Notes under the pieces: model-generated | Seen by the model: only the letters and a program-made list of their open reading frames with translations | The model's database searches: none | What the model was told of the DNA's origin: nothing | Position numbers and translations under genes: made by a program | Shown here: one piece after another, positions 1-64,000 of the stretch | Position numbering within the stretch: the stretch's first letter is position 1 | Layout: every line of letters begins with the position of its first letter | Virus record (IMG/VR): IMGVR_UViG_3300007609_001486 | Location: 18,511 to 82,510 of that record | Strand: one strand, 5' to 3' | Source of the DNA: a virus | DNA length: 64,000 nt

Positions 1-3000
1 AATTGGAACGAACTACAACCGGGCGCAACCGTGGATGTATATGAATGGGTAGAATCTAATTTATTGCCCAGTAGTTGGGACAGTATAACAAACACCGCTC
101 AAGGGGATGTGCTAGGCATTACAGGTGTAACACTATACGGCAACGACAGATACAGCAAACGTTTTACCTATGACAGAGAAAGTCAGACATTCAGAGAAGT
201 GTACTATTATTGGGTAAAGAACAAAAGAACAGTGCCTAATATAGAAGGCAGAACGCTTTCTGCATTGGATATTGCGAGGCTTATTGCTCAACCAAGGGAA
301 CAAGGCTATCGTCATGTAAATTTCTTGTCCGACAACAGATTGGTTTTAAACAACTGCAAGCCTTTGATAGAAAACGAAGATGTGGTTTTGAATATCGATT
401 ATGTTTTGGACAAATTGGATGACCAAAACACTCACAGTGCCTATCAGATAATCACAGATGGTTTAGCATCCAGTGTTCCGCACACTGACATCGAACAGAA
501 ATGGTTTGACAGTTTGATAGGCGTAGATAAAAATCAAAAGTCTGTTCCAGACATCAGCCTACCTGAAAATCAAAAATACGGTGTACAAACAAGACCTCGC
601 CAGTCAATGTTTAGAAACAGACCTGAGGCACTTAAACAGGTTATTACGAGAACAAATATTGCGTTAGAATCTAACTTGATTGTAGATGACAGAGACATCA
701 GTGATTTGTTACAAGCAGACGAGATTCCTAACCAAGCGTCTGGTCTTTACGATCTAAGTGTTGATACAAAAGACGAAATGCTGCTTTTAGGCGTTAAGTT
801 CACACAAGCCGAATTAAAGCCGGTTATAATAAACGGAAGAATTATAAGGGTAGAAATCATAAACAGAGGTAGAGGTTATAAACTTCCGCCTTCTTATGTT
901 GTGCAAGGAACTGGTTCAGAAGCAGCAATTGACCTTGATATCAATAATCTTGGCCAGATAACTGCTGCCAGGGTAACCAATCCTGGAAAAAATTATGATG
1001 GTAACACAAAAATAACAGTAAGGCCTTTTGCGGTTTTGGTCAACACCGATGAGGATGCACAAGGCAGATGGTCCATTTACAATTACCAATCTGACAATGA
1101 TAGTTGGTTTAGAACACGTATTCAAACCTTCGATGTAAGCAGATATTGGGAGTATGCAGATTGGTATGATCAAGGATTCAATCAACTCTCAGAAATTGAT
1201 CATTATGTTGATGCACAGTATCAACTAAATGCGTTAGAGGATAACATAGGGGATACAATTAAAATAGCCAATGTGGGATCTGGAGGATGGTTGCTTCTCA
1301 GAAAAATAAACAATACCGATCAAAACTCCGCTGTGGACTACGAAGTAGTGGGCAGACAGAACGGAACAATCCAGTTCAAAGCCAGCTTGTATGATTACAA
1401 TCTAGGAGGTCCAGGCTTTGATAATCGCAGTTTTGGAGAATTATTCTATGATGATACTCCCACTACCGAACTGAGGATTATTCTAGAAACCATAAGAGAT
1501 AAATTGTTTACAGGAAATCTGCGCACAGAATATAACCAGCTATTCATAGCCAGTCTACGTTATGTTTTGAACGAGCAAAAAAATCCAGATTGGTTTTTCA
1601 AAACCAGCTTTGTGAAATTAGCCCACTCAGCAGGCACCCTAGACCAAGATTTGACCTATAATTTTGACAACCTTCAAAGCTATGTAGATTATGTGAATGA
1701 AGTAAAACCGTTCAGTACCGTAGTTAGAGAATTTGTAAGTCATTATACCAAGAATGAAGATTCAAACACTTCAGTGTCTGACTTTGATTTGCCTGCGTCC
1801 TACAACTTGTTGTCAGAAAAAATAGAGCCTGTGGATGTGTTTGTAACCGAAGGCATTGCTGTGCACGACAGCGAATTGCTGGAAAAATATCCTAGGAAGT
1901 ATTGGTTGGATAATTTTGGCTATTCGATAACAGAAATATCTTTGATAGATGGAGGTAGCTTATATACTACCGCTCCTAGGGTAACCATAACCGGCGGGTT
2001 TGGCAAAGGTGCAAAAGCCCAGGCGTTTATTGGATATGGCAGTGTTACAAAGATAATTGTAACCCATCCTGGCACCGGATACACAAAGCGCCCGACGGTG
2101 GAAATTCAACCTCCGCCTAATTCAGCTGGTACTACAGCAAGAGCAGTTGCGAATTTAGGAGATTCGCCTGTAAGATCAGTTAGCACAAGATTGAAATTTG
2201 ACAGAAATACTATTTCGAATCTTTATACAGCTGAGACTCTTGCAGAGACAGAAATATTCACGGGCACGGGTGCAGACACAGACTTCACTTTGAAATGGCC
2301 AATGGATTTAAAAACCACCAGTATCTCTGTAACCATTGACGGACAGGACATTTTCCAAAGCCAATTTGAAATTGAAAACACAATTGACAGTAGTAAATCC
2401 TATACCAGACAGCTTGGAAAAATCAGATTTGCTAATCCTCCTGCTAAAGATGCTGTGATTATAATAAATTATCACAAGAATATTTCTTTGCTTAATGCGG
2501 TTGACAGAATAAAATTTGCATATACTCCGGATACAGGAATGTTTGGTGCACCGAAACTAGACGAGAACAAGTACGATTATAGTCAGCTAATGGAAGGCGT
2601 AGACTTTGGCGGAGTGGAAATCAAGAGCTTTGATTTTGTTACCAGTTCTGGTTGGGACACAGAAGGTTGGTTCAACGACATTTGGGACGACGCTGAACCA
2701 CCAGAAGACGAAGTTGTAACACTGGATGACTCCACAAATATTATCATATTAAACGAGCCTCTAGAAGACGGTGTAACATACAACATATATCGTGTAAGTT
2801 ATAAGGTTAACACAGACGGCATAGAAGAAATATACTCTAACGTAAGATTGGACGATCCAAACTTCGGCACGCCAGGCCAGACAAATTTAAATGCTGTGTG
2901 TGCGCCTTTACAAGGAGACGGAAGTACCCAAGTGGTGGATTTGGATGACCTTGGAATTCGCGTAGATCCCCAGGCAGAAGAAGACAGGGTCACAATTGTT

Positions 3001-3936
3001 GTGAGAAAAACTACTAGCGATGGCGCTATGACTCCGGATAGAAACATTTATGATGCAGACATAGATGGTGGTAGGTTAGATTATGGTAATGCAAAAGGTG
3101 TAAATGCGGAAGAAATTGTTATAGATGGCGACGGATTCGTCACCGAATTCAATGCCGGCGGCGTAGAAGAACTGGTTCCTGGACAGATATTGGATACTTT
3201 AGATATGCAAGTCACAACCAAAGGAGATGACTCAAGCACCGTGGTTAAGTATAGAATATTCAAAGACATATTGAACAGAACCAGTTATAAGAGAATTGAC
3301 ACGGCCGCCACTGTATTGACAGAGGCCCTAGGACAAGATGATCTCAGCATTGTGGTTGAAAGCACAGAAAACTTGCCCACTCCAAATCGTAATCGTAATT
3401 TACCAGGCGTGATTTGGTTAGGAAAAGAAAGAATAGAATATTTTGTAAAAGAAGAAAACAAGCTGAGACAAATACGCAGGGGTACACTAGGGACCGGAGT
3501 TGCAAATGTCCATCCAGTAGGCACGGAAGTATATGACCAAAGTGCGCTGAAAAACATACCATATAGAGATCTAGAACAAACTCAAACTGCAACTAATGTA
3601 GACGAAGTTGTGCTTAATTTCCGTCCTGCATCAGCCTCAGAATTTGAGATGTTTGTTAACGGAATTCGTTTAAATGGGCGCGATGTTGCTGAGTTTGATC
3701 CTGCTAAAGATCAAGATTCCCCAGAAGGCGATGTAATTCGCGCGGCAGATTTTGAATTGGATTACTCCAGCGAAGATGGAGATGTCAAGGTAATAATAAC
3801 GAATTCTGATATTTTGGAAATGTCCACAAAAAATATCGTTATCGTAAGAAAGGCAGGCAGCCTATGGCAAAACCGCGGAGAGTCACTGGCTGAAACAAAT
3901 ACAAATATAGGATTTTTCTTAAGATCTGGAAACTAA
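1..3936 (+). CDS. Large virion structural protein, 5'-truncated by the window
   Basis: The reading frame is open from base 1, so the true start lies upstream; the GTG at 31 is only the first in-window start codon. More than 1,300 residues are visible. Two copies of a glycine-rich beta module, with a G-x-G-Y-x-x-x-P pattern followed by V-x-I, sit near residues 270-340 and 640-710. Further repeated-looking beta modules lie near 745-830 and 1190-1280. No enzyme motif or membrane segment is visible. Such modular proteins occur in the tails and baseplates of T4-like marine phages, and the tail-fibre genes immediately downstream support a tail or baseplate role. The exact part of the virion is not recognisable. 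It ends at TAA just inside the late-promoter motif of the next gene. Confidence 0.75.
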   Translation, partial: NWNELQPGATVDVYEWVESNLLPSSWDSITNTAQGDVLGITGVTLYGNDRYSKRFTYDRESQTFREVYYYWVKNKRTVPNIEGRTLSALDIARLIAQPREQGYRHVNFLSDNRLVLNNCKPLIENEDVVLNIDYVLDKLDDQNTHSAYQIITDGLASSVPHTDIEQKWFDSLIGVDKNQKSVPDISLPENQKYGVQTRPRQSMFRNRPEALKQVITRTNIALESNLIVDDRDISDLLQADEIPNQASGLYDLSVDTKDEMLLLGVKFTQAELKPVIINGRIIRVEIINRGRGYKLPPSYVVQGTGSEAAIDLDINNLGQITAARVTNPGKNYDGNTKITVRPFAVLVNTDEDAQGRWSIYNYQSDNDSWFRTRIQTFDVSRYWEYADWYDQGFNQLSEIDHYVDAQYQLNALEDNIGDTIKIANVGSGGWLLLRKINNTDQNSAVDYEVVGRQNGTIQFKASLYDYNLGGPGFDNRSFGELFYDDTPTTELRIILETIRDKLFTGNLRTEYNQLFIASLRYVLNEQKNPDWFFKTSFVKLAHSAGTLDQDLTYNFDNLQSYVDYVNEVKPFSTVVREFVSHYTKNEDSNTSVSDFDLPASYNLLSEKIEPVDVFVTEGIAVHDSELLEKYPRKYWLDNFGYSITEISLIDGGSLYTTAPRVTITGGFGKGAKAQAFIGYGSVTKIIVTHPGTGYTKRPTVEIQPPPNSAGTTARAVANLGDSPVRSVSTRLKFDRNTISNLYTAETLAETEIFTGTGADTDFTLKWPMDLKTTSISVTIDGQDIFQSQFEIENTIDSSKSYTRQLGKIRFANPPAKDAVIIINYHKNISLLNAVDRIKFAYTPDTGMFGAPKLDENKYDYSQLMEGVDFGGVEIKSFDFVTSSGWDTEGWFNDIWDDAEPPEDEVVTLDDSTNIIILNEPLEDGVTYNIYRVSYKVNTDGIEEIYSNVRLDDPNFGTPGQTNLNAVCAPLQGDGSTQVVDLDDLGIRVDPQAEEDRVTIVVRKTTSDGAMTPDRNIYDADIDGGRLDYGNAKGVNAEEIVIDGDGFVTEFNAGGVEELVPGQILDTLDMQVTTKGDDSSTVVKYRIFKDILNRTSYKRIDTAATVLTEALGQDDLSIVVESTENLPTPNRNRNLPGVIWLGKERIEYFVKEENKLRQIRRGTLGTGVANVHPVGTEVYDQSALKNIPYRDLEQTQTATNVDEVVLNFRPASASEFEMFVNGIRLNGRDVAEFDPAKDQDSPEGDVIRAADFELDYSSEDGDVKVIITNSDILEMSTKNIVIVRKAGSLWQNRGESLAETNTNIGFFLRSGN

Positions 3937-3942
3937 TAAATA
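3935..3942 (+). promoter_or_regulatory. T4-type late promoter motif (AATAAATA)
   Basis: AATAAATA overlaps the stop codon of the preceding gene. With T4 spacing, transcription would start near 3948 and give a leader of about 14 nt that contains AGGAAA before the ATG at 3962. This matches the NATAAATA late motif of T4-like phages. Confidence 0.55.
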
Positions 3943-3961
3943 CACGTATAGGAAAACACAA

Positions 3962-4576
3962 ATGAACAGTCTAAAAGATTTAAATGGAATTTCAGTGCAA
4001 GGTCATATAAAAATCTATGATCCGCAGAGCCAAGAAATTTACATCGAAAAAAGAAATGCAATCCATTACGAAAATATGAGTGTGGCCTTGGCAGAAAGTA
4101 TTGCTAATCTAGGTCAAGGATTTATCTACGAAATCAGTTTCGGAAATGGAGGAACCAGTGTTGACCCAACCGGAATAATAGCATACTTGACTCCTAACAG
4201 CACCGGAACCAACGCAGATTTATACAATCAGACATATTCCAAAGTGGTAGTAGATGACGGTACGCTGAACACAAATCCTGCACAGAACTTTATTGAAACA
4301 AGACATGTAAGCGGAACGAATTACACAGATGTTTTGGTAAGCGTGTTGCTAGACTACGATGAACCAGAAGGCCAAGAAGCCTTTGATAATGCCACTGATA
4401 TGGAGAGTAATTTTGTGTTCGACGAACTCGGACTGAGAAGCAGATCCGCCGACCCTAATGGCACCGGTAGGCTTATCACCCATGTGATTTTTCATCCCGT
4501 GCAAAAAAGTCTCAACAGACAAATTCAAATCGATTACACTGTGCGAATTCAAAGTCTGAGCGGAGGTAATCTATAA
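3962..4576 (+). CDS. Virion structural protein, 204 aa
   Basis: This compact protein has no transmembrane segment and is rich in beta-prone, Asn/Thr/Gly-rich sequence. It begins with a module around G-H-I-K-I-Y-D and ends with a strand-rich stretch (I-D-Y-T-V-R-I-Q). It sits between the giant structural gene and the collar-type fibre gene, behind its own late promoter, and its stop codon shares one base with the next ATG (TAATG). Similar short proteins lie beside tail-fibre genes in T4-like marine phages. I cannot assign a T4 gene equivalent. A baseplate or tail-fibre connector is the likeliest role, by position only. Confidence 0.6.
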   Translation: MNSLKDLNGISVQGHIKIYDPQSQEIYIEKRNAIHYENMSVALAESIANLGQGFIYEISFGNGGTSVDPTGIIAYLTPNSTGTNADLYNQTYSKVVVDDGTLNTNPAQNFIETRHVSGTNYTDVLVSVLLDYDEPEGQEAFDNATDMESNFVFDELGLRSRSADPNGTGRLITHVIFHPVQKSLNRQIQIDYTVRIQSLSGGNL

Positions 4577-6927
4577 TGCCCTACAGTATTAGATTCACAG
4601 ATTTTCAAAACAAAGGCGAAATAGTAGTAGAAGATAGCACGTTAAACACAGACACAAGCCTAAGCATTCCTGGCAAAGGTGCCACAGGATATGGAAAATC
4701 TGTGGCAGAGAATTTCCTACATCTTCTAGAAAATTTCGCAGGGTCTAATGAACCTACTAATCCGATAGAAGGTCAACTATGGTACGACACTAGCAATGGT
4801 GTCGACCAACTTAAAATTTATGATGCTACCCAATGGAGAACTGCTAGCGGATTTACCAAAAGTGGAAGCCAACCTGCCGCGTCACAGAGCGAAGCAGGAG
4901 ATCTATGGGTAGATGTTAACAACCAACAATTATTTGTTTACACCGGAAACAGTTGGCAACTTATTGGACCAGAATTTGGTTCGGGTTTGCTTACTGGAGG
5001 CCAGGCAGAAAAAGTCATTGACATTGACAATATTGAAAGACAGGTATTCACTGTAAAGATTGACGATGTACCTTTTCTAATCTTAAGTGGCATTGAGTTC
5101 ACTCCAAAAGCCAAAATTCCAGGATTTACAACTATCAAACAGGGGTTCAACCTAAAGAATGACAATCCACTGGTCGCAAATAATCCCATTAAATTTGTCG
5201 GTGTAGCAGAATCTGCTAAATCTTTGACCGTAGAAACAGATTCAGGGTCACAGAATGTGCAGTCTGAAAACTTTATTAGAAAAGACGCCCCTGGGATAAT
5301 AGATGAGACGCTGAAAATTAAGAACAATGCAGGTATTAATGTAGGAGTTGATGATCAATTTGGTCTAGTAATTAACCAGAACAGTGTTGAGTTGCGCAAT
5401 AATGTAAACGTAAGTTCTGTAGACGTCATCCTCAGGGATAGAAATGCATTTAATAACATTCTCAGGGTCAAAAGTGATAAAAGAGTGGGCATTAATAATT
5501 TGGCGCCTGAAGCTGAGTTGGATGTGGTGGGTAACATCAAAGTATCTCCATTTTCTGACAATGTTGACAGCGGAAAAATTCTAATCACAAACAAGACAGA
5601 CAGCACTGCATTTGACAGCGGTTCATTTGTCACACAAGGCGGCGCTGGCGTTGCGATGAATTTGAATGTAGGCGCCGATCTAGGAGTGAACGGGGTGAGC
5701 ACATTCAACAACGATCTTAAACCGTTACCTGGTAGCCGTCCTAACATAGGCGAGCAGTCTAACATCTTTGGAAATGTATATGCGGACAGTTTTGTAGGAA
5801 ATCTGCAAGGAGATGTAACTGGCAGACTGAGTGGTATATCTGAGTTCGCAAACCAGCTTACTAATGCTACAACCTTCAACGTTAATGGTGATGTGGAAAG
5901 TGACAGTTTTGATTTTGACGGCGCAACCGGCGGCAACACCAAGACATTTAATATTTCTATCAAAAACAGTTTTATTGCAAACAAAACACAGATAAGCAGT
6001 GTGGATAATTCAGACGAATTAATCGTAAACAAGGTCACTGGTAACACAGGTGTGTTTAAAGTAAGCAAGATTGATTTCTTAAAAAGTGTGCCGGTTACTC
6101 CGATAGGAACTCTAGTACCTTACGCAGGACAAACTGCGCCCACAGGTTGGTTGTTATGTGACGGTTCTGTGGTTCTTAAGAGCGATTACAACGATTTATG
6201 GCAAACTATCGGCCACAGTTTTAGAGATCCTACCCTGCTCGAAGACGGCGGCGCACTCAGTTTTGCGTTACCTGACATGCGAGGCCGTTTCCCATTAGGT
6301 GTAGACAACATGGGCGGCCAAGCGGCAAACAGAGTAACTAGTTCAATCCAGAGTTTTACAAATGTGCGTGGCGAAAACACGATTGGAACGGGCTTCAATG
6401 CTGTGTTTAATGTGCAGTCCAGCGTGGGTGTATATAGTGTACAAATTGCACAGGCAGGACAAAACTATCAAGTAGGTGACAGAATTTTAATCACAGGTGA
6501 CATATTCGGTGGTGCTAGTCCTACCCACGATCTTGCAATTACAGTTACTAATGTTACTAATGGTGCAATTACGAATTTTACATTCGATGGTACAGCGTTC
6601 CAAGGCGCTGGGCCAGATCAAGTAGGATCTAATGCTGGACTTCAAAGCAGAGCAATTGAAGTAAGGAATCTGCCAGAGCACGAGCACGACTTACAAGGCG
6701 ATCAAAGCCAATTCTATGCAGTTTCACAAAGACCGCAAGATCCCGATAATCCGGGACAATTGCAAACAGATAACGATGCTATTCCTATTGCGCTTGAGCC
6801 AGGCGCTACAGGATTCCAAGGTGTTCCTAACACAGGGGGCGTAGACGCATCTACTACGCTGGGAGTGCCACTTAATGTAATGAATCCGTATTTGGCTTTG
6901 AATTATCTAATTTATGCAGGGACCTAA
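4576..6927 (+). CDS. Tail fibre protein with phage tail-collar domain
   Basis: This 783-aa receptor-binding or fibre protein shares its N-terminal 120 residues with the next two genes (G-Y-G-K, E-N-F-L-x-L-L-E-N-F-A, G-Q-L-W-Y-D-T). That region is probably the attachment module. The middle has repeats typical of fibre shafts (G-N-I-K-V, A-D-S-F-V-G-N-L-Q-G-D-V-T-G). Near residues 503-580 lies a tail-collar domain: P-I-G-T-L-V-P-Y-A-G, then W-L-L-C-D-G, then L-P-D-M-R-G-R-F-P-L-G. A Gly-rich insertion (residues about 615-680) follows, then a His-rich E-H-E-H-D segment and a C-terminal N-Y-L-I-Y-A-G-T typical of collar fibre ends. It is located outside the cell on the virion. Closely packed neighbours suggest one late operon. 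Confidence 0.85.
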   Translation: MPYSIRFTDFQNKGEIVVEDSTLNTDTSLSIPGKGATGYGKSVAENFLHLLENFAGSNEPTNPIEGQLWYDTSNGVDQLKIYDATQWRTASGFTKSGSQPAASQSEAGDLWVDVNNQQLFVYTGNSWQLIGPEFGSGLLTGGQAEKVIDIDNIERQVFTVKIDDVPFLILSGIEFTPKAKIPGFTTIKQGFNLKNDNPLVANNPIKFVGVAESAKSLTVETDSGSQNVQSENFIRKDAPGIIDETLKIKNNAGINVGVDDQFGLVINQNSVELRNNVNVSSVDVILRDRNAFNNILRVKSDKRVGINNLAPEAELDVVGNIKVSPFSDNVDSGKILITNKTDSTAFDSGSFVTQGGAGVAMNLNVGADLGVNGVSTFNNDLKPLPGSRPNIGEQSNIFGNVYADSFVGNLQGDVTGRLSGISEFANQLTNATTFNVNGDVESDSFDFDGATGGNTKTFNISIKNSFIANKTQISSVDNSDELIVNKVTGNTGVFKVSKIDFLKSVPVTPIGTLVPYAGQTAPTGWLLCDGSVVLKSDYNDLWQTIGHSFRDPTLLEDGGALSFALPDMRGRFPLGVDNMGGQAANRVTSSIQSFTNVRGENTIGTGFNAVFNVQSSVGVYSVQIAQAGQNYQVGDRILITGDIFGGASPTHDLAITVTNVTNGAITNFTFDGTAFQGAGPDQVGSNAGLQSRAIEVRNLPEHEHDLQGDQSQFYAVSQRPQDPDNPGQLQTDNDAIPIALEPGATGFQGVPNTGGVDASTTLGVPLNVMNPYLALNYLIYAGT

Positions 6928-6929
6928 AC

Positions 6930-8798
6930 ATGAGTTATCAACTTAATAAGACAGACGGCACAATATTAGTTGAATTAGTAGATGGAAGATTAGATACTAG
7001 TTCAACAAATTTAACTTTAGTAGGAAGGGGGTATCGTGGATACGGTGAAGTCTTCAATGAAAACTTCATAAAACTTCTAGAAAATTTTGCAAACACTTCT
7101 GCACCAAGTAATCCTCTTAGGGGACAAATATGGTGGGATACTGCAAACGATAAACTAAACATTTGGACAGGAGATCAATGGCGGGCGAATGCAGAGCCTT
7201 ACGTGCAGGCCACACAGCCACTAGACTTGTTGCCGGGGGAATTTTGGTATAACAGCAGAGATAACCAATTGTTCTTCACAAATAATTCTAGTGATCCTGT
7301 ATTGATAGGTCCTTCATTTACATCCAGTCAGGGAAAAAGCGGTCTTTTTGTTGAAAATATATTAAGTGCTGAAAATCAAACTTTCGCTATTGTTAAATTA
7401 TTTATTGCTAATTTAGCAGTTGGAGTTTTCAGCAACAGTGAATTTACTCCTGCTATTGAAAATAGAATCGAGGAATTAGTATCGGCCGATAACCCCTTGG
7501 GAATTATTTTCAAAGGTTTTAATGCGTTTGACAAGGCACAATTCAAATACATAGGCACCGCCGAAAATGCTACAAAGCTTGAAGCACCTGACGGAAGTTT
7601 GATTTCTGCAGATCAATTCTTGAGAGCGGATCAAAATTCTCTCATGCGCGGATCTTTGGAAATTAGAAACCAAAATGGATTGGTGTTCTCAACCGCAGGC
7701 GCAAGATATGTAAACATGCGACCTCAAGGGGAAAACTTTTTCATAGAAAATCAGCTAGCAAATTCCGACATTGCGTTAAGAGTGCGATCACAAAAATTTC
7801 AAGGTAGTATTGTAAATGCTTTGTATGTGGATGCTAGCGAAGGCAGGATTGGAATTTTCAACAGAAGCCGCTTACCGGCATACACATTGGATGTAGAAGG
7901 GGATATCAGAGTTACAGGCGACTTGTTAGTAGAAGGGACCAATTTAATAACCCAGACAGAAACAGTGCAGATTGAGGACAAAAATCTAGAGATTGGCCTT
8001 GTCTCAAGTCCGACAGATACTACAGCAGCCGATGGCGGCATCATTCTTAAAGGCACAACGGATAAAACAATCCTGTGGAAGCAAGATACCGGATCTTGGA
8101 CGTTCAGTGAAAGCATTAATATTGATGATGCAGGAAATAGCTTATCAATAAATGGGAGCGAAAAGCTTTCTAACAACGCACTCACAAACATAGAATTTGC
8201 CACAGATTTAAAAGAAATTGGCACTTTGGAATTCTTGAATGTGGATAATATTGGCATTGATGGAAATGATATCAGCAGCAGTTCTAATTTGCAATTAACA
8301 GCTGCGGATGATATTATCCTTACCACTACAGGACCAATGCAGTTTGCATCACCCAGACAGATCAAAAACGTTGCAACTCCAACAGGAGTAAATGATGTAA
8401 CTAACAAAGCATATGTAGATTCTGAGATTGAATTGAGTCCAATAGTGATGACCTGGGATGTTACAGGATTAGATACAATACCCACATTCCTACTGGATTT
8501 GGCCGAATTTATAGACGACTTATATCCAGCGAACACAGCAAATGTGGGCAAGGTAGCTAGGTTACATACTTACAGCTACTCAGCAGTATCCTATACAGTG
8601 CCAAGCACCATTGCAAATGTGTTAGTAGATGCTAACGGCACATTGAATCAACAGGTAGTAGAAGCAATAGCATTTCAAAATATTCCATTTGGTAACCCCA
8701 ATAGGAAGCTAGAAGAATTTGAAGTACAGTTGGTTGATCCAGGCACAGGAACACCTGTTCCTACATGGGTTCATCAGTCTACATTGCGAGATTATTAA
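6930..8798 (+). CDS. Tail fibre protein, 622 aa
   Basis: The N-terminus repeats the module of the preceding fibre gene: G-Y-R-G-Y-G-E, then F-I-K-L-L-E-N-F-A, then G-Q-I-W-W-D. The middle contains the fibre-shaft pattern L-D-V-E-G-D-I-R-V-T-G-D-L-L-V-E-G. A T-N-K-A-Y-V-D motif, common near the ends of phage fibre shafts, lies near residue 490. No tail-collar domain or chaperone domain is visible, so it is a second, different fibre. The start is two bases after the preceding stop codon, which suggests translational coupling. Confidence 0.8.
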   Translation: MSYQLNKTDGTILVELVDGRLDTSSTNLTLVGRGYRGYGEVFNENFIKLLENFANTSAPSNPLRGQIWWDTANDKLNIWTGDQWRANAEPYVQATQPLDLLPGEFWYNSRDNQLFFTNNSSDPVLIGPSFTSSQGKSGLFVENILSAENQTFAIVKLFIANLAVGVFSNSEFTPAIENRIEELVSADNPLGIIFKGFNAFDKAQFKYIGTAENATKLEAPDGSLISADQFLRADQNSLMRGSLEIRNQNGLVFSTAGARYVNMRPQGENFFIENQLANSDIALRVRSQKFQGSIVNALYVDASEGRIGIFNRSRLPAYTLDVEGDIRVTGDLLVEGTNLITQTETVQIEDKNLEIGLVSSPTDTTAADGGIILKGTTDKTILWKQDTGSWTFSESINIDDAGNSLSINGSEKLSNNALTNIEFATDLKEIGTLEFLNVDNIGIDGNDISSSSNLQLTAADDIILTTTGPMQFASPRQIKNVATPTGVNDVTNKAYVDSEIELSPIVMTWDVTGLDTIPTFLLDLAEFIDDLYPANTANVGKVARLHTYSYSAVSYTVPSTIANVLVDANGTLNQQVVEAIAFQNIPFGNPNRKLEEFEVQLVDPGTGTPVPTWVHQSTLRDY

Positions 8799-8806
8799 GA
8801 TAAATA
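8799..8806 (+). promoter_or_regulatory. Possible late promoter motif (GATAAATA)
   Basis: GATAAATA partly overlaps the end of the preceding gene. It would place +1 near 8812 and a leader of about 22 nt, with a purine stretch (CAGGGG), before ATG 8834. It fits NATAAATA, with G at the first position. Confidence 0.45.
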
Positions 8807-8833
8807 TACTTTATAACAGGGGTTAAAAAAACA

Positions 8834-10354
8834 ATGGCTTACCAAATTGACAGATTCGACAATTCTTTGCTTACCACAGTTGAGGATGGAACGCTTGATC
8901 AAACAACCAATTTAAAATTTATTGGAAAAAATTATGCCGGTTATGGCGAAATACAAAACGAAAATTTTCTTTTCCTTTTAGAAAATTTTGCAGGCGGAAA
9001 TGCACCTACTAGAGCAATCCGTGGACAGCTTTGGTTCGACACAGCAGAAACAAAATTGAAATATTTTGTTGCAAGCGATGGAGCCGATCCTGGTGTAGGA
9101 TATTGGAAAAGCACAGGTGGATCCAGCGTATCAGCTTCCCAACCAACAGGACTTACAGAAGGCGATTTTTGGTGGGACAGCATCAATGGACAGTTATATG
9201 TCCGCAACGCTGACGGCAATTTTGTGCTTATCGGTCCACAATTGGCAGGCAGTGGCGTAACCAGTATGGTAAGTGATGAAGTGCAGGACAGTTCAGGTGT
9301 TTTGAGAAGCATAATCAAAGCGGTTGTAAATGATGATGTAATTTATATTATAAGCCCTACGGAGTTCTCACTCAACGAATTAACTCCGATAGAAGGGTAT
9401 GATAGGATTAAAAAAGGACTTACATTAAAGTGGACCAAAGTCTTAGATAATGGCGTTACAAACAGCGTAGGCGATAATACTAAAAATTACGAATTCCACG
9501 GCACTGCCTCTAATGCGCAGAAACTAGGCGGAGTAGCATTTGACCAGTTTGTCCTCAAGAGTAATCTTAACTTTTCAGGGTTGGTTGCTTTTGACGATGC
9601 AGGCTTAACCGTAGGTAATAATGTAATAAGAATTTACACCGAAGACACTGATAAAGGTGTAATTGGAAATCAAATCAGTGCATCTAACAGTGAAATTAGA
9701 ATCAAAACCACAGACGGCTCTGGAACTGCAACACATACATGGACTTTCGATATCACCGGGTTCAAACCAAAGCAAGACAATGCATTTGACATTGGCGGAG
9801 CAAACAATCGAGTCAAGGAAATCTATGCCGAACGTCTCAGAGGAGAAGCAGACGAATCCCGCACATTAAGAACTGACGGTGCATCTACCACACACGTTTC
9901 GGCTGATGTAGCGGCTACTCCTGAAAAAATTGCAACCAGAGACAGTAACGGTAATATCAACGCAAATCTTTTCCAAGGCACTGCAACGCAAGCTAGATTT
10001 GCTGACTTGGCAGAAAAATATACCACAGGCGAAGAGCTATCAGTAGGCACAGCGGTTGCAGTTTGTGCACACGGTGATCACGAAGTTCATCCAGCAAAGG
10101 CAAGCGATATATGCGTTGGCGTAATTTCACACAAGCCTGCATATTTGATGAACGCAGAAGCAGAAGGGCAAGCAGTAGGATTGAAAGGCAGGGTTCCTGT
10201 TAGGGTAACAGGACCAGTGTCAAAAGGCATGGCTGTGTATGCATACGATAATGGCGTATGTTCAACGATTGCCAGTGCTGCACTGGTAGGTATAGCATTG
10301 GAAACAAATCAAGACGAGGGCGAAAAACTAGTAGAGTGTATACTTAAAGTATAA
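8834..10354 (+). CDS. Tail fibre protein, 506 aa
   Basis: This is the third member of the local fibre family, with the shared N-terminal module (K-N-Y-A-G-Y-G-E, F-L-F-L-L-E-N-F-A, G-Q-L-W-F-D-T) in the first 70 residues. Its C-terminal 130 residues differ from its two siblings: A-D-L-A-E-K-Y followed by a compact small-residue domain (V-G-V-I-S, G-R-V-P-V-R-V-T-G, G-I-A-L-E-T). This kind of C-terminus is known in structural proteins of T4-like cyanophages and could be a trimerising tip. It has its own possible late promoter upstream. Role: virion fibre, receptor unknown. Confidence 0.8.
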   Translation: MAYQIDRFDNSLLTTVEDGTLDQTTNLKFIGKNYAGYGEIQNENFLFLLENFAGGNAPTRAIRGQLWFDTAETKLKYFVASDGADPGVGYWKSTGGSSVSASQPTGLTEGDFWWDSINGQLYVRNADGNFVLIGPQLAGSGVTSMVSDEVQDSSGVLRSIIKAVVNDDVIYIISPTEFSLNELTPIEGYDRIKKGLTLKWTKVLDNGVTNSVGDNTKNYEFHGTASNAQKLGGVAFDQFVLKSNLNFSGLVAFDDAGLTVGNNVIRIYTEDTDKGVIGNQISASNSEIRIKTTDGSGTATHTWTFDITGFKPKQDNAFDIGGANNRVKEIYAERLRGEADESRTLRTDGASTTHVSADVAATPEKIATRDSNGNINANLFQGTATQARFADLAEKYTTGEELSVGTAVAVCAHGDHEVHPAKASDICVGVISHKPAYLMNAEAEGQAVGLKGRVPVRVTGPVSKGMAVYAYDNGVCSTIASAALVGIALETNQDEGEKLVECILKV

Positions 10355-10364
10355 GGAATAGGTT

Positions 10365-11459
10365 ATGGCCGTCGGCGATTTAGTTACAGCATCAAGATTT
10401 AATAGTTTACAGAACAGAATATCCAGCATTTTAGGATTCGGAGCAGGCAACACTGGTTACGGACAAGGACTGTCTGGCTACGGGAGCAGTGTGTCAAGTT
10501 TGGAGGTTTCGAATGACGATCAACAAACAAATAATCAGATCTTAACTGACAATGCCAACAGTCTATATATTGATCTTATTAGGGCAAGAATTCATCAGAT
10601 AGGCCCAAATGACGCAGAAATACAAACCATTGTTGATAGTTTGTTAACTGATGACAGACCTATCCTATTCCAGAAAGATAAAAATATCGTAGCAGAAGAA
10701 ACATCTACATTTGTAGAGATTCCAGAACAAGGTGATCCTGATCAAAGCTACGAAAGAGAAGACCCTCTAGGGGCATTCAAAGGTTTTGCAGATTTCGAAA
10801 GGCTAATGGACGGAATTGAGCAGGATAAATTTCTAATGGACCCTACTCAAGGACAGTACGAACAAGGTTTACAAGACTCATTTTCAAACTCATGGAATAA
10901 CCTCAGAACACACGAAATAAAAGTTACGTTTCGAAGTCCAGACCATCGTCGACATTTTTTTAATGCAGGCGGCGAAATCAGATTAGAATTTGATTTGACA
11001 CCGTCAGGGTCCGACGCCAAATCGTTGGAATGGCAAAATCTTTTAAGCACAGCAGGGGTTGTTATTTTTAATTACAATTCCACAACAAGAAAACAGTCTA
11101 ACGACCCTAACGCATATCAAGGTGCTGTATCCCCAACCGAAACCTCTATCGGAAATTCACAACTTGTTAGTTCCTATCAAGTGATTTACCAGAAGACCAG
11201 TAACTCTTTTGTAGCCGCCGGAATATATTCACAAAATCTTGTTAAGGTTCGTGCAAAAGAATTAAGCCCAACAGAAATTCAATTTGAAGTTAGATTTGAA
11301 GACCTTTCACAAGACCCTGTTATAGATAATACTGTAAATGGCACACTTACCAGTACTATAGGCCACTTCAGAGCTAAAGGAAGCTTCACTGAAGCTAATG
11401 AGGCATATCTTAACATAGAAGTTCCTGCTCCAGTATACGAAACTGTTTCAAGTTTATAA
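10365..11459 (+). CDS. Virion structural protein, paralogue 1 (364 aa)
   Basis: It shares a layout with the next gene: an N-terminal helix (F-N-S-L-Q-N-R-I), a S-G-Y-G-Q linker, the segment Y-I-D-L-I-R-A-R-I-H-Q, and a highly conserved core R-R-H-F-F-N-A-G-G-E-I-R near residue 190. The C-terminal half is beta-rich. An AAGGA ribosome-binding site precedes the ATG. Proteins with this R-R-H-F-F-N-A-G-G-E core occur among tail genes of marine T4-like phages, but their role has not been worked out as far as I know. The position between fibres suggests a tail or baseplate decoration. Confidence 0.65.
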   Translation: MAVGDLVTASRFNSLQNRISSILGFGAGNTGYGQGLSGYGSSVSSLEVSNDDQQTNNQILTDNANSLYIDLIRARIHQIGPNDAEIQTIVDSLLTDDRPILFQKDKNIVAEETSTFVEIPEQGDPDQSYEREDPLGAFKGFADFERLMDGIEQDKFLMDPTQGQYEQGLQDSFSNSWNNLRTHEIKVTFRSPDHRRHFFNAGGEIRLEFDLTPSGSDAKSLEWQNLLSTAGVVIFNYNSTTRKQSNDPNAYQGAVSPTETSIGNSQLVSSYQVIYQKTSNSFVAAGIYSQNLVKVRAKELSPTEIQFEVRFEDLSQDPVIDNTVNGTLTSTIGHFRAKGSFTEANEAYLNIEVPAPVYETVSSL

Positions 11460-11492
11460 ATTCAAAACGGTGTTCCAGATAATTAATTTTGT

Positions 11493-11500
11493 ATTAAATA
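11493..11500 (+). promoter_or_regulatory. Possible late promoter motif (ATTAAATA)
   Basis: ATTAAATA lies in the 60-bp gap before ATG 11520. T4 spacing would put +1 near 11506 and leave a 14-nt leader with an AAGGA ribosome-binding site. It has one mismatch to NATAAATA. Confidence 0.4.
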
Positions 11501-11519
11501 AGCATAACAAGGATTTTCT

Positions 11520-12491
11520 ATGAGCCAAACCCTAATCACTGTAGCGAAGTTTAACGAATTGCAAGAAAGAATTACAGCTATTTTGGGCACTTCGACAACA
11601 GGAGCTCCGCAGTCTGGATATGGTCAGACATTGGAAAGCAGTGTGCATTATCCCGTAGAAGCTACAGTTGATTTAATAACAGCTCAGCAGTATGAAGATA
11701 TCTATATTGATTTAGTCCGGGCAAGAATTCATCAGGTAGGTGCATCTGCTTTTTCAGTAGATCCTTTTGTGATTGGAAGCGGTGCAGCTGGAACCGGAGC
11801 AGACAAAGCAGAGCTTGCTTACATAACAGATTTAGAAACTCTAATGACTACGATAGAACAGAATAAGTTTGATATAGATTCTACACAAATTAGTTTGGAG
11901 TTATTTGATCCAGGAAGCACAGGGTATACAGATCAGAGAACATCAAGTTGGCGTAATCGAATACAACATATATTTCGAATACAATTTGCATCAGTAACAG
12001 ACAGGCGACATTTTTTTAATGCAGGCGGCGAGATTAGATTCGAATCAGATTTGGTGTCTGCATCTGGAAATAAGGCATTAGACTGGGCCGACTTATTGGA
12101 CTCAATGGGAGTAATCAGTTTCGATCATACTGCAACTTCATCATCTGGTGCAGGCACAGGATCTACCATAGGAAATTATGATCTAACTGCAAGCAATCAA
12201 TTGCTGTTCAGAAAAAACAGCAATGCTATTAATAGCAGCGGAGCTTATTCTTCGAACTTTTTTGAATTATATGGTAGAAACATAAATGATTCAACAATAG
12301 AATTCTTAATGGATTTTAGAGATGCCGCAGGTGATAATGTTATTGACGACTTTGCTAGCGGAACTGTTAGAACCTTCATAAGATCAGCAACGCCATTCGG
12401 CACTGCTTCTATAAATGGAACTACATACGACACAGTGAAGCTATCTGATCCTGTTTACTCAATAGTTACTAGTTTAACATCCGGTAATTGA
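11520..12491 (+). CDS. Virion structural protein, paralogue 2 (323 aa)
   Basis: This is a clear paralogue of the preceding gene: F-N-E-L-Q-E-R-I at the N-terminus, S-G-Y-G-Q-T, Y-I-D-L-V-R-A-R-I-H-Q, and R-R-H-F-F-N-A-G-G-E-I-R near residue 165. It ends in a similar Y-x-x-V-x-S-L tail. The pair probably arose by tandem duplication. It is the last virion gene before the accessory cassette, and its TGA stop is embedded in the -35 box of the promoter that opens the cassette. Confidence 0.65.
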   Translation: MSQTLITVAKFNELQERITAILGTSTTGAPQSGYGQTLESSVHYPVEATVDLITAQQYEDIYIDLVRARIHQVGASAFSVDPFVIGSGAAGTGADKAELAYITDLETLMTTIEQNKFDIDSTQISLELFDPGSTGYTDQRTSSWRNRIQHIFRIQFASVTDRRHFFNAGGEIRFESDLVSASGNKALDWADLLDSMGVISFDHTATSSSGAGTGSTIGNYDLTASNQLLFRKNSNAINSSGAYSSNFFELYGRNINDSTIEFLMDFRDAAGDNVIDDFASGTVRTFIRSATPFGTASINGTTYDTVKLSDPVYSIVTSLTSGN

Positions 12492-12516
12492 CAACTGTAG
12501 ATAATCCTGTTATACT
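12488..12516 (+). promoter_or_regulatory. Host-type sigma70 promoter opening the accessory cassette
   Basis: TTGACA (12488-12493), a 17-bp spacer and TATACT (12511-12516) form a near-consensus sigma70 promoter. The -35 contains the stop codon of the upstream gene. The predicted transcript has a leader of about 14 nt with a strong AGGAGG (12526-12531) before ATG 12537. This implies early, host-polymerase transcription, unlike the late motifs before the virion genes. Confidence 0.75.
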
Positions 12517-12536
12517 ATTTAGGATAGGAGGACTAT

Positions 12537-12887
12537 ATGGACCAACGACTTTCAAAAGCTCTCGAGTTTGCAAACTATTCTCTCACATTAAGCAATCAGA
12601 AAAGAATTCTGCAGGAAAAGTTCTTTGAAGACTGTTTGTATTTCGCACAAGGCAGACAGTTTACAGTTACACCAGTATTAATAAATTTTGTTTCTTTATT
12701 ATCCAAAGAATCCAGAGATAACAGTGCAATTATAATTGACGATAACAATACTCCTGTAATAATTTCTGATCTAGAATCCTTTTTGAGTGATATTCTTGAA
12801 TGTTATAGCACAGCCTCTCAAGAATATCACGATAAGTATCTAGAATTATCTAAAAAAAGAAGTGTTGAGAGCTTGATAGATGAATAA
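12537..12887 (+). CDS. Small phage protein of unknown function, 116 aa
   Basis: First gene of the accessory cassette, with the strongest ribosome-binding site in the window (AGGAGG). It is predicted to be mostly helical: residues 1-45 and 80-116 look amphipathic and charged, and there is no Cys cluster, signal peptide or membrane segment. I do not recognise a family with certainty. It overlaps the next gene by 8 bp, so it is co-translated with the glycosyltransferase-like genes, but nothing in it points to a catalytic role. Confidence 0.6.
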   Translation: MDQRLSKALEFANYSLTLSNQKRILQEKFFEDCLYFAQGRQFTVTPVLINFVSLLSKESRDNSAIIIDDNNTPVIISDLESFLSDILECYSTASQEYHDKYLELSKKRSVESLIDE

Positions 12888-13719
12888 TGGCGCAATACTA
12901 GTAGCTAATAATAATGGCCAGATTGACTATGTAAAACAGGCTGTTTTTCTGTCTACTAGAATTAAGAAATATCTAGATTTACCAACTACCGTTATTACGG
13001 ATTCTCCCGAATATTTAAAAAATAAATTTGATGTGAGCAATATTGATCAAATTTTAGAGATTCCCTATGTAAACACTGACAACAAAAGATTCTATTTTGA
13101 TGGATCTACTAAACATAAAACACTAATGTTCAAAAACCAATCTAGAACATTGGCGTACTTCATGTCGCCTTATGATAAAACAATAGTGTTAGACACTGAT
13201 TTTATTGTATCAAACAGTTTGTTGAAAAATTGCTTCGACAGCCCGAACGATTTAATGATGTATAAAGAAGCCCATGATTTGGCTAATGTAAGAGATATGC
13301 ACGAATTTTCGTATGTAAGTGATAAAGGAATAGAATTCTACTGGGCTACAGTAATATATTTTCAAAAAAATAAGAAAAATGATATATTCTTTGATTTGGT
13401 ATCCTATATAGAAGATAATTGGCAGCATTATCGGAAAGTATATCAAATCAGTAACTCTATGTTTAGAAACGACTTTGCCTTTAGTATTGCAATTAATATA
13501 ATGCAAAATTTTTATCCGGATCAAAGCATAGTAACAAAACTTCCTGGTAAACACTTTTTTACAATAGACAAGGACATCTTATATAAGATTCATGACGATT
13601 ATATGATGTTTTTGGTTGAGAAAAAAGATATTATCGGCGAGTACACTCCTATTTCTACAAAGGGTTTAAATGTACATGTTATGAATAAATTTAGTTTGGA
13701 AAGGTGCATTAATGAGTAG
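12880..13719 (+). CDS. GT-A glycosyltransferase-like protein (family-8 type)
   Basis: The N-terminus (A-I-L-V-A-N-N) begins a Rossmann-like nucleotide-sugar fold. Y-D-K-T-I-V-L-D-T-D-F-I-V spans residues 98-110, with D105-T-D107 as the expected metal-binding DxD. The downstream segment L-M-M-Y-K-E-A and the late His residues resemble family 8 glycosyltransferases and phage relatives. Expected reaction: transfer of a sugar from a UDP-type donor to an unknown acceptor in the cytoplasm. It overlaps both neighbours by 8 bp, and the next gene is a paralogue. The donor and acceptor cannot be inferred. Confidence 0.7.
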   Translation: MNNGAILVANNNGQIDYVKQAVFLSTRIKKYLDLPTTVITDSPEYLKNKFDVSNIDQILEIPYVNTDNKRFYFDGSTKHKTLMFKNQSRTLAYFMSPYDKTIVLDTDFIVSNSLLKNCFDSPNDLMMYKEAHDLANVRDMHEFSYVSDKGIEFYWATVIYFQKNKKNDIFFDLVSYIEDNWQHYRKVYQISNSMFRNDFAFSIAINIMQNFYPDQSIVTKLPGKHFFTIDKDILYKIHDDYMMFLVEKKDIIGEYTPISTKGLNVHVMNKFSLERCINE

Positions 13720-14551
13720 AGGATTTCTTGTGTTGGCGCAAGATGAAAATACATCGGAAGATAAAAAATTAAGTTATATATCTCAGGCCTGTCTTCTTGC
13801 AAAAACTTTAAAAAAACATAATGCGGAAGAAAAAATTTCTGTGGTTACAAATAACAAGATCCAGACTAAGGATTTGAAATACTTTGATAAAGTTATTTCA
13901 ATTCCGGGTAACGACGATGCAACAAGTACACAATGGAAAATAGAAAATAGGCATAAACTTTATCAGTGCACTCCTTACGATAACACAATTGTAATGGACG
14001 TTGACATGGTTGTACTTGAGGATATAAGTAGATGGTGGACCTATTTAGAAAAATATGATTTATTTTTTACATCAAATGTAAAAACATATAGACAAGAACT
14101 TGTAACGGAGGATTCTTATAGAAAGGTTTTTACTGCAAATAATCTTCCTAATATTTACACAGGATTACATTACTTTAAAAAATCTAAAACCGCAGAAGAG
14201 TTTTATAATATGTTAGAACTAATTTGCAATAATTGGAAAGTTTTTTTTGCAGAGTGTTTGCCAAAAAATACGCCACCTGTGTTGAGTATCGATGTTGCTG
14301 CCAGTTTAGCAATAAAAATTTTAGGGATAGAATCACAAGTTCTCACCCCCAAATCCAGCGTCACCTTTACGCATATGAAATCATTGATACAAAATTGGAA
14401 AACTTATTCAGGAAGCTGGCAAGATAATGTATCTCCATACATAGGACGTAACGGTGATTTAAAAATTGGCAACAGTTTACAAAAAGGTGTTTTACACTAC
14501 ACAGAAGAAACTTTCCTAGACTGTCCGGGGATAGAAAATTTACATGAATAA
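13712..14551 (+). CDS. GT-A glycosyltransferase-like protein, paralogue
   Basis: It has the same length (279 aa) and layout as the preceding protein: G-F-L-V-L-A-Q start, Y-D-N-T-I-V-M-D-V-D-M-V-V at residues 89-101 with D96-V-D98 as the DxD, then a short strand and the segment N-I-Y-T-G-L-H-Y-F. A late H-M-K-S and H-Y-T-E may contribute the C-terminal metal ligand of family 8 enzymes. The two are diverged tandem duplicates, probably with different donors or acceptors. Overlaps of 8 bp on both sides indicate tight translational coupling. Confidence 0.7.
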   Translation: MSRGFLVLAQDENTSEDKKLSYISQACLLAKTLKKHNAEEKISVVTNNKIQTKDLKYFDKVISIPGNDDATSTQWKIENRHKLYQCTPYDNTIVMDVDMVVLEDISRWWTYLEKYDLFFTSNVKTYRQELVTEDSYRKVFTANNLPNIYTGLHYFKKSKTAEEFYNMLELICNNWKVFFAECLPKNTPPVLSIDVAASLAIKILGIESQVLTPKSSVTFTHMKSLIQNWKTYSGSWQDNVSPYIGRNGDLKIGNSLQKGVLHYTEETFLDCPGIENLHE

Positions 14552-15191
14552 TTTAACAAGTGTTTTTGAAAAAATTAATAAATCGTTGAAGCAAGAAGTT
14601 ACTAACTTCGTTTATTACGATAAACAAGGAGATATCAAAAGAATATCTAATACTTTTGAAAAGGATTCTGTTCTGAAATGCATAGAAGTCCCTCATAATT
14701 TAGTAAAAAATTTAATAATTGGAAAACATAAGTTTAGTGAGTATATGGTCTCATATGATAATTCTACAAAATTATTTTCGGTTGTTAATAAAAAAATAAA
14801 ATTTCAGTCTTGTCAACTGATATATCAAATTCCTAAATTACAGTTAGACGGCACGGCTTGTAGTATTAATCAGCTCAGAGACAACAACGACATGGTAGTA
14901 ATTCAAAATCTTAAAAACAATGTATGGCAAATTTACATTTCAAAAATCATACTGGCAAATATAAAAAAATATTATAACACTGATTTAAAAAAACTTATAC
15001 ATATTAGCATTACTGAAGAAAATGATCCTCATATATTTCTAAATTATGTTGATTTACCTACTAATGGTTTTCTAGGCAACGGCCCTATCGAAATTCCTTT
15101 TACAACGTTATTAGAACAAGAAAATAATGGAGTAAGTTTATTTGTTGAGAAATATTTTGATTCATATATCCACGGAGTCCTAAATGACTAA
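14544..15191 (+). CDS. Unknown protein, 215 aa
   Basis: A Lys/Asn-rich, AT-rich gene between glycosyltransferase-like genes, overlapping both by 8 bp. The sequence alternates short strands and loops (I-K-F-Q-S-C-Q-L-I-Y-Q, V-W-Q-I-Y-I-S-K-I-I). There is no signal peptide, membrane segment, catalytic triad or metal motif I can defend. Position suggests it supports the glycan-related genes, for example as an accessory or acceptor-binding protein. That is inference from context only. Confidence 0.5.
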   Translation: MNNLTSVFEKINKSLKQEVTNFVYYDKQGDIKRISNTFEKDSVLKCIEVPHNLVKNLIIGKHKFSEYMVSYDNSTKLFSVVNKKIKFQSCQLIYQIPKLQLDGTACSINQLRDNNDMVVIQNLKNNVWQIYISKIILANIKKYYNTDLKKLIHISITEENDPHIFLNYVDLPTNGFLGNGPIEIPFTTLLEQENNGVSLFVEKYFDSYIHGVLND

Positions 15192-16827
15192 TAAAAAATT
15201 TAAAGTAATAGATTATGATATTGTTTATCTCAGTTATGACGAACCAAATGCTGAAAAAAATTATGCCGATTTGTTAACGAAAGTACCTTGGGCTAAACGT
15301 GTACACGGTGTAGAAGGTTCTGATGCAGCACATAAAGAGTGCGCTCGTGTATCAGAGACTGAGAGATTTATCACTATTGACGGGGATAATATCATAAATC
15401 CTGAATTTTTGAATCAGGAAATAGACTTTGGGGATAAACAAGGTTTAGAAAACAGTGTTATTAGTTGGGTAGGAAAAAACCAAATTAATGGACTGATGTA
15501 TGGCAACGGCGGAATAAAATGCTGGCCAAAAGACTTAGTACTAAATATGCGGACGCATGAACACGCGGATCCTAATAATCCGCATGCACAAGTAGATTTC
15601 TGTTGGGATATTGAATATATTCAGATGAATACTTGTTTTTCTGAGGTGCATAATAATGCAACCCCGCAACAAGCATGGCGAGCAGGTTTTAGAGAAGGTG
15701 TTAAGATGGCCTTAGTTGAAGGAGTAAGGCCCTCGAAAGACGAGTTCTTAAATGGACATTGGAAAAATCTTAACAGACTATGGATTTGGTTAATGGTAGG
15801 CGCTGATGTAAAAAATGGTATGTGGGCGATTTATGGAGCACGTCATGGGCTATATAAAACCATGTGTACAGATTGGGATTATGTAAATGTAAGAGACTTT
15901 GAATACCTTAATAGTTTATGGCGCGAAATAGAAACCGAATTTGACAGTGCTTCTGGAGTTTACGAAGATACTATTGCATATGGAAATATGTTGCAACAAG
16001 AGTTAGATATTCCTATTGCAAGTGAACCTCTGAATCCAGAACAAAGTATTTTCTTTAAAACTGTGTATCAGAATCCAGTCAGGACGCATGGGCAGTTTAT
16101 AAAAGAAAGTAAGTCTAATGCAACAGCTACAGAAGAATATGATATTGTAATGATTACATATGGCGAGCCTAATGCAGATGAAAATTACGAAAATCTAAAA
16201 TTAAGGTTCCCCCGTGCAAAACGTGTTGATAATGTCGAAGGAATACACAATGCACACAAAAAAGCTGCTACCATTTGTAATACAGATATGTTTTGGGTAG
16301 TAGACGGCGATGCTAAAATAAAAGAAGATTTTAATTTTGAGTATAACGTACCAGAATCTGATAAAAACACTGTACATGTCTGGCGTTGTGAGAATCCTGT
16401 AAATGGATTAATTTACGGATATGGAGGTATTAAGTTATTACCTAGACATCTTACAGAAAACATGGATACAAGCAAGCCCGATATGACCACTAGTATTAGT
16501 AGGCATTTTAAAGTCGTTAATGAACTATCTAACATTACCAGTTTTAACACAGATGAATTTAATGCATGGCGAAGTGGATTCAGAGAGTGCTGTAAGTTAG
16601 CTTCTAAGGTAATCGATAGGCAAAAGACAGACGAAACAGAAGAACGGCTCAATATCTGGTGTACAGTAGGTGCAGATAAACCGTTTGGTAATTTTGCTAT
16701 TGCTGGCGCAATTGCTGGAAGAAAATATGGCCAAGAGCACACTGGTAATATAGACGCACTTAAAAAAATAAATGATTTTGATTGGTTGAGAAGACACTAT
16801 GACGAATACTACAGAAACAACGCTTAA
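15184..16827 (+). CDS. Two-copy GT-A-like protein (internal duplication), 547 aa
   Basis: Two homologous domains lie in tandem. Copy 1 has Y-D-I-V-Y-L-S-Y-D-E-P-N-A-E at residues 11-24, I-D-G-D-N (DGD at 66-68) and I-N-G-L-M-Y-G-N-G-G-I-K. Copy 2 has Y-D-I-V-M-I-T-Y-G-E-P-N-A-D after residue 316, V-D-G-D-A (DGD at 374-376) and V-N-G-L-I-Y-G-Y-G-G-I-K. Both end in a W-R-[AS]-G-F-R-E segment followed by W-x-x-V-G-A-D. D-G-D fits the metal-binding site of GT-A transferases. Phage proteins of this type are often labelled glycosyltransferase-like without proof. Having both copies intact suggests two active sites or an internal dimer. Confidence 0.65.
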   Translation: MTNKKFKVIDYDIVYLSYDEPNAEKNYADLLTKVPWAKRVHGVEGSDAAHKECARVSETERFITIDGDNIINPEFLNQEIDFGDKQGLENSVISWVGKNQINGLMYGNGGIKCWPKDLVLNMRTHEHADPNNPHAQVDFCWDIEYIQMNTCFSEVHNNATPQQAWRAGFREGVKMALVEGVRPSKDEFLNGHWKNLNRLWIWLMVGADVKNGMWAIYGARHGLYKTMCTDWDYVNVRDFEYLNSLWREIETEFDSASGVYEDTIAYGNMLQQELDIPIASEPLNPEQSIFFKTVYQNPVRTHGQFIKESKSNATATEEYDIVMITYGEPNADENYENLKLRFPRAKRVDNVEGIHNAHKKAATICNTDMFWVVDGDAKIKEDFNFEYNVPESDKNTVHVWRCENPVNGLIYGYGGIKLLPRHLTENMDTSKPDMTTSISRHFKVVNELSNITSFNTDEFNAWRSGFRECCKLASKVIDRQKTDETEERLNIWCTVGADKPFGNFAIAGAIAGRKYGQEHTGNIDALKKINDFDWLRRHYDEYYRNNA

Positions 16828-17653
16828 TTGGGTCAGAGGCCTTTCTTCATATTTTGAATATGAAGGTGATCAAGAAGCTTACAAATTTATGCAGTTTTTA
16901 GAAAAAGCAATGTATTCAGATAATCCTGTTATTGATACTACAAACCCTAGTGGAATGATTGAGTTTATTAGCATTTTGCGAAAGTTTGCTCCTAACAAAA
17001 TTTTTGATATTTTTCACAAATATTATAGGCTAGACAACGATCCGGTTGCTTTACAAGATGCTTTCAGCAGGGGACAAGTCCTAAGTAAAATTTGGATAAT
17101 ACAAGAACTAAAAAAAATAAAGGAAGGCAATTTAGGAAATATTTTAGTTTTAGCAGGATGGTTTGGCCAATTTATTTCTTATATCGATAACTTTGACTTC
17201 GATGATGCAAGAATAATCGAATTAGATAAATCTGCATGTATAGCAAGTGATAGAATATTTAACTTAGACCATATTGAAGGTCATAAAGTCAAATCTGTTT
17301 TAGCTAATATAAATAATCTTGAATTGAATAAGAACGGTTATAATTTAAATGTAAAAACATACCATTCCGATAACGACGAAGGTTATACACAACAATTTTT
17401 ACCTAATCTTATAGTTAACACTAGTTCAGAACATATGTCAGAAGAATGGTTTTTTCAGCTTAAATTTAAAGAGTTAAATTCTGATCCACTGGTAATAATA
17501 CAGTCTAACAATTTATTTGACATTGAAGAACACGTAAATTGTGTACACAGCATCGATCACATGAAGAAAAAATATCCCTTTGATCAAATTTTGTACGAAG
17601 GCGAATTAGAACTTTATGGATATAAAAGATTTATGTTAATAGGAAGACCATGA
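16799..17653 (+). CDS. Class I SAM-dependent methyltransferase-like protein
   Basis: 284 aa. The core reads G-N-I-L-V-L-A-G-W-F-G-Q-F near residues 115-127, in place of the usual E/DxGxGxG. It is followed by A-R-I-I-E-L-D-K-S, where the acidic residue would bind the SAM ribose, and by N-L-I-V-N-T-S-S-E-H-M, which resembles motif IV. The W in the glycine loop is unusual but known in phage relatives. Expected role: methyl transfer to a small molecule or glycan; the substrate is unknown. It overlaps the preceding gene by 29 bp and shares ATGA with the next. Confidence 0.6.
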   Translation: MTNTTETTLNWVRGLSSYFEYEGDQEAYKFMQFLEKAMYSDNPVIDTTNPSGMIEFISILRKFAPNKIFDIFHKYYRLDNDPVALQDAFSRGQVLSKIWIIQELKKIKEGNLGNILVLAGWFGQFISYIDNFDFDDARIIELDKSACIASDRIFNLDHIEGHKVKSVLANINNLELNKNGYNLNVKTYHSDNDEGYTQQFLPNLIVNTSSEHMSEEWFFQLKFKELNSDPLVIIQSNNLFDIEEHVNCVHSIDHMKKKYPFDQILYEGELELYGYKRFMLIGRP

Positions 17654-17877
17654 AATTAGATAATCTTACACTGCGGGAACTGCAAAAAGAAAGTGCCAGG
17701 GCATTAAGCACGATGCAGGCGACAAATAATAACATTTATCAATTTAACAAAGAAGCCCATCATAATAGTCACAATTGGTACAAAGCAGTAATAAAATGGT
17801 ATGTAGCCCAATATGGAGATTTACCAAGCAATATTGGACCTGGTAAAGATATTCAATTAATAGCAGGTGAAAAATGA
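17650..17877 (+). CDS. Small protein of unknown function, 75 aa
   Basis: It starts at the A of an ATGA overlap and ends in another ATGA overlap with the SGNH gene, which makes it a genuine gene. A charged helical N-terminus (L-R-E-L-Q-K-E-S-A-R) is followed by N-K-E-A-H-H-N-S-H-N-W-Y and W-Y-V-A-Q-Y-G-D-L-P. There is no membrane segment and no Cys. It is the only free-standing small gene inside the radical SAM side of the cassette, so it could be a peptide substrate or a partner protein, but it has no repeats or leader/core boundary. Confidence 0.6.
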   Translation: MKLDNLTLRELQKESARALSTMQATNNNIYQFNKEAHHNSHNWYKAVIKWYVAQYGDLPSNIGPGKDIQLIAGEK

Positions 17878-18599
17878 ATAAAAAGACAATTGCTGTTATA
17901 GGTTGTAGCTTTAGTCTTCATAGACACAAATATGATACAAAGGTATGGCCCCAACTCCTTGCAGAACGTGTGTCCCCGCAAATAATAGTAAAAAATTTTT
18001 CAATGTTTTGTAACAGTGTGTCTAACCAGTGTCTACAAGCATTGGAAATTGTTAAATCTAAACCAGATTTAATTATAATCCAGTGGACCACAGATGGTCG
18101 TGTTACCTTTATAGAGGACGCAAACAAGTATAAGCATTTTTTATCCAGCAAAAAATACATGCGAGAATACTCGAAAGGATATTACGAGTATGATAGAAAT
18201 TATTTAGTTACCAAAGAGCAAAAAGCAAAAGGAAATTTTGATAATTACTGTATTCATTTCAATCCTGCAGATTTAGAATTGTATAAAAATAAATTTATAG
18301 ATACATACCAAACTATGTTACTGCACGGAGTAGGACCTTTAGGCGAATTCTCTGATAGATATTCTTATCTGCTTAAATCTTCTATTGCACACGAATGTAA
18401 AGAAAATGAGATAGGCTTGATAATGTTTGATTTCTTGGATAGATATCGTAATTGTCAAACACAGCACCTGGATTTCGTTGCAGAGAGAGAAATAGTTGAT
18501 TTTCCTAAAAAAGTTGTAGATACAGGGTTTCATTTAGGTCAAGATGGTCATAAAGAATTATCTAAAATTATGTATCCAAAAGTTAACAAGTTTATTTAG
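17874..18599 (+). CDS. SGNH-hydrolase-like protein, 241 aa
   Basis: I-A-V-I-G-C-S-F-S at residues 5-13 is the block I region, with a Cys where GDSL enzymes have Asp. A later H-L-G-Q-D-G-H-K-E-L near the C-terminus supplies the D-x-x-H of block V. These are the esterase/acyltransferase marks of the SGNH fold. Phage members of this type may act on sugar acetyl groups or on unknown esters. No signal peptide is visible, so it acts in the cytoplasm. It is ATGA-coupled to the 75-aa gene upstream. The degenerate block I lowers certainty about catalysis. Confidence 0.6.
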   Translation: MNKKTIAVIGCSFSLHRHKYDTKVWPQLLAERVSPQIIVKNFSMFCNSVSNQCLQALEIVKSKPDLIIIQWTTDGRVTFIEDANKYKHFLSSKKYMREYSKGYYEYDRNYLVTKEQKAKGNFDNYCIHFNPADLELYKNKFIDTYQTMLLHGVGPLGEFSDRYSYLLKSSIAHECKENEIGLIMFDFLDRYRNCQTQHLDFVAEREIVDFPKKVVDTGFHLGQDGHKELSKIMYPKVNKFI

Positions 18600-18607
18600 G
18601 TTCTATA

Positions 18608-19564
18608 ATGAAGAAATTAAAAGTAGAAAGAGCATCTATAGAAATTTTTGGTGGCTGTAACTATAAATGCGTAATGTGTCCCCAGTCGAAAGGAAGGGGC
18701 TCGTCGTGGACTCGGAAAATGCCATTACCACATTTTGTAAAATTGCTCGATCAATTAGACGGCAATCCTCTTATACAATTAGAAGGTTCGGGAGAAGCGT
18801 TTCTTGCAAAAGACTTAGATTTATATATTGCTGAATGTTCTAAAAGAAATATGAAAACATTCGTTAAAACAAATGGCTCTTTCAACACAACTCTTATGGA
18901 TAAATGTCTAAAAGCGGGGTTGACGTACATCAGATTTAGCGTAATAGGGCATGACAGACTTTCATATAAGAAAAATATGTCTGTTGATAACTTTGACTTG
19001 ATCATGGATAATATAACATATTGTATTGATCAAATAAGAAAAAAGCATTACAATTGCGAAATTAGCATATATCACATTTTATTGTCTTCTGATGACGAGG
19101 AACTCCAAAAATATAAAACAATAGCAAAAAAACTAAACTGTAAATCATATGTTTGGAAAATGCACAATTGGAGCGGTAACATTGATAGTAAAAATAGAAA
19201 AATTGTTAATAAGCGCAGAACTTGTGGCCGACCTTTTGCTAATGAAATTACAATTAGAGCAGGAGGAGAACCGGGCAGATATGGTGCGGTAACACCCTGC
19301 GCACAAACACTAGGACCGCCCAATGAGACAAAGAGTGTATTAGGATATTCTGACAAAGAAAGTTTACATGATATATGGAATGGAGCTTTATACAACGAAC
19401 TAAGAGAAAAACATCTCAAGGAAGACTTTGATAATATAGATTATTGTAAAAAATGTGACTTTTTATATGATGATCCTGACGTGTTAGTTTGGACAAATGA
19501 TGAGGCTACCGATGTAGGTGATATACAAGGGACTAGCCTAAATTTATTAAGGCATTTAAAATGA
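18608..19564 (+). CDS. Radical SAM protein with C-terminal SPASM-like Cys tail
   Basis: C17-x3-C21-x2-C24 (G-G-C-N-Y-K-C-V-M-C-P) binds the 4Fe-4S cluster that cleaves SAM. L-E-G-S-G-E-A near residue 60 stands for the GGE motif. The C-terminal third carries R-T-C-G-R-P, then T-P-C-A-Q-T, a H-D-I-W-N segment and Y-C-K-K-C-D, which is typical of SPASM modules binding auxiliary clusters. SPASM enzymes usually modify peptides or proteins, though some act on other molecules. It is ATGA-coupled to the next gene. It is the first of the radical SAM genes and does not belong to the A, B or C families defined by its neighbours. Confidence 0.88.
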   Translation: MKKLKVERASIEIFGGCNYKCVMCPQSKGRGSSWTRKMPLPHFVKLLDQLDGNPLIQLEGSGEAFLAKDLDLYIAECSKRNMKTFVKTNGSFNTTLMDKCLKAGLTYIRFSVIGHDRLSYKKNMSVDNFDLIMDNITYCIDQIRKKHYNCEISIYHILLSSDDEELQKYKTIAKKLNCKSYVWKMHNWSGNIDSKNRKIVNKRRTCGRPFANEITIRAGGEPGRYGAVTPCAQTLGPPNETKSVLGYSDKESLHDIWNGALYNELREKHLKEDFDNIDYCKKCDFLYDDPDVLVWTNDEATDVGDIQGTSLNLLRHLK

Positions 19565-20511
19565 AACTTGACCGAGACATATCCGACTTACCTCGTTTAC
19601 CCAACGAAGCATACGAATGCTTCAAAAATTATTTCTTTTATTACTTACCAAAATACCCCACTAGAAATATCTTAAAACAAGCGTTATGGGATCCAAACAG
19701 AGTGCCCGAATATGCTGAGCCTCACCGTTATTTAAATTTGGATTATAAAATGATGAAATTTTATCATACAGTGCCGGCGATAAAAAGTTATGCAGAACAA
19801 TTGTGGTTTTTAGTTTCAAGCATAGATCAAAAAGGAATACAAAGTCCATTATGTTCGGAGAATCTTAAAACTTTCCATCCTGGGGGTAAAAGGTATGCAA
19901 TTGCAGGTTATTTAGATATTCCCACAATGCCTGTACTTTTACAATCAACCAAAAAAATTCAAGAATATAACAGTCGGCAATTGCATCATTTATTTGAAAT
20001 TACAAATTTATATAATAATCAGTGTAGTATGAAAGTTAGAAAAGACACTGGTGCCTTGGAAGTTTCTTGGCATGGCGAAACTTCAATGCGTGACAATAAT
20101 GGTTATGATGATTGGAGGAAAAAAGCAGACAATGTGCTATCAAATACGAATACGAATACAAATTTTAACATACCAAAGTTTTTGCTACAAAACGGACTAG
20201 ATGTTGTTAATAAATTTAGGGTAGGAACAAAAATTGACGGTATTTTTAAGACAAATTATTGTAGGAAATCTAATAGCCCTATCAAAATTATAATTGATGA
20301 TATCAAGTATATTGATTTAGATTTGTGGGAGCTATATTTTCATATAGATCCCACTGTGCATTTGAAGGTAGATAAATCAAGTTACATACAGATTGTAAAT
20401 GAAATTGCTTCTAAAGACATTGTTTATAATAACTGTAGATTATTAGAAACATTAACTAGAAAAAAAATTTTTACAGCAGAGACTGTGTTACTAAACAGAA
20501 AAGGCAGATAA
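19561..20511 (+). CDS. Unknown protein, 316 aa
   Basis: It is translationally coupled to radical SAM genes on both sides (ATGA upstream, TAATG downstream), so it is probably part of the same pathway. Aromatic- and Pro-rich N-terminus (Y-F-F-Y-Y-L-P-K-Y-P). The middle has H-P-G-G-K-R and S-W-H-G-E-T-S-M-R segments, the latter possibly a ligand-binding loop. A short Asn-Thr repeat (N-T-N-T-N-T-N) follows, coded by a tiny tandem repeat near 20144-20161. There is no Cys cluster and no known domain I can name. Confidence 0.55.
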   Translation: MKLDRDISDLPRLPNEAYECFKNYFFYYLPKYPTRNILKQALWDPNRVPEYAEPHRYLNLDYKMMKFYHTVPAIKSYAEQLWFLVSSIDQKGIQSPLCSENLKTFHPGGKRYAIAGYLDIPTMPVLLQSTKKIQEYNSRQLHHLFEITNLYNNQCSMKVRKDTGALEVSWHGETSMRDNNGYDDWRKKADNVLSNTNTNTNFNIPKFLLQNGLDVVNKFRVGTKIDGIFKTNYCRKSNSPIKIIIDDIKYIDLDLWELYFHIDPTVHLKVDKSSYIQIVNEIASKDIVYNNCRLLETLTRKKIFTAETVLLNRKGR

Positions 20512-21593
20512 TGTATACATATGATGATATAAAAGAAGTTCATTTAGAAGTAACACAGCGGTGTCAAGCATCTTGTCCTATGTGTGACCGTAATATGAAC
20601 GGCGGTGCAGATAATCCACATATAACAAACGCAGAACTAACACTTGCAGATTGCAAACGTATATTCAAACCAGAATTTATCAAACAATTAAAAACGATGT
20701 ACATGTGCGGCAATTTAGGCGATCCTATTGTTGCTAGAGATACGCTGGATATTTTTAAATATTTCAGGCAGCATAATCCAAGCATGTGGCTCAGTATGAA
20801 TACAAATGCAGGAGCAAGGGACGAAGACTGGTGGACTGAACTAGCTGATACATTGGGAAGAATGGGTGCTGTCATTTTTAGTGTAGACGGACTGAAAGAC
20901 ACTAATCATATATATAGGCAAGGAGTGAATTGGGAAATCGTAGAAAGGTCAATGCAGTCATTTATAAGGGCAGGCGGCCGAGCTAGGTGGGATTTTTTAA
21001 TTTTTCAACACAATGAACATCAGGTCGAAGAAGCAGAACAACTTGCAAGATCCTGGGGAGTAGAAAGATTTATAAAAAAGAAATCAGGCAGATTTGTTAC
21101 ATCAGATATTAAACCAAAAGAACTGCATCAAGCAATTAACAGAAAAGGTGAACATACGGCCAAAATAGCAAAGCCAAGTAAAGAAGTTAATGTTAATCTT
21201 GCGTTACAAAAGCAAAAAGAAATTGAAAAAACATATGGTAGTATGAAAGAGTATCTTAACAAATGTTCAATTAATTGCAAGGTTGCAGAACAAGGTAGTA
21301 TATTCATAACGGCAGAAGGTTTACTGATGCCATGCTGTTGGACAGCAGGTCGTATGTACAAATGGTGGCACCAAGATCCTAGGGTAGAGCAAATTTGGGA
21401 TCACATAGAAATGGCCGGCGGCAAAGAGGGCATAAACGTAATAAATAACGATATACAAGATGTAATTAATGGTAACCTAATAAAAAGTATTAGTGATAGC
21501 TGGTCGCTCACTGGAGTGGAAAATGGAAAATTAGGAGTTTGCGCTCAGAAGTGCGGTTCCGATTTTGATCCATTTTCTGAACAGTTCAAATAA
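20511..21593 (+). CDS. Radical SAM/SPASM protein, type B (360 aa)
   Basis: C18-x3-C22-x2-C25 (R-C-Q-A-S-C-P-M-C-D) is the SAM-cleaving cluster site, and a conserved M-C-G-N-L-G-D-P replaces GGE. S-V-D-G-L-K-D-T-N-H-I-Y-R lies near residue 130. The C-terminal SPASM-like module has K-C-S-I-N-C, then G-L-L-M-P-C-C-W and a final C-A-Q-K-C-G. The same plan recurs in the split gene at 22876-23953 and in the gene at 31611. Its 3' end overlaps the convergent gene by 49 bp. The expected substrate is a peptide or a polar small molecule; unknown. Confidence 0.88.
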   Translation: MYTYDDIKEVHLEVTQRCQASCPMCDRNMNGGADNPHITNAELTLADCKRIFKPEFIKQLKTMYMCGNLGDPIVARDTLDIFKYFRQHNPSMWLSMNTNAGARDEDWWTELADTLGRMGAVIFSVDGLKDTNHIYRQGVNWEIVERSMQSFIRAGGRARWDFLIFQHNEHQVEEAEQLARSWGVERFIKKKSGRFVTSDIKPKELHQAINRKGEHTAKIAKPSKEVNVNLALQKQKEIEKTYGSMKEYLNKCSINCKVAEQGSIFITAEGLLMPCCWTAGRMYKWWHQDPRVEQIWDHIEMAGGKEGINVINNDIQDVINGNLIKSISDSWSLTGVENGKLGVCAQKCGSDFDPFSEQFK

Positions 21594-22819
21594 AATTCTC
21601 TAAGTTCAGGAAACGTAGATGTAAAATCTGTGTTTCTCAGCGCATCAAATTTTTGTAGACTGCTAGCAAATCTAGTTTTTGCAACATGTAATTTATTATC
21701 AGCTTCTCTTGTGTTTAGAAATGATTTAAGATGTGCTATATTCCAAGAATTGTTTCCTTGTATAATATTATTCAAAATATCTAGTTGTTGATTGGCTTGT
21801 GCAAATAATTCTTCGTCTACCTGTAAAAACTTTGCAGTGTATGGTAAAGGATCGTACCAAGGATTTATTTTTCTATCTCTTCGGTCGACTTTAGTATTGT
21901 CGTCATACCATTGATATAGTTCTGCCAAGTGTAGTGCATTAAATACACTATAACAAGTTTGAATATTTACATTAACATTTGCATTTTGCAAATTATTCAA
22001 AGTTTCTAACCATTTCTGCTGTTTTAGTCCGTAACGAACATATTCACCTTGTTTGCCATGTCCGTCGTGGCTGATAGTTATAATGCACTTTTTACCCCAT
22101 CTTGCGAGGTAGTCGTCAATAATGTTTATGCTTTTGTATTTGCTTATACTGCCATTAGTGTGAGACCAGATTGTAATTTTTTTATGAAGATTGTGTTTTA
22201 TCATTATTTCTAAAAGCTCATGGACATCTTCTTGCATAAAAGGTTCGCCGCCGTTTAGATGTATTTTTTCTATACTGTCTTGATGCTTTAGAATATAGTC
22301 TATTTTATTATCATTATTATTTCTCCATAATTTTGAATTTAGACTATCGCTATTGCATCCGTGTGCTAAGGCAAAAGCCTCGTTATAATTTTGTGCAATA
22401 GTGCTAGATAGTTCTCCATTACAACCAAGGCATGCAAAGTTACATTTATTGGTCCATAAAAAATCTAACATCACTGGAAATTGTTGCTGCATATACCCGG
22501 TTGAATCGGTTGCAATTATTGCCTCTTTAATTTTCGATCTTCCAAATTTATTAGAGGCATCTCTTACATCTGCAATTGAGCCTGTTTCTTTTTCAAAATT
22601 AGAACATGTATCGCATTCTTTAGGGAAAGTATTGTTGAGGAAAGATTTTCTGATATTCTTAAATTTCTCATTGTTAACAATAGATTCTAGATCTGCTTGA
22701 TGTGTAGATCCTAATTCTGTATACATTGCACAACATGCAGTTACTTTACCAAACTGTCCTTCGTATAGAGAAGTAAATGGCGCAGCACAAAACTTGTCGC
22801 CCATTTTGTTAGATACCAT
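21545..22819 (-). CDS. Radical SAM protein, type A (N-terminal twitch-like module)
   Basis: 424 aa. An N-terminal Cys module comes first: K-F-C11-A-A-P-F, C29-C30, then P-K-E-C-D-T-C near 66-72. The radical SAM core follows with C126-x3-C130-x2-C133 (K-C-N-F-A-C-L-G-C) and L-N-G-G-E-P-F near residue 190. The order of auxiliary-cluster module before core is the reverse of ordinary SPASM proteins. The C-terminus is helical, with no further cluster motif. It is a single-gene minus-strand island with its own late promoter, convergent with the upstream type B gene and divergent from the next. Confidence 0.88.
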   Translation of the reverse strand: MVSNKMGDKFCAAPFTSLYEGQFGKVTACCAMYTELGSTHQADLESIVNNEKFKNIRKSFLNNTFPKECDTCSNFEKETGSIADVRDASNKFGRSKIKEAIIATDSTGYMQQQFPVMLDFLWTNKCNFACLGCNGELSSTIAQNYNEAFALAHGCNSDSLNSKLWRNNNDNKIDYILKHQDSIEKIHLNGGEPFMQEDVHELLEIMIKHNLHKKITIWSHTNGSISKYKSINIIDDYLARWGKKCIITISHDGHGKQGEYVRYGLKQQKWLETLNNLQNANVNVNIQTCYSVFNALHLAELYQWYDDNTKVDRRDRKINPWYDPLPYTAKFLQVDEELFAQANQQLDILNNIIQGNNSWNIAHLKSFLNTREADNKLHVAKTRFASSLQKFDALRNTDFTSTFPELREFYLNCSENGSKSEPHF

Positions 22820-22840
22820 AAAAATAATTTCCTTAAATAC

Positions 22841-22869
22841 TTGACCTAAATATTTATAAAGTGTATTAT
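22841..22869 (+). promoter_or_regulatory. Possible sigma70 promoter with ATG at the predicted +1
   Basis: TTGACC (22841-22846), a 17-bp spacer and TATTAT (22864-22869). The predicted +1, about seven bases after the -10, coincides with the A of ATG 22876, which would make the mRNA leaderless. It overlaps the minus-strand late motif at 22851-22858. Confidence 0.45.
22851..22858 (-). promoter_or_regulatory. T4-type late promoter (TATAAATA) for the minus-strand radical SAM gene
   Basis: Read on the minus strand this is an exact TATAAATA. T4 spacing gives +1 near 22845 and a leader of about 26 nt with AAGGAA before the ATG at 22819. Confidence 0.65.
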
Positions 22870-22875
22870 AGTGTA

Positions 22876-23502
22876 ATGTTTGAATTAGAGTCTCTTAATA
22901 AAATTGAATTAGAAATTACTAGTAATTGTAATGCTGCTTGTCCGGGTTGTGCAAGAACGCTTAATCCTGATAAATTTTCAATCAATACGATAACTTTTGC
23001 CGATATAAAACAAATGTTCCCTTCACGTAGCACAATCGAAGGTAAAAAATTTAAATTCTGCGGAGTTTTAGGAGATCCTGCTTTTAATAAAGAATGTGTA
23101 GATATGGTAGATTACCTAGTTTCGTATGACGGGTTTTGTGAAATTAGCACAAACGGAGGAATACAGTCGGCCGACTGGTGGTCTAAATTAGGCAAAATAG
23201 CCTCAAGTAGTCCTAACTTACTCCATATACATTTTTGCGTCGACGGTTACAAAGAAACTAATCATATATATCGTGTTAACACAATATATGATGTTATTGA
23301 TAGAAATATGCAAGCATTTTGTGATTCAGCTCCTCCTAATCACGCTAGTTGGATTTATATAGTATTCGATCATAATGAACACGAATTACTATTAGCTGAA
23401 CAACGTGCAAAAGAATTAAATTTTATGTTTGCAACTAGAACCGGTATGCGTAATAGTTACAACGAATGGATTGCTCAAATTAAGAAGAAAAAAAATGTCT
23501 AA
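22876..23502 (+). CDS. Radical SAM protein type B, N-terminal half of a split gene
   Basis: 208 aa from ATG 22876. This start was chosen because it gives exactly the same distance to the first cluster Cys (C18) as in both intact type B siblings; an upstream GTG at 22861 is possible. C18-x3-C22-x2-C25 (N-C-N-A-A-C-P-G-C), F-C-G-V-L-G-D-P and C-V-D-G-Y-K-E-T-N-H-I-Y-R match the sibling at 20511. The frame stops in T-A-A right after a run of eight A, just where the siblings continue into their SPASM-like half. That half is the next gene. Confidence 0.8.
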   Translation: MFELESLNKIELEITSNCNAACPGCARTLNPDKFSINTITFADIKQMFPSRSTIEGKKFKFCGVLGDPAFNKECVDMVDYLVSYDGFCEISTNGGIQSADWWSKLGKIASSSPNLLHIHFCVDGYKETNHIYRVNTIYDVIDRNMQAFCDSAPPNHASWIYIVFDHNEHELLLAEQRAKELNFMFATRTGMRNSYNEWIAQIKKKKNV

Positions 23503-23953
23503 CAAAATAATAATAACAACAACAGGTTCTAAAGAACACAGTAAAAAAGATATAGTACAAGAACTAGATAATTTTATTAAAGAATATGAAGATCATAACC
23601 TTGATGAGGAAAAACTCAAAGAAGTTCTTAATAGTATTGTATGCAAATATGTGCACGAAGGAGAAATTTTTATTGCTAGCGATAAAACAGTTTGGCCGTG
23701 CTGCTTTCTCTGGGATAGTTATTTTAGAAACAAAGACAATATAAAAGAAACATTTTCTGACTTTAGAGAAAACTGGAATAGTTTACAGGAAAATAACATT
23801 GATGATATTTTGTCTCATCCTTGGTTTAAAACCATACTAGGAGAAAGTTGGGACCCTCGACACCCCAAGCATATTAGTCGTTGTATTAGAACGTGTGCTA
23901 AGAATAAAGCATACCACAATGAAATAAATTACAAAGATACCACGAACAAATAA
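23495..23953 (+). CDS. SPASM-like C-terminal half of the split radical SAM gene
   Basis: 152 aa from ATG 23495, which overlaps the upstream stop (ATGTCTAA, 8 bp). It has no radical SAM core, but carries the C-terminal module of type B enzymes: a Cys in I-V-C-K-Y, K-T-V-W-P-C-C-F-L-W, a N-N-I-D-D-I-L segment matching N-D-I-Q-D-V-I of the sibling at 20511, and a final C-I-R-T-C-A-K-N. Either two subunits assemble into one enzyme, or a frameshift at the A8 run joins them, or one base is wrong. The identical ATGTCTAA junction between real genes at 32656 favours coupled translation. Confidence 0.75.
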   Translation: MSNKIIITTTGSKEHSKKDIVQELDNFIKEYEDHNLDEEKLKEVLNSIVCKYVHEGEIFIASDKTVWPCCFLWDSYFRNKDNIKETFSDFRENWNSLQENNIDDILSHPWFKTILGESWDPRHPKHISRCIRTCAKNKAYHNEINYKDTTNK

Positions 23954-23982
23954 CATACTGATGTATAAAGGTAAGTAAATTT

Positions 23983-25395
23983 ATGAAAAATAAAATATCC
24001 GATACCTGGTGCATTCTGCCCTGGGTACATTTAAGCACTCGGCCTGATGGAAGTATGAGGGTATGTTGTACAGCAAATGCAAGTTCGGTAGGTCCTACTA
24101 ACGATAAAGAACACGGCGGACAAGTTGGTATACTAAAAACTGAAGACGGAAAACCTAACAATCTAAATGTAAGCGACTTTGAAACAGCATGGAATAGCAC
24201 ATACATGCGCAATGTGCGCAAACAAATGCTTAATGGCGAAATACCTCCGAGTTGTGTGAAATGTTTTAAAGAAGAAGCAGCCGGTCATAACAGTAAAAGA
24301 ATGTGGGAAACACACTACTGGAGCCAACGAGTTGATGTAGATAAGTTAATTCAAAATACTGCCGAGGACGGTAGTGTTCCTCCTCAGTTGGCATATATTG
24401 ATTTGCGATTTGGTACTAAGTGTCAATTAGCGTGTGTAATGTGTTCTCCCCATGACAGTTCGGGCTGGATTAAAGACTATAAAGCAATTTTTCCAGCAGT
24501 AGAAAATGCATCACTAAAAGAAACTATGCAGTGGCAGGACAAAGGAAGTTATAACGGAAGTAGTTATAATTGGCATAAACAGAATCCTGTATTCTGGGAG
24601 CAGTTCTATGAGCAAATGCCAAATATGCAGCAAATTTATTTTGCAGGCGGCGAAAGTCTTATTATCGAAGAGCATTACGAAATATTAGAGCATGCAATAA
24701 AAATGGGATATGCGAAAGATCTTGAATTGCGTTATAATTCGAATGGTGTCGAATGGCGAGAAGATTTATTTGATTTGTGGAAAGAGTTTAAATTAGTTCG
24801 ATTCCATTATAGTGTTGATAGTATACACAAAATGAATGACTATATTCGTTATCCAAGCAAATGGGACAGAACACGAGAAGTGTTCCATATTTTAGATAAA
24901 GAAACATCAAATAATGTCGAAGTTACTGTTGCTTGTGCAGTACAAGCATTAAACATTTATTATATTCCTGATTTCATTCGTTGGAAACTAGAAGAAGGAT
25001 TTAATAAAATTAACATGTGGCCATTTGGAGCGGGCGGTGTTAACTATCATTTTGTATATCATCCTCCGCACTTAAATGTTAAAGTATTACCCAAATGGTT
25101 TAAAGAAGAAGTACGCAGAAAATATGAAGAATTTTATCCATGGTGGGAAGAAAATTGGGAATTAGGTGTCCCTAATTGGCATCGAGGCAAAGTTACAAAG
25201 GAACAGTTTATGGAAGCAGGATATGGGATTAAACGCTTGAAAGGAATGCTACAGTTTATGGAAAGTGAAGACTGGAGTATACGTTTACCTGAAATGAAAG
25301 AATTTTTAGATTTATGCGATAAACAGCGCGGAATAACATTTGCAGAAACATTTCCAGAGATGAAAAATATTTTTAGTGAGGACCCTAATGTTTGA
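23983..25395 (+). CDS. Radical SAM protein, type A (470 aa)
   Basis: The N-terminal twitch-like module has W-C10-I-L-P-W, R-V-C28-C29 and P-P-S-C-V-K-C-F near residues 86-93. The core has C147-x3-C151-x2-C154 (K-C-Q-L-A-C-V-M-C-S-P-H-D-S-S) and Y-F-A-G-G-E-S-L near 222. Then come N-S-N-G-V and S-V-D-S-I strands of the half-barrel. The C-terminal 120 residues are Trp-rich and helical. It is closely related to the type A genes at 26208 and 32656. AAGGTAAG precedes the ATG. Its last 8 bases overlap the PP-loop gene. Confidence 0.9.
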   Translation: MKNKISDTWCILPWVHLSTRPDGSMRVCCTANASSVGPTNDKEHGGQVGILKTEDGKPNNLNVSDFETAWNSTYMRNVRKQMLNGEIPPSCVKCFKEEAAGHNSKRMWETHYWSQRVDVDKLIQNTAEDGSVPPQLAYIDLRFGTKCQLACVMCSPHDSSGWIKDYKAIFPAVENASLKETMQWQDKGSYNGSSYNWHKQNPVFWEQFYEQMPNMQQIYFAGGESLIIEEHYEILEHAIKMGYAKDLELRYNSNGVEWREDLFDLWKEFKLVRFHYSVDSIHKMNDYIRYPSKWDRTREVFHILDKETSNNVEVTVACAVQALNIYYIPDFIRWKLEEGFNKINMWPFGAGGVNYHFVYHPPHLNVKVLPKWFKEEVRRKYEEFYPWWEENWELGVPNWHRGKVTKEQFMEAGYGIKRLKGMLQFMESEDWSIRLPEMKEFLDLCDKQRGITFAETFPEMKNIFSEDPNV

Positions 25396-26215
25396 AGATA
25401 ATAATCTACTTTACAAAGACTTACATGAAAACTTAATCAAAGAAACAATTAGTGGTTTAGATATCTATCTAGATCCAAACTGGAAAAAAATTGCAGTAAA
25501 TCTCAGTGGCGGTGCAGACAGTGCATTACTAACCTATATAGTTTGCAGTATCATTAAAAAATACAAACTCAACATTCGAGTAAATGTTATTACATACCAA
25601 AGATGCTGGACAACTAGACCTTGGCAAGGATGGTGGAGTATACAGGTTTATAACAAGCTAAAAAGTTATTTTCCAAATATTATTGCAGATAGAATTACAA
25701 ATTATATTCCTCCTGAATTAGAATATGGAGTTTCTGGACCTATTATAGACGGTAGAAGTGGAGATCAAATTATTGTTGGAAGTTTCAATAAATTTGCTGC
25801 ATGGGAATATAATCTAGATGCAATTTTTAATGCTACAAGTAAGAACCCTGATAACGATACTAGAAGTGATAGAATGAATAATAGAGACGGTGATGCTGCT
25901 AGTGGAAATGTAAAAGATGTGTGGTCTCATAACGATACATTAAATGTTGTATTGGCGCATCCGTTTAAATATGTACAAAAGGATTGGATAGTAACACAAT
26001 ATCATGTGTTAGATATTATAGAATTGTACGATACAACAAGAAGTTGCGAGGGAGACATTAATCTTCATTCAGAAATTAAAAGAGCAGTACCCTCGGCGAC
26101 TGATTATGTAGAAGGCATGAAGATTCCAACTTGTGGAGAATGTTGGTGGTGTTACGAACGAGAATGGGCAGAGAGTAGAGTACAAACAATGATGGAAGCT
26201 CTTAACAATGTCTGA
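25388..26215 (+). CDS. PP-loop ATP pyrophosphatase (QueC/asparagine-synthase-like)
   Basis: 275 aa from ATG 25388, chosen because it gives the 8-bp overlap usual here. The PP-loop S-G-G-A-D-S (residues 40-45) binds the pyrophosphate of ATP in enzymes that adenylate a carbonyl group. A C-terminal P-T-C-G-E-C-W-W-C resembles the zinc-binding Cys cluster of QueC-type 7-cyano-7-deazaguanine synthases. The middle (G-P-I-I-D-G-R-S-G-D-Q) is unlike QueC, so it probably activates another substrate, forming an amide, nitrile or thio group. It sits between two type A radical SAM genes with overlapping starts, pointing to a shared pathway. Confidence 0.75.
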   Translation: MFEDNNLLYKDLHENLIKETISGLDIYLDPNWKKIAVNLSGGADSALLTYIVCSIIKKYKLNIRVNVITYQRCWTTRPWQGWWSIQVYNKLKSYFPNIIADRITNYIPPELEYGVSGPIIDGRSGDQIIVGSFNKFAAWEYNLDAIFNATSKNPDNDTRSDRMNNRDGDAASGNVKDVWSHNDTLNVVLAHPFKYVQKDWIVTQYHVLDIIELYDTTRSCEGDINLHSEIKRAVPSATDYVEGMKIPTCGECWWCYEREWAESRVQTMMEALNNV

Positions 26216-27527
26216 CACATTTTGTCCTATACCTTGGATATTTCAGGCTGCTAGGGCAAACGGAGATCTGCGAGTTTGTTGTCAAGCCAATGTTACAGAA
26301 AATAGGGGCGTAATACGGAAATCCAACGGGAATGCTTACAATGCGGGATCGGATGACTTAGACGAAGCAAGAAACGCAGATATTATGAAAGAAATGCGTA
26401 TTAACATGCTCCAAGGTGTTTGGAATAACGAATGCGGAAGATGCAAAGCAGAGGAAGAAGCAGGTCTAAATAGTAGAAGACAATACGAAAATGAAAATTG
26501 GAATTTTTCTGTTCAAGATGCAGCATTAGTGACTGATGCAGATGGCACAATTGATGTAGAACAATCTCCTGTCCAATATTATGATTTACGGTTTGGAAAT
26601 TTTTGTAATCTAAAATGCCGTATGTGCGGACCAACCGATAGCAATGCCTGGTACGATGATTGGATTAAACTTACAGGTTCTAATTTTTTTAAAGAAACAA
26701 GCGGCAATGTAGAAATAAAAGAAGTAAACGGAAAATTGTGTGCGAGCGAATATGACTGGCCCAATCATGAACCGTTTTGGGAATATCTTGAAAAACATAT
26801 TGAAAACATTGGACATATCTATTTTGCCGGCGGCGAGCCAATGTTGATTGAACGTCATTATGATTTCCTACAACGCTGTATAGATCAAGGACATGCAAAG
26901 AATATAATTATTGAATACAATACTAATATGAGTACACTACCGCCTAGAGTATCAAAGATGTGGGAGAGTTTTAAACAAGTTCGTGTTGGCGCAAGCGTCG
27001 ACGGTTACGGTAAAGTTTTAGAGTATCAAAGATATCCTGCAAAGTGGGAAAAAATATATAAAAACTTGCAAACGCTAGACGCTATGCCAAAAAATATCTA
27101 TGGGTGGTTAGCGTTTACTGTTACAGCATACAATGTAAATCATATGATAGATTTTATGAAATGGAAACTGACTGAAAGTGGATTTACGACTATCAATAGT
27201 ACATTAAAACGTCCTGTTATTACGCATCATGTTGCTCATCATCCTAAGCACCTGAATATTAGAGTCTTGCCAGAAGATGCAAAACAAAAATTAACAAAAC
27301 GTTTTGAAGAATTTATAAAATGGATTAATGATAATAATTTTGAAAGCCATGTGGTAAAACATGCTACAGATATAGCAACTGGTGTTTGTAATTATATGAA
27401 TTCTGAAAGTTATTACGACACACATTGGAACGAATTTAAAACTTATACGAAGAAGCTAGATACCATGCGTAACGAAAGTTTATTTGAAATAGAACCTGCA
27501 TTTAAGGAATATATAGATGAGTTTTGA
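26208..27527 (+). CDS. Radical SAM protein, type A (439 aa)
   Basis: The N-terminal module has F-C6-P-I-P-W, R-V-C24-C25 and N-E-C-G-R-C-K near 70. The core has C133-x3-C137-x2-C140 (F-C-N-L-K-C-R-M-C-G-P) and Y-F-A-G-G-E-P-M near 206. The helical C-terminus includes the H-H-P-K-H-L-N-I-R-V-L-P segment shared with the genes at 23983, 32656 and, in part, 36109. It is followed directly, with an 11-bp overlap, by a type C radical SAM gene, an A-then-C order seen three times in the window. Substrate unknown. Confidence 0.9.
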   Translation: MSDTFCPIPWIFQAARANGDLRVCCQANVTENRGVIRKSNGNAYNAGSDDLDEARNADIMKEMRINMLQGVWNNECGRCKAEEEAGLNSRRQYENENWNFSVQDAALVTDADGTIDVEQSPVQYYDLRFGNFCNLKCRMCGPTDSNAWYDDWIKLTGSNFFKETSGNVEIKEVNGKLCASEYDWPNHEPFWEYLEKHIENIGHIYFAGGEPMLIERHYDFLQRCIDQGHAKNIIIEYNTNMSTLPPRVSKMWESFKQVRVGASVDGYGKVLEYQRYPAKWEKIYKNLQTLDAMPKNIYGWLAFTVTAYNVNHMIDFMKWKLTESGFTTINSTLKRPVITHHVAHHPKHLNIRVLPEDAKQKLTKRFEEFIKWINDNNFESHVVKHATDIATGVCNYMNSESYYDTHWNEFKTYTKKLDTMRNESLFEIEPAFKEYIDEF

Positions 27528-28728
27528 TACAATTGATTTACTTACAGGGGGAGTATTTCAGGTAACTTGGGATACAGGTCGTAGATGTAATTACGATTGT
27601 TCATACTGCCCCGCAATACGGCACGATAATTTTTCTCCGCATGCAACATTAGAAGAATTAAAAAATAACACAGACTTCCTATTTGAATATATTGACTTGC
27701 ATATGCAGTATAGAAAATATAAGTCTGCTAATATAGGGTTTACTGGAGGAGAGCCCACCGTTAATCCTAATTTTATTCCATTTGCCAAATACCTTAAAAC
27801 AGAATACGAAAACAAATACAGAGATAAATGGAACTGCGGATTTGCGCTTACGACAAATGGTGCAATGGGTAAAAAAATGGCCAATGCGGTCATGGAAAAC
27901 TTTGGCTTTGCAACAGTTAGTTATCATGCTGAGAGTGATAACAAATTAAAACAGCAGGTTAGAGACAGAATTATGCAATTCCATACCGAAGGACCTGACC
28001 ACAATTTTGGTGTTAGTGTTAATGTAATGTTTCATGCAGCCTACTTTGACGAATGTAAAGACCTATGTGATTTCCTACATGATAATGGTGTTAAATATGT
28101 GCCTCGTGTAATAGGAGAAGAACCAGGAAGTCGAAGTAATTTTGCTCACACCTATTCAGACGATCAACTTGATTACATGAAAAATTATTGGCAATACAAA
28201 AATGCTGAATTAAATGGAGAGAAAGAAGTTTCAGACCGTCTTAGGGCCACAGGCGAACCGACTCCAGAAGAAATAAAAGCCAAAGAATTAGAAATAATAA
28301 AGAAAAAAGAATCCGAAAAGAAAGGTTATAAAATAGGAAGGCCGTGTTGCGGAAGCAGAGAAATGTGTCTAAGTAACGCGGGCGAAAGCAGAAAGAGTAC
28401 TTTCGTTGACTTTAGAGAGTTTAAAGGTTGGCATTGCAGTGTAAATTGGTTCTTCCTGCATCTAGAGCAACAAACAGATAGTGTATTCCATCATCAAACC
28501 TGTCAAGCAAGGTTTGATAAAACTAGAGGGCCTATAGGAAAAATTAGTGAAGGAAAAAAACTTATAGCCCAATTAAAACAACAAATGGAAAGCGGAACTT
28601 TACCTACTGTGATATGTCCTAAACATACATGCGGATGCGGATTATGTGCACCTAAAAGCCAGTATGAAGAGAATTACTACGATGTTATTAAAGGTCATAT
28701 AGATACAAATATTATTGGAAAAGCATAA
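27517..28728 (+). CDS. Radical SAM protein, type C (403 aa)
   Basis: W-D-T-G-R-R-C24-N-Y-D-C28-S-Y-C31-P opens the core, and F-T-G-G-E-P-T-V-N-P near residue 82 is the SAM amino-binding motif. The half-barrel continues through T-T-N-G. A charged helical insertion (residues 235-270) is followed by a Cys-rich C-terminus: R-P-C-C-G-S-R-E-M-C, F-K-G-W-H-C, Q-T-C and I-C-P-K-H-T-C-G-C-G-L-C. The F-K-G-W-x-C and terminal C-x-C marks recur in the type C proteins at 30503 and 33958. The tail could bind one or more auxiliary clusters. Confidence 0.88.
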   Translation: MSFDTIDLLTGGVFQVTWDTGRRCNYDCSYCPAIRHDNFSPHATLEELKNNTDFLFEYIDLHMQYRKYKSANIGFTGGEPTVNPNFIPFAKYLKTEYENKYRDKWNCGFALTTNGAMGKKMANAVMENFGFATVSYHAESDNKLKQQVRDRIMQFHTEGPDHNFGVSVNVMFHAAYFDECKDLCDFLHDNGVKYVPRVIGEEPGSRSNFAHTYSDDQLDYMKNYWQYKNAELNGEKEVSDRLRATGEPTPEEIKAKELEIIKKKESEKKGYKIGRPCCGSREMCLSNAGESRKSTFVDFREFKGWHCSVNWFFLHLEQQTDSVFHHQTCQARFDKTRGPIGKISEGKKLIAQLKQQMESGTLPTVICPKHTCGCGLCAPKSQYEENYYDVIKGHIDTNIIGKA

Positions 28729-28732
28729 AGTT

Positions 28733-29959
28733 ATGTCAAGAAATACATATTGTAAATATCCCTTTAAACAACTGGCAATGAAAAATTTTGAAAATAATAA
28801 AGCAAGGTCGTTTTGGCCTTGTTGTAACATGCCAAACACTCAAGAAGGAGTTTATGATCCTGATGTTTTAGGTACCGGAGAAATAAGCAATTTGACTCCG
28901 GAAGAAATGTTTAATCATCCTAGAATGGACCAATTGCGCAATAATCTTATTGCAGGAATAAGAGATCCTGCATGTAGTGTATGCTGGAAAATGGAAGATA
29001 AAGGACTTAAATCATATAGAAATAATTCTTTTGACGAAAACACCGCTCTAGATTATGAAAAAAATCTAGAAATAATTGATGTGACTATTTCAAATATTTG
29101 TAACCTTAGGTGTAGAATGTGCACCCCTGGTAACAGTAATCTGTTAATGAAAGACCACAAATACTTCGAAGAAAACAATTTATTATCAGAATTAGGCGAT
29201 GCAATTAAAGACAGATGGAGCGCAAGTGTACCGCATGCTACACACCAGTCTCCTCAGTGGAAATGGCTTTTAGAAAATCCTAGTAAAATTAAAATGCTTA
29301 AAATGTCAGGAGGAGAACCATTTTATGATAAAGAAGTGATCAAACTTTTGCAAAGCTATATTGACAATGACACTGCAAAGGATATAGTCTTAGCCTTTCA
29401 CACAAACGGAACACAATTTGACGATAATCTGATAAGCATGCTTCAACAATTTAAAGGAAATAAACATACACTCAGCATAGACGGCGTCAACAAGGTTTAT
29501 GACTATATCAGATATCCAGGAACATTTAAAGAAATAGAAAATCAGTTACCAAAATATATCAGTGAAGTTGTTGACGTAGAAGATTGGGTTGATTTTAATT
29601 TTGTTTTGACCTCTCTAAATGTGCTTAATGCTGGCGATTACATAAAATGGTGTTTATCCCTTGTGCAAAAGCCTGCTCTTGTTTTTACAGAAGTATATCC
29701 TACCGAGCGTGGCATTGCAATTAAAAGACTGCCTTGCTATATATTAGAGGAAGCAAAACGCAGAATTATACCTTATATGGATGTTCCTTATGTAGATTAC
29801 GCAGTGAGCGAACTTATAAATCAAATTAATTGGGCAATAAAGAATAATAACGAAGATAAGAGTTTATTGCTAAAGGAAATTACATTGTTTGATAGATCGA
29901 GGAATCAATATTTTGGAGATTATATAGATCCATTGCTTACAGATTGGTTAGAATCATGA
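28733..29959 (+). CDS. Radical SAM protein, type A (408 aa)
   Basis: Start set at ATG 28733, four bases after the preceding stop; it gives an N-terminus (M-S-R-N-T-Y-C-K-Y-P-F) aligned with other type A members. The N-terminal module has C7, W-P-C-C-N-M and P-A-C-S-V-C-W. The core has C123-x3-C127-x2-C130 (I-C-N-L-R-C-R-M-C-T-P-G-N-S) and M-S-G-G-E-P-F near 190. Then T-N-G-T and S-I-D-G-V-N. ATGA overlap with the next gene, an SDR-like protein that separates it from a type C partner. Confidence 0.9.
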   Translation: MSRNTYCKYPFKQLAMKNFENNKARSFWPCCNMPNTQEGVYDPDVLGTGEISNLTPEEMFNHPRMDQLRNNLIAGIRDPACSVCWKMEDKGLKSYRNNSFDENTALDYEKNLEIIDVTISNICNLRCRMCTPGNSNLLMKDHKYFEENNLLSELGDAIKDRWSASVPHATHQSPQWKWLLENPSKIKMLKMSGGEPFYDKEVIKLLQSYIDNDTAKDIVLAFHTNGTQFDDNLISMLQQFKGNKHTLSIDGVNKVYDYIRYPGTFKEIENQLPKYISEVVDVEDWVDFNFVLTSLNVLNAGDYIKWCLSLVQKPALVFTEVYPTERGIAIKRLPCYILEEAKRRIIPYMDVPYVDYAVSELINQINWAIKNNNEDKSLLLKEITLFDRSRNQYFGDYIDPLLTDWLES

Positions 29960-30510
29960 TAATAACCGGAAATCCAAATCAAGGACTAGCCCGAGCACTA
30001 TCTAAAATTTTTCCGACTGCAGAATTTTTCAGTAAGTCGACCGGATGGGATTTATGCAAAACAGAACACCAGCAACAATTTGCAAAACTCTGTCTATCCC
30101 ATGACACAATTATAAACTGTGTAGCACTATGGCGGTTTGAACAAACCACCCTCTTAGACGCAATATATAGGTCGTGTGTGGACGCAAATCATACTCCGCA
30201 TATAGTATGCATAGGAAGCACAACTGACAGAGTAAAAAACGGAAAGCCTTGGCTATATAATGCAGAGAAAAAAGCACTCAGGGATTACAGTAACACTTTA
30301 GCTATAGGCGGAGTGTGGTCTGACAAACCAAAAGTAAGTTATATTAGTTTTGGCACACTTTCAAACAAGCAAGAAAAACATACTGATAGAAAGTGTCTTG
30401 ATATAGACACAGCTGCTCAGTACGTTCAGTGGTTGATAGAACAACCTAAACATGTTAATATAAATGAGATAAGTATAGATCCTATGCAATGCGAGAAATG
30501 GTATGAATGA
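29956..30510 (+). CDS. Short SDR/Rossmann-type NAD(P)-dependent oxidoreductase
   Basis: 184 aa from ATG 29956 (ATGA overlap). I-I-T-G-N-P-N-Q-G-L-A-R-A-L at residues 2-15 is a modified TGxxxGxG dinucleotide loop. I-G-S-T-T supplies the catalytic Ser/Thr region, and Y-N-A-E-K is the Y-x-x-x-K pair of short-chain dehydrogenases. It is shorter than typical SDRs (about 250 aa) and lacks the long C-terminal substrate loop. It lies between radical SAM genes with overlapping ends, so it probably reduces or oxidises an intermediate of the same pathway. A second SDR lies at 40537. Confidence 0.6.
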   Translation: MIITGNPNQGLARALSKIFPTAEFFSKSTGWDLCKTEHQQQFAKLCLSHDTIINCVALWRFEQTTLLDAIYRSCVDANHTPHIVCIGSTTDRVKNGKPWLYNAEKKALRDYSNTLAIGGVWSDKPKVSYISFGTLSNKQEKHTDRKCLDIDTAAQYVQWLIEQPKHVNINEISIDPMQCEKWYE

Positions 30511-31618
30511 AGATCTCAAATGGAGTAATTACGATTTTACGAAAATTCCCTTTCATGATATTACGCAAGTAGGCCAGCGCACACTTTTATACAGAGATAT
30601 CTTCACAGTGTCGTGGCTCCTTGGAAGATTCTGTAATTATAGATGTAGCTATTGCTGGCCATACGCCAGATCTGACAAAAAAGATCATCGACCGACAGAA
30701 CTTTGTCTTAAAACAATAGATGAAATAAAGCGCCAAGCACGGGATAACGGATTTAACAGTTTTCATTTTAGTCTCAGCGGTGGAGAACCAACTTTTCATC
30801 CAGGATATTTAGATATTTTAAAATACCTTGCAGACGATGTACAGAATACTAATTATACCAGTATTCATATGACTAGTAATTGTAGTCGAAATATGAAATG
30901 GTTTGAAGAATATGTGGAAAGCGCAAAACCCTTCCACCGTGCAAGTATAACTGCAAGCTTACACACAGAGCATGTAAACACTCCGGAAAAAATGCAGGAA
31001 TTTGCGGACAAATTAATCTTTTGCCAAGAACATGATGTTCAAGTGACCATTAACCAAGTAATGGTCCCAGACTGGTTTGAACGAGATTGGGAAAATGCTC
31101 TTTTCTTTCATGAGCAGGGCATAAATGTAACGTTAAAACCTCAGAGCGACCCCACGGCCAGCAGGGTTGTTGATGGGTATACCGAAGACATGTTAAAACG
31201 ATTATATAACGGAATGCCTCAGAGAGCATATACAGAATTAAAAAGAAAATGGGCAGGTAGACCCAAGCCCAACTTTCAAATTCCAGTTGGAGTAAACGGA
31301 AAAAATGATGCTAGTGTGCCGTGGCATATGCAAGTTGAGTTTAAAGATTCCACCGGCAAAAAATGGTACATGGATCAAGCAGAAAGGTTTAATGCATTCA
31401 ACTTTAACAAATTTAAAGGTTGGAACTGCAATGCAGGCTTCCAAGGTATTATAATTAGAGAGCCCGACGGAAGCGTTAAACGGTCTTATAGTTGCCATGA
31501 TGTTCCTTTAGGAAATATAGAAACAGGATTTAATTTATTTGACCAACCGATGCCTTGCATAACTGAAAGTTGTGTAAGTTCTGCAGATAGCAAGATTCCA
31601 AAAAGAAAAGATGTATAA
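30503..31618 (+). CDS. Radical SAM protein, type C (371 aa)
   Basis: W-L-L-G-R-F-C44-N-Y-R-C48-S-Y-C51-W forms the cluster loop, and L-S-G-G-E-P-T-F-H-P near residue 92 follows. A 40-residue N-terminal extension precedes the core, unlike the other type C proteins. The C-terminus has F-K-G-W-N-C, Y-S-C-H-D-V-P-L-G-N-I and P-C-I-T-E-S-C, matching the type C tail. It is ATGA-style coupled to the SDR upstream and to a type B gene downstream. It probably carries an auxiliary cluster. Confidence 0.88.
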   Translation: MNEDLKWSNYDFTKIPFHDITQVGQRTLLYRDIFTVSWLLGRFCNYRCSYCWPYARSDKKDHRPTELCLKTIDEIKRQARDNGFNSFHFSLSGGEPTFHPGYLDILKYLADDVQNTNYTSIHMTSNCSRNMKWFEEYVESAKPFHRASITASLHTEHVNTPEKMQEFADKLIFCQEHDVQVTINQVMVPDWFERDWENALFFHEQGINVTLKPQSDPTASRVVDGYTEDMLKRLYNGMPQRAYTELKRKWAGRPKPNFQIPVGVNGKNDASVPWHMQVEFKDSTGKKWYMDQAERFNAFNFNKFKGWNCNAGFQGIIIREPDGSVKRSYSCHDVPLGNIETGFNLFDQPMPCITESCVSSADSKIPKRKDV

Positions 31619-32663
31619 TGTAAACGATGTTCGGGAATTACATATTGAGCTGACAGATAAATGCCAGGCGCAATGTCCTATGTGTGCTAGGAATTATAAC
31701 GGATATGGCACTAGAACTTTTATTGAAAATAGAGAAATATCATTCAACGAGTTTAAAGAATGGTTCCCTGAAGAATTCCTAGCACGATTAGATAATTTTT
31801 ACAGTTGTGGTAACTATGGTGATCCTGCATTTGCTAGTGACTGTCTAGAAATATTTGCATATGCTCGCAAATGTAATCCTACCGCCAAAATGTCATTACA
31901 TACTAATGGCGGCATGCGCAATCCGAAATGGTGGTCCGAACTTGCAAAACATAATATTGAGGTTGTATTTGCGGTAGACGGATTCAAGGGTAAACATGAA
32001 CTTTATCGTAAAAATACAAAATTTGAAAAGGTAATTGAAAACTTAAAAGCATTTATCGATGCAGGCGGAAGTGCCTGTGTTGATAGTTTAGTATTTGCAC
32101 ATAACGAATTTGAAACAGAATTATTAGAAGATTATTTGTTAAAATTAGGTGTCAAATACGTAAACTTTGTTAGCACTACTAGGTTTTACGAAATGAAAGA
32201 ATTCTATGTTTATAACGAAGATAAAAATTTTCAATATTCGTTAAAGCCACCAACATTACCTCCTTATAAACGGGAACCTAATAATACATTAGAGTCTTTA
32301 TTAAACCATAACGTAAGAAAACAAGTAGTACACGATGCTGTAATTTCTCCAAAATGTACTAGTGTAAAAGGAATCTACGTTGATCCAAGGGGAAACTTAT
32401 ATCCCTGCTGTCTAATAGGACACGATTATATTGAGGATGACGTAAAGGAAATTCTGCCAGTACACACCTTACATAATATTTCAATAAAACACACTAAGAA
32501 TATTCTTGGTAAAGTAGGATTACAAAACTGTAAAGATAGAATATTATATACAAATGAAGTTTTATTTAAAGATTTTGATAAAACATGGAGTAATGAAGAC
32601 AAATGTTTAACATGTGTAAATGCTTGCTCTAAAACAGTATACGAGTATACAAAAAATGTCTAA
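31611..32663 (+). CDS. Radical SAM/SPASM protein, type B (350 aa)
   Basis: C18-x3-C22-x2-C25 (K-C-Q-A-Q-C-P-M-C-A-R-N), then S-C-G-N-Y-G-D-P in place of GGE, and A-V-D-G-F-K-G. The C-terminal SPASM-like half has S-P-K-C-T-S, N-L-Y-P-C-C-L-I-G-H-D and a terminal K-C-L-T-C-V-N-A-C. Along its full length it is the intact model for the split gene at 22876-23953. Its last codons read K-N-V-stop and overlap the next ATG in ATGTCTAA. Confidence 0.9.
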   Translation: MYNVNDVRELHIELTDKCQAQCPMCARNYNGYGTRTFIENREISFNEFKEWFPEEFLARLDNFYSCGNYGDPAFASDCLEIFAYARKCNPTAKMSLHTNGGMRNPKWWSELAKHNIEVVFAVDGFKGKHELYRKNTKFEKVIENLKAFIDAGGSACVDSLVFAHNEFETELLEDYLLKLGVKYVNFVSTTRFYEMKEFYVYNEDKNFQYSLKPPTLPPYKREPNNTLESLLNHNVRKQVVHDAVISPKCTSVKGIYVDPRGNLYPCCLIGHDYIEDDVKEILPVHTLHNISIKHTKNILGKVGLQNCKDRILYTNEVLFKDFDKTWSNEDKCLTCVNACSKTVYEYTKNV

Positions 32664-33975
32664 GATAGATAAATTGAAAAAAGAAATAGAGGAAAAAACA
32701 GGATCTACTACATTCTGTGCGTTACCTTGGACGCATGTTGCGACAGAAACAAACGGCTCTATGCGGTTGTGCTGTGCATCTAATACTAAAGGCATTGTAT
32801 CTAATCCTAAAAATACCGGCACTCAGGCAACTTTAGACAATACTACAATCACTAAAGAATGGAATAACGAATATTACAAGAATATTCGTAACAAAATGTT
32901 ATCAAATGAAGAGCCCTTAGATTGTCAAAAGTGTTTCCAACAAGAAAAATTAGGGATTATCTCTAAACGACTTTGGGAAACCAGAGAATGGCTTAATAGA
33001 CGTTTGGATACATCTTTCCTATCTGAGATTGCAGAGCCACCAGTATACTTAGATTTACGTTTAGGCAATAGCTGTAATTTAAAATGCGTAATGTGCTCTC
33101 CGCATGACAGTTCACAGTGGGTAAAGGATTATAAAAATTTAAACGCAGAAACCAAAGCACTGGTAGATTGGGATCAAGAAACAAAAAATCCTTTTTGGCA
33201 TAGAAATAAACCTTTTATACACGATCTTTATAAATTAATACCTACCTTGGAACAAGTTCAGTTTGCAGGCGGAGAGCCTTTAATGATCCCTGAACATTTT
33301 AATTTATTAAACGAAATTATAAATGAAGGACGAAGTCACCATGTAGTTTTGAAATATAATACCAATGGTACAATTGTTAATGATGAGATCTTAGACATAT
33401 GGAAAAATTTTAAAAAAGTCAAAGTTTCTATAAGTTTAGACGGAATAGAGGGCAGAGGTGAATATATCAGACACCCGATGGCTTGGGAGCAAATTAAAGA
33501 AAATCTACAAATCCTTGATAAATCACCGGAAAACATTGATGTAAATTTAGCTGTCACAGTTCAATTATTAAACATAAAACATTTGCCTGATTTTGCGAAA
33601 TGGAAAATTGCACAAAAATTTAAAAAAATTAATTTAGAAATTATAGAAGGATATCAAATAGGCGCAGGTATTTTTAACATGCATCTCCTTTATATTCCTA
33701 CCTTTTTAAGTATTCAGTGTTTACCAGAACAAGATAAAAAAGAAGTGGAAGAAAGTTTTTTACAATTTAAAAAGTGGCTTAAAGACAATTATAACCAATC
33801 ATTTTGGCATAATCCTGTTGGCTGGCAAAAATGGCAATCATTGTTAGATTACATGTATAAACACGATGGATCCGACCAAATTCCTAATTTTCAAAAATAT
33901 ATTTTAAATTTAGATTCTATAAGAGGAACTGATGCAAAAGAAATATTTCCTGAACTATCACATCTTTTTCTTTGA
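32656..33975 (+). CDS. Radical SAM protein, type A (439 aa)
   Basis: Start at ATG 32656, coupled to the preceding stop. A short charged helix precedes the N-terminal module (F-C-A-L-P-W, R-L-C-C-A-S-N, D-C-Q-K-C-F). The core has C140-x3-C144-x2-C147 (S-C-N-L-K-C-V-M-C-S-P-H-D-S-S) and Q-F-A-G-G-E-P-L near 205. S-P-H-D-S-S is shared only with the gene at 23983, so these two are the closest pair. The 3' end overlaps the convergent type C gene by 18 bp. Confidence 0.9.
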   Translation: MSKIDKLKKEIEEKTGSTTFCALPWTHVATETNGSMRLCCASNTKGIVSNPKNTGTQATLDNTTITKEWNNEYYKNIRNKMLSNEEPLDCQKCFQQEKLGIISKRLWETREWLNRRLDTSFLSEIAEPPVYLDLRLGNSCNLKCVMCSPHDSSQWVKDYKNLNAETKALVDWDQETKNPFWHRNKPFIHDLYKLIPTLEQVQFAGGEPLMIPEHFNLLNEIINEGRSHHVVLKYNTNGTIVNDEILDIWKNFKKVKVSISLDGIEGRGEYIRHPMAWEQIKENLQILDKSPENIDVNLAVTVQLLNIKHLPDFAKWKIAQKFKKINLEIIEGYQIGAGIFNMHLLYIPTFLSIQCLPEQDKKEVEESFLQFKKWLKDNYNQSFWHNPVGWQKWQSLLDYMYKHDGSDQIPNFQKYILNLDSIRGTDAKEIFPELSHLFL

Positions 33976-34851
33976 TATAGGAATATCGCCTGCACAAGTG
34001 CACCAATTTCGTGTGCAAATTACAGGTTCTTCAGGAACTTCAAAACTACCTTCATAGATATTACCTAAACTCCCCCCAACTCTGCATGTAGCACGATGCA
34101 CTTCTCCGTCCCAGTTTATCATTAAACTTTCTAATCCCACATTGCAACTCCATCCCTTGAATTTATTGAGGTGATTCTTTATAATTTCGTTTGCGTGCAT
34201 GGTTGATGTATCATCTATAACACAATTTGGCCTTGCAGTTCCAGTGTTTTGTAGAATCCAGTCTAAATCTTCTGTAGCATACTTTAAATCGTCAAACCAG
34301 TCATGATCGCCATTAGTCCATCTTATGCGTCTTATTACTGTAGGAATATTCATTGATTGCAACATTTCCCATGCTCTTTTTACCATATCCATATATTCGT
34401 GGTGTGCCATTAAATGTACTATTACGTCTCTATCAAATACTTTACCTACATTAATTGCATTGTTTAAACTTTTAGACCATAACTCGTTGTCAAAGTGTAG
34501 ACTGAATACGTATTGATTCACAGGCTGATCAAGGTACCATTGCACATTACGTAACCCGTTTGAAGTTACATTTATCCATTTAACATGCATTGATTCATCT
34601 ATATGATTTATAAGTTCTTCAATTTTAGGGTGAACAGTTGGCTCGCCCCCGGTCAGACTCATTCTTACAGGTTTTGCAAGTTCTTCTAATTTATCTACAG
34701 CATCTAACATATGCTTAATTTCGGCATGGGGACTAAAATTATCATGTATACTCGGAGGACAATAGGCACAATCTAAATTGCATCTTTTACCTATATTCCA
34801 TTCTACTTTAACAGTGTCAGTATTGTCGTAAACATTTTCGACTTTAAACAT
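33958..34851 (-). CDS. Radical SAM protein, type C (297 aa)
   Basis: Smallest type C enzyme. W-N-I-G-K-R-C24-N-L-D-C28-A-Y-C31-P-P, then L-T-G-G-E-P-T-V-H-P near 66. The C-terminus has F-K-G-W-S-C, A-T-C-R-V-G-G-S-L-G-N-I and V-I-C-T-R-N-W-C-T-C. It lacks the helical insertion of the 27517 protein. On the minus strand it follows a type A gene with an 8-bp overlap, the third A-then-C pair in the window. C-N-L-D-C-A-Y-C-P-P plus the S-I-H-D-N-F-S-P-H sequence closely match the 27517 enzyme. Confidence 0.88.
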   Translation of the reverse strand: MFKVENVYDNTDTVKVEWNIGKRCNLDCAYCPPSIHDNFSPHAEIKHMLDAVDKLEELAKPVRMSLTGGEPTVHPKIEELINHIDESMHVKWINVTSNGLRNVQWYLDQPVNQYVFSLHFDNELWSKSLNNAINVGKVFDRDVIVHLMAHHEYMDMVKRAWEMLQSMNIPTVIRRIRWTNGDHDWFDDLKYATEDLDWILQNTGTARPNCVIDDTSTMHANEIIKNHLNKFKGWSCNVGLESLMINWDGEVHRATCRVGGSLGNIYEGSFEVPEEPVICTRNWCTCAGDIPISKKKM

Positions 34852-36109
34852 ATTTCTTAAACTCTGGATTGATATGTTCGAAAGGTCCCTGCGATCTAGT
34901 TTTATCTAATGCGCGATTAAACTCAATAGTTTCCCGCCATAAATGATGTTGATCAGTGGCTTTTATATATGTTATTACGTCGTTAATTTGGTTAATTGTA
35001 AATTCCAATAACTTACCATTATCTTTGACAAGTTTAAAATTTGGAACTTTTTCTTTAACCTGTTCTAGTCTTTTCACTACTTCTTGTTTTAGATCTTTTG
35101 GTAATACTTGAGCAGAAAGAACCCTAGGATGGTCGACACTTTTAGCATAAAATATTATGCCCAAATCATCTAAGAAATATTCTATCATTTTATCTAAGAC
35201 CATAATGTTATTTACTTGGAATGCAACTGCTCCTACAATACGATTAATATTGGGAATATCTTGCATTACTTTTATATTTTTTATTAGGGTTTCCCAATCA
35301 CCATTTCCTCTTACATATTCATAACTTTTACCTATTCCATCTATGCTAACATTTACAGCGACACTTTTAAATCTAGGCCAGTAATCGTGTATATTCCTGC
35401 CACCTTTTATACCTAAAATCGTCCCATTAGTTGCATATTTAATTTCGATATTTTCTCCGTATGTGGAAAGCATATCTAAGATCTTATAATGGTGCGGGTC
35501 CATGAGAGGCTCGCCTCCGGCAAATTCAACCCTTCGGAAATATGGCAACAACTTTTCAAAACTGTTCCACCAGTTTGTGTTATCTTCAAAATGACCTAAA
35601 TAAGGATTCTTTTTGAGGTTTAAATTATCTACCATGTTAGGTAAGAAAACATCGTCGTCCTTATAGTAACCTTCGATAGAATCCCAATCTTTCCACGAAG
35701 TGCTGTCAACAGGATTGCACATTCTGCACTTTAAATTACATAGATTGTTAATTTTAATTTCAATGGTAGGGATTTCAAAAGGCATTGAGTAATCTTCATT
35801 AAGGTTGTCTAAAGCATTAGGATAAAGATTTATTCTTGACTCTGGAATAACATTCTCTATATGTCGTTGTCGTAAACTTTGTACTCCTTGATCCTCCAAC
35901 ATATAACAGGGTAAACATTCAGGCGGCCTCTCATCATTTAACACCTGCTGTCTGATACGTAGCATATTTTCGTTATTCCAAATTTCTTCTAAACTTTCAT
36001 CTTGAATGTAGCCAACAGGGTGACTGCGGCAGCATATTTTTACTGCGCCGTCCTCTCGGGTAGCAAGTCCAGTAAAAGGGTGCATACAAAATGTACAGGA
36101 TTTTTTCAT
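34844..36109 (-). CDS. Radical SAM protein, type A (421 aa)
   Basis: The N-terminal module has C5-T-F-C8-M-H-P-F, K-I-C26-C27 and P-P-E-C65-L-P-C68-Y, with E-E-I-W-N-N between, as in SPASM domains. The core has C124-x3-C128-x2-C131 (L-C-N-L-K-C-R-M-C-N-P) and E-F-A-G-G-E-P-L near 200, then A-T-N-G-T and S-I-D-G-I. Upstream on the minus strand, GATAAGTA lies five bases before the ATG, a weak version of the late motif at the leaderless spacing seen at 36149 and 46651. Translation-coupled to the type C gene. Confidence 0.88.
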   Translation of the reverse strand: MKKSCTFCMHPFTGLATREDGAVKICCRSHPVGYIQDESLEEIWNNENMLRIRQQVLNDERPPECLPCYMLEDQGVQSLRQRHIENVIPESRINLYPNALDNLNEDYSMPFEIPTIEIKINNLCNLKCRMCNPVDSTSWKDWDSIEGYYKDDDVFLPNMVDNLNLKKNPYLGHFEDNTNWWNSFEKLLPYFRRVEFAGGEPLMDPHHYKILDMLSTYGENIEIKYATNGTILGIKGGRNIHDYWPRFKSVAVNVSIDGIGKSYEYVRGNGDWETLIKNIKVMQDIPNINRIVGAVAFQVNNIMVLDKMIEYFLDDLGIIFYAKSVDHPRVLSAQVLPKDLKQEVVKRLEQVKEKVPNFKLVKDNGKLLEFTINQINDVITYIKATDQHHLWRETIEFNRALDKTRSQGPFEHINPEFKKYV

Positions 36110-36135
36110 AATGTTACTTATCTCATATGGCTAAT

Positions 36136-36143
36136 TATAAATA
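36136..36143 (+). promoter_or_regulatory. T4-type late promoter (TATAAATA), five bases before ATG
   Basis: Exact TATAAATA followed by ATTTT and ATG 36149. With T4 spacing (-13 to -6), +1 is the A of that ATG, so the message would be leaderless. A second in-frame ATG at 36164 would have a 15-nt leader without a Shine-Dalgarno sequence. Confidence 0.65.
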
Positions 36144-36148
36144 ATTTT

Positions 36149-36817
36149 ATGATAACTCCCACTATGTATTCATTAGACGAAAATATTTTACAAGAAGCAG
36201 TCAATTCTTTACCTCAAATAAGTTTTAAACTTTCCTTAAATCACCCTACAGAAGATTTTTTTTATAGTCCATGGGTTATAAAAGACGAATATAAAGGCAC
36301 GGTATGGAACGACGTTTTGAAAAGTTTACCAGAAATGCAGGGAGAAGCTAGATTAATAAAACTAGATCCTGGATTTTGTTATTATGCTCATGCTGATATA
36401 GATGACAGATGGCACTTATCGTTACAAGCCGAACATTCCTTTTTAGTTGACATACAAAATGAAAAACTACATAAAGTACAAGTTGATGGAAAATGGTATT
36501 ATTTCGAAGCAACTAATATTCATAGCGCAACAAACTTTAGTAACAAACCTCGTATTCAATTAGTTGTGAGAAAATTATTGCAAAAAAATAAAATTATAGA
36601 TCCCATATGTGTAAATTTAATTTTAAAAGAGTATAGACATGATTATAGATATCTATTTGATAGCACAGTAAGCCCATGGTTAAATAAAGCTAATAAAACT
36701 GGATATATCTCTAACTTTGAAAAGAAAGATAAATCTGTAAAATTTATAATTTCCGAGTATGCGCTAAGTTCGCTTAAACAAATTTTACCAAAGGAGTTTG
36801 AATTAAGATGTCTGTAA
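36149..36817 (+). CDS. 2OG-Fe(II) oxygenase-like protein (aspartyl hydroxylase type)
   Basis: 222 aa from ATG 36149; ATG 36164 is the alternative. An upstream in-frame start at 36002 lies inside the opposite-strand gene and before the promoter, so it is rejected. A-H-A-D near residue 85 supplies H-x-D, and N-I-H-S-A-T-N-F-S-N-K-P-R supplies the distal His plus the Arg that holds 2-oxoglutarate, the pattern of aspartyl/asparaginyl beta-hydroxylases. The C-terminal 80 residues are an extra helical part. It heads a plus-strand run of five oxygenase-like genes. Substrate unknown. Confidence 0.6.
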   Translation: MITPTMYSLDENILQEAVNSLPQISFKLSLNHPTEDFFYSPWVIKDEYKGTVWNDVLKSLPEMQGEARLIKLDPGFCYYAHADIDDRWHLSLQAEHSFLVDIQNEKLHKVQVDGKWYYFEATNIHSATNFSNKPRIQLVVRKLLQKNKIIDPICVNLILKEYRHDYRYLFDSTVSPWLNKANKTGYISNFEKKDKSVKFIISEYALSSLKQILPKEFELRCL

Positions 36818-37356
36818 GGTTTGTAGGAAATTGTAAGACAGTAAACTGGCAAGAATTAATCGAATCAATAAGCCGTATAGACGGAGACGTAAGAACATAT
36901 GGAGTAAACTTTTATCAAGATTCTAATCAAAATTTTAATGAGATAATAGATTTATGGAAGACTGCAGGATACGATAAAACAGAAACAGTAGAATGGATAA
37001 ATTATTATCCAGGAAAACATTTTGGAACCCATTACGTAACACAATTTGAAGAGTATACTGATACTTTATGTGCACGTGCTTGGATTAGTAAAATACGTCC
37101 TGGGAAGTATGCGCCTTATCATAAAGATATCGATGATAATATAGAAGAATACCTAGCCAGGGGAGATTTAGTACGATATACCGCGCATCCTTGTATTCCT
37201 AAAAAAGGACAAATCTTAATTATAGACGAAACCGTATTACATTTAGAAGAACAAGGAAATGTGTACAAGTGGTCAGATTACTTTGCATGGCATGGCGGCG
37301 GAAATATAAGTTTTGAACCTAAATACTTATTCAATTATCTAGGAGTCAAAAAATGA
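36808..37356 (+). CDS. 2OG-Fe(II) oxygenase-like protein, tandem paralogue 1 (182 aa)
   Basis: Starts with V-R-F-V-G-N and carries A-P-Y-H-K-D-I-D-D (H-x-D) near residue 110. Further on come V-L-H-L-E-E-Q-G-N-V-Y-K-W-S-D and A-W-H-G-G, then K-Y-L-F-N-Y-L-G at the end. The next gene has the same layout. The usual Arg two turns after the distal His is not evident, so 2-oxoglutarate binding is less certain than in the other members. It overlaps the upstream gene by 10 bp and the next by ATGA. A role as a hydroxylase of a pathway intermediate is inferred from the fold-level pattern. Confidence 0.55.
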   Translation: MSVRFVGNCKTVNWQELIESISRIDGDVRTYGVNFYQDSNQNFNEIIDLWKTAGYDKTETVEWINYYPGKHFGTHYVTQFEEYTDTLCARAWISKIRPGKYAPYHKDIDDNIEEYLARGDLVRYTAHPCIPKKGQILIIDETVLHLEEQGNVYKWSDYFAWHGGGNISFEPKYLFNYLGVKK

Positions 37357-37886
37357 GATTTATAGGTAACAGTAGTGAAGTAATTGATTGGGATCAGTAT
37401 GTAAATTTGATCGAATGTGATCAAGGAAGAATTAGGGGAACAGCTCAAAGAGATGATATTCATCATAATCCTAAGGTTGCCGAATTAAAAAATATATGGG
37501 AAGTAGCTGGCTACACAAATAATAATGCTGTTGGCTGGATAGATTACGAAATATCACAGGATATAGTTGACAAATTTGCATTTTGGGCAGGAATGAATCC
37601 AATAGCTGGTTGGATTACTAGTGTTCCGCCAGGCTATTGTGTTCCGTGGCATCCCGACTATACAGATGACGAGGAAAAAATACTTTCTAACGGTGAGGTA
37701 TTTAGATTCACCTGTCATATTGGTAAGCCAAGATGGGGCCAAGTCTTTGTACTAGAAGAGCATGTATTTCATATGGAGTCGCAAGGAAACTCATATCAAT
37801 GGTCGGACTGGCAGGACTGGCACGGCGGATTAAATATGGGGTTACACTCTAAACTCCTCTTTAACTTTTTGGGATATAAGCGTTGA
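37353..37886 (+). CDS. 2OG-Fe(II) oxygenase-like protein, tandem paralogue 2 (177 aa)
   Basis: A duplicate of the preceding gene: M-R-F-I-G-N start, V-P-W-H-P-D-Y-T-D-D for H-x-D near 106, V-F-H-M-E-S-Q-G-N-S-Y-Q-W-S-D, D-W-H-G-G and K-L-L-F-N-F-L-G. The strict conservation of H-x-D and both later His residues between the diverged copies suggests that they form the metal site. ATGA coupling on both sides; the downstream gene begins at a TTG inside the stop codon. Confidence 0.55.
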   Translation: MRFIGNSSEVIDWDQYVNLIECDQGRIRGTAQRDDIHHNPKVAELKNIWEVAGYTNNNAVGWIDYEISQDIVDKFAFWAGMNPIAGWITSVPPGYCVPWHPDYTDDEEKILSNGEVFRFTCHIGKPRWGQVFVLEEHVFHMESQGNSYQWSDWQDWHGGLNMGLHSKLLFNFLGYKR

Positions 37887-38452
37887 AAAATAAATTTTGT
37901 TTCGATTTAAAACTTCCAATTAGCGGACCATTAAATAATTTTAAATGTATATACAGGAACGATGCAGAGCCAGACATTTTCTTCATAGATCATTCTGACG
38001 TAAGCGAAGATTATAAAAATTGGATAAGTGAATGTGGATTAATAATGACATATCCGCCTTTGATTTTTTATACACCCATTGGACATCAAATAGGTGTTCA
38101 CATAGACGGTCCTGGCAAAGTTATGGATAGGGCTTGTATGAACTGGTGCGTACAAGGAGCAGGGAGTCTAATGCACTGGTACGAAGTTAAAGCAGGGTGT
38201 TCTCCATTTGAAGAAACAGAGACACAAGCCGGCACACCATATACACAATACCATCCTAAGGATCTAAATCATCTTCATAGTCAAACTGTTAAATGGCCTA
38301 GTGTTGTTCAAACAGGAATACCCCACAATGTTCATAATAGCACTTGGGAGCCTAGGTGGACAATTAGTTGCGATCTAAGTTTTAAAGATACTCCTGAACA
38401 AGGACTCACAATGTTTCAAGCACAGGAAATATTTTTTAAATGGATGATTTAG
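37883..38452 (+). CDS. 2OG-Fe(II) oxygenase-like protein (189 aa, TTG start)
   Basis: TTG 37883 overlaps the previous TGA (TTGA) and is the only start that keeps the N-terminus. G-V-H-I-D-G-P near residue 72 is H-x-D. P-H-N-V-H-N near 151 gives the distal His, and P-R-W-T-I-S-C-D gives the Arg with a final strand. This fits the aspartyl/asparaginyl beta-hydroxylase-like group. A Trp-Cys rich middle (M-N-W-C-V-Q-G-A-G) may line the substrate pocket. It overlaps the next gene by 13 bp. Confidence 0.6.
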   Translation: MKNKFCFDLKLPISGPLNNFKCIYRNDAEPDIFFIDHSDVSEDYKNWISECGLIMTYPPLIFYTPIGHQIGVHIDGPGKVMDRACMNWCVQGAGSLMHWYEVKAGCSPFEETETQAGTPYTQYHPKDLNHLHSQTVKWPSVVQTGIPHNVHNSTWEPRWTISCDLSFKDTPEQGLTMFQAQEIFFKWMI

Positions 38453-39153
38453 ATATTCAATTTTACAAAGCTAATAAAAATAAAACCTTCAAATTAGAAC
38501 AATTACCGGATGGAACTTATGAGTATCAAGCTATGTGGATTATGGAGCAAAGACACATTGGGTGGTTAGAACTGGAATGCAATCACCCAGTTGAAATCTA
38601 CAATGAATTGGAATATTATCTTCATAGAGGACACGAAACACATGTTGGGTGGAGCAGTGTGTGTTTACATGGGCTTGGAGCTGATAAAATAGCTACTGCT
38701 CCTACATATGGTTATAATGAGTTTACTGCTCCTTACACTTTTACAGATATTTCAACATATTTTCCTAAAACCGTTGAATATTGGAAAAAATTTCCTGCAG
38801 AGCGGTTTACAAGAATACGATTTATGAAACTTGAAGCAGGGGGGAGCATTAGTGTACACAATGACAACTATGAAAATGTACCAGAAGATTTTAATCCTTT
38901 AGATGGTATACTGCCTATTAATGTTGCAATAGTTCATCCTGATAATTGCGATATGATTATAGAAGATTGCGGGTCAGTGCCTTTTACTTCTGGCAAAGTT
39001 TTTCTAATTAACGTAGCAAAAAATCACATGGTAGTAAATAACTCCAACAAAGATAGAATACACCTTATATCAAACATTATTTTAGGAAATAAACGAAGTG
39101 AATTTTGTAAATTACTGGTAAGAAGTTATGAAAAATGTTATAACCTTCAATAA
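38440..39153 (+). CDS. Aspartyl/asparaginyl beta-hydroxylase-like oxygenase (237 aa)
   Basis: R-I-R-F-M-K-L-E-A-G-G-S-I-S-V-H-N-D near residues 127-144 contains the H-x-D of the family. I-N-V-A-I-V-H-P-D and G-K-V-F-L-I-N follow, then K-N-H-M-V-V-N-N-S-N-K-D-R-I-H-L-I with distal His and Arg in the usual spacing. This is the best match in the window to the beta-hydroxylase fold. It would hydroxylate, at the cost of O2 and 2-oxoglutarate, an Asp/Asn-like or other substrate that cannot be named. Overlaps on both sides. Confidence 0.7.
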   Translation: MDDLDIQFYKANKNKTFKLEQLPDGTYEYQAMWIMEQRHIGWLELECNHPVEIYNELEYYLHRGHETHVGWSSVCLHGLGADKIATAPTYGYNEFTAPYTFTDISTYFPKTVEYWKKFPAERFTRIRFMKLEAGGSISVHNDNYENVPEDFNPLDGILPINVAIVHPDNCDMIIEDCGSVPFTSGKVFLINVAKNHMVVNNSNKDRIHLISNIILGNKRSEFCKLLVRSYEKCYNLQ

Positions 39154-40540
39154 AACATCCCAAGAAATAGTATTTTGTATTGTAGATAACACTGCAAAAA
39201 TAAAACATGATTGGACCAGAGAAATTATTAAAAACTTATCTGATTTTGTCTTATCGAATATAATACAAAAAGGCTATACTGTATTACAGGGTGTTTCTGA
39301 GGAAGCATTGTTAAGAGAAAGTGCGTCAAAGTATAAACATGCTGTAGTTATATCCACCGGAACAGAGTTTTTAAATGGAGATAATTTTTTTAAAGCTATT
39401 GAAAAGGCAACTTTTCAAGATTATTTTATACAAGGTCATGTTGCTGATAGAAAGGATGGTTACTATGAACTACACGATCAATGTTATTTAATTAATTTAA
39501 GTATCTATAAGAAGTTAGGTTATCCTTCAATTGGTAGCTTTTCTTATTACGATTCACATGAACAAATAGAACCACATAGAAGTGATGAAAACATTCACGA
39601 TGATTATACGCCAGTGTGGATAAAACCGGGCTCATCAAGGCGGAGATACGAGCATAAGTGGCATGGATGGAATATATTATCAATTGCATTAGATAATAAT
39701 TTACCTGTAATAGTATTCAATGAAGATATAAGAAATAATAAAAAATTTTATTATCCTGATTATGAACCTTCATTTCAACTGGCTCATGAGTACTTGTATG
39801 GCAAGCAAATTATAAGTAGCCAGGCTTTCTTTTATCCTTTCAACACTGAACAATACAATACTTCGAATGTAGATTCTATAAATCAGTTAGTAACACAGGC
39901 AAGTGGCCTTAATTGGATCGATTACTTAATTAATAATAATTATTCTAAAGGAACAATTGTAAATTTTGTAGACAATAATACATTTGCATTAGAAACAATG
40001 AAATATATCACTGAATGGAACGGCGAAGATTATCCCCAAATGCTTGAAGACTACGTGCTATCTAGAAGTAGTTTTATGAAGGTATCAAAAAATAATAGAT
40101 TAGCAAATATGGATGATCCTTTAACTACATGTTGGGAATATTTTCTAGAACAACATCCTAATTGGAAGGATACGTGGCAAGATATCAAACATAAGGTACA
40201 ATTTAAATTCACTCATGCAGACTTAGTCCTTAATAAATCACTACCGATTGAACATTGGTTAGAGGAAAAAACAAACACACTTATTAATTTAAGTCATATT
40301 TTTAATTATGATCCAGTTGCTCCATTTATTCCTCTTCAATTGCGTGTAAATAATGAGAATAATCTTATAAAGAAGATTAGACAATATATGCCTGATGCAA
40401 CTATTATATTTAGCGCAAGATCTGCAGAAGGTTTTTTTGATTCGTCACCTAACCATTATGTATGCCAAGCAAGTAAAATGCCTTTGGTTACCATAAAGGA
40501 TTTGACTTTCCCCACATGGCGTTATGGGGAGTGGTTATGA
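39128..40540 (+). CDS. Unknown 470-aa protein of the oxygenase island
   Basis: It overlaps the preceding oxygenase by 26 bp and shares ATGA with the SDR gene, so it is co-translated. The first 230 residues show alternating strands and helices with S-T-G-T-E-F-L-N-G-D and D-Q-C-Y-L-I-N-L-S-I-Y, a pattern reminiscent of GT-A-like nucleotide-sugar folds, but I see no clear DxD. H-K-W-H-G-W-N and P-H-R-S-D-E are His-rich loops. The C-terminal half has no recognised motif. It is soluble, with no signal peptide. Function unknown. Confidence 0.5.
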   Translation: MKNVITFNKTSQEIVFCIVDNTAKIKHDWTREIIKNLSDFVLSNIIQKGYTVLQGVSEEALLRESASKYKHAVVISTGTEFLNGDNFFKAIEKATFQDYFIQGHVADRKDGYYELHDQCYLINLSIYKKLGYPSIGSFSYYDSHEQIEPHRSDENIHDDYTPVWIKPGSSRRRYEHKWHGWNILSIALDNNLPVIVFNEDIRNNKKFYYPDYEPSFQLAHEYLYGKQIISSQAFFYPFNTEQYNTSNVDSINQLVTQASGLNWIDYLINNNYSKGTIVNFVDNNTFALETMKYITEWNGEDYPQMLEDYVLSRSSFMKVSKNNRLANMDDPLTTCWEYFLEQHPNWKDTWQDIKHKVQFKFTHADLVLNKSLPIEHWLEEKTNTLINLSHIFNYDPVAPFIPLQLRVNNENNLIKKIRQYMPDATIIFSARSAEGFFDSSPNHYVCQASKMPLVTIKDLTFPTWRYGEWL

Positions 40541-41130
40541 AGATAGCAATTACGGGGCACACAAGCGGTATAGGTAAAGGTATATATACCTTTTATAGAC
40601 GTAGAGCAGTTGAAGTGAAAGGATATAGTTTAGATAATGGCTATAATATTAATGAATACGAATCTATTCTTAAAGATAGTGCAGATTGTAACATTTTTAT
40701 AAACAATGCCTATAGTCATTATAAGCAAAGTGAGATAATTTCTACTTGGGGCGAAATGCATAAAAATTATAAACATTTAATTATTAGTACAAGTAGTATA
40801 GCTGCAGAGCCGCTATTAGAAATAGAAAAAATATTTCCCCATCTCGTACCATACGGCGAAGAAAAATATGCTATTAATAAAGCAAGTTGGTTTTTAAATC
40901 ACAGCGGCTCTAGATGTAAATCCAGCGTTATTATGCCAGGGGTAGTAGAAACTAATTTTTATAATCCCTACGACACAGAAGACGAAAACGGAATAGAATT
41001 ATATAATCAAGTCATGAATACCAATAGTATAATCACTGTTGACGATTTAGTTAAGACTGTAGATTTTATTATTCAAAGTTGGAACGGAAGAAACTTTATA
41101 GCAAGTATGACGGTGTTAAATGCTTATTAA
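40537..41130 (+). CDS. Short-chain dehydrogenase/reductase (SDR)
   Basis: 197 aa from ATG 40537 (ATGA overlap). I-A-I-T-G-H-T-S-G-I-G-K-G at residues 3-15 is the classical TGxxxGIG NAD(P) loop. I-F-I-N-N-A-Y matches the NNAG region, S-T-S-S-I-A-A gives the catalytic Ser, and Y-A-I-N-K is the YxxxK pair. V-I-M-P-G-V-V-E-T follows, as in SDR motif P-G. All catalytic residues are present, so it is probably an active oxidoreductase for an alcohol or ketone of the pathway. Confidence 0.8.
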   Translation: MKIAITGHTSGIGKGIYTFYRRRAVEVKGYSLDNGYNINEYESILKDSADCNIFINNAYSHYKQSEIISTWGEMHKNYKHLIISTSSIAAEPLLEIEKIFPHLVPYGEEKYAINKASWFLNHSGSRCKSSVIMPGVVETNFYNPYDTEDENGIELYNQVMNTNSIITVDDLVKTVDFIIQSWNGRNFIASMTVLNAY

Positions 41131-41539
41131 AGATTGGATAGATAGAATTTCAAAACCGCAAGAATTACTAGGAGGATATTCAGTGTGTCCTTATTCTAGG
41201 CATGCGCAGTATGAAATAGTACAAGTATATGGGCGTAATATAGTTGTTCCAAATGCAGACTTTGACTTAATAATTTATATACTTTCGGATAACTTTTCTC
41301 AAATACAAGTTGAAAGTATAGCAAAGGAGTATAATCTACTGTACAAGGAATTGGTTTTCTTACCAGATCCTAAAGATCGATATACAGAAATCAATGGCGT
41401 AAAAACAAATAATGGTGAACAGAATCTAATACTTTGCCAACCAAGAGCTAAATTAAGAAAAGCAAGAGAAAATCTGTCTAAAACAGATTATTATAGTTTC
41501 TGGAGTGAAGATTATCTTCGGGAGATCTTAGATACATGA
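41120..41539 (+). CDS. Unknown 139-aa protein with a CPYSR motif
   Basis: It overlaps both neighbours and lies between an SDR and the amidinotransferase. S-V-C-P-Y-S-R-H-A near residue 22 is striking and could be a reactive Cys or a metal contact. The rest alternates strands and helices (Y-I-L-S-D-N-F-S-Q-I-Q) and ends in a charged helix. C-P-[YF] motifs occur in small uncharacterised bacterial proteins, but I cannot name the family with confidence. The single Cys motif and the context suggest a helper of the neighbouring enzyme. Confidence 0.5.
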   Translation: MLIKDWIDRISKPQELLGGYSVCPYSRHAQYEIVQVYGRNIVVPNADFDLIIYILSDNFSQIQVESIAKEYNLLYKELVFLPDPKDRYTEINGVKTNNGEQNLILCQPRAKLRKARENLSKTDYYSFWSEDYLREILDT

Positions 41540-42609
41540 CATGCTGGACAGAGTACGATCCGTTAAAGGAAATAATTGTAGGAGATTGTAATCAGCCCGG
41601 CGATTTTGATTGGTTCCTTGACGAAAGAGTAAAATCAAAATTCAATCTAATACTAGAAGAAACAAAAGAAGATTTACAAAATCTTAGCGAGTATCTATCC
41701 GGTTTAGGTATTCGTGTGCATAGGCCTAAACCTACAAAGTTTGAAAGTCGAGTCAGTTTAGGAAGTTTTACAATCCCTAATCCTGCAAGTCCTATAGTTC
41801 CCAGGGATCAGTATTTGGCATACAATAATATTATCATACAAACTTATACAAGTATGGTAGATAGATATTTAGATAGTGCAACATATTACCACATCTTTAA
41901 AGAACAATTTGATAAGGGCATTAATTGGATTAGTATGCCACCGCCTGTGTTAATAGATATAGGAGAAACAGAAAAGTGGTGGATAAAGGGCGAAGAAATT
42001 TATCATGATATATTAAAAGATAGATTGCTATGGCATACAGCAACCATGTATAAATTAGGTGATACATTGATTACAAACACAAAAGGTCCTGGTAATTATA
42101 ACGGTTTAGAATGGATGACAAGGAATCTTCCTAATATTAAAATTATCGAAAATACACAAACGCATCAGCAAGGATATGGGCATATTGATCACGGCTGGTT
42201 TATGACAGACGACGAAACAGTATTTTGTGTTGATAAAAGTTGGGTTCCATTAGTGCTCCTTGACAAAGAGATTATTGAGTTGCATAAATTTTTTGATCCT
42301 TTTGACGATCAAAAATTCTTTATGGATTACAATAGTACTGGCGGAAAATACAGTGTAGATTGGTTAGATAAATGGTTAAACGGCTGGAAGGGTTACGCAC
42401 AGGAATGTTTTTTTGATACCAACGTTTTAGTCCTAGATAAGGAAAATATACTATTCACAAACGAACAACCTCGTATATTTAAATTAATGGAAAATAGAGG
42501 AATCAACTGTCACGTAGTTCCGCAAAGACACAGTTTCTTCTGGGAGGGCGGCGTTCATTGCTTAACTTTAGATTTGGTCAGGGATGGCAGTTGTAGATCG
42601 GTTATATGA
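41536..42609 (+). CDS. Glycine-amidinotransferase-family protein
   Basis: 357 aa. E-Y-D-P-L-K-E-I-I-V-G at the start is typical of the amidinotransferase/pentein fold. Y-G-H-I-D-H-G-W near residue 216 offers the catalytic His, and W-E-G-G-V-H-C-L-T-L-D near the end carries the nucleophilic Cys (C342). N-Y-N-G-L-E-W and N-E-Q-P also fit the fold. The reaction expected is amidino transfer from arginine to an amine through a Cys-amidino intermediate; hydrolase relatives exist. It is ATGA-coupled upstream and overlaps the convergent aminotransferase by 42 bp. The substrate is unknown but presumably a pathway amine. Confidence 0.85.
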   Translation: MTCWTEYDPLKEIIVGDCNQPGDFDWFLDERVKSKFNLILEETKEDLQNLSEYLSGLGIRVHRPKPTKFESRVSLGSFTIPNPASPIVPRDQYLAYNNIIIQTYTSMVDRYLDSATYYHIFKEQFDKGINWISMPPPVLIDIGETEKWWIKGEEIYHDILKDRLLWHTATMYKLGDTLITNTKGPGNYNGLEWMTRNLPNIKIIENTQTHQQGYGHIDHGWFMTDDETVFCVDKSWVPLVLLDKEIIELHKFFDPFDDQKFFMDYNSTGGKYSVDWLDKWLNGWKGYAQECFFDTNVLVLDKENILFTNEQPRIFKLMENRGINCHVVPQRHSFFWEGGVHCLTLDLVRDGSCRSVI

Positions 42610-43812
42610 TGCTAGTGCACTTATAAGTCTCTTTGATAACTCTATAAAATAATCATCAGTTGCAGATAATGGGATAATTATCAAAAGTCCATCCCCTGCT
42701 TCGTTAAACATACCGCTGCTCAATCCAAACTTTTTAAAATGACTTTCCAGGGTATCTTGATTTTCTAAGTAATTTTCATTTAACAGATTAAGATTAAATA
42801 CCAGTCCGTGGTTGTTAAAGCCTTTTATAAGATTCTCTTGTTTTAGTTTTTCGAATAAAGAAACGGCTGAATTTTTTATCGCAGAATGATTTTTTAGAAT
42901 TTGTTCTTTTTCTAGAATATCCATATATTCTAAAACACTGTAGATGCCACTTAGGCTGAAACTATATGAGAATCCATGCAGTAACGGCAAATTCATTATT
43001 GTTTGGTATATAATGTCATTTACAAGTGTTGCACTCAATGGATAAAAGCCACCTGTAAACCCTTTACCCATTGTGAATATATCAGGCTGTATCAAAGTTT
43101 CCCCATGTTCGTTTTTCCATCCAAACATGTTTCCGGTTTTTCCTCCGCACATTGCAATATCGTCAACTATCAAAATCACATCGTTTTCAGTGCAGACACG
43201 TCTAAGTTTTTGCCAAAATTCCTGTGTCACAGGCTTCAGTCCATCCTGCCAGCTACAAGTCTCAATGACAACACATAGTGTGTTACTCCAGTCTCTGTCC
43301 AGGTCTGTTTCCTGTCTTCTCAAAGTAACACAATTACCTTCTCTGCCATATATATGATGCATGTCTCTGGTATCTGCAATACTGCTACTTAAGAATGTGC
43401 TACCGTGATAACTGTTTTCAAAACCTATTATCTCTTTCCTGTCTTGATTTTTTGCAACATTATATAGATGTGCAACTCTAATTGCACCCTCTATGGCATC
43501 ACTGCCCGATAAGCTGAAAATACTACGATACCCGCCGCTTAAGTCAAACAGTTTAGATGCAAGTGTCTGAATGACTGAGTTAGAAGTTTTGAACTCGCCG
43601 CTACAAAAAGGTGTGTCTTTTATTTTTTCGCCTACCTTATCAACAATATCAGTTCTATCAAACCCTAGTGTAAAACACCCGCAGTTCCCCATACTGAGAT
43701 CAATAAAATTAACATTGTCCTCATAAAAACCAAAAGACCAGTATTTTTCTAAAAGTCTATATTCTTCTAGATTATCGTTTATTGCGTAAGGAAAAAGTGC
43801 TCGGGATATCAT
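42568..43812 (-). CDS. Class III PLP aminotransferase
   Basis: 414 aa. L-S-G-S-D-A-I-E-G-A-I-R near residue 105 and S-Y-H-G-S-T are cofactor-phosphate contacts. I-L-I-V-D-D-I-A near 219 carries the Asp that pairs with the pyridine nitrogen. M-G-K-G-F-T-G-G-F-Y-P near 255 has the Schiff-base Lys. This fits omega-amino acid/DAPA-type aminotransferases, which move an amino group to a terminal carbon of a keto or aldehyde substrate. It heads no operon: it is the last gene of the minus island running from 46574. Together with the convergent amidinotransferase it could make and then guanylate an amine. Confidence 0.9.
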   Translation of the reverse strand: MISRALFPYAINDNLEEYRLLEKYWSFGFYEDNVNFIDLSMGNCGCFTLGFDRTDIVDKVGEKIKDTPFCSGEFKTSNSVIQTLASKLFDLSGGYRSIFSLSGSDAIEGAIRVAHLYNVAKNQDRKEIIGFENSYHGSTFLSSSIADTRDMHHIYGREGNCVTLRRQETDLDRDWSNTLCVVIETCSWQDGLKPVTQEFWQKLRRVCTENDVILIVDDIAMCGGKTGNMFGWKNEHGETLIQPDIFTMGKGFTGGFYPLSATLVNDIIYQTIMNLPLLHGFSYSFSLSGIYSVLEYMDILEKEQILKNHSAIKNSAVSLFEKLKQENLIKGFNNHGLVFNLNLLNENYLENQDTLESHFKKFGLSSGMFNEAGDGLLIIIPLSATDDYFIELSKRLISALASYNRSTTAIPDQI

Positions 43813-43837
43813 AATTTTTTACTAATATACTTTTTGC

Positions 43838-44446
43838 TTATATTACACTTAAGGTTAAAGATATTCTTTTACTACCTGGATTTATATTTTCTACACTATG
43901 GATTTTATTTGCTGGTAATAAATGCCATCTGTCTAATGGCACTTTTATTTCTTCCTTCTTTGTAACTTTATCATAAGGAATAAACATTTGTGGGTGTATC
44001 CAGGTATTATCCTTGTAGTCATTTAATTCATAAAATATTAACGAAACATCTCCGCCTGTTTGTATCAGATAATTATAAGCCTTGGATCTTAATTCGTCTA
44101 TGTGAGGAGGTATAATCGATCCTTCTTCCATTACTTGAATATTAATGGAATCGTATTTGATTGGAATATGTGTATTAACCCATTTACTTATAGTGTCAGA
44201 TACATCTATAAAACTATATTTTACTAGTCCGGGAAATCTTTCACGTGCTTCTTGTCCGCTGTACCCTAGTTTAGATTTGTTAATATTAGGATCATATGCA
44301 TTTTCTACTAAGTTTAGAATCTCCTCAGAAGAACTTATAAGAAGTGTGTCCAAACGAGTATTTTCGCTTTTAGCTACTACATCAAATATTTCTTGTTTTA
44401 TTTCTTCAGGCATTAAGGGATATGCAGGATATTTTAAGTATGCCAT
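43838..44446 (-). CDS. 2OG-Fe(II) oxygenase-like protein (202 aa)
   Basis: I-I-P-P-H-I-D-E-L near residue 117 is H-x-D. N-K-I-H-S-V-E-N-I-N-P-G-S-K-R-I-S near the end has the distal His and the Arg that binds 2-oxoglutarate. This is the jelly-roll dioxygenase pattern. The final residues (L-T-L-S-V-I) form the last strand, so the protein is complete. It lies 8 bp after the halogenase stop and 25 bp before the aminotransferase start on the minus strand, in a probable four-gene operon. Confidence 0.65.
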   Translation of the reverse strand: MAYLKYPAYPLMPEEIKQEIFDVVAKSENTRLDTLLISSSEEILNLVENAYDPNINKSKLGYSGQEARERFPGLVKYSFIDVSDTISKWVNTHIPIKYDSINIQVMEEGSIIPPHIDELRSKAYNYLIQTGGDVSLIFYELNDYKDNTWIHPQMFIPYDKVTKKEEIKVPLDRWHLLPANKIHSVENINPGSKRISLTLSVI

Positions 44447-44454
44447 TATTTGTT

Positions 44455-45939
44455 TTATATACCTTCCTTGTTCGTCCGAAAATAACCATGCAGGACAGCA
44501 TCTGTATTAGTCTTACAACTAGACATATTTCGAATCTGTATTTTTTTCCATGCCTCAAAATCTTTAATAATTTCCACTTCTCTTCCTGTGATATGATTTT
44601 TTGCAACCTGTTTATTTATAAAGCCCAACCCTGCAAGAATCTGATTCCATGCATTATATCCTATACTATTTTCTTTGTTAGGAACATCAGATGCTGTAAG
44701 TAAACGAGTCTTAGAAATGTCAATAATATTTTTAACGAAATCTGTAGCAATGTCAGATTTCTTTATGTAATCCCAAAACGGAGATCCTGATTTTCCCCCT
44801 AAATAATGCAAAATTATAAAATCTTTGATTTCGTCATACATTTCTGTAATTTCTTCGTTATATTTTTTGAAGTCATTTGAACCTATATAATCTACAAATT
44901 TTTGTATTTGAATTATTGTTGCATGTATGCTCGTGGCCTCTAACGGTTCAATAAAAGCACTAGCTAACCCTAATGCCAAACAATTTTTCCGCCAAGGCGC
45001 ATCTAATCTTCCTGAATCAAACTTAATTTGTTTTATAGGGGTTATTTCGTGTCCTAATAAGGCTTCGATTTCATTTTGTGCTTCATTAAAGGTTATAAAC
45101 TTGTCACAAAATACGTAGCCGCATCCGAACCTTTCTGCAGTTGGTATCTGCCACATCCAGCCCGCACTTAAGGCTTTTGAAATGGTCAAGGGTTTAGGCC
45201 AAACTGGCGGAACATAGTCTAAAACAAATGGCATAGCACTGTTCATAAGTAGGTGTCTGTTATAACTTACCCATTTTGCACCTAGGCTCTTCATTAAAGT
45301 TTGCGCAAATCCTGTGCAATCTATAAAGAAATCCCCAGGTATAGTCATATTATTAGATAACTTTAATGAGTCTATAGCGTTATTTTCATTATGGATTATT
45401 TTTTCAACTGTTGCATCAATAACTGAACCGCCCATAGAGAGAACACGCTTTTTAAAAAATTTGCCAACTTTACTTCCGTCAAAATGAAAACTTTGTCCGG
45501 TGATCCTTAATATTTCTGATTCGTCGTTCTTAATTAGAGATCGATCTTGGTCGATAAACATTCCTAATTTACTTACTGAATGAATGTATTCGTCATTTGC
45601 AATTAAAAAAGCAAGTCTATCTGTAATTTTGTTATCATTGTCTAAATTTAAATCTAAGGGGTTATAATAGCACCTATGTTGATTCGACCAATTTTCGTGT
45701 TTGACTCCTACTTTAAACGTGGCATCCGTTTCCTTAATAAAATCCTTTATGTCAATACCAAAGTCTATGTCCTGATTACCTATAATGCTTCCTAATATAT
45801 GTGTGCCACCCTCGCCTGCTCCGATAATACCTATACTACTACTTTCGATAATTGTTACGTTATAAGTAGGATTAGTTTTTAAAATATAAAAGGCTGCTAT
45901 CCATCCCGCAGTACCGCCTCCTACAATTACTAATTTCAT
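44455..45939 (-). CDS. Flavin-dependent tryptophan-halogenase-family protein
   Basis: 494 aa. V-I-V-G-G-G-T-A-G-W at residues 4-13 is the FAD loop. T-F-K-V-G-V holds K76, the lysine that carries the hypohalous equivalent in PrnA-type enzymes. G-W-M-W-Q-I-P near 265 is the W-x-W-x-I-P signature of flavin-dependent halogenases, and A-F-I-E-P-L-E-A-T is the second flavin motif. All key marks of an active halogenase are present. No flavin reductase is coded nearby, so a host reductase would have to supply FADH2. ATGA overlap with the oxygenase upstream. Whether the substrate is free tryptophan or something else cannot be told. Confidence 0.85.
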   Translation of the reverse strand: MKLVIVGGGTAGWIAAFYILKTNPTYNVTIIESSSIGIIGAGEGGTHILGSIIGNQDIDFGIDIKDFIKETDATFKVGVKHENWSNQHRCYYNPLDLNLDNDNKITDRLAFLIANDEYIHSVSKLGMFIDQDRSLIKNDESEILRITGQSFHFDGSKVGKFFKKRVLSMGGSVIDATVEKIIHNENNAIDSLKLSNNMTIPGDFFIDCTGFAQTLMKSLGAKWVSYNRHLLMNSAMPFVLDYVPPVWPKPLTISKALSAGWMWQIPTAERFGCGYVFCDKFITFNEAQNEIEALLGHEITPIKQIKFDSGRLDAPWRKNCLALGLASAFIEPLEATSIHATIIQIQKFVDYIGSNDFKKYNEEITEMYDEIKDFIILHYLGGKSGSPFWDYIKKSDIATDFVKNIIDISKTRLLTASDVPNKENSIGYNAWNQILAGLGFINKQVAKNHITGREVEIIKDFEAWKKIQIRNMSSCKTNTDAVLHGYFRTNKEGI

Positions 45940-46574
45940 ATAATTGACCTCTGTATATAAGAAGATACAGGATAATTGCCTGTTGCTCCTACATTGAAGG
46001 ACACTGCATATCTAGGTAAGTTTGTTTCATTTATTTTTGTTTTATGTCTTAACCATCCGGGAAAGATGAGCACATCGCCGGATTGTATCGAAACTGTCTC
46101 CTCTATGTCATATTGTACGCCTTCGGGCCCTTGCCATCCAAATGGCTGGAGGCTAGCAACAAGGTGATTAGGGTTTTCGAAAATTATATCTCCCATACCT
46201 GGATCCATCTTAATATACATTACACCACTCAGTAAATATGGTGTATGGTTGTGTGCAATGATGCCACTATTCTTACATGTTTTGTTAATCCACATTTCAC
46301 ATATTTGAGGAGTGAGTCCGTTGTAAAATTTATATTCGGCCCAACATTTTTTTATCATCGGTTCAAGTTGTAAGGTAATATTTTCAAATGCCGGGTGATT
46401 ATGAAATGTATTCAACGAGTTGTATGTTGTATATGTAAATGGGCCTACATCGTTGTGAGATGCAGACGGCTTTGACCATTCTATCTCAACTTCGTGTTGA
46501 ACTTTAGCAAAGGCTTCGTCTAAGCCTAATATTTTATCTCTAAAAATTTTTACAGGAAACAGTGATTTGAACAT
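45936..46574 (-). CDS. 2OG-Fe(II) oxygenase (putative oxygenase of the PF13759 kind)
   Basis: 212 aa. N-S-G-I-I-A-H-N-H-T-P near residue 110, then S-G-V-M-Y-I, is the iron-binding region of this family. I-F-P-G-W-L-R-H-K near 182 gives the distal His, and L-P-R-Y-A-V-S-F-N gives the Arg strand. The family is common in marine T4-like phages and its substrates are unknown. It is the first gene of the minus island that includes the halogenase and aminotransferase, with a late-type motif upstream on the minus strand. Confidence 0.75.
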   Translation of the reverse strand: MFKSLFPVKIFRDKILGLDEAFAKVQHEVEIEWSKPSASHNDVGPFTYTTYNSLNTFHNHPAFENITLQLEPMIKKCWAEYKFYNGLTPQICEMWINKTCKNSGIIAHNHTPYLLSGVMYIKMDPGMGDIIFENPNHLVASLQPFGWQGPEGVQYDIEETVSIQSGDVLIFPGWLRHKTKINETNLPRYAVSFNVGATGNYPVSSYIQRSII

Positions 46575-46601
46575 AATTTTTATACTGATGTTATTTAAAT
46601 T

Positions 46602-46609
46602 TATTTATC
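46602..46609 (-). promoter_or_regulatory. Late promoter motif (GATAAATA) for the minus-strand halogenase operon
   Basis: On the minus strand GATAAATA lies 27 nt from the ATG at 46574. With T4 spacing this leaves a leader of about 22 nt. It is AT-rich and has no strong Shine-Dalgarno sequence. Confidence 0.45.
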
Positions 46610-46637
46610 ATAAAATATGATACCAAAAAAAAAATTT

Positions 46638-46645
46638 TATAAATA
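46638..46645 (+). promoter_or_regulatory. T4-type late promoter (TATAAATA), five bases before ATG
   Basis: Exact TATAAATA followed by TCACT and ATG 46651, the same geometry as at 36136. The predicted +1 is the A of the ATG. An A-rich tract (46625-46634) precedes it. Confidence 0.65.
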
Positions 46646-46650
46646 TCACT

Positions 46651-47265
46651 ATGGAAAGAACCTCAAAAAAATATTTTCAATACGACGCAAATTTTGCCTC
46701 TATTTATAATGATGTTAATTTTGACGATATTTGCTATTACTTTGTAAAGCAGTTTGAATTAACACATGCATATCCTACAGGATCGTTAGTAGACCTCTGT
46801 TGTGGTACAGGTCAAATTGCAAACATTTTTAAAACAAGATTCGAAGACCTGGAAGTAGTTGGATATGATTTGTCGCAAAACATGTTAGAATTTGCAAATT
46901 ATAATAATATTACTTTTAGAAACGACTCTATATTATCTATAAATGAAAAATTTGACAATATTGTATGCAATAATGCATATCATCATTTTGATGACATAAG
47001 TCTGTTTTGGGATACAATCCACAGGATTTCTCATGAAAGCACAAACTTTTTAATATCTGATAATGTAAGACCAGACACTGAAGCGCAGCTTAACAATATT
47101 GTGACAGGTGTCCTAGGAAATAATTCTCCTCTCAGTGAGTCATTTGAGTTAGCTTTATCTTCAAGTTATTCGATAGAGGAACTAAATGATCATGCTAAAG
47201 ATTATAATCTTATAGTTCATGATACTCCTGTAGCTGATCTTAAAATTTTTTTTATACATAATTAA
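46651..47265 (+). CDS. Class I SAM-dependent methyltransferase
   Basis: 204 aa. L-V-D-L-C-C-G-T-G-Q-I-A near residues 46-57 is a clear motif I. V-V-G-Y-D-L-S-Q-N-M-L is motif II with the ribose-binding Asp. N-I-V-C-N-N-A-Y-H-H-F is motif IV, as in ubiquinone/menaquinone-type and small-molecule methyltransferases. The second Cys in the glycine loop is unusual. It is 20 bp upstream of a second halogenase-like gene, suggesting methylation of the same product. Possibly leaderless start (see promoter). Confidence 0.85.
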   Translation: MERTSKKYFQYDANFASIYNDVNFDDICYYFVKQFELTHAYPTGSLVDLCCGTGQIANIFKTRFEDLEVVGYDLSQNMLEFANYNNITFRNDSILSINEKFDNIVCNNAYHHFDDISLFWDTIHRISHESTNFLISDNVRPDTEAQLNNIVTGVLGNNSPLSESFELALSSSYSIEELNDHAKDYNLIVHDTPVADLKIFFIHN

Positions 47266-47285
47266 TTTTTATTATAGGAAAATAG

Positions 47286-48833
47286 ATGAAAATCGTGATT
47301 CTCGGTGGCGGCACAGCAGGTTGGATGGCAGCATCATATCTATCTAAACGCTTCCGAGATTTTAATTTAACAGTAATAGAAAGTCCAAATATTCCTCGAA
47401 TCGGAGTGGGAGAAAGCGTAACTCCTCATGTTGCACAATTCTTTACTGATCTTGGTATAGATACGCATACTTGGATGAAAGATACAGGAAGTGTATATAA
47501 GTGGGCCAACAAGTTTATTAACTGGCATAATGGAAATGACTATGAGTATTTTAGTTTTTCATATCCTACAAACACTGAAATGTTATATAAAGACATAGAT
47601 AAACCCTTTTCTATTGACCAGGTATATGGTGATAAGGATAATGAATTAAGTACGGATTATTTGTTAAAGTTATACAATGACGGGCATATAGATAAGTTCG
47701 ATAGGTATTTTAACAGCCAATTTTATTACATGGAAAATAATGTTGCTCCATTTGAAGGTACTACCCGGCTTCTAAATGTTCCATTTAGCGGTGCACAACA
47801 TATTGATGCAGAGAAAGCAGCTGATTTTTTAAAAGATAATGTTGCTCTTAGAAATGGAGTTGAACATCTTCAACATGACGTAGTTGATATTATAGTCGAC
47901 GGAGAAAATATAAAATATCTTGTCTTAGAAAGTGGAGAGCAAGTTGTAGCAGATCTATTCTTAGATGCAACTGGATTTAAACGCATCTTAACCAAAGCAT
48001 TAGGATGGACAACCGTAAAATATAAAAACAATCCTATAAACAGGGCATGGGTTTGCCCACTAGAATATGAAAACAAAGAAACTGAGTTACTCAATTATAC
48101 CCAATCCATTGCGCAAAACCATGGTTGGCTTTTTAAAATAGGACTAAATCACAGAATGGGCAGTGGCTATTGTTTTAGTAGTGAGTTTACAGATGATGAT
48201 GATGCGCTAAAAGATTATATGTCTATAACAAAAAATCACAAGGCTGAACCTAGATTAATTAAGTGGACACCTGAAAGATTAAAATATTCTGCAAAGGGTA
48301 ACACTGTTGCAATAGGATTAAGTTGTGGGTTTGTAGAACCAATGGAAGCCAATGCTTTGTATACTATTATTAATAGTATTGTTAGATTAGCTGAGACTAT
48401 TGAGTCATGTCGGAGTATAAACCTAATAGATTATACTGAGTATAATAATATAATTGCCCATGGCATTGATGATATTTCTGATTTTATACTCGTACATTAT
48501 ACATTAAGTAATAGAAAGACTAATGCTTTTTGGAACGAAATGTCTGCTTTAGGTGTCAGAAATAATCATATTGACCTTATGTACGAAAAATATAGGAGTA
48601 AGTTTAACACAATGTCTGCCGCCTTACAAGGTTATACAATGTTTCCACAGTACATGTGGGCACAACTAGCTACTTATTTGAAAATAGATACCTCCACATG
48701 GTATGACTTAAAAGAAGATGTTACATATGAAATTGCAAAACTGTACTTTAAAAATCTAGAACACAAGCATCGTCTTATTAGTTCAACTAGAATGAATAAT
48801 TCTCAGTGGTTATCTAAATATATTTTTCGATAA
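47286..48833 (+). CDS. Tryptophan-halogenase-like flavoprotein, divergent
   Basis: 515 aa. V-I-L-G-G-G-T-A-G-W-M-A at residues 4-15 and G-V-G-E-S-V-T-P are FAD-binding features. V-Y-K-W-A-N-K-F places K72 near the halogenase lysine. G-F-V-E-P-M-E-A-N-A is the second flavin motif. The W-x-W-x-I-P signature is degenerate (G-W-L-F-K-I-G), so the enzyme may be a halogenase with a different pocket or a monooxygenase-like relative. AGGAAA lies before the ATG. The 3' end overlaps the convergent gene by 31 bp. Compare the intact family member on the minus strand at 44455. Confidence 0.75.
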   Translation: MKIVILGGGTAGWMAASYLSKRFRDFNLTVIESPNIPRIGVGESVTPHVAQFFTDLGIDTHTWMKDTGSVYKWANKFINWHNGNDYEYFSFSYPTNTEMLYKDIDKPFSIDQVYGDKDNELSTDYLLKLYNDGHIDKFDRYFNSQFYYMENNVAPFEGTTRLLNVPFSGAQHIDAEKAADFLKDNVALRNGVEHLQHDVVDIIVDGENIKYLVLESGEQVVADLFLDATGFKRILTKALGWTTVKYKNNPINRAWVCPLEYENKETELLNYTQSIAQNHGWLFKIGLNHRMGSGYCFSSEFTDDDDALKDYMSITKNHKAEPRLIKWTPERLKYSAKGNTVAIGLSCGFVEPMEANALYTIINSIVRLAETIESCRSINLIDYTEYNNIIAHGIDDISDFILVHYTLSNRKTNAFWNEMSALGVRNNHIDLMYEKYRSKFNTMSAALQGYTMFPQYMWAQLATYLKIDTSTWYDLKEDVTYEIAKLYFKNLEHKHRLISSTRMNNSQWLSKYIFR

Positions 48834-49474
48834 ATATCAGGCAACGGATCTTCAGGCCATTTTACATATTCTGTAAGACTGTGTTTATTAAGAATAGAAA
48901 AATCTACTTTACCGTCTGGCCAAACACTATTAATAAATTTAGATCTTTCTTCGTTTAGAATAGGTCTATAAAGATTTATATCAATAGGCTGTTCTTCGTA
49001 ATCACAAGTAGTATAAAATGCAAATGCTTTTAATTTATCTTCTTTAATAAAGTGATAACACGGATACATAGTTATTTTATACACTTCGTTTATTTTTATA
49101 TCTAAAACTATCTGTTGTAGTTGTTCCTTCCAATCAGGTAAAATATTTGATAAATCAGCACCATTTACTATTGTTTGCTCGCAACATTCTATATTCCATT
49201 CTATGTAGATTTCTCTTTTGCTGGTATCTACATCTATTAAATTAGCACACCATGGATATTTATTAAATTTTTTAAGATATTTTATTTCTCTTGTAAAACA
49301 ATCGTTAATTAATTCGTTGCTTACCGGTTTATTCCTAAATTTACTATCGGGATCGAATCTCATGCAGAGAATTTTTTGGTCTAAACTTACTAAAGGTTCG
49401 TATAATGCTCCAGTTTTCCAGCGTTTGTTGCTCTGATCTGTCACATAGTAGTGTTGCCAATCAGTAGTGTTCAA
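48803..49474 (-). CDS. Unknown 223-aa protein, paralogue of the 50297 gene
   Basis: It shares with the 231-aa protein at 50297 the run I-L-P-D-W-[KQ]-E-Q-[LM], then Y-K-[IF]-[TS]-[ML]-[YH]-P, a H/Y-F-I strand and a L-K-[AS] strand, in the same order and spacing. The H-P / L-K layout vaguely recalls the catalytic end of small kinase-like folds, but no H-R-D or D-F-G is present, so I do not assign a kinase. It is co-transcribed with the upstream oxygenase-like gene (14-bp overlap). Confidence 0.55.
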   Translation of the reverse strand: MNTTDWQHYYVTDQSNKRWKTGALYEPLVSLDQKILCMRFDPDSKFRNKPVSNELINDCFTREIKYLKKFNKYPWCANLIDVDTSKREIYIEWNIECCEQTIVNGADLSNILPDWKEQLQQIVLDIKINEVYKITMYPCYHFIKEDKLKAFAFYTTCDYEEQPIDINLYRPILNEERSKFINSVWPDGKVDFSILNKHSLTEYVKWPEDPLPDIYRKIYLDNH

Positions 49475-50270
49475 TATGATCTATACCTATGGTCTTCCTA
49501 AATTCTTTTGTAAACGTGCAATCGATTCGTAATCCGTATTCTTGTTCTTTAGAACCTTCTCCGCCGTGCCAGTCTTGATCGTTCCAGAAAGCTGCATTAC
49601 AGTTTAGATAGTATTTGTTCTCATTTTCTGGATCCCATATGTAGAATCCGCGTTTAGTTCGATATCGAATATGTATAAATTCGTTGTTATGTGGAGAATA
49701 ACCTTGATTGTCACCGTTCTTACCATCAAGATCTCTGTGTTCAAATGCATGCCCGTTATGATCGCAATGAAAGAATATAACACGCCCGATACTGTCAATA
49801 ACATTTTCCTCAATAAGATTCTCTACCCATTTGACTACGCCTGGAAAATGTTCCTGTTCTTCGGTGGGGTTGCGTTCAGCATTGCGTTCGTCCCAACTAC
49901 CTTCTTCCCAAAGAAAATAGTATATGTAAGGATCGTTTGCACCCAACGCACCTTTGAGATATCTTGTAAATAAGTTCCTTTGACGATAATCTTTGAAGTC
50001 TTGAGGAAATATTGTTTGTCCATGTATTTTAATTGGGTCATTTTCCGGCAATGCTTGATATTCTGCAAATGCCTTATATATAGGCTTCCAGTTCAAAGTA
50101 TAACTCATATCATTTAAGTCAAAGCCTGGACTCATCCAAGTCCCTTCTTTGGCATATTCCCTCGCCAGTGCAAATCCTTTACATATTTCAGGATGAAGAT
50201 TTTTGAAACCCTCAATGTCGAGATGTGGATCTAAATTTATATACGGCCTACCGCCAATTCCTTTAAACAT
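49461..50270 (-). CDS. 2OG-Fe(II) oxygenase-like protein (269 aa)
   Basis: The ATG at 50270 is preferred over a TTG at 50285. H-A-F-E-H-R-D-L-D near residue 182 provides H-x-D. N-D-Q-D-W-H-G-G near 236 gives the distal His, and L-R-I-D-C-T-F-T gives the Arg strand. The N-terminal 150 residues form an added helical domain with aromatic clusters (Y-I-Y-Y-F-L-W-E-E-G-S-W). On the minus strand GATAACTA lies five bases upstream of the ATG, again at the leaderless spacing. It diverges from the 50297 gene across about 26 bp. Confidence 0.65.
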   Translation of the reverse strand: MFKGIGGRPYINLDPHLDIEGFKNLHPEICKGFALAREYAKEGTWMSPGFDLNDMSYTLNWKPIYKAFAEYQALPENDPIKIHGQTIFPQDFKDYRQRNLFTRYLKGALGANDPYIYYFLWEEGSWDERNAERNPTEEQEHFPGVVKWVENLIEENVIDSIGRVIFFHCDHNGHAFEHRDLDGKNGDNQGYSPHNNEFIHIRYRTKRGFYIWDPENENKYYLNCNAAFWNDQDWHGGEGSKEQEYGLRIDCTFTKEFRKTIGIDHIEHY

Positions 50271-50296
50271 ATTAATAGTTATCAAATAAGTACCAT

Positions 50297-50992
50297 ATGC
50301 AAAATAACTTTGAATATTATTACAATAACGTGCCAGGTGAAGGTAAATGTAGAAATAATCTTATCTATACAAGCCTTATCAATAACAAACAAAACAAATT
50401 TATACAATGGTACTACAATGACTCTGAATATCACCAAGGAAAAAATGAAGTTGTTGATCCTGAATTAATGGAATCAAAATGGAATAGAGAAATAAACAAT
50501 TTAATGTACATAGACAGAGAAGGGTATGGAAATTATCTTCCTAGTTTTGAAATTGACCGAGACCAAAAGCAGATAATTTTAGATATACAAGGTCCAGATT
50601 TTTGGGAACAAAGTGGATGTCTTACTGAAAACTTTGACAAGATTCTGCCAGACTGGCAGGAGCAAATGCTCGAAATATTTAAAATGCATAAAGATTTAGG
50701 AATTTATAAATTTAGTTTGCATCCAAGTAGCTATTTTATTATAAACAATGAATTAAAAAGTATAAATTATTTTTTTGCTTATCACGAAAATGAAGAAAAA
50801 ATAAACGTGAGAAGCCATTTGTCACATATTAGCTCTAAGCGCAGAGAAAAGTTATTCCCTCAAATGGAAGCCATGGGCATAGATTTAGATGAACCACAAG
50901 AATGGGTGCCGTTGCAAATTTTGTGCTTTGAAAGCTTTTCAAATAACTATTCAAAAGATTTTATTAACAAGGCAAAAGCATTGTATGTATAA
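50297..50992 (+). CDS. Unknown 231-aa protein, paralogue of the 48803 gene
   Basis: N-terminal N-N-V-P-G-E-G-K-C-R-N-N followed by a beta-rich region, then I-L-P-D-W-Q-E-Q-M, Y-K-F-S-L-H-P-S-S-Y-F-I and L-K-S-I-N-Y-F. The second half matches the 48803 protein. A paralogous pair on opposite strands, flanking the oxygenase-like gene, suggests inverted duplication or parallel recruitment. No catalytic residues can be named. Its end overlaps the next ATG by 8 bp. Confidence 0.55.
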   Translation: MQNNFEYYYNNVPGEGKCRNNLIYTSLINNKQNKFIQWYYNDSEYHQGKNEVVDPELMESKWNREINNLMYIDREGYGNYLPSFEIDRDQKQIILDIQGPDFWEQSGCLTENFDKILPDWQEQMLEIFKMHKDLGIYKFSLHPSSYFIINNELKSINYFFAYHENEEKINVRSHLSHISSKRREKLFPQMEAMGIDLDEPQEWVPLQILCFESFSNNYSKDFINKAKALYV

Positions 50993-51539
50993 AGTTGTGC
51001 CTTTTTCAGATGATCTAGATCTAGAATTATTCTACAAGAAAGCCAAAGAAAAAGGATTCGAAAATAATTCAACTAAACATATGTTAGTTGACTGTTTTAA
51101 AAATGAAAGAAAATCCCAGACTTGGATACTTTACTACGATAATAGTCCTATCGGATCTGTGGCAGCCCATTCATTTGACGAAATGGGGAAAAATTGCTAT
51201 AGAATAGCGGCCAGAACCTGTGCTTTTACAGATGAAATACCTACTCCTACGTTAAGAACAAGAAATCAAATAGTAACGCAACAGCACGTAACAGGACAAT
51301 TCCTTATACCTGCTTGTATTGAATGGGCAGGCAGGAAAAATAATCTTTATATTACTTCAAATAATCTTGAAGGCGGCAGTCAGCGTCTGGTACATACAGT
51401 ATATTTTCCAGCAATGGTAAAAACGGGGCAAGCTGAACATATTTGTGATATGTTATACAGAGGTGTTATGCAAAGCGTATGGAAACTAAATGTCGATAAG
51501 TACTATGAAGTATTAGGAAAAAATCCAAGATGGCAATAA
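50985..51539 (+). CDS. Possible GNAT-like acyltransferase (184 aa)
   Basis: ATG 50985 gives the usual 8-bp overlap; an upstream in-frame start inside the previous gene is rejected. Strands around W-I-L-Y-Y-D-N-S-P-I-G-S-V-A-A-H-S-F, then Y-R-I-A-A-R-T-C, resemble the central sheet of GNAT acetyltransferases, but the R-x-x-G-x-G/A CoA loop is not clear. R-T-R-N-Q-I-V-T-Q-Q-H and A-C-I-E-W-A follow. I cannot name a substrate. The call is tentative. Confidence 0.4.
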   Translation: MYKVVPFSDDLDLELFYKKAKEKGFENNSTKHMLVDCFKNERKSQTWILYYDNSPIGSVAAHSFDEMGKNCYRIAARTCAFTDEIPTPTLRTRNQIVTQQHVTGQFLIPACIEWAGRKNNLYITSNNLEGGSQRLVHTVYFPAMVKTGQAEHICDMLYRGVMQSVWKLNVDKYYEVLGKNPRWQ

Positions 51540-52666
51540 TTAAACAAATAACAAAGTTTTTACAATCATTTAAAGATAGAAAGTTGAAAGACACAGTAGC
51601 CCTTTGTGAAAATTGTTACAGACATTTGCCTGCTAGAACCTTTCAACGAGAGGACTCTATATGGTTATCAAAAGAATGTCCAGAGCACGGGTATAAAGAA
51701 TACATTATAGAAAAAGATGCGGATTTTTATCATAAGTTAGATTATGATACCCATGCTTATGATATTCCAGCAGGAATAATGGTCGAAGTTACAGACAAAT
51801 GTAATCTTAACTGTCCGCATTGTTATCATGAACCAGAAAATAAAACCACAGATAAACCAATTGATGATATATTAAAACAAATACAACAATGGCCTGACGG
51901 TGCAGGAAGCGTTATATTAGCAGGAGCCGAGCCTACTGTAAGAAAAGATTTGCCCGAATTGATATCCGAAATAAAGTCTTTGCAAGACCAATTAGGTCGA
52001 ACACATCAGGATATCAGCATTCTAACTAATGGTGTCAAATTCCATGATAAAAAATGGGTTAAACAAATTAAGGATGCAGGTTGCCGTGCGGTTATGATAG
52101 GATTAAATCATCCTTCATACCAGGGCGAAAAAGTTCATCAAAAGCAATTACAAGGTATAAGAAACTGCAAGGAAGCAGGTATCTTTGTTTATTATGTAGG
52201 GTATACGATAGAATCCTATGATCACTTACCATTTGTATTAAAAGAAATACAGGAATTGGGAGATACTGCATTTCAGTATAGGATTAGAGCAGGAAGCGAT
52301 ATTGGCAGAAATCCAGATGAACCTAGAGTTTTTCTCAGTGATAATGTTAAAGAAATTAAAGAATTAGTTGAGCAATACGGATGGGACTGGGAAAAAATTC
52401 CAGGGGATGATAACCTTTATCATTATATGGTAAACATAAATGGTATTACCCATAGGATTATTCAGTGGAGTGATGCCAAAACATTAGATCTCGAAGAAAT
52501 AAGATGTGGTCCCTGGTGTGACTTTGTCCCTGGCAAACCTATTTCAAATTTCTTACATCAAGTAATGTTGCGAGATTATGCTATAAATCAAAATAGAATA
52601 CTGTTTGATACAGTGCCTGAAAGATATACATTCAGAACAAGAGACCAAGTAAGGAAGGAACACTAA
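51530..52666 (+). CDS. Radical SAM protein with N-terminal zinc ribbon (tetraether-synthase-like)
   Basis: 378 aa. An N-terminal ribbon C26-x2-C29 with K-E-C50-P-E-H53-G is followed by the radical SAM loop C91-x3-C95-x2-C98 (K-C-N-L-N-C-P-H-C-Y-H). L-A-G-A-E-P-T near 130 corresponds to GGE. T-N-G-V and Y-T-I-E strands complete the half-barrel. This order (C-x-x-C, C-P-E-H-G, then core) is that of the archaeal tetraether-lipid synthase/MJ0619-like family, which joins or modifies hydrocarbon chains. Here only the architecture is shared; a lipid substrate is a hypothesis. Ten-base overlap with the upstream gene. Confidence 0.8.
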   Translation: MAIIKQITKFLQSFKDRKLKDTVALCENCYRHLPARTFQREDSIWLSKECPEHGYKEYIIEKDADFYHKLDYDTHAYDIPAGIMVEVTDKCNLNCPHCYHEPENKTTDKPIDDILKQIQQWPDGAGSVILAGAEPTVRKDLPELISEIKSLQDQLGRTHQDISILTNGVKFHDKKWVKQIKDAGCRAVMIGLNHPSYQGEKVHQKQLQGIRNCKEAGIFVYYVGYTIESYDHLPFVLKEIQELGDTAFQYRIRAGSDIGRNPDEPRVFLSDNVKEIKELVEQYGWDWEKIPGDDNLYHYMVNINGITHRIIQWSDAKTLDLEEIRCGPWCDFVPGKPISNFLHQVMLRDYAINQNRILFDTVPERYTFRTRDQVRKEH

Positions 52667-53016
52667 GCAGATCTTTTAAGAAATGTTTCTTGAATACTAG
52701 AAGGCTTGAAATAATTTTCGATAACGGAAACAACAATATCTTTATCGAAGTGTTTACAGCTGAAAATGTCAATGTATGCGCTTTTTTGTTTCGTAACAAA
52801 GTGTGCGGTAATATTACTGGTTGTTATCATTTGTAGTAAACTGTAGCCTTCATTATCAGATCCCTCAAGTAAATATTCTAATTGTATTTCCCCATGGGGT
52901 ATCATATCGATAGCTGTTAATAGCTCATCTACAAAGCTTTTTATTATGTTGTAATCAGAAATATTCTCACAATGAGAACAATCTAATATTAAGTGATATC
53001 CCCAATATTTTTCCAT
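52663..53016 (-). CDS. AdoMet-decarboxylase-like protein (SpeD fold), atypical
   Basis: 117 aa from the ATG at 53016, which overlaps the upstream gene by 28 bp; earlier starts lie deep in that gene. W-G-Y-H-L-I-L-D-C matches the first strand of bacterial AdoMet decarboxylases (G-x-H-x-x-x-D). A-Y-I-D-I-F-S-C matches the D-x-F-x-C strand with the catalytic Cys. In the processing region the usual E-S-H-x-S-I-H-T is replaced by T-S-N-I-T-A-H. The Ser and final His remain, but the Glu and first His are lost. It may be an inactive or changed relative; SpeD genes are known in cyanophages. Confidence 0.6.
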   Translation of the reverse strand: MEKYWGYHLILDCSHCENISDYNIIKSFVDELLTAIDMIPHGEIQLEYLLEGSDNEGYSLLQMITTSNITAHFVTKQKSAYIDIFSCKHFDKDIVVSVIENYFKPSSIQETFLKRSA

Positions 53017-53684
53017 AATAGTTCCGCTAAACGTTGATGTGCATCTTCTCCATAGTGCAGCAATGGCATTTGTGTAAAGCCATTGCTTTCGCACCACTTT
53101 AAGTAGTTTCCTTGACCTTCGAAATCAAACATTCTTTGGTCAATAAATGTGGACATTGGTAAATGTATGATATCACAAGAGTATGCATAAGCAATACAAC
53201 TTACTTGTTTAAAAAAATGCTCTATGCTATTGTAAGGTCTGTGTATATATTTAAGATATACCTGGTTAAATGGATGATACATTCTAGATTTATCATATAA
53301 ATTTTCTATTGGACCAGTCCATTGGATTCCTGTCTGTACAAACAAATCGTTATCTCGGCCCAGAAACATTCCGTCGTCTGGGTAATAAAATTCTGCTCTA
53401 TCGCAGTCAGTATAACCAAAGAGTATGAGACAGTTATAATCTATTGCTTCTAATAATTTCCTAACGCTTCTCTGATTACTACCGCCTGAAAGCGCATAGT
53501 TTTCGCATAGCGTGTCTGTCAGTTTTCCTAGTATATTCGGAAATGCTAATTGCTTACCGTAGTTGTCGGCATCTTCTAGAGTGATTTTGCCGGCTAGATA
53601 ATCCTCAAAGATAGTAGCTGAGGACAATTCGCATCCTGCTACGTGACTGTCACCAAAAGCCAGTATTTTTTTATATGATTTCAT
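52989..53684 (-). CDS. SGNH/GDSL-hydrolase-like protein (231 aa)
   Basis: I-L-A-F-G-D-S-H-V-A-G at residues 7-17 is block I with the nucleophilic Ser. A-L-S-G-G-S-N-Q near 65 offers the Gly/Asn of blocks II-III. G-E-D-A-H-Q-R-L-A near the C-terminus is the D-x-x-H of block V. All four SGNH positions can be found, so it is likelier to be active than the SGNH-like protein at 17874. It diverges from the radical SAM gene at 53695 with only 10 bp between the two ATGs. Confidence 0.7.
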   Translation of the reverse strand: MKSYKKILAFGDSHVAGCELSSATIFEDYLAGKITLEDADNYGKQLAFPNILGKLTDTLCENYALSGGSNQRSVRKLLEAIDYNCLILFGYTDCDRAEFYYPDDGMFLGRDNDLFVQTGIQWTGPIENLYDKSRMYHPFNQVYLKYIHRPYNSIEHFFKQVSCIAYAYSCDIIHLPMSTFIDQRMFDFEGQGNYLKWCESNGFTQMPLLHYGEDAHQRLAELLWKNIGDIT

Positions 53685-53694
53685 TAAATAACAT

Positions 53695-55314
53695 ATGTTC
53701 CAAGTTGTATTATTTACCGATGCTCCTTATCCCCATCATCGGATTCGTGGTTATGGAGTCCACAGAATTGCTAGCGAAATAAGAGCCAACGGGTATACCT
53801 GTTTAGTAGTAGATTTTAGTTCTGCATTAACATTTGAAAAATATAAAGAATTAATAGATAATGCAGTTGGACCTCAAACTCTAATGATAGGGTTTTCTAC
53901 CACTTGGCTTCCTTATCGTCTTCCTAATCAAGAAGGATATACAAACGAGATTCCCGGACATCGCATCGGAGATGATAATAGATTATCCAGCGATAAAGTA
54001 GAAAAACATAACTGGAGGACCGAAAATATGGTTGCACAGTTTGGAAAAGCTGAAGTCGACGAATGGTTACTCTATCCCAAAAAACTCAATCCCAGCGTAA
54101 AGGTTGTTTTAGGAGGTGCAAAAACAGATTTTTATATGGATTTACCTCATGTCGATAATTTTATCTTCGGTATTGCTGAAACTATGACTATAGATTATCT
54201 TAACAGTTTAAGCGGAAAAGGACCTGCTAAGATTTTTAACAAGTATATTGATTATGATCGCAAAGCACACAGACCTACCTGGGATTTTAGAGAAAGTCAA
54301 ACACAATACACAGAATGGGATTTCATACAACCTCAAGAAACACTTAATCTAGAAGTAGGACGTGGTTGCCGTTTTAAATGTGCATTTTGTAACTTTCCGC
54401 TCATTGGCCAAAAAAACGTAAACGATTACTTAAAATATCCGGAAAATATCAAAGACGAATTGCAAAAAAATTACGAACTCTGGGGTACCACAAAATATTT
54501 TATTGTAGACGACACGTTTAATGATAGCACAGAAAAATTAGAAATGTTGTGTAAGGTTATGGACGAGTTACCATTTGATATAAAATTTTGGTGCTACACT
54601 CGTGTTGATTTATTAGCGGCCAAACCCGAACAAATAGAATTAATGAAACATCTAGGTGTAGCAGAAACCTTCTTCGGTTTAGAAACATTTAATGATAAAA
54701 GTTCTCGCACTATCGGTAAAGGAATGCCATCTAGCAAAAGAAAAGATACTTTATATAAAGCAAAAGAAATCTGGGGAGAACGTGTGTGGATGGAAGGCGG
54801 ATTTATGATAGGTCTACCCTATGAAACCAGACAAAGTTGGAGAGACACTGTTGATTGGTTAAAGCGAGATGATTGTCCCTTAGATATATTTACATGTTAT
54901 CCTTTGAATATTACAAAAAAGACCGAACGAAATCAATGGTTCCCCCTTAGTTGGTTTGATGAAAATTATGAAAAGTTTGGTTATTACTTTCCTATTGAAG
55001 ACAACACTCTTGATGGTCTACTATATTGGGAAAAACAAGACGACACCGATATAGGTAATTTTTTTGAAGCCGCAAACATAGCAGAAGAAACAACAAAAGA
55101 ATTACAACCCTATCAAAACATTAGACGCGGCGATTTCTATGTAAGTTCTTTTAATGATTATAGGTTTCGTGACCGAGAAAAAACATTAGACATGTCTGTT
55201 ATAGAATATAAAAAACTTATAGATGGTGTTGATTTTGAGCAATTGTACTATAATACAGTAACAAAGGATTATTTCGATAAATTATTTAATAAATTAAAGG
55301 GGAAAAATGTTTAA
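53695..55314 (+). CDS. Radical SAM protein with B12-binding-like N-terminal domain, copy 1
   Basis: 539 aa. The first 200 residues look like a Rossmann-type B12-binding domain (V-V-L-F-T-D at the start, R-G-Y-G-V-H-R-I-A-S-E-I, L-V-V-D-F-S, K-V-V-L-G-G-A). The lower-ligand motif D-x-H-x-x-G is not clear (D-A-P-Y-P-H-H-R). The radical SAM loop is C225-x3-C229-x2-C232 (G-C-R-F-K-C-A-F-C). F-I-V-D-D-T-F-N and G-L-E-T-F-N are conserved strands of B12-type radical SAM enzymes, many of which are methylases. It overlaps its paralogue by 8 bp. ATTAAATA lies four bases before the ATG. Confidence 0.82.
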   Translation: MFQVVLFTDAPYPHHRIRGYGVHRIASEIRANGYTCLVVDFSSALTFEKYKELIDNAVGPQTLMIGFSTTWLPYRLPNQEGYTNEIPGHRIGDDNRLSSDKVEKHNWRTENMVAQFGKAEVDEWLLYPKKLNPSVKVVLGGAKTDFYMDLPHVDNFIFGIAETMTIDYLNSLSGKGPAKIFNKYIDYDRKAHRPTWDFRESQTQYTEWDFIQPQETLNLEVGRGCRFKCAFCNFPLIGQKNVNDYLKYPENIKDELQKNYELWGTTKYFIVDDTFNDSTEKLEMLCKVMDELPFDIKFWCYTRVDLLAAKPEQIELMKHLGVAETFFGLETFNDKSSRTIGKGMPSSKRKDTLYKAKEIWGERVWMEGGFMIGLPYETRQSWRDTVDWLKRDDCPLDIFTCYPLNITKKTERNQWFPLSWFDENYEKFGYYFPIEDNTLDGLLYWEKQDDTDIGNFFEAANIAEETTKELQPYQNIRRGDFYVSSFNDYRFRDREKTLDMSVIEYKKLIDGVDFEQLYYNTVTKDYFDKLFNKLKGKNV

Positions 55315-56947
55315 CGTAATATTATTTACAGACACTCCCGAAATGAATTCGCGGACAAGGGGTTACGGTGTTCACAGATTAGCTACGCATATAAGAAATG
55401 AAGGATATAGTTGTTTAGTGGTTGATTTTATGTCAGGTCTTACATTAAGCGATTACAAAAAAATTTGTGATTATGCTGTAGGAAACCAAACACTTATGAT
55501 AGGAGTATCACTAACATGGCTTCCTTATAGATTGGGATCTAATGAGTCAGGAGAAAATAAATTACAAACCCATGACCCCGGACGCGACATTCAAAACGGA
55601 ATTAAAGATAAGATTATAAACAAGGAATATGGGTATTTTTCAAATAAAATGAATTTGGCAATTTCAAATAATGATGTTGATCCTTGGTTCGACTATGTAA
55701 AGAAATTGAATCCAAATATAAAAATTTGCCTAGGTGGTTCTAAAATAGGAATGTATTTAGATATAAAAATGGTGGATCATTTTTTTGTAGGGTATTCTGA
55801 AACAATGTTAACTGATTATTTAGATAGTCTAAGCGGAAAGAAAGAGGGAATAATATGGAATAGAATTATTGACTATGATCCAAAAGCACAAAAACCAGTT
55901 TGGGATTTCACTTTAAGCCGAACGCAATACACAGAATTTGATTTAATTCAGTCTCAAGAGCCCCTATCATTAGAAGTAGGCCGAGGTTGCCGTTTTAAAT
56001 GTAAATTTTGCTCGTATCCTCTAATCGGAATGAAAAATATAAATTCTTATATAAAAAAATCGGATAATTTACGCGACGAACTTATTGATAACTATGAAAA
56101 ACACGGGACTACAAGGTATTTTATCATTGATGATACATTTAACGATAGCTTAGAAAAAGTAGAATATTTTTTAAACGTTGTAAAAAGCTTGCCGTTCAGA
56201 ATATATTATTGGTGTTATTTACGATTAGACTTGTTGGCGGCATTCCCTAAAATGATACCAATGTTGAAAGAATCAGGAATGATACAATGTTACTTTGGTA
56301 TAGAAACATTTAATGTAAAAGCTGGTAGATCTGTAGGGAAAGGTGGTAGACCAGATAAGCTGAAAGAAACCCTATATAAATGTAAAGAAATTTGGGGAGG
56401 AGAAGTTAGCATTCAGGCCGGCTTTATCGTAGGATTGCCTCACGAAGATTCGGAATCAATAATGAATACTGCTATGTGGTTAGCACGGCCAGATTGTCCA
56501 ATAGATATTAAATGGATTGTCCCTTTGAGTATTGGCGGTCCTAGTGAAGTAATGAAATATACATACACAAGTGAGTTCGACAGGAATTTTGAAAAATATG
56601 GATACAGCTTTCCTAATCCCGCCGAATTTTGGAAGTGGCAAAAACAAGATGGAACAGATATTACGTCAAGTGAAATTGCTGAAGATATATCGAAAAAAGC
56701 AGAGACTTTTTTGCAAAACAAGACATTTACAAAGGACTTAAATACTGCTAGTTTACCCCATCATGTATTATCTGATATAGAACTCACTGGATCAATGACT
56801 GCGGAAGATTATACACGCATAGTGCAAACAATTGATATACCTGAACTCTATCAAAGATCAGTCAAGATAGATTATTTTACAGAATTAATTGAAAAATTAC
56901 GCATAAAGCGGAATATATTTAGTAGTTCCGTTGACAGAGACTTCTAA
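55307..56947 (+). CDS. Radical SAM protein with B12-binding-like N-terminal domain, copy 2
   Basis: 546 aa, a tandem duplicate of the preceding gene. R-G-Y-G-V-H-R-L-A-T-H-I, then L-V-V-D-F-M, K-I-C-L-G-G-S; C228-x3-C232-x2-C235 (G-C-R-F-K-C-K-F-C); F-I-I-D-D-T-F-N; G-I-E-T-F-N. The N-terminal D-x-H-x-x-G ligand is absent (D-T-P-E-M-N-S-R), so if cobalamin is bound it is without a His ligand. It is the last gene of the accessory cassette and overlaps the tail-fibre gene on the other strand by 51 bp. Confidence 0.82.
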   Translation: MFNVILFTDTPEMNSRTRGYGVHRLATHIRNEGYSCLVVDFMSGLTLSDYKKICDYAVGNQTLMIGVSLTWLPYRLGSNESGENKLQTHDPGRDIQNGIKDKIINKEYGYFSNKMNLAISNNDVDPWFDYVKKLNPNIKICLGGSKIGMYLDIKMVDHFFVGYSETMLTDYLDSLSGKKEGIIWNRIIDYDPKAQKPVWDFTLSRTQYTEFDLIQSQEPLSLEVGRGCRFKCKFCSYPLIGMKNINSYIKKSDNLRDELIDNYEKHGTTRYFIIDDTFNDSLEKVEYFLNVVKSLPFRIYYWCYLRLDLLAAFPKMIPMLKESGMIQCYFGIETFNVKAGRSVGKGGRPDKLKETLYKCKEIWGGEVSIQAGFIVGLPHEDSESIMNTAMWLARPDCPIDIKWIVPLSIGGPSEVMKYTYTSEFDRNFEKYGYSFPNPAEFWKWQKQDGTDITSSEIAEDISKKAETFLQNKTFTKDLNTASLPHHVLSDIELTGSMTAEDYTRIVQTIDIPELYQRSVKIDYFTELIEKLRIKRNIFSSSVDRDF

Positions 56948-58135
56948 CCAAGTATCGACCGTGCCTGTGTCTACAGGAGTAATTCCAGTTTCCCCTGTAA
57001 ATGCAAGGTTCACAATGTTTCCACTAGAGTCTGTAATTTGGGTGTTACCATCCTGTGTATAAAGTGCGTCTGTCTTAACTTCCGGTGAATTCACAGATAC
57101 CGGAGAATTGAATGACCCATCTGCTAGAGCTGTAAATTCTTGAAACTCTGTGCCATTAGTTTCCGGCTTCGGAATTATAAACCCAGCACCTCCCTCTAAC
57201 TCACCCGAATTACCATTTATACCAGAAATAAACGTCCCTACTGCTCCTACACCTTGGTAGGATGTTCCGTCATATGCTTCTGCTATTAGTGCAGTCGTTT
57301 GATCGCCGATTTGTAAAGTTTCTTTCTCGCCACCAGCACCTTCTCTTGCGGAAAATACTCGGATTACTGGAGCGGTGCCTAGCGTGTTGAGAAATCCGTT
57401 AATGTGTAGTCCGTCTCCTTTGCCCGAAAATACTCGCAAACTTGTTGTAGCACCACCTTCCTCGCCAAAATTTATTGGACTCTCTAAATCTGCATCATTA
57501 GGTAAGTCACTTACAACTTTGCCAATAATAAAATCTTTTGTAGTACTGTTGAATATTACTGTAGAGTCTTCGGCAATCAATGAGCCTTGAACGTCGCCCT
57601 CAAGAAGCCCTGTTATAGTACCTGTGGCAATTATGTCTCTGGAAATTATATCTTTGGTCAAAGAATTTACCAAAATAGTAGAGTCATTTGATACTAAATT
57701 GCCATTTACGTCACCGAATACGTTAGTACCGTAGATATTGTTCCAGCGTAGAGTATCGGAACCTATGTTATATAATTCATTTGTTGAAGGCGTAACATTA
57801 GAATTTATTAATCCAGTTAAATTAAGTGAATCTTCCGTGCTATCACCAAGGTTGATGTTGCCGGTTGCTGTGATAGTGCCGTCTATGTTTATGTTCCCCG
57901 TACCTACAATATTATTTGCATTTAAATCTAGATCGCCGCCTAGTTGGGGCGTAGTGTCACTAATTACATCAACTAGGCCGCCGCCTGAGCTTTCACTGGT
58001 AACTTCAATTCCACCTGTGGTAGTACCGTCACCTATGTATAGTTTTTTGGTATCAGTTGTGTAAATGGGCTCCCCAACGGCTGGGGTTATAGATAAACGT
58101 TCTGCATCTGTACCACGTCTTAGTCGCAAAGGCAT
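56897..58135 (-). CDS. Tail fibre protein with MTD-like N-terminus
   Basis: 412 aa. The N-terminus L-R-R-G-T-D-A-E-R and G-E-P-I-Y-T-T-D-T-K-K-L-Y-I-G-D-G is the N-terminal trimerisation module seen in major tropism determinant-type and other phage fibres. The centre has shaft-like repeats (L-G-G-D-L-D-L-N-A-N-N-I-V-G-T-G-N-I-N, then G-N-I-N-L-G). The C-terminus (T-D-T-W-L-E-V-S-V-N-G) would be the receptor end. It returns the window to virion functions on the minus strand. An exact late promoter and TAGGAG lie upstream. Confidence 0.85.
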   Translation of the reverse strand: MPLRLRRGTDAERLSITPAVGEPIYTTDTKKLYIGDGTTTGGIEVTSESSGGGLVDVISDTTPQLGGDLDLNANNIVGTGNINIDGTITATGNINLGDSTEDSLNLTGLINSNVTPSTNELYNIGSDTLRWNNIYGTNVFGDVNGNLVSNDSTILVNSLTKDIISRDIIATGTITGLLEGDVQGSLIAEDSTVIFNSTTKDFIIGKVVSDLPNDADLESPINFGEEGGATTSLRVFSGKGDGLHINGFLNTLGTAPVIRVFSAREGAGGEKETLQIGDQTTALIAEAYDGTSYQGVGAVGTFISGINGNSGELEGGAGFIIPKPETNGTEFQEFTALADGSFNSPVSVNSPEVKTDALYTQDGNTQITDSSGNIVNLAFTGETGITPVDTGTVDTWLEVSVNGTTKYIPLYA

Positions 58136-58162
58136 TATAAACTCCTACAATATTAATACTTG

Positions 58163-58170
58163 TATTTATA
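58163..58170 (-). promoter_or_regulatory. T4-type late promoter (TATAAATA) for the tail fibre
   Basis: Exact TATAAATA on the minus strand, at the very end of the small gene upstream. With T4 spacing +1 is near 58157 and the leader is about 22 nt, with TAGGAG before the ATG at 58135. This is the standard late layout, useful for contrast with the leaderless ones. Confidence 0.75.
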
Positions 58171-58172
58171 CC

Positions 58173-58490
58173 TTATTTGAGTTTTTTCATAAACGATTTT
58201 GTGCGTTTTTGAATATCGTGTTTGACTTTGGGTGTGTCTATGCTGAAGTCTATGCTTTTTATGTGGGTGTCGTAGTCTGAAAAGAATTCTTCCAAAGATT
58301 CCTCTAGAGAAGCTGTGTCTTTGTACTTGTTTCGCTCTTTTCTTACGTCAATCGTGAACAGTTTTCCACTGTGAAAGAACACGTGAATACTATTGATATA
58401 ATCGATTGGCACGGATTTGATTTCAATATCATCGAAAACTTCCGGCCAATGCTCGATTATTTCTGGTGGTAGTTTATTCTGCTTGCTCAC
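58173..58490 (-). CDS. Small conserved phage protein (105 aa, GTG start)
   Basis: The GTG at 58490 overlaps the upstream stop and yields an N-terminus (S-K-Q-N-K-L-P-P-E-I-I) that fits relatives in marine T4-like phages. A TTG at 58517 is the longer alternative. The short strand V-H-V-F-F-H-S-G-K-L-F-T-I-D-V is followed by a Lys-rich helix at the end. No enzymatic motif. It is probably transcribed with the two genes upstream on the minus strand and lies just before the tail-fibre promoter. Confidence 0.6.
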   Translation of the reverse strand: MSKQNKLPPEIIEHWPEVFDDIEIKSVPIDYINSIHVFFHSGKLFTIDVRKERNKYKDTASLEESLEEFFSDYDTHIKSIDFSIDTPKVKHDIQKRTKSFMKKLK

Positions 58491-59079
58491 TCTTTGCTTT
58501 CTTTTTAATAGGAGCAAGTTCTTCCGCCTGCTCTCTCAGTCTCTTAGCCTCCTTGAACATAGCATCAGCTTGTGATCTATATTGTTTTGCCAAGTCCTCA
58601 TCCGTGAGCACACCGTCTGTTGACGCAGGTTGCGCTGTTTCGACAACTTCTTCCGGTGCGGTTTGCGCGGTATTAGGTTGTGTAGTTGCACCGTCTGCCA
58701 TTGCGAGATCTGCTACTGTAACACCCATCTGTTGGGCAATTAACTCGTTTAGTTCGTTAAGTGGCACAGATGTAGTGTTGTTAGGAAGCATTTCCACTTC
58801 ACTGGTAGCTTGTTTCATCATTTTTCCAGTAGTGTGGAAGGCCGCAAGCATATTACGACCATCTGGTAGTACAGATCGTGACAGTACCGGAGCAAGTTCA
58901 TTTGCTGACTGTGCCGCATGTGATTCAACCACATTCATCAGAGCATCGTGTTCGTCTGCTGAAAGGGTTTCTGTTGTTATCACAACACAGTTCTCAGGCT
59001 CGCCCGGTACTACGCGATAGGCAACAACCACACGTCTTTTACTCTTAATGAGTCTGCCGACATGCTTTATGTTTACCAT
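58474..59079 (-). CDS. Conserved T4-like phage protein of unknown function (201 aa)
   Basis: The ATG at 59079 (M-V-N-I-K-H-V-G-R-L) is preferred over in-frame starts that reach into the upstream gene; AAGGATAAG precedes it. N-terminal beta-rich half (R-R-V-V-V-A-Y-R-V-V-P-G-E), then helices, an Ala/Thr/Pro/Gln-rich linker (residues about 125-155) and a charged coiled-coil-like C-terminus. It seems to belong to a set of conserved marine T4-like proteins whose role is not established; virion or assembly roles are plausible. Confidence 0.65.
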   Translation of the reverse strand: MVNIKHVGRLIKSKRRVVVAYRVVPGEPENCVVITTETLSADEHDALMNVVESHAAQSANELAPVLSRSVLPDGRNMLAAFHTTGKMMKQATSEVEMLPNNTTSVPLNELNELIAQQMGVTVADLAMADGATTQPNTAQTAPEEVVETAQPASTDGVLTDEDLAKQYRSQADAMFKEAKRLREQAEELAPIKKKAKSEQAE

Positions 59080-59083
59080 TGTC

Positions 59084-59416
59084 TTATCCTTGTGCTTGAG
59101 CTTGGTCCTGCTCTTGCGTTTGATTCTGTTGTGAAGCGGCAATCGCAGCCAAGAACTGCTCCAGCTTCGTGTAAGTTGCACCCACTGTGGTCATTTCGTT
59201 AGGACGGAATGCGCCACGCTGACTTGCAACGTCGATGATTACTTTAAGGGCCTGTAGATCTTGTACTGTTAGATCTGCAACACCAGCTTCTTCACCAGCT
59301 GTTGTAGCCTGTGCGTCTGCAACCTGCTCTTCTGCAGAGTTCTTCATTTGCTCTTCCATTGTGGTATCTCCAATTGTTGGTTCTTCAAAAGTGCTTTCCT
59401 GAGTTTGTTCTGTCAT
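59084..59416 (-). CDS. Acidic Gln/Ala-rich phage protein (110 aa)
   Basis: A very acidic N-terminus (T-E-Q-T-Q-E-S-T-F-E-E), a helical core (L-Q-A-L-K-V-I-I-D-V-A-S-Q-R-G-A-F) and a low-complexity Gln/Ala tail. AGGAGAC gives a good ribosome-binding site. Upstream on the minus strand GATAATTA (59439-59446) could be a weak late motif. It is 4 bp from the next gene and probably functions with it. Function unknown. Confidence 0.6.
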   Translation of the reverse strand: MTEQTQESTFEEPTIGDTTMEEQMKNSAEEQVADAQATTAGEEAGVADLTVQDLQALKVIIDVASQRGAFRPNEMTTVGATYTKLEQFLAAIAASQQNQTQEQDQAQAQG

Positions 59417-59455
59417 TTAAAGTCTCCTCTGACATAATTAATTATCAACTTATAA

Positions 59456-59752
59456 TTAGTTGTATTTCAAATATGGACAAGCTAAAAGGAAGTAAGATAG
59501 CTCTTTGCTATCCTCAAAACCTATCCTTACACCTCTGGACACAGAATTATCTTTGTCCAGTTTCACTGATTGACCGATATAATATCGGCTTTTCAGATTC
59601 GTTTCTACCCATTTGATAATAGCATCTTTGATATTGTAATTATATTCTATGTTGCTGTATTCAAAATGTTCTGGCGGAAAACTAACTCTCCTCACGCCAA
59701 AAACATTGTATGGGTTTATATCAAATGATTCGTTAAGCGGCTGATTCTTCAT
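59456..59752 (-). CDS. Small unknown phage protein (98 aa)
   Basis: Tyr/Asn-rich, with N-P-Y-N-V-F-G-V-R-R-V-S-F-P at the N-terminus and V-R-I-G-F-E-D-S-K-E-L near the end, suggesting a small alpha/beta fold. The start overlaps the 3' end of the VWA metallopeptidase gene by 20 bp, so it is probably translated from the same message. No motif points to a function. Confidence 0.55.
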   Translation of the reverse strand: MKNQPLNESFDINPYNVFGVRRVSFPPEHFEYSNIEYNYNIKDAIIKWVETNLKSRYYIGQSVKLDKDNSVSRGVRIGFEDSKELSYFLLACPYLKYN

Positions 59753-61052
59753 AGTGTGCTGTTAATCCAAATGGAGCCTGCATGTCCTTGTTGTGATGTC
59801 CATGCACAATAAAGATAGTGTCGCAGTAGTCTTCGTCTCCCCAGGAGTTCCATGGGTAACCGTCTGTAAACATAATAAACTTCTTGGGCTCAATGCCATT
59901 CTGCTTCATGTAATCCCAATTGCACATAAAGTCTGTGCCACCACCGCCTGTGATTTCGTAATCAAGCAAGTCTCGACCGTCGTCGGACGAAAAGTCATCT
60001 TCTCCGCTGACTTCTGTGTCAAAGCACCAAATCTTAATATTATAGTCTTTAAACTCGTCCATAATACCTTTTACCTCAGACAGAAAGTCCTTGAGCTGAG
60101 TGTCCATAATACTGCCACTGACATCAAGTCCGATAGCAACATCAATGCTTTCGTCAAAGTTTTGTCCTGGAATAATTGCGCCTGTGTGCATGGCTTTGCG
60201 GTTAGGGCGTTGGAATGTAAAATCATTCTTAAGTGTGCTTTGAATTTGCTGTCGAATGATCTCTCTCCAGCTCATCTTAGGCTCAGTGAGTTCTTTGATC
60301 ATGCGCTGTACATCGCTGGGCACGTTTCCTGCACCTGCCGCCTGTGCCGCTGAAATCATATTCTCCTTGATTTCGTCGCGAATCTTTTTCATTTCTTCTT
60401 TGCTGTACTTGGGACGCTTGCTTTCGCTACCGTTGCCTTCGGAGGATTCACCGTCGCCGTCCGCGTCATCTCCGTCACCGTCTTCCCAATCAACATGTTC
60501 GTCAAGCAGATTGCCCATTTGCTCCATCTGCTCGAGGAATTCTTCCATGTCTTCTTTGGCTTTATCAAACAGTTCGTCGTACACTTCCTCTGAAGTCCAA
60601 CCGTCATACTTAAAGTCTTGGAAACAATCCACTAACTTGGGTACTTCGCCAATGCGCTCACGCACCAGTGTGTTGTTTACACAATAGTCTGCGGCAATGT
60701 TATACAGCATGGGAACTCTGTCTTCGCGGCGCATAAGGTGGTCGTATACACAGTGTAGGATTTCATGCGCAATAACAAACTCAATCTCTTTGTTAGACAT
60801 TGCATTAAAGAACTGTGTGTTGTAGTACAGAAATCTACCATCAGTGGCCGCCGTAGGACACCAGTCGTCGCACGACGTAATCTGTAAACGTGTTGCCATG
60901 TTACCAAAGAACGGATGTCTCAGCAAAAGACCTACACGAGCTGTGATGACACGGTCTTTGACATCAACTCGCATCGCTGCAAGTTCTTCTTCTGTGATAT
61001 CTGGATCTGGTTGGAAACCTTTTGCTTTACTGGCGGTGTCTTTGATGCTCAT
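59733..61052 (-). CDS. VWA-like protein with putative metallopeptidase domain
   Basis: 439 aa. I-A-H-E-I-L-H at residues 95-101 is a zincin H-E-x-x-H (96-100), with D-Y-C-V-N-N nearby. An acidic, Ser/Gly-rich linker (G-D-G-D-D-A-D-G-D) lies near 195-210. G-L-D-V-S-G-S near 317 is the MIDAS D-x-S-x-S of a von Willebrand A domain. It pairs with the MoxR ATPase upstream, the usual ATPase/VWA chaperone-like partnership, and such pairs are common in T4-like marine phages. Its role in the virus is unknown; remodelling or insertion of metal or cofactor into a protein is the general idea. A sigma70-type promoter is upstream. Confidence 0.85.
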   Translation of the reverse strand: MSIKDTASKAKGFQPDPDITEEELAAMRVDVKDRVITARVGLLLRHPFFGNMATRLQITSCDDWCPTAATDGRFLYYNTQFFNAMSNKEIEFVIAHEILHCVYDHLMRREDRVPMLYNIAADYCVNNTLVRERIGEVPKLVDCFQDFKYDGWTSEEVYDELFDKAKEDMEEFLEQMEQMGNLLDEHVDWEDGDGDDADGDGESSEGNGSESKRPKYSKEEMKKIRDEIKENMISAAQAAGAGNVPSDVQRMIKELTEPKMSWREIIRQQIQSTLKNDFTFQRPNRKAMHTGAIIPGQNFDESIDVAIGLDVSGSIMDTQLKDFLSEVKGIMDEFKDYNIKIWCFDTEVSGEDDFSSDDGRDLLDYEITGGGGTDFMCNWDYMKQNGIEPKKFIMFTDGYPWNSWGDEDYCDTIFIVHGHHNKDMQAPFGLTAHYEESAA

Positions 61053-61079
61053 ACGTGCTCCGGTGCTTACTATTCATAT

Positions 61080-61108
61080 ATAGTAACAAAAGAAATGTTG
61101 TTTGTCAA
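61080..61108 (-). promoter_or_regulatory. Sigma70 promoter for the VWA metallopeptidase gene
   Basis: Minus strand: TTGACA (61108-61103), a 17-bp spacer and TACTAT (61085-61080). The leader runs about 20 nt to the ATG at 61052 and contains GGAG. The same -10 sequence occurs before the MoxR gene. Confidence 0.75.
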
Positions 61109-61110
61109 GT

Positions 61111-61131
61111 CAAGGGACGCAGGGTCCCTTG
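61111..61131. terminator. Perfect hairpin between MoxR and VWA genes, possible terminator
   Basis: Arms CAAGGGAC (61111-61118) and GTCCCTTG (61124-61131) around a 5-base loop. It lies just after the MoxR stop codon on the minus strand and before the promoter of the next gene. The sequence after it on the minus strand is not a run of T, so it is at best a weak intrinsic terminator or an mRNA-stabilising hairpin. Confidence 0.45.
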
Positions 61132-61133
61132 TG

Positions 61134-62219
61134 TTAGGACCCTTGTGCGGCTTTGATATACTTGCCATATCGCTCGTGGAATTCATCGAAGCAGTCTACA
61201 GCATCTGGATCAATAGGCAGGCTGTATTGTGTGAGCGCAAGTTTAATGCCCATAACTACCAGTTCAGTTTCAAAATTGTCCATCGCAAACCGCAGGAAGT
61301 GGTTGACTTTTTTGTCAAAGTCCTTGTCGTTTTTGTTGCAAGCGTCACGCAATTCATAGCACAAACTCACAGTAAGCGAATACATTGCGGAAATTTCTTT
61401 GGTCTTTAGCTCTTTGACCTTGCCCTTTAGGATATCTGTAGGATTAGGCAGTTGGCTTGCAATCTTGCGGTGCGCCATAAACTTCACAGCAACACCCTCT
61501 CCAACGGAGCCACTCACAAGATCTGTTGTGACTTCTTCGTCGACATCATCGTCCAGCAACTCGCTAACAAAACTCCACGAACGAGGCGTTGCGAACGAAC
61601 GACTGGAGCCTTTGGGATCAAATGTGTACAGGTCTTGCTTGGCAAATGTCAGATAACCAACAACATCTGAGTGAATGTTGTTTGCGGTTGCCCAGTGAGA
61701 CCAATCGTCAAAGTCCACTTCCATTTCCAAGTGAACAAAGCGGTTAGCCAACGGAGCAGGCATACGATATGTAACACCTTTGTCTGCTTCGCGGTTACCT
61801 GCCGCTACAATAAGAACGTTGTCTGGTAACTCGTAAGTACCAACCTTGCGGTTAAGAATAAGCTGATAAGCCGCCGCCTGTACAGCAGGAGCCGCTGAGT
61901 TCATCTCGTCCAGGAACAACACAATGTTGTCATACTGTGCCGCCATTTCTGCGCTTGGAAGTTCTGAAGGAGCACCCCACACCATCGTGCCGGAGTTGCT
62001 GTCAAAGTAGGGAATACCTTTTACGTCAGTGGGTTCCCACAAACTCAACCGAATATCAATGAGATAAGAGTTTGCAAGGCTGTTCGTGATCTGCTCTACA
62101 ATCTCACTCTTGCCAATGCCCGGAGGTCCCCAAAGAAAAATAGGACGCTTCTTGAGAATGGCGTGCTTGATTGAAGCTTTTGCCTTGTTAGGCGTTACTG
62201 TGCGAGTATTTTCTGACAT
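61134..62219 (-). CDS. MoxR-type AAA+ ATPase
   Basis: 361 aa. W-G-P-P-G-I-G-K-S-E at residues 30-39 is Walker A. V-L-F-L-D-E-M-N near 98 is Walker B, with sensor 1 (V-A-A-G-N-R-E) near 140 and an arginine finger region (A-N-R-F-V-H). MoxR ATPases work with VWA proteins, as here with the next gene. It would act in the cytoplasm as an ATP-driven remodeller. Sigma70-type promoter upstream; a hairpin follows the gene. Confidence 0.9.
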   Translation of the reverse strand: MSENTRTVTPNKAKASIKHAILKKRPIFLWGPPGIGKSEIVEQITNSLANSYLIDIRLSLWEPTDVKGIPYFDSNSGTMVWGAPSELPSAEMAAQYDNIVLFLDEMNSAAPAVQAAAYQLILNRKVGTYELPDNVLIVAAGNREADKGVTYRMPAPLANRFVHLEMEVDFDDWSHWATANNIHSDVVGYLTFAKQDLYTFDPKGSSRSFATPRSWSFVSELLDDDVDEEVTTDLVSGSVGEGVAVKFMAHRKIASQLPNPTDILKGKVKELKTKEISAMYSLTVSLCYELRDACNKNDKDFDKKVNHFLRFAMDNFETELVVMGIKLALTQYSLPIDPDAVDCFDEFHERYGKYIKAAQGS

Positions 62220-62251
62220 GTTGTACCCTTCTGTGTTGTCTATGTTCTACT

Positions 62252-62279
62252 ATAGTAACATCTACACAGACAGTGTCAA
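62252..62279 (-). promoter_or_regulatory. Sigma70 promoter for the MoxR gene
   Basis: Minus strand: TTGACA (62279-62274), a 16-bp spacer and TACTAT (62257-62252). The -35 box includes the TGA stop of the upstream gene, the same economy as at 12488. The leader is about 25 nt and contains GAAGGG. Confidence 0.7.
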
Positions 62280-62665
62280 CCATTATCTTCCTGGTCTTGA
62301 CGCATTGCCTTTGTGAGTCCGTACTTGCGAAGATCTCCTGAGAACATTGTGAGCTCTACAGCTTTCTTTTCATCAGTTACGGTAATCCATTTGTTGGTGA
62401 GATAATAAGGACAGTCTATAAATTTATCAAGATAAATTATGATCTGTGTGGTGATAGGTATATCTGGAGGGTATGGAATATCATATGTTGCGATTTCCAG
62501 TTCCTCTAGCACCTTGTATCCTGCATCTGTGAGGCGCAAACCACCCTCATCTTTTTCTCTGGTGTTTTGCCACCAGACTGGAAGATATTCTTTTACGGTG
62601 ATATCGTTTGTGCTTTTACCTAATTGTTGCAGGAAGATTTTAGTATAGGTTTCTTTCCAGTTCAT
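62276..62665 (-). CDS. Conserved small phage protein (129 aa)
   Basis: W-K-E-T-Y-T-K-I-F-L-Q-Q-L-G-K-S at the start is an amphipathic helix. L-R-L-T-D-A-G-Y-K-V-L-E-E-L near residue 43 resembles a winged-helix recognition region, and Y-P-P-D-I-P-I-T-T-Q follows. Proteins like this are frequent in T4-like cyanophages and pelagiphages, but no function is known to me. Its start shares ATGA with the stop of the gene upstream, and its end makes the -35 box of the MoxR promoter. Confidence 0.6.
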   Translation of the reverse strand: MNWKETYTKIFLQQLGKSTNDITVKEYLPVWWQNTREKDEGGLRLTDAGYKVLEELEIATYDIPYPPDIPITTQIIIYLDKFIDCPYYLTNKWITVTDEKKAVELTMFSGDLRKYGLTKAMRQDQEDNG

Positions 62666-63033
62666 TCTTCTTCAACGTACTGTCCGTCTACCAGTTTGTA
62701 CACCGCAAAGTCCTCACACTTGAACATGGTGTTGAGGCGATCTGCAAGATTGTGTGCGTGTCCTGGGTTAGAAAAAGAAGTCTTTTTGTATTTGGGACCA
62801 GGATAGTTTGTGAGCACGTTTGAGCTCTTTAGATTGAAGGGCTTGCCCTGATAGAACACAGCCCAGATAGCTTCCGCTTCAAGGATCTGTTCACATTTGT
62901 ATGTTTTATTATCCGTGTGTTCAAGCAACACGGTGGGCTTAGGCCTGCTCATGGTGTGCAAATTTCCTTCATTATCCTGCACAGTATTTAGCATAATATC
63001 TTCGATTTTAGTCTTTGAAACCTGATCCGCCAT
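62662..63033 (-). CDS. Conserved small phage protein (123 aa)
   Basis: No Cys cluster or membrane segment. Strands R-P-K-P-T-V-L-L-E-H and A-I-W-A-V-F-Y-Q-G-K-P-F-N, then the G-P-K-Y-K-K-T-S-F-S-N-P-G-H-A-H-N-L-A-D-R turn-helix, suggest a small alpha/beta protein. The start overlaps the 80-aa gene upstream by 26 bp. Function unknown; members of this kind are carried by related marine phages. Confidence 0.55.
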   Translation of the reverse strand: MADQVSKTKIEDIMLNTVQDNEGNLHTMSRPKPTVLLEHTDNKTYKCEQILEAEAIWAVFYQGKPFNLKSSNVLTNYPGPKYKKTSFSNPGHAHNLADRLNTMFKCEDFAVYKLVDGQYVEEE

Positions 63034-63250
63034 CTATTTTTACCTCTATAACTTCCTCTGTTGTGCTGTTTTTTGTTAACAGCTTTTCTAGATCTCCATT
63101 TAATCTAGACATCACTAATCCTAATGTGTATGTAAGATTTTTTGCCTGTTGCATTGACAGTTTTATTTCCTTGGCATTGCTGGAGTCAGCCGCCTTGACC
63201 TGTTGTATAAACTGCTGTATTGGCATTGTGTTCAAGGGTTCATTTGACAT
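63008..63250 (-). CDS. Small helical phage protein (80 aa)
   Basis: Nearly all helix: I-Q-Q-F-I-Q-Q-V-K, then L-S-M-Q-Q-A-K-N-L-T-Y-T-L-G-L-V-M and L-N-G-D-L-E-K-L-L, compatible with a short coiled coil. It overlaps both neighbours (11 bp upstream, 26 bp downstream). No motif is recognised. Confidence 0.5.
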   Translation of the reverse strand: MSNEPLNTMPIQQFIQQVKAADSSNAKEIKLSMQQAKNLTYTLGLVMSRLNGDLEKLLTKNSTTEEVIEVKIDGGSGFKD

Positions 63251-63707
63251 TCCACAATGCCTCTTTCATTTCCGACTCTGTCTTGAAGGGTCCTTTGGAA
63301 ACATATCGTTCAATGGTCAACAGCTTGGGACAAAAACTTTTCACCCATCCCTTGTCAAATTGAATGATGTAATATCCTGCACAGTACAAACTCTTGGATT
63401 TTGCCGACTTTGTAAACAATGGAAGATTTTTTTTGACATCAAACATTGTGTTGTGGGGAGTAACGCTTGTGGGGTAACCGTGCACTTCTTTTGACACACC
63501 GTTAGCACCGGCATCGCTCAGTGTAACACTTTTCTTTAGATCAATCCCCAAGAAGCGTTTCACTTGTTTTTTGTTGTCAAAGAATTTGGTCTGCGCAGAG
63601 TTTGAGAACACATACTTCTCATTGTCAAAAGCCAACGTACCGATGCGCTCCCCTTGATCTTCCACTATCCAAAATTTATCTTTCAATAATGCTTTTAGTT
63701 CTATCAT
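63240..63707 (-). CDS. Conserved phage protein of unknown function (155 aa)
   Basis: The ATG at 63707 (M-I-E-L-K-A-L-L-K-D-K-F-W-I-V) is chosen because it overlaps the upstream stop; longer starts run into the next gene. F-W-I-V-E-D-Q-G-E-R-I-G-T-L strands, then K-R-F-L-G-I-D-L, and a conserved-looking E-V-H-G-Y-P-T-S-V-T-P-H-N. Proteins of this pattern recur in T4-like cyanophages. Function not established. Confidence 0.6.
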   Translation of the reverse strand: MIELKALLKDKFWIVEDQGERIGTLAFDNEKYVFSNSAQTKFFDNKKQVKRFLGIDLKKSVTLSDAGANGVSKEVHGYPTSVTPHNTMFDVKKNLPLFTKSAKSKSLYCAGYYIIQFDKGWVKSFCPKLLTIERYVSKGPFKTESEMKEALWNVK

Positions 63708-63967
63708 TTTATATACCTTGCATTTAAGGGTTCTGAAAAGCTCTGTGCTTGATCGGCAATGCGTTGCATGTCCCATTTTGCACAAAACTTCATTAGCCGC
63801 ATACCTACTTGGCTAATGTTTTTGGTCTCTACTGTATCGATTGTTTCGTTAATAATTGCCCTGATGTCTTCAGGTTGGGCGGTTAAATCACACAGGGTAA
63901 CATTTCTACTGTAATCATCCAGTACCCGATGTTCTTCTCCGTTATGGTCTACCCACCGTTGTAGCAT
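63704..63967 (-). CDS. Small conserved phage protein (87 aa)
   Basis: R-W-V-D-H-N-G-E-E-H at the N-terminus, then a helical body (I-R-A-I-I-N-E-T-I-D-T-V, M-R-L-M-K-F-C-A-K-W-D). It shares ATGA with the next gene. The 33 bases upstream to the window end hold no visible promoter. Function unknown. Confidence 0.55.
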   Translation of the reverse strand: MLQRWVDHNGEEHRVLDDYSRNVTLCDLTAQPEDIRAIINETIDTVETKNISQVGMRLMKFCAKWDMQRIADQAQSFSEPLNARYIK

Positions 63968-64000
63968 TAGATTGTTCCAATTAAATCCTTTGCTGGACTT

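Follow-up and report, generated by a model that had tools for sequence, protein, structure and literature searches.

A 64,000-nt stretch of the IMG/VR virus record IMGVR_UViG_3300007609_001486 (positions 18,511 to 82,510; hereafter the window) carries 16 radical SAM (rSAM) genes between 18.6 and 56.9 kb, which form two layers: a conserved ordered module (15.2-31.6 kb) and variable cassettes, located mainly at 31.6-57 kb. It comes from a jumbo phage with a contractile tail, of which the record is a fragment. Our preferred reading, to which we give somewhat less than an even chance, is that the stretch serves this phage as its host-recognition region, in which the conserved biosynthetic module and the variable cassettes would tailor a decoration of the virion fibres or of the cell surface. 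The conserved order of the rSAM set, and the presence of its core three together on the chromosomes of relatives of predatory bacteria, argue for a dedicated pathway and not for random cargo. Tailoring of a glycoconjugate or a protein for host recognition is the likely function of the module.

PF04055 gave 16 matches across the 82.5-kb record, 14 of them above the curated cut-off; genes 21545 and 22861 (26.9 and 23.0 bits) fell below it and were nonetheless backed by NF033640 or related models. All 16 rSAMs carry CX3CX2C, the motif of the SAM-binding [4Fe-4S] cluster; of the 101 ORFs with 80 aa or more, 16 contained it, compared with an average of 0.435 for composition-shuffled ORFs. Most rSAMs have a GGE-type motif (GGE, GAE, LGDP), replaced by DDT in two class-B types. 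By motif and domain, all 16 are predicted members of the radical SAM superfamily, as the initial annotation had counted them, and its minimum of five architectures agrees with the five that hold up against subgroup models. Six N-terminal-twitch enzymes (21545, 23983, 26208, 28715, 32620, and 34844) belong to NF033640 (membership taken as >170 bits across the whole model), a family of unknown function that is silent on the substrate. Genes 18608, 20511, 22861, and 31611 end in a SPASM-like part or a Cys cluster; 27517, 30503, and 33958 are short-core rSAMs; the zinc-ribbon HMPTM/TrsS-like architecture is represented by 51530 alone; and 53695 and 55307 are PhpK/HpnJ-like, with no B12-binding Pfam match in either. 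The viperin model NF038283 (180-bit cut-off) was not reached, the top score being 43.7 bits for 30503. The overlaps of the longest ORFs, 8-16 bp in most cases, range from 1 to 44 bp and differ from the 4 to 10 bp given earlier; three genes are on the minus strand.

The module has the order 15184-16799-75 aa-20511-[22861]-23983-[25376]-26208-27517-30503 and contains a GT-A glycosyltransferase, a methyltransferase-like protein, a 75-aa protein, six rSAMs (20511, 22861, 23983, 26208, 27517, and 30503), and a PP-loop ATPase. It was found in 46 IMG/VR loci and in 80 further loci, so that the core does recur elsewhere as an ordered set, a possibility raised at the outset. The module genes and their upstream neighbours are as follows:

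10365..11459, plus strand: virion fibre-like protein (A8 alignment; homologue G048:C21, 32% identity, E=4.3e-89 with profile)
12880-13719 and 13712-14551, plus strand: two paralogues that we infer to be glycosyltransferases (no Pfam match for the pair), with orthologues in relatives and conserved upstream of the module
15184..16827, plus strand: two-domain GT-A-fold glycosyltransferase, core, kept in phages and Bdellovibrionota
16799..17653, plus strand: methyltransferase-like protein, core (weak Spermine_synth match, E=0.008)
17650..17877, plus strand: conserved 75-aa protein, core, phage-wide
20511..21593, plus strand: core trio rSAM 1 (CQASCPMC, LGDP motif, C-terminal Cys cluster)
22861..23502, plus strand: catalytic half of a frequent core rSAM whose gene is fissioned
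23495..23953, plus strand: SPASM-like half of the fissioned rSAM (SPASM E=0.0011)
23983..25395, plus strand: core trio rSAM 2, N-terminal twitch type (NF033640, 417 bits)
25376..26215, plus strand: PP-loop ATP pyrophosphatase, core, with a C-terminal CxxCxxC-type cluster
26208..27527, plus strand: core twitch rSAM (NF033640, 373.7 bits)
27517..28728, plus strand: core rSAM (PF04055 4.5e-10), two copies common in relatives
29944..30510, plus strand: frequent accessory protein of unknown fold
30503..31618, plus strand: core trio rSAM 3, the most conserved (71-88%)

The core rSAMs are, as estimated from substitution rates, under strong purifying selection (dN ~0.1-0.16 with dS >1.4 or saturated; pN/pS 0.11-0.20 vs. 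closest relatives). The identity of 23983 was 60-89% across 24 relatives and 52-63% to cellular orthologues. The chemistry of radical SAM enzymes is demanding and oxygen-sensitive, and their cost in Fe-S clusters and SAM is high. Since a costly fixed set is kept under such selection, its product must matter to the phage. The halves 22861-23502 and 23495-23953 are joined by an 8-bp start/stop overlap, and an identical break occurs in the orthologue at locus L013 (72% aa identity); nearly all remaining orthologues are unbroken, at ~350 aa. Judged from the shared break, the one split core reported earlier is a real gene fission, and a sequencing error was rejected as its cause.

The AF2 model of 15184 (pLDDT 91.5) has a GT-A fold: the leading Foldseek matches in the PDB were GT-A enzymes (SunS, WrtF, TarS) or related nucleotidyltransferases, with low TM-scores. 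The AF2 model of 25376 (pLDDT 91.6) matched TtuA/NcsA/TilS/LarE/Cap9, with E=2e-5 for Cap9 and a distant fold similarity; the gene had no match to PF06508 (QueC) or to any other Pfam model. For both enzymes the fold matches are distant (TM-scores 0.3-0.45). PDB sequence searches with the core rSAMs, the PP-loop enzyme and the 75-aa protein returned weak or spurious matches only, and PHROGs returned zero matches for ten island or core proteins.

The 75-aa gene at 17650-17877 was overlooked in the initial annotation. It directly follows 16799 in 80 of 80 loci, and in a second, more diverged set an rSAM gene lies within 4 kb downstream of it in 64 of 64. In two near-complete genomes it is found 17 bp upstream of 30503, and in a much more divergent contig immediately downstream of 30503; the gene thus adjoins a trio gene (20511, 23983 or 30503) in three different arrangements in phages. 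An alignment of 112 distinct copies has 21 columns that are at least 97% conserved. Neither this gene nor a 30503 orthologue was detected in any deposited phage genome. Its sequence and neighbourhood make this phage-specific protein a putative partner of the rSAM trio, or its substrate.

Bdellovibrionota, too, carry the trio 20511/23983/30503 on their chromosomes (clearly so in locus L176). The trio is clustered in most of ~22 loci, often with a glycosyltransferase, and GT2 glycosyltransferases made up 13 of the 62 proteins neighbouring the cellular trio. Homologues of 29944 (37-39%) adjoin the trio in two of these loci. Phage and cellular versions separate into fully supported clades of their own, and the trio members therefore share one history. 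The 75-aa protein is missing from the cellular trio loci and must therefore be dispensable for the chemistry there; a conserved small ORF near the cellular trio was looked for and none was found. On one Bdellovibrionales chromosome, trio members adjoin a fibre-like gene (a 10365 homologue) and the same glycosyltransferase block. Bdellovibrio uses phage-like fibres, the mosaic adhesive trimer fibres, in prey recognition (PMC10769870, 2024), which may be the common background of the shared trio, but these fibres have no demonstrated rSAM link. Because a fibre-like gene stands beside the trio in only 1 of ~19 cellular genomes, fibre protein 10365 was rejected as an obligate trio substrate. The Bdellovibrionota trio offers a cellular system for studying the same chemistry.

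The small gene could also point to a RiPP-like product, a 75-aa precursor matured by rSAMs (thioether, cyclophane or C-methyl chemistry) into a secreted peptide or a redox cofactor. This small ORF shows translational coupling to an rSAM gene, occurs phage-wide and stays adjacent through rearrangement; several NCBIfam near-hits of the rSAMs are peptide maturases, SkfB is the sole PDB sequence match of 23983, and the weak top fold match of the glycosyltransferase is the peptide S-glycosyltransferase SunS. However, the 75-aa protein is conserved over its full length, has no variable core and usually lacks Cys, the cellular trio manages without it or another conserved small ORF, and the Pfam matches of the scanned island proteins included neither a protease nor a transporter of RiPP type. 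We regard this explanation as possible, though on the unlikely side.

In the preferred reading, that of host-recognition decoration, the core rSAMs would generate the 5'-deoxyadenosyl radical by SAM reduction and act on C-H bonds of a single precursor, functionalising them step after step, with three near-invariant rSAMs and up to three frequent ones taking the successive steps and the twitch/SPASM types using auxiliary Fe-S clusters. The PP-loop enzyme would use ATP to activate a carbonyl or carboxyl so that a building block is joined or thiolated, and GT-A enzymes would transfer the unit onto its acceptor. The 75-aa protein may serve the phage as a carrier, as a scaffold or directly as the peptide substrate, and the variable rSAM, 2OG-oxygenase, halogenase, aminotransferase, and methyltransferase cassettes would add lineage-specific tailoring. 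The product, a glycoconjugate or modified protein, would most likely decorate receptor-binding fibres or the infected cell surface and act in adsorption or superinfection exclusion. A bolder version is unlikely in our estimate: the module would be an undescribed biosynthetic system in which rSAMs, together with a glycosyltransferase of the GT-A type and a PP-loop ligase, place a radical-made modification on a 75-aa protein dedicated to it as carrier or substrate. Jumbo phages and Bdellovibrionota would have exchanged this system, and in both it would serve recognition of Gram-negative host or prey.

It is rather unlikely that the module instead alters host lipopolysaccharide or capsule to block superinfection. 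The GT-A enzymes of the module and the GT2 enrichment around the cellular trio would fit, and the same idea was put forward for glycosyltransferases of similar islands, the hypervariable host-recognition regions (HRC) of pelagimyophages (PMC7029224). Sugar-nucleotide, flippase, and polymerase genes, however, were not found among the scanned proteins, and the rSAM count is far above known O-antigen tailoring. This explanation overlaps the host-recognition decoration, and sequence cannot separate the two.

About 10 of the 16 rSAMs are variable cassettes (18608, 21545, 28715, 31611, 32620, 33958, 34844, 51530, 53695, and 55307), and the variable layer further contains 2OG oxygenases, two halogenases, and an aminotransferase. 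Its genes and the island borders are as follows:

4576..6927, plus strand: tail-fibre protein (phage tail collar domain, PF07484 E=2.5e-14) at the upstream island border
17874..18599, plus strand: SGNH-hydrolase-like protein, variable insert (assigned by eye; homologue in few loci)
18608..19564, plus strand: variable rSAM/SPASM (PF04055 1.4e-11, SPASM 1.1e-8), orthologues in just 3 loci
21545..22819, minus strand: variable twitch rSAM (NF033640, 237.5 bits)
28715..29959, plus strand: variable twitch rSAM (NF033640, 238.3 bits)
31611-32663, plus strand: variable rSAM
32620-33975, plus strand: variable twitch rSAM (NF033640, 378.9 bits)
33958-34851, minus strand: variable rSAM, paired with 34844
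34844-36109, minus strand: variable twitch rSAM (NF033640, 331 bits)
36002-36817 and 38440-39153 (cassette 36002..39153), plus strand: two Asp/Arg-hydroxylase-like 2OG oxygenases (PF05118)
42568..43812, minus strand: class-III aminotransferase (PF00202 1.2e-41)
44455..45939, minus strand: flavin-dependent tryptophan-halogenase family protein (PF04820 6.9e-88)
45936..46574, minus strand: 2OG-Fe(II) oxygenase (PF13759 5.9e-17)
46651..47265, plus strand: SAM methyltransferase (PF13847 2.8e-12)
47286..48833, plus strand: second tryptophan-halogenase family protein (PF04820 1.3e-88), 28-33% vs. cyanophage halogenases
51530..52666, plus strand: variable rSAM with N-terminal zinc ribbon, HMPTM/TrsS/Tes-like (PF04055 4.2e-21, PF23545)
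53695-55314 and 55307-56947, plus strand: two class-B-like rSAMs (PhpK/HpnJ-like)
56897..58135, minus strand: receptor-binding-type protein with Mtd N-terminal domain, downstream island border (PF18454 6.9e-12)
58474..62219, minus strand: conserved phage block (58474, 59456, VWA/DUF2201 59733, MoxR-like ATPase 61134)

The simplest relatives lack the 26-kb segment 31.6-57 kb; in these, 30503 is followed by about two unrelated ORFs and then by the 58474-61134 block. The variable rSAM cassettes are common, piecemeal, to other phages, and G019 carries the same 33958/34844 pair at 55/59%. Location in a hypervariable region is equally expected of plain cargo.

Auxiliary-metabolic cargo, with unrelated rSAMs piling up at a hypervariable hot spot and sharing no pathway (Fe-S boosting as in PMC5332604), is improbable. 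Piecemeal sharing of the cassettes and the up to 23 rSAMs in one record fit such an origin, but an ordered, highly constrained core and the same trio in cells are not expected from it, and among the scanned proteins we noticed no gene for Fe-S assembly. The dedicated pathway proposed initially for all sixteen enzymes is supported for the core, by its order, purifying selection, and Bdellovibrionota trio, and is not supported for the set as a whole, given the variable cassettes.

The lineage, widespread among giant phages of aquatic samples, was found in at least 594 IMG/VR stretches. Baseplate and MoxR homology place the phage as jumbo-like, not as the ordinary T4-like genome first assumed. 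In 52 related records the rSAM count was 3-23 per record (14-23 in six larger relatives), though these relatives were picked for carrying module genes and are therefore not a random sample; eight isolates had 0-6. The earlier generalisation that phages usually carry zero to a few thus fits the isolates and fails for the present lineage. The binning of phage contigs into MAGs was conflicting (Neisseriaceae, Rickettsiales, Gammaproteobacteria), and no host is therefore claimed; Bdellovibrionota as host are unsupported because those genomes lack gp6 of the present phage. An assembly artefact fusing host and viral DNA, which the lower GC of the island (0.34 vs. 0.41-0.44 in flanking phage genes) might suggest, has a negligible chance and was rejected, as dozens of independent contigs show identical junctions, among them near-complete phage records of 180-275 kb and a near-identical second contig (L043). 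Both objections that the initial annotation had foreseen, misassembly and missing SAM-binding motifs, are excluded.

Several known systems resemble parts of the island. Vibrio phage K566 is a cultured jumbo phage (255 kb) with six PF04055 matches, some of them neighbouring, but with no 30503 orthologue or 75-aa gene detected. The cluster of jumbo cyanophage S-SSM6a also has halogenases, 2OG oxygenases, and a methyltransferase, and together with its carbamoyltransferase was predicted to tailor a glycan or secondary metabolite (PMC7824862, 2021); here rSAMs predominate, the halogenases are confined to the variable layer, and no carbamoyltransferase, the core of that cluster, was among the Pfam matches of the island proteins. 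The HRC of pelagimyophages and cyanomyophages (PMC7029224, 2020) is a large hypervariable tail-fibre island with glycosyltransferases and rSAM cassettes. The present island shares its hypervariability and its tail-fibre/receptor-binding flanks (collar-domain fibre and Mtd_N proteins), but the phage is jumbo-like and its rSAM core is conserved instead of variable. The T4-like marine virus TARA_ERS488813_N000010 has 12 rSAM genes (PMC5332604, 2017), which were merely counted, in the context of Fe-S assembly, with no order, core, small partner or cellular counterpart. Phages with many rSAMs were thus already known, those from aquatic samples so far as a count. Literature on Bdellovibrio and radical SAM, and on phage BGCs and radical SAM, did not describe the module; its order, the small protein and the link to relatives of predatory bacteria are apparently new in the literature searched. 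The trio, the 75-aa partner and the glycosyltransferase form a small reconstitutable unit, with which the reason why some aquatic phages carry at least a dozen rSAMs becomes testable.

A PF04055 search of the whole 82.5-kb IMG/VR virus record, of which the window covers bases 18511-82510, gave 16 matches, 14 of them above the curated cut-off, and every one fell within 18608-56947, where the initial annotation had placed sixteen radical SAM enzyme (rSAM) cores. CX3CX2C was found in 16 of the 101 ORFs that are 80 aa or longer, against a mean of 0.435 once residues were shuffled. Both searches thus bear out the sixteen cores. The SAM-binding motif in most CX3CX2C ORFs is of the GGE type (GGE, GAE or LGDP); the two class-B-like rSAMs have DDT instead. 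At least five architectures had been proposed, and five are backed by Pfam and NCBIfam:

Architectures of the rSAMs
N-terminal twitch enzymes: six, over the NF033640 cut-off
rSAM cores that bear a SPASM-like part or a Cys cluster at the C terminus (Pfam/NCBIfam)
Short-core rSAMs (Pfam/NCBIfam)
Zinc-ribbon HMPTM/TrsS-like rSAM: one (Pfam/NCBIfam)
PhpK/HpnJ-like rSAMs: two (Pfam/NCBIfam)

One core had been described as split, and it does consist of a catalytic ORF (22861-23502) and a SPASM-like ORF (23495-23953, weak SPASM match), with a start/stop overlap of 8 bp at an A-rich run. Since the comparison locus L013 is broken identically (its first half is 72% identical to that of the window) and a single ORF of about 350 aa encodes nearly every other 22861 orthologue, the gene has genuinely undergone fission.

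The record represents part of a jumbo phage with a contractile tail, as judged from its baseplate gp6 and MoxR affinities, a giant virion ORF and large related records (up to 182-275 kb; one of 382 kb). A gp5-like protein (DUF2345/gpV OB), gp25 and gp6 are encoded upstream of the window. The virion ORF of 4,692 aa crosses the left edge of the window and ends at 3936; versions in relatives have 3,151-5,320 aa (L009, 8368-18600). The initial label T4-like holds in a broad sense only, because the closest gp6 proteins are in the jumbo phages Salicola SCTP-2, Agrobacterium Atu_ph07 and Sinorhizobium Phosso (33-35%), and the MoxR ATPase is nearest to PA5oct-like phages (50%). GC content is 0.34 in the island (12501-56890) vs. 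0.41 and 0.44 in the left and right flanking phage genes.

Viral contigs were scanned with rSAM 26208, and window genes were mapped onto the resulting 46 loci. The conserved order was 15184, 16799, 20511, 22861, 23983, 25376, 26208, 27517 and 30503, with extra genes interspersed. In the simplest relatives, about two unrelated ORFs separate 30503 from the phage block 58474-61134 downstream, so gene order indicates that the window has acquired 31.6-57 kb as a large, variable insertion. Its cassettes occur piecemeal elsewhere; the related genome G019 has the variable rSAMs 33958 and 34844 at 55 and 59% identity. Across relatives, 23983 (70-89%) and 30503 (71-88%) match or exceed the identity of the neighbouring phage genes MoxR (58-81%) and VWA (47-69%). 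Purifying selection on the core rSAMs is strong: dN was 0.10-0.16 with dS >1.4 or saturated, and pN/pS was 0.11-0.20 vs. the closest relatives.

The earlier gene reading of the island had overlooked one small gene:

17650-17877: gene for a 75-aa protein, between 16799 and the next gene

It is present in nearly all relatives with sequence covering the site; IMG/VR scans found 476 and 382 stretches encoding it, and a search of 50,697 deposited phage records found none. Over 112 distinct copies, conservation reaches 97% or higher in 21 columns. The methyltransferase-like gene 16799 lies directly upstream in 80/80 loci, and 20511 is the next gene in 45/70, usually about 5 bp apart; inserted genes separate the two in most of the others. 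In a more diverged set, an rSAM lies within the downstream 4 kb in all 64 loci covering it. Two near-complete genomes (L216 and L220) have the gene 17 bp upstream of 30503 instead, and the much more divergent contig G046:C1 has it directly downstream of 30503 (52% identity, HMM E=4e-18). As the gene relocates yet keeps the same enzymes, its product is probably a partner or substrate of the rSAM trio (20511, 23983 and 30503). G046:C1 spans 161 kb, was binned as Chloroflexi and shows no more than a trace of similarity to gp6; it likely belongs to another virus lineage. Its divergent module version, including the 75-aa gene, lies at positions 1060-4600 of locus L384 (G046:C1 20001-40000; GC 0.27).

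Scanning 84,980 genomes with a 23983 alignment, non-exhaustively because the scan is keyed on two short conserved peptide patterns, gave 30 loci, mostly on Bdellovibrionota MAG contigs of up to 937 kb. About 22 have clustered trio orthologues (23983 in 21, 30503 in 20, 20511 in 17), with the glycosyltransferase (GT) 15184 also in 11 and 16799 in 6. One locus (L176) is plainly chromosomal, with MoxR, SppA and PHP-type neighbours, and another (L178) has a nearly complete core. The trait is sporadic in Bdellovibrionota, as 30503 orthologues occurred in only 12/192 sampled genomes. For both 30503 and 23983, phage and cellular sequences form separate, fully supported clades, and the trees are consistent with a few ancient phage-cell transfers. 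GT2 glycosyltransferases made up 13 of the 62 scanned proteins neighbouring the cellular trio. On the Bdellovibrionales chromosome G048, alone among the trio genomes tested, trio members adjoin the fibre-like protein and the phage's GT block. At this locus (L294, G048:C21 127060-139500) the chromosome carries a copy of the phage-type block, with a 10365 homologue, 12537, 12880, 13712, 15184 and further rSAMs; it adjoins a pheT-like gene.

Structure prediction supports assignments at fold level only. Domain 1 of 15184 was modelled as a GT-A glycosyltransferase (pLDDT 91.5; top matches SunS, WrtF and TarS, TM about 0.3), and 25376 as a PP-loop ATPase bearing a Cys cluster at the C terminus (pLDDT 91.6; matches TtuA/NcsA, TilS, LarE and the CBASS protein Cap9). 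On the best-supported reading, which we hold tentatively, the module encodes a dedicated tailoring pathway that would yield a glycoconjugate or protein decoration for host recognition or superinfection control. From family knowledge, the core rSAMs would perform radical chemistry on a putative substrate, the PP-loop enzyme would provide ATP activation and the GT a transfer step. A RiPP-like product made from the 75-aa protein is a less likely alternative; at cellular trio loci neither this protein nor any other conserved small ORF was found. Host-surface modification is less probable again, and plain cargo is unlikely because gene order is constrained.

The high rSAM number is not in itself new: 12 rSAM genes were reported from a T4-like environmental virus (2017; PMC5332604), and other phage clusters have been published, namely rSAM cassettes within pelagimyophage host-recognition clusters (2020; PMC7029224) and the halogenase/2OG cluster of cyanophage S-SSM6a (2021; PMC7824862). 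No description of the ordered core, the 75-aa protein or the Bdellovibrionota counterpart was found in the literature searched. The island also holds two divergent tryptophan-halogenase family genes (44455-45939 and 47286-48833), the latter sharing about 30% identity with cyanophage halogenases. Among records chosen for carrying module genes, rSAMs numbered 3-22 in 32 relatives, 8-20 in 14 large records and 14-23 in six further records. Deposited phages gave zero matches to 30503 and the GT and a single weak match to 20511. Counts in isolates were as follows:

rSAMs per isolate phage
SCTP-2, 0; Atu_ph07, 4; Phosso, 4; Paride, 0
Vibrio K566, 6; HTVC008M, 1; P-SSM2, 0; T4, 1

Vibrio phage K566, a cultured jumbo phage with adjoining rSAM genes (L299, 158659-165756), could be a laboratory model of phage rSAM islands.

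What the first reader, a model, noticed from the sequence alone, without database searches (positions are those of the whole stretch)
41536..43812. Convergent amidinotransferase and class III aminotransferase in a phage
An amidinotransferase with intact nucleophile Cys (G-G-V-H-C) and a full PLP aminotransferase overlap tail to tail. Together they could form a terminal amine and convert it to a guanidine. Neither is a usual phage gene, and the pair points to a guanidino-bearing product.
Basis: partly seen in the sequence, partly recalled or inferred. Interest (0 to 1): 0.6.

Follow-up and report, generated by a model that had tools for sequence, protein, structure and literature searches.

The report
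Phage amine-to-guanidine enzyme pair
Large aquatic T4-like phages carry a conserved pair of metabolic enzymes, one that handles amino groups and one built like enzymes that turn amines into guanidines, kept side by side through gene rearrangements but with one expected catalytic residue of the second replaced by a new one in every copy.

Summary
41536-42609 (+) encodes an arginine amidinotransferase-fold pentein (AMT) and 42568-43812 (-) a class III PLP aminotransferase (AT), overlapping tail to tail by 42 nt. Both are under purifying selection and widespread in IMG/VR phages. The pairing is not chance: 71 of 80 loci found from the AT alone carry the AMT within 1-3 genes, in three gene arrangements; AT and AMT divergence correlate (r=0.84). 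The AT keeps its PLP-site residues. The nearest solved structure is HsvA, a polyamine amidinotransferase. The pair lies in an island of oxygenases, radical-SAM enzymes, halogenases and glycosyltransferase-like genes beside baseplate and tail-fibre genes, like the 'host recognition cluster' of T4-like marine phages. An amine-to-guanidine step is the best reading; substrate, direction and arginine-dependent activity are inferred. Phage amidinotransferases were reported before (Campylobacter CP220/CPt10, 2010); new here are the conserved AT-AMT module and the altered triad.

The parts
41536..42609 (+). AMT: AGAT/StrB/HsvA-fold amidinotransferase homologue, 357 aa; C342, H216, D91, D218 kept, AGAT Asp254 position = H167; extra clade His H219
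42568..43812 (-). AT: class III PLP aminotransferase, 414 aa; K250, D217, Y135-H136-G137, S102-G103-S104 kept
42568..42609 (.). 42-nt tail-to-tail overlap of AMT and AT; 20-47 nt in the convergent relatives
41120..41539 (+). u139 (phrog_10325), adjacent to AMT in 40 of 49 AMT loci that have it; invariant Cys in a VCPF/Y motif; sub-threshold DUF6875 (heme-thiolate oxygenase-like) match in 3 of 10 relatives
43838..44446 (-). u202, gene directly upstream of AT on the minus strand; conserved HxD...H...R (H115, D117, H183, R194), 2OG-Fe(II) oxygenase-like by motif only
44455..45939 (-). tryptophan halogenase family (PF04820), same minus-strand run as AT
45936..46574 (-). 2OG-FeII_Oxy_5 oxygenase, same minus-strand run as AT
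36149..41130 (+). plus-strand run of overlapping genes leading into u139 and AMT: two Asp_Arg_Hydrox proteins (36149-36817, 38440-39153), three oxygenase-like proteins (label by eye, no Pfam hit), a 470-aa protein and an SDR-like protein
52663..53019 (-). S-adenosylmethionine decarboxylase (PF02675, 3.9e-16), same island
12537..56947 (.). whole island of glycosyltransferase-like, radical-SAM, 2OG, halogenase and PP-loop-like genes downstream of the tail-fibre genes

Best explanation
AT and AMT are a conserved two-enzyme module of large aquatic T4-like phages, working in one pathway. Most likely the AT uses PLP to place an amino group on a carbonyl carbon of an intermediate made by neighbouring oxygenases, and the AMT moves the amidino group of arginine through Cys342 onto that amine, giving a guanidino-bearing product and ornithine. 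The product would be a small molecule or a surface/virion decoration made by the island beside the tail-fibre genes. Shown: folds, intact PLP site, intact Cys and His of the AMT, linkage, purifying selection, invariant replacement of the triad Asp by His. Inferred: same pathway, order of steps, arginine as donor, acceptor, and biological role. The His167/His219 pair probably re-tunes the active site (different acid-base pairing with His216, or another donor or acceptor) rather than killing it, because it is invariant.
For: AT-anchored loci carry AMT in 71/80, all within 3 genes; AMT-anchored loci carry AT in 54/83. Three main arrangements among 65 non-redundant pairs: convergent adjacent 28, AT-X-AMT co-directional 20, AT-AMT co-directional adjacent 12; pairwise identities correlate at r=0.84. 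In the AT-X-AMT loci of the first set X is cluster c23, whose tested member is a PF13640 2OG oxygenase. AT PLP residues are kept in 53 sequences. The AMT model groups with amidinotransferases, not hydrolases. The nearest solved relative is a polyamine amidinotransferase. Purifying selection.
Against: AGAT Asp254, a catalytic-site residue with His303 and Cys407 (PMC3684758), is His in all 84, so arginine-dependent transfer cannot be assumed. 29 of 83 AMT loci show no AT in the stretch held, so the AMT may act without it or with another amine source. Dense islands make adjacency easier to get than in an average genome. There is no substrate evidence.
Confidence: 0.5

Rival explanations
1. Ornithine drain: the AT does not make the acceptor amine but removes ornithine, the by-product of the amidinotransferase reaction, as an ornithine aminotransferase-like enzyme, pulling AMT forward.
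For: AT is in PF00202, which includes ornithine and acetylornithine aminotransferases; ornithine is named among product inhibitors/regulators of this enzyme class (PMC3684758).
Against: No equivalog cut-off is reached for any ornithine or acetylornithine transaminase model; the best hits are BioA and omega-transaminases.
Confidence: 0.15
2. Polyamine branch: AMT amidinates a polyamine (agmatine-like or guanidino-polyamine), AT is a putrescine-type transaminase, and S-adenosylmethionine decarboxylase supplies aminopropyl groups.
For: Best solved structure is the polyamine amidinotransferase HsvA; a WVP stretch downstream of the HID motif is shared with HsvA (alignment; W236 65/65), where AGAT has Arg322 (position from general knowledge); S-AdoMet decarboxylase in the window and in 27/83 AMT loci.
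Against: The decarboxylase is often far away or absent (more than 100 kb from the AMT in G008, none found in G004-G007); no aminopropyltransferase was recognised; identity to HsvA is only about 25%.
Confidence: 0.2
3. AMT is not an arginine amidinotransferase any more: the Asp-to-His change makes it a hydrolase, a binding protein or a catalyst with another donor, and the AT is linked to that other reaction.
For: His167 84/84 and His219 are invariant clade-specific changes at the active site; pentein hydrolases share the fold.
Against: The model is much closer to amidinotransferases than to hydrolases (Z 31-32 against 23 or less); Cys, His and both further active-site Asp positions are kept.
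Confidence: 0.25
4. Auxiliary creatine-type metabolism: AMT makes guanidinoacetate and a nearby methyltransferase makes creatine.
For: Guanidinoacetate methyltransferase has been reported as virus-enriched in ocean data (PMC11360552); a methyltransferase lies nearby (46651-47265).
Against: Asp254 and the Arg322 region of AGAT are not kept; the conserved partner is an aminotransferase, not a methyltransferase (MT204 cluster in 11 loci).
Confidence: 0.05
5. Chance neighbours in a gene-dense island with no shared pathway.
For: The island is mosaic, and AMT occurs without AT in 29/83 loci.
Against: Independent anchoring on the AT gives the AMT in 71/80, in three arrangements.
Confidence: 0.05

Closest known systems
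HsvA, Erwinia amylovora polyamine amidinotransferase (PDB 5wpi); also StrB1, AGAT, SxtG
   Same: Fold over the whole chain (Z 30.6-32.2), catalytic Cys and His, HID and HC motifs, R-D motif
   Different: About 23-26% identity; triad Asp replaced by His167; extra His219 where HsvA has Thr; different gene setting
Campylobacter phages CP220 and CPt10 clusters (Timms et al. 2010, PMC2853527)
   Same: Phage amidinotransferase beside several radical-SAM and sugar-transferase-like genes
   Different: 26% identity; CP220 keeps Asp at the triad position; no class III aminotransferase annotated in the 21-kb stretch
Host recognition cluster of pelagimyophages and cyanomyophages (PMC7029224; PMC3037559)
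   Same: Large variable island beside baseplate and tail-fibre genes with glycosyltransferases and radical-SAM cassettes; PrnA-type halogenase and 2OG oxygenases in cyanophages
   Different: The passages read do not mention an AT-AMT pair; the gp14-side boundary was not seen in this record
Class III aminotransferases (BioA, putrescine and omega-transaminases)
   Same: PF00202 with the PLP-binding residues
   Different: Below every NCBIfam equivalog cut-off shown; forms a phage family of its own (36-66% identity to the window copy)

Membership tests
L-arginine amidinotransferase (AGAT/StrB/HsvA) | Amidinotransferase-type pentein fold | tested here: met
   Z 30.6-32.2 over about 300 residues
L-arginine amidinotransferase (AGAT/StrB/HsvA) | Nucleophilic Cys (AGAT Cys407) and catalytic His (His303) | tested here: met
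   C342 and H216, all 84 aquatic-phage sequences
L-arginine amidinotransferase (AGAT/StrB/HsvA) | Triad Asp (AGAT Asp254) | tested here: not met
   His167 in 84/84; Asp in the HsvA, StrB1 and SxtG alignments and in CP220. So: a homologue of the family, not a proven amidinotransferase
L-arginine amidinotransferase (AGAT/StrB/HsvA) | Transfer of the amidino group from arginine to an amine | not testable with these tools
   needs an enzyme assay
Class III PLP aminotransferase (PF00202) | Profile match over the domain above the curated cut-off | tested here: met
   143.2 bits against cut-off 30.5
Class III PLP aminotransferase (PF00202) | PLP Lys, Asp to pyridine N, phosphate-binding and stacking residues | tested here: met
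   K250, D217, H136, G103 53/53; Y135 51/53, S102 52/53, S104 50/53
Polyamine amidinotransferase (HsvA type) | Acceptor is a polyamine | not testable with these tools
   nearest structure only
DUF6875 heme-thiolate oxygenase (for u139) | Profile match above the curated cut-off | tested here: not met
   best 23.4 bits against 24.5, 3 of 10 relatives; window protein none
T4-like host recognition cluster | Variable island next to baseplate (gp25, gp6) and tail-fibre genes | tested here: met
   far boundary not seen

The most novel reading that the evidence does not exclude
A phage-specific branch of amidinotransferases uses a Cys-His-His active site instead of Cys-His-Asp and, with a dedicated aminotransferase, builds guanidino groups onto a product that the phage makes for itself (virion, host surface or small molecule); I found no description of such guanidine chemistry as a conserved phage module.
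Probability: 0.3. Interest if true: 0.8.

Novelty: new variant of a known kind. Interest (0 to 1): 0.55.

Why it matters
If active, it would mean that common aquatic phages encode their own guanidine-forming pathway, and that a catalytic triad normally built with Asp works with His. The pair gives a two-gene entry point into the chemistry of the large, unexplained enzyme islands next to the tail genes of T4-like marine phages. Both enzymes belong to families that can be expressed and assayed.

Tried and rejected
Cellular relatives: two scans of 84,980 species genomes with patterns from alignments A1 and A2 gave none, so there was no cellular operon from which to read the substrate; the scan needs short conserved peptides, so distant relatives could be missed. 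A single-sequence AT scan found nothing; the alignment scan did. The first structure (12 sequences) was poor, pLDDT 63, and was not used. u139 as a guanidine N-hydroxylase: attractive, because YqcI/YcgG heme enzymes hydroxylate guanidines (PMC12866846) and DUF6875 proteins are heme enzymes (PMC13307353), but its match is below cut-off and cyanophages have u139 next to gp25/gp6, and the AMT was not found in Syn1, S-PM2 or the S-RIM phages, so it was not adopted. 7-deazaguanine DNA modification: one subgroup of AMT loci (L058 type) has a PF01242 gene and, by eye, a GTP-cyclohydrolase-like gene nearby; neither was seen beside the pair in the window. The S-SCSM2R 'glycine amidinotransferase' is shorter and too divergent to align at the triad Asp. 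The ten literature searches found no description of the pair (including); most subscription papers are not held.

Full report
WHAT IS THERE. The two ORFs are real and at the stated places. The AMT (41536-42609, +) is the last gene of a run of nine overlapping plus-strand genes starting near 36149; the AT (42568-43812, -) is the last gene of a minus-strand run 46574-42568 made of a 2OG oxygenase, a tryptophan-halogenase-family protein, u202 and the AT. The two runs converge and overlap by 42 nt. The window is part of an 82.5-kb virus record. No tRNA genes were found.

AMT IDENTITY. Pfam and NCBIfam do not name the window protein, and only 4 of 58 relatives touch PF02274, at best 0.0025. Sequence search of solved structures gives HsvA, StrB1, SxtG and AGAT. 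With 58 relatives the AlphaFold model reaches pLDDT 88.6 and fits these four amidinotransferases at Z 30.6-32.2, deiminases at 23 or less and DDAH at about 20. It is an amidinotransferase-fold protein rather than a hydrolase-type pentein.

CATALYTIC RESIDUES. Human AGAT uses Asp254, His303 and Cys407 (PMC3684758). Here His216 and Cys342 match His303 and Cys407; Asp91 and Asp218 match Asp170 and Asp305 (the roles of these last two are from general knowledge of AGAT). Asp254 corresponds to His167 ('LWHTATM' against 'LFDAADF' in HsvA and the like in StrB1 and SxtG). His167 is present in 84 of 84 window and IMG/VR sequences and in 65 of 65 non-redundant pair-bearing loci. His219, three residues after His216, is equally constant; HsvA has Thr there. 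Campylobacter phage CP220 keeps Asp at the triad position. Constancy at 45-84% identity argues for a selected change and against decay, but whether arginine-dependent transfer survives is open.

AT IDENTITY. PF00202, 143 bits; solved relatives are BioA, putrescine and omega-transaminases. Lys250, Asp217, His136 and the phosphate-binding stretch are kept in 53 relatives. It meets none of the specific NCBIfam cut-offs shown, so the substrate is unknown.

LINKAGE. Searching IMG/VR with the AMT alignment gave 179 relatives, 80 kept; with the AT alignment 179, 80 kept. The second search does not use the AMT, yet 71 of 80 AT loci contain the AMT, always within three genes; several of the nine without it are short stretches or contig ends. 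From the AMT side, 54 of 83 loci contain the AT, 49 of them within two genes. Among 65 non-redundant pairs there are three main arrangements: convergent adjacent (28), AT-X-AMT co-directional (20) and AT-AMT co-directional adjacent (12). Pairwise identities correlate (r=0.84); this is partly shared ancestry. Keeping two genes together while order and orientation change is good evidence for one pathway. The kept loci are those most like the window, so the fractions are not frequencies for all phages. Purifying selection: pN/pS 0.13 for AMT and 0.28 for AT against L001, overlap excluded; synonymous sites are near saturation.

SETTING. Upstream are baseplate hub, gp25-like and gp6-like proteins and a giant structural protein, then tail-fibre genes; then about 45 kb of enzymes: radical SAM with twitch/SPASM domains, PF05118 hydroxylases, 2OG oxygenases, two halogenase-family proteins, an S-adenosylmethionine decarboxylase and others. 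This resembles the host recognition cluster of T4-like marine phages (PMC7029224); cyanophages are known for halogenase and 2OG genes (PMC3037559). Two long records with related loci (G002, G006) carry a T4-type gp23 capsid gene; G006 was reached through its AT only. The host is unknown.

MECHANISM AND LIMITS. The favoured chemistry is amination by the AT followed by amidination by the AMT. Alternatives are ornithine removal by the AT, a polyamine branch, or a changed AMT reaction; none is excluded. HsvA similarity and the decarboxylase make polyamine-like acceptors worth testing first, but the decarboxylase is not reliably close. Cellular homologues of this AMT clade were not found, which suggests a phage-specific branch within the limits of that search.

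KNOWN OR NEW. Phage amidinotransferases with radical-SAM neighbours were described in Campylobacter phages in 2010 (PMC2853527), and 'glycine amidinotransferase' appears in one viral gene list (PMC8226683). I found no description of the AT-AMT module or of the His triad variant; the library lacks most subscription papers. I rate it a new variant of a known kind.

Noticed in passing
window 41120-41539 (+): u139, conserved next to AMT and also next to gp25/gp6 in cultured cyanophages (T4-like cluster 824); invariant Cys and a sub-threshold match to DUF6875, recently tied to heme-dependent tryptophan oxidation.
   Followed up: partly
window 44455-45939 (-) and 47286-48833 (+): Two tryptophan-halogenase-family proteins; by eye the first keeps the WxWxIP motif and the second does not.
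   Followed up: no
window 31-3936 (+): Probably not a complete gene: an open frame runs off the end of the upstream stretch from G000:8368 (3381 aa, same PHROG family), suggesting one giant structural protein of roughly 4,700 aa.
   Followed up: partly
window 17000-36000 and 51530-56947: A dozen or so radical-SAM-type proteins, several of the N-terminal twitch type; no precursor peptide was looked for and targets are unknown.
   Followed up: no
window 52663-53019 (-): S-adenosylmethionine decarboxylase (PF02675); found in 27 of 83 AMT loci at varying distance.
   Followed up: partly
L002:8001-10268: AMT 82% identical to the window copy but AT only 44% at the same position: the AT seems to have been swapped for a divergent homologue while the arrangement stayed.
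   Followed up: no
L021 (CP220) and L058-type loci: AMT homologues in other settings: radical-SAM and sugar-transferase-like genes in CP220; PTPS-family and GTP-cyclohydrolase-like genes in L058-type loci without the AT.
   Followed up: partly
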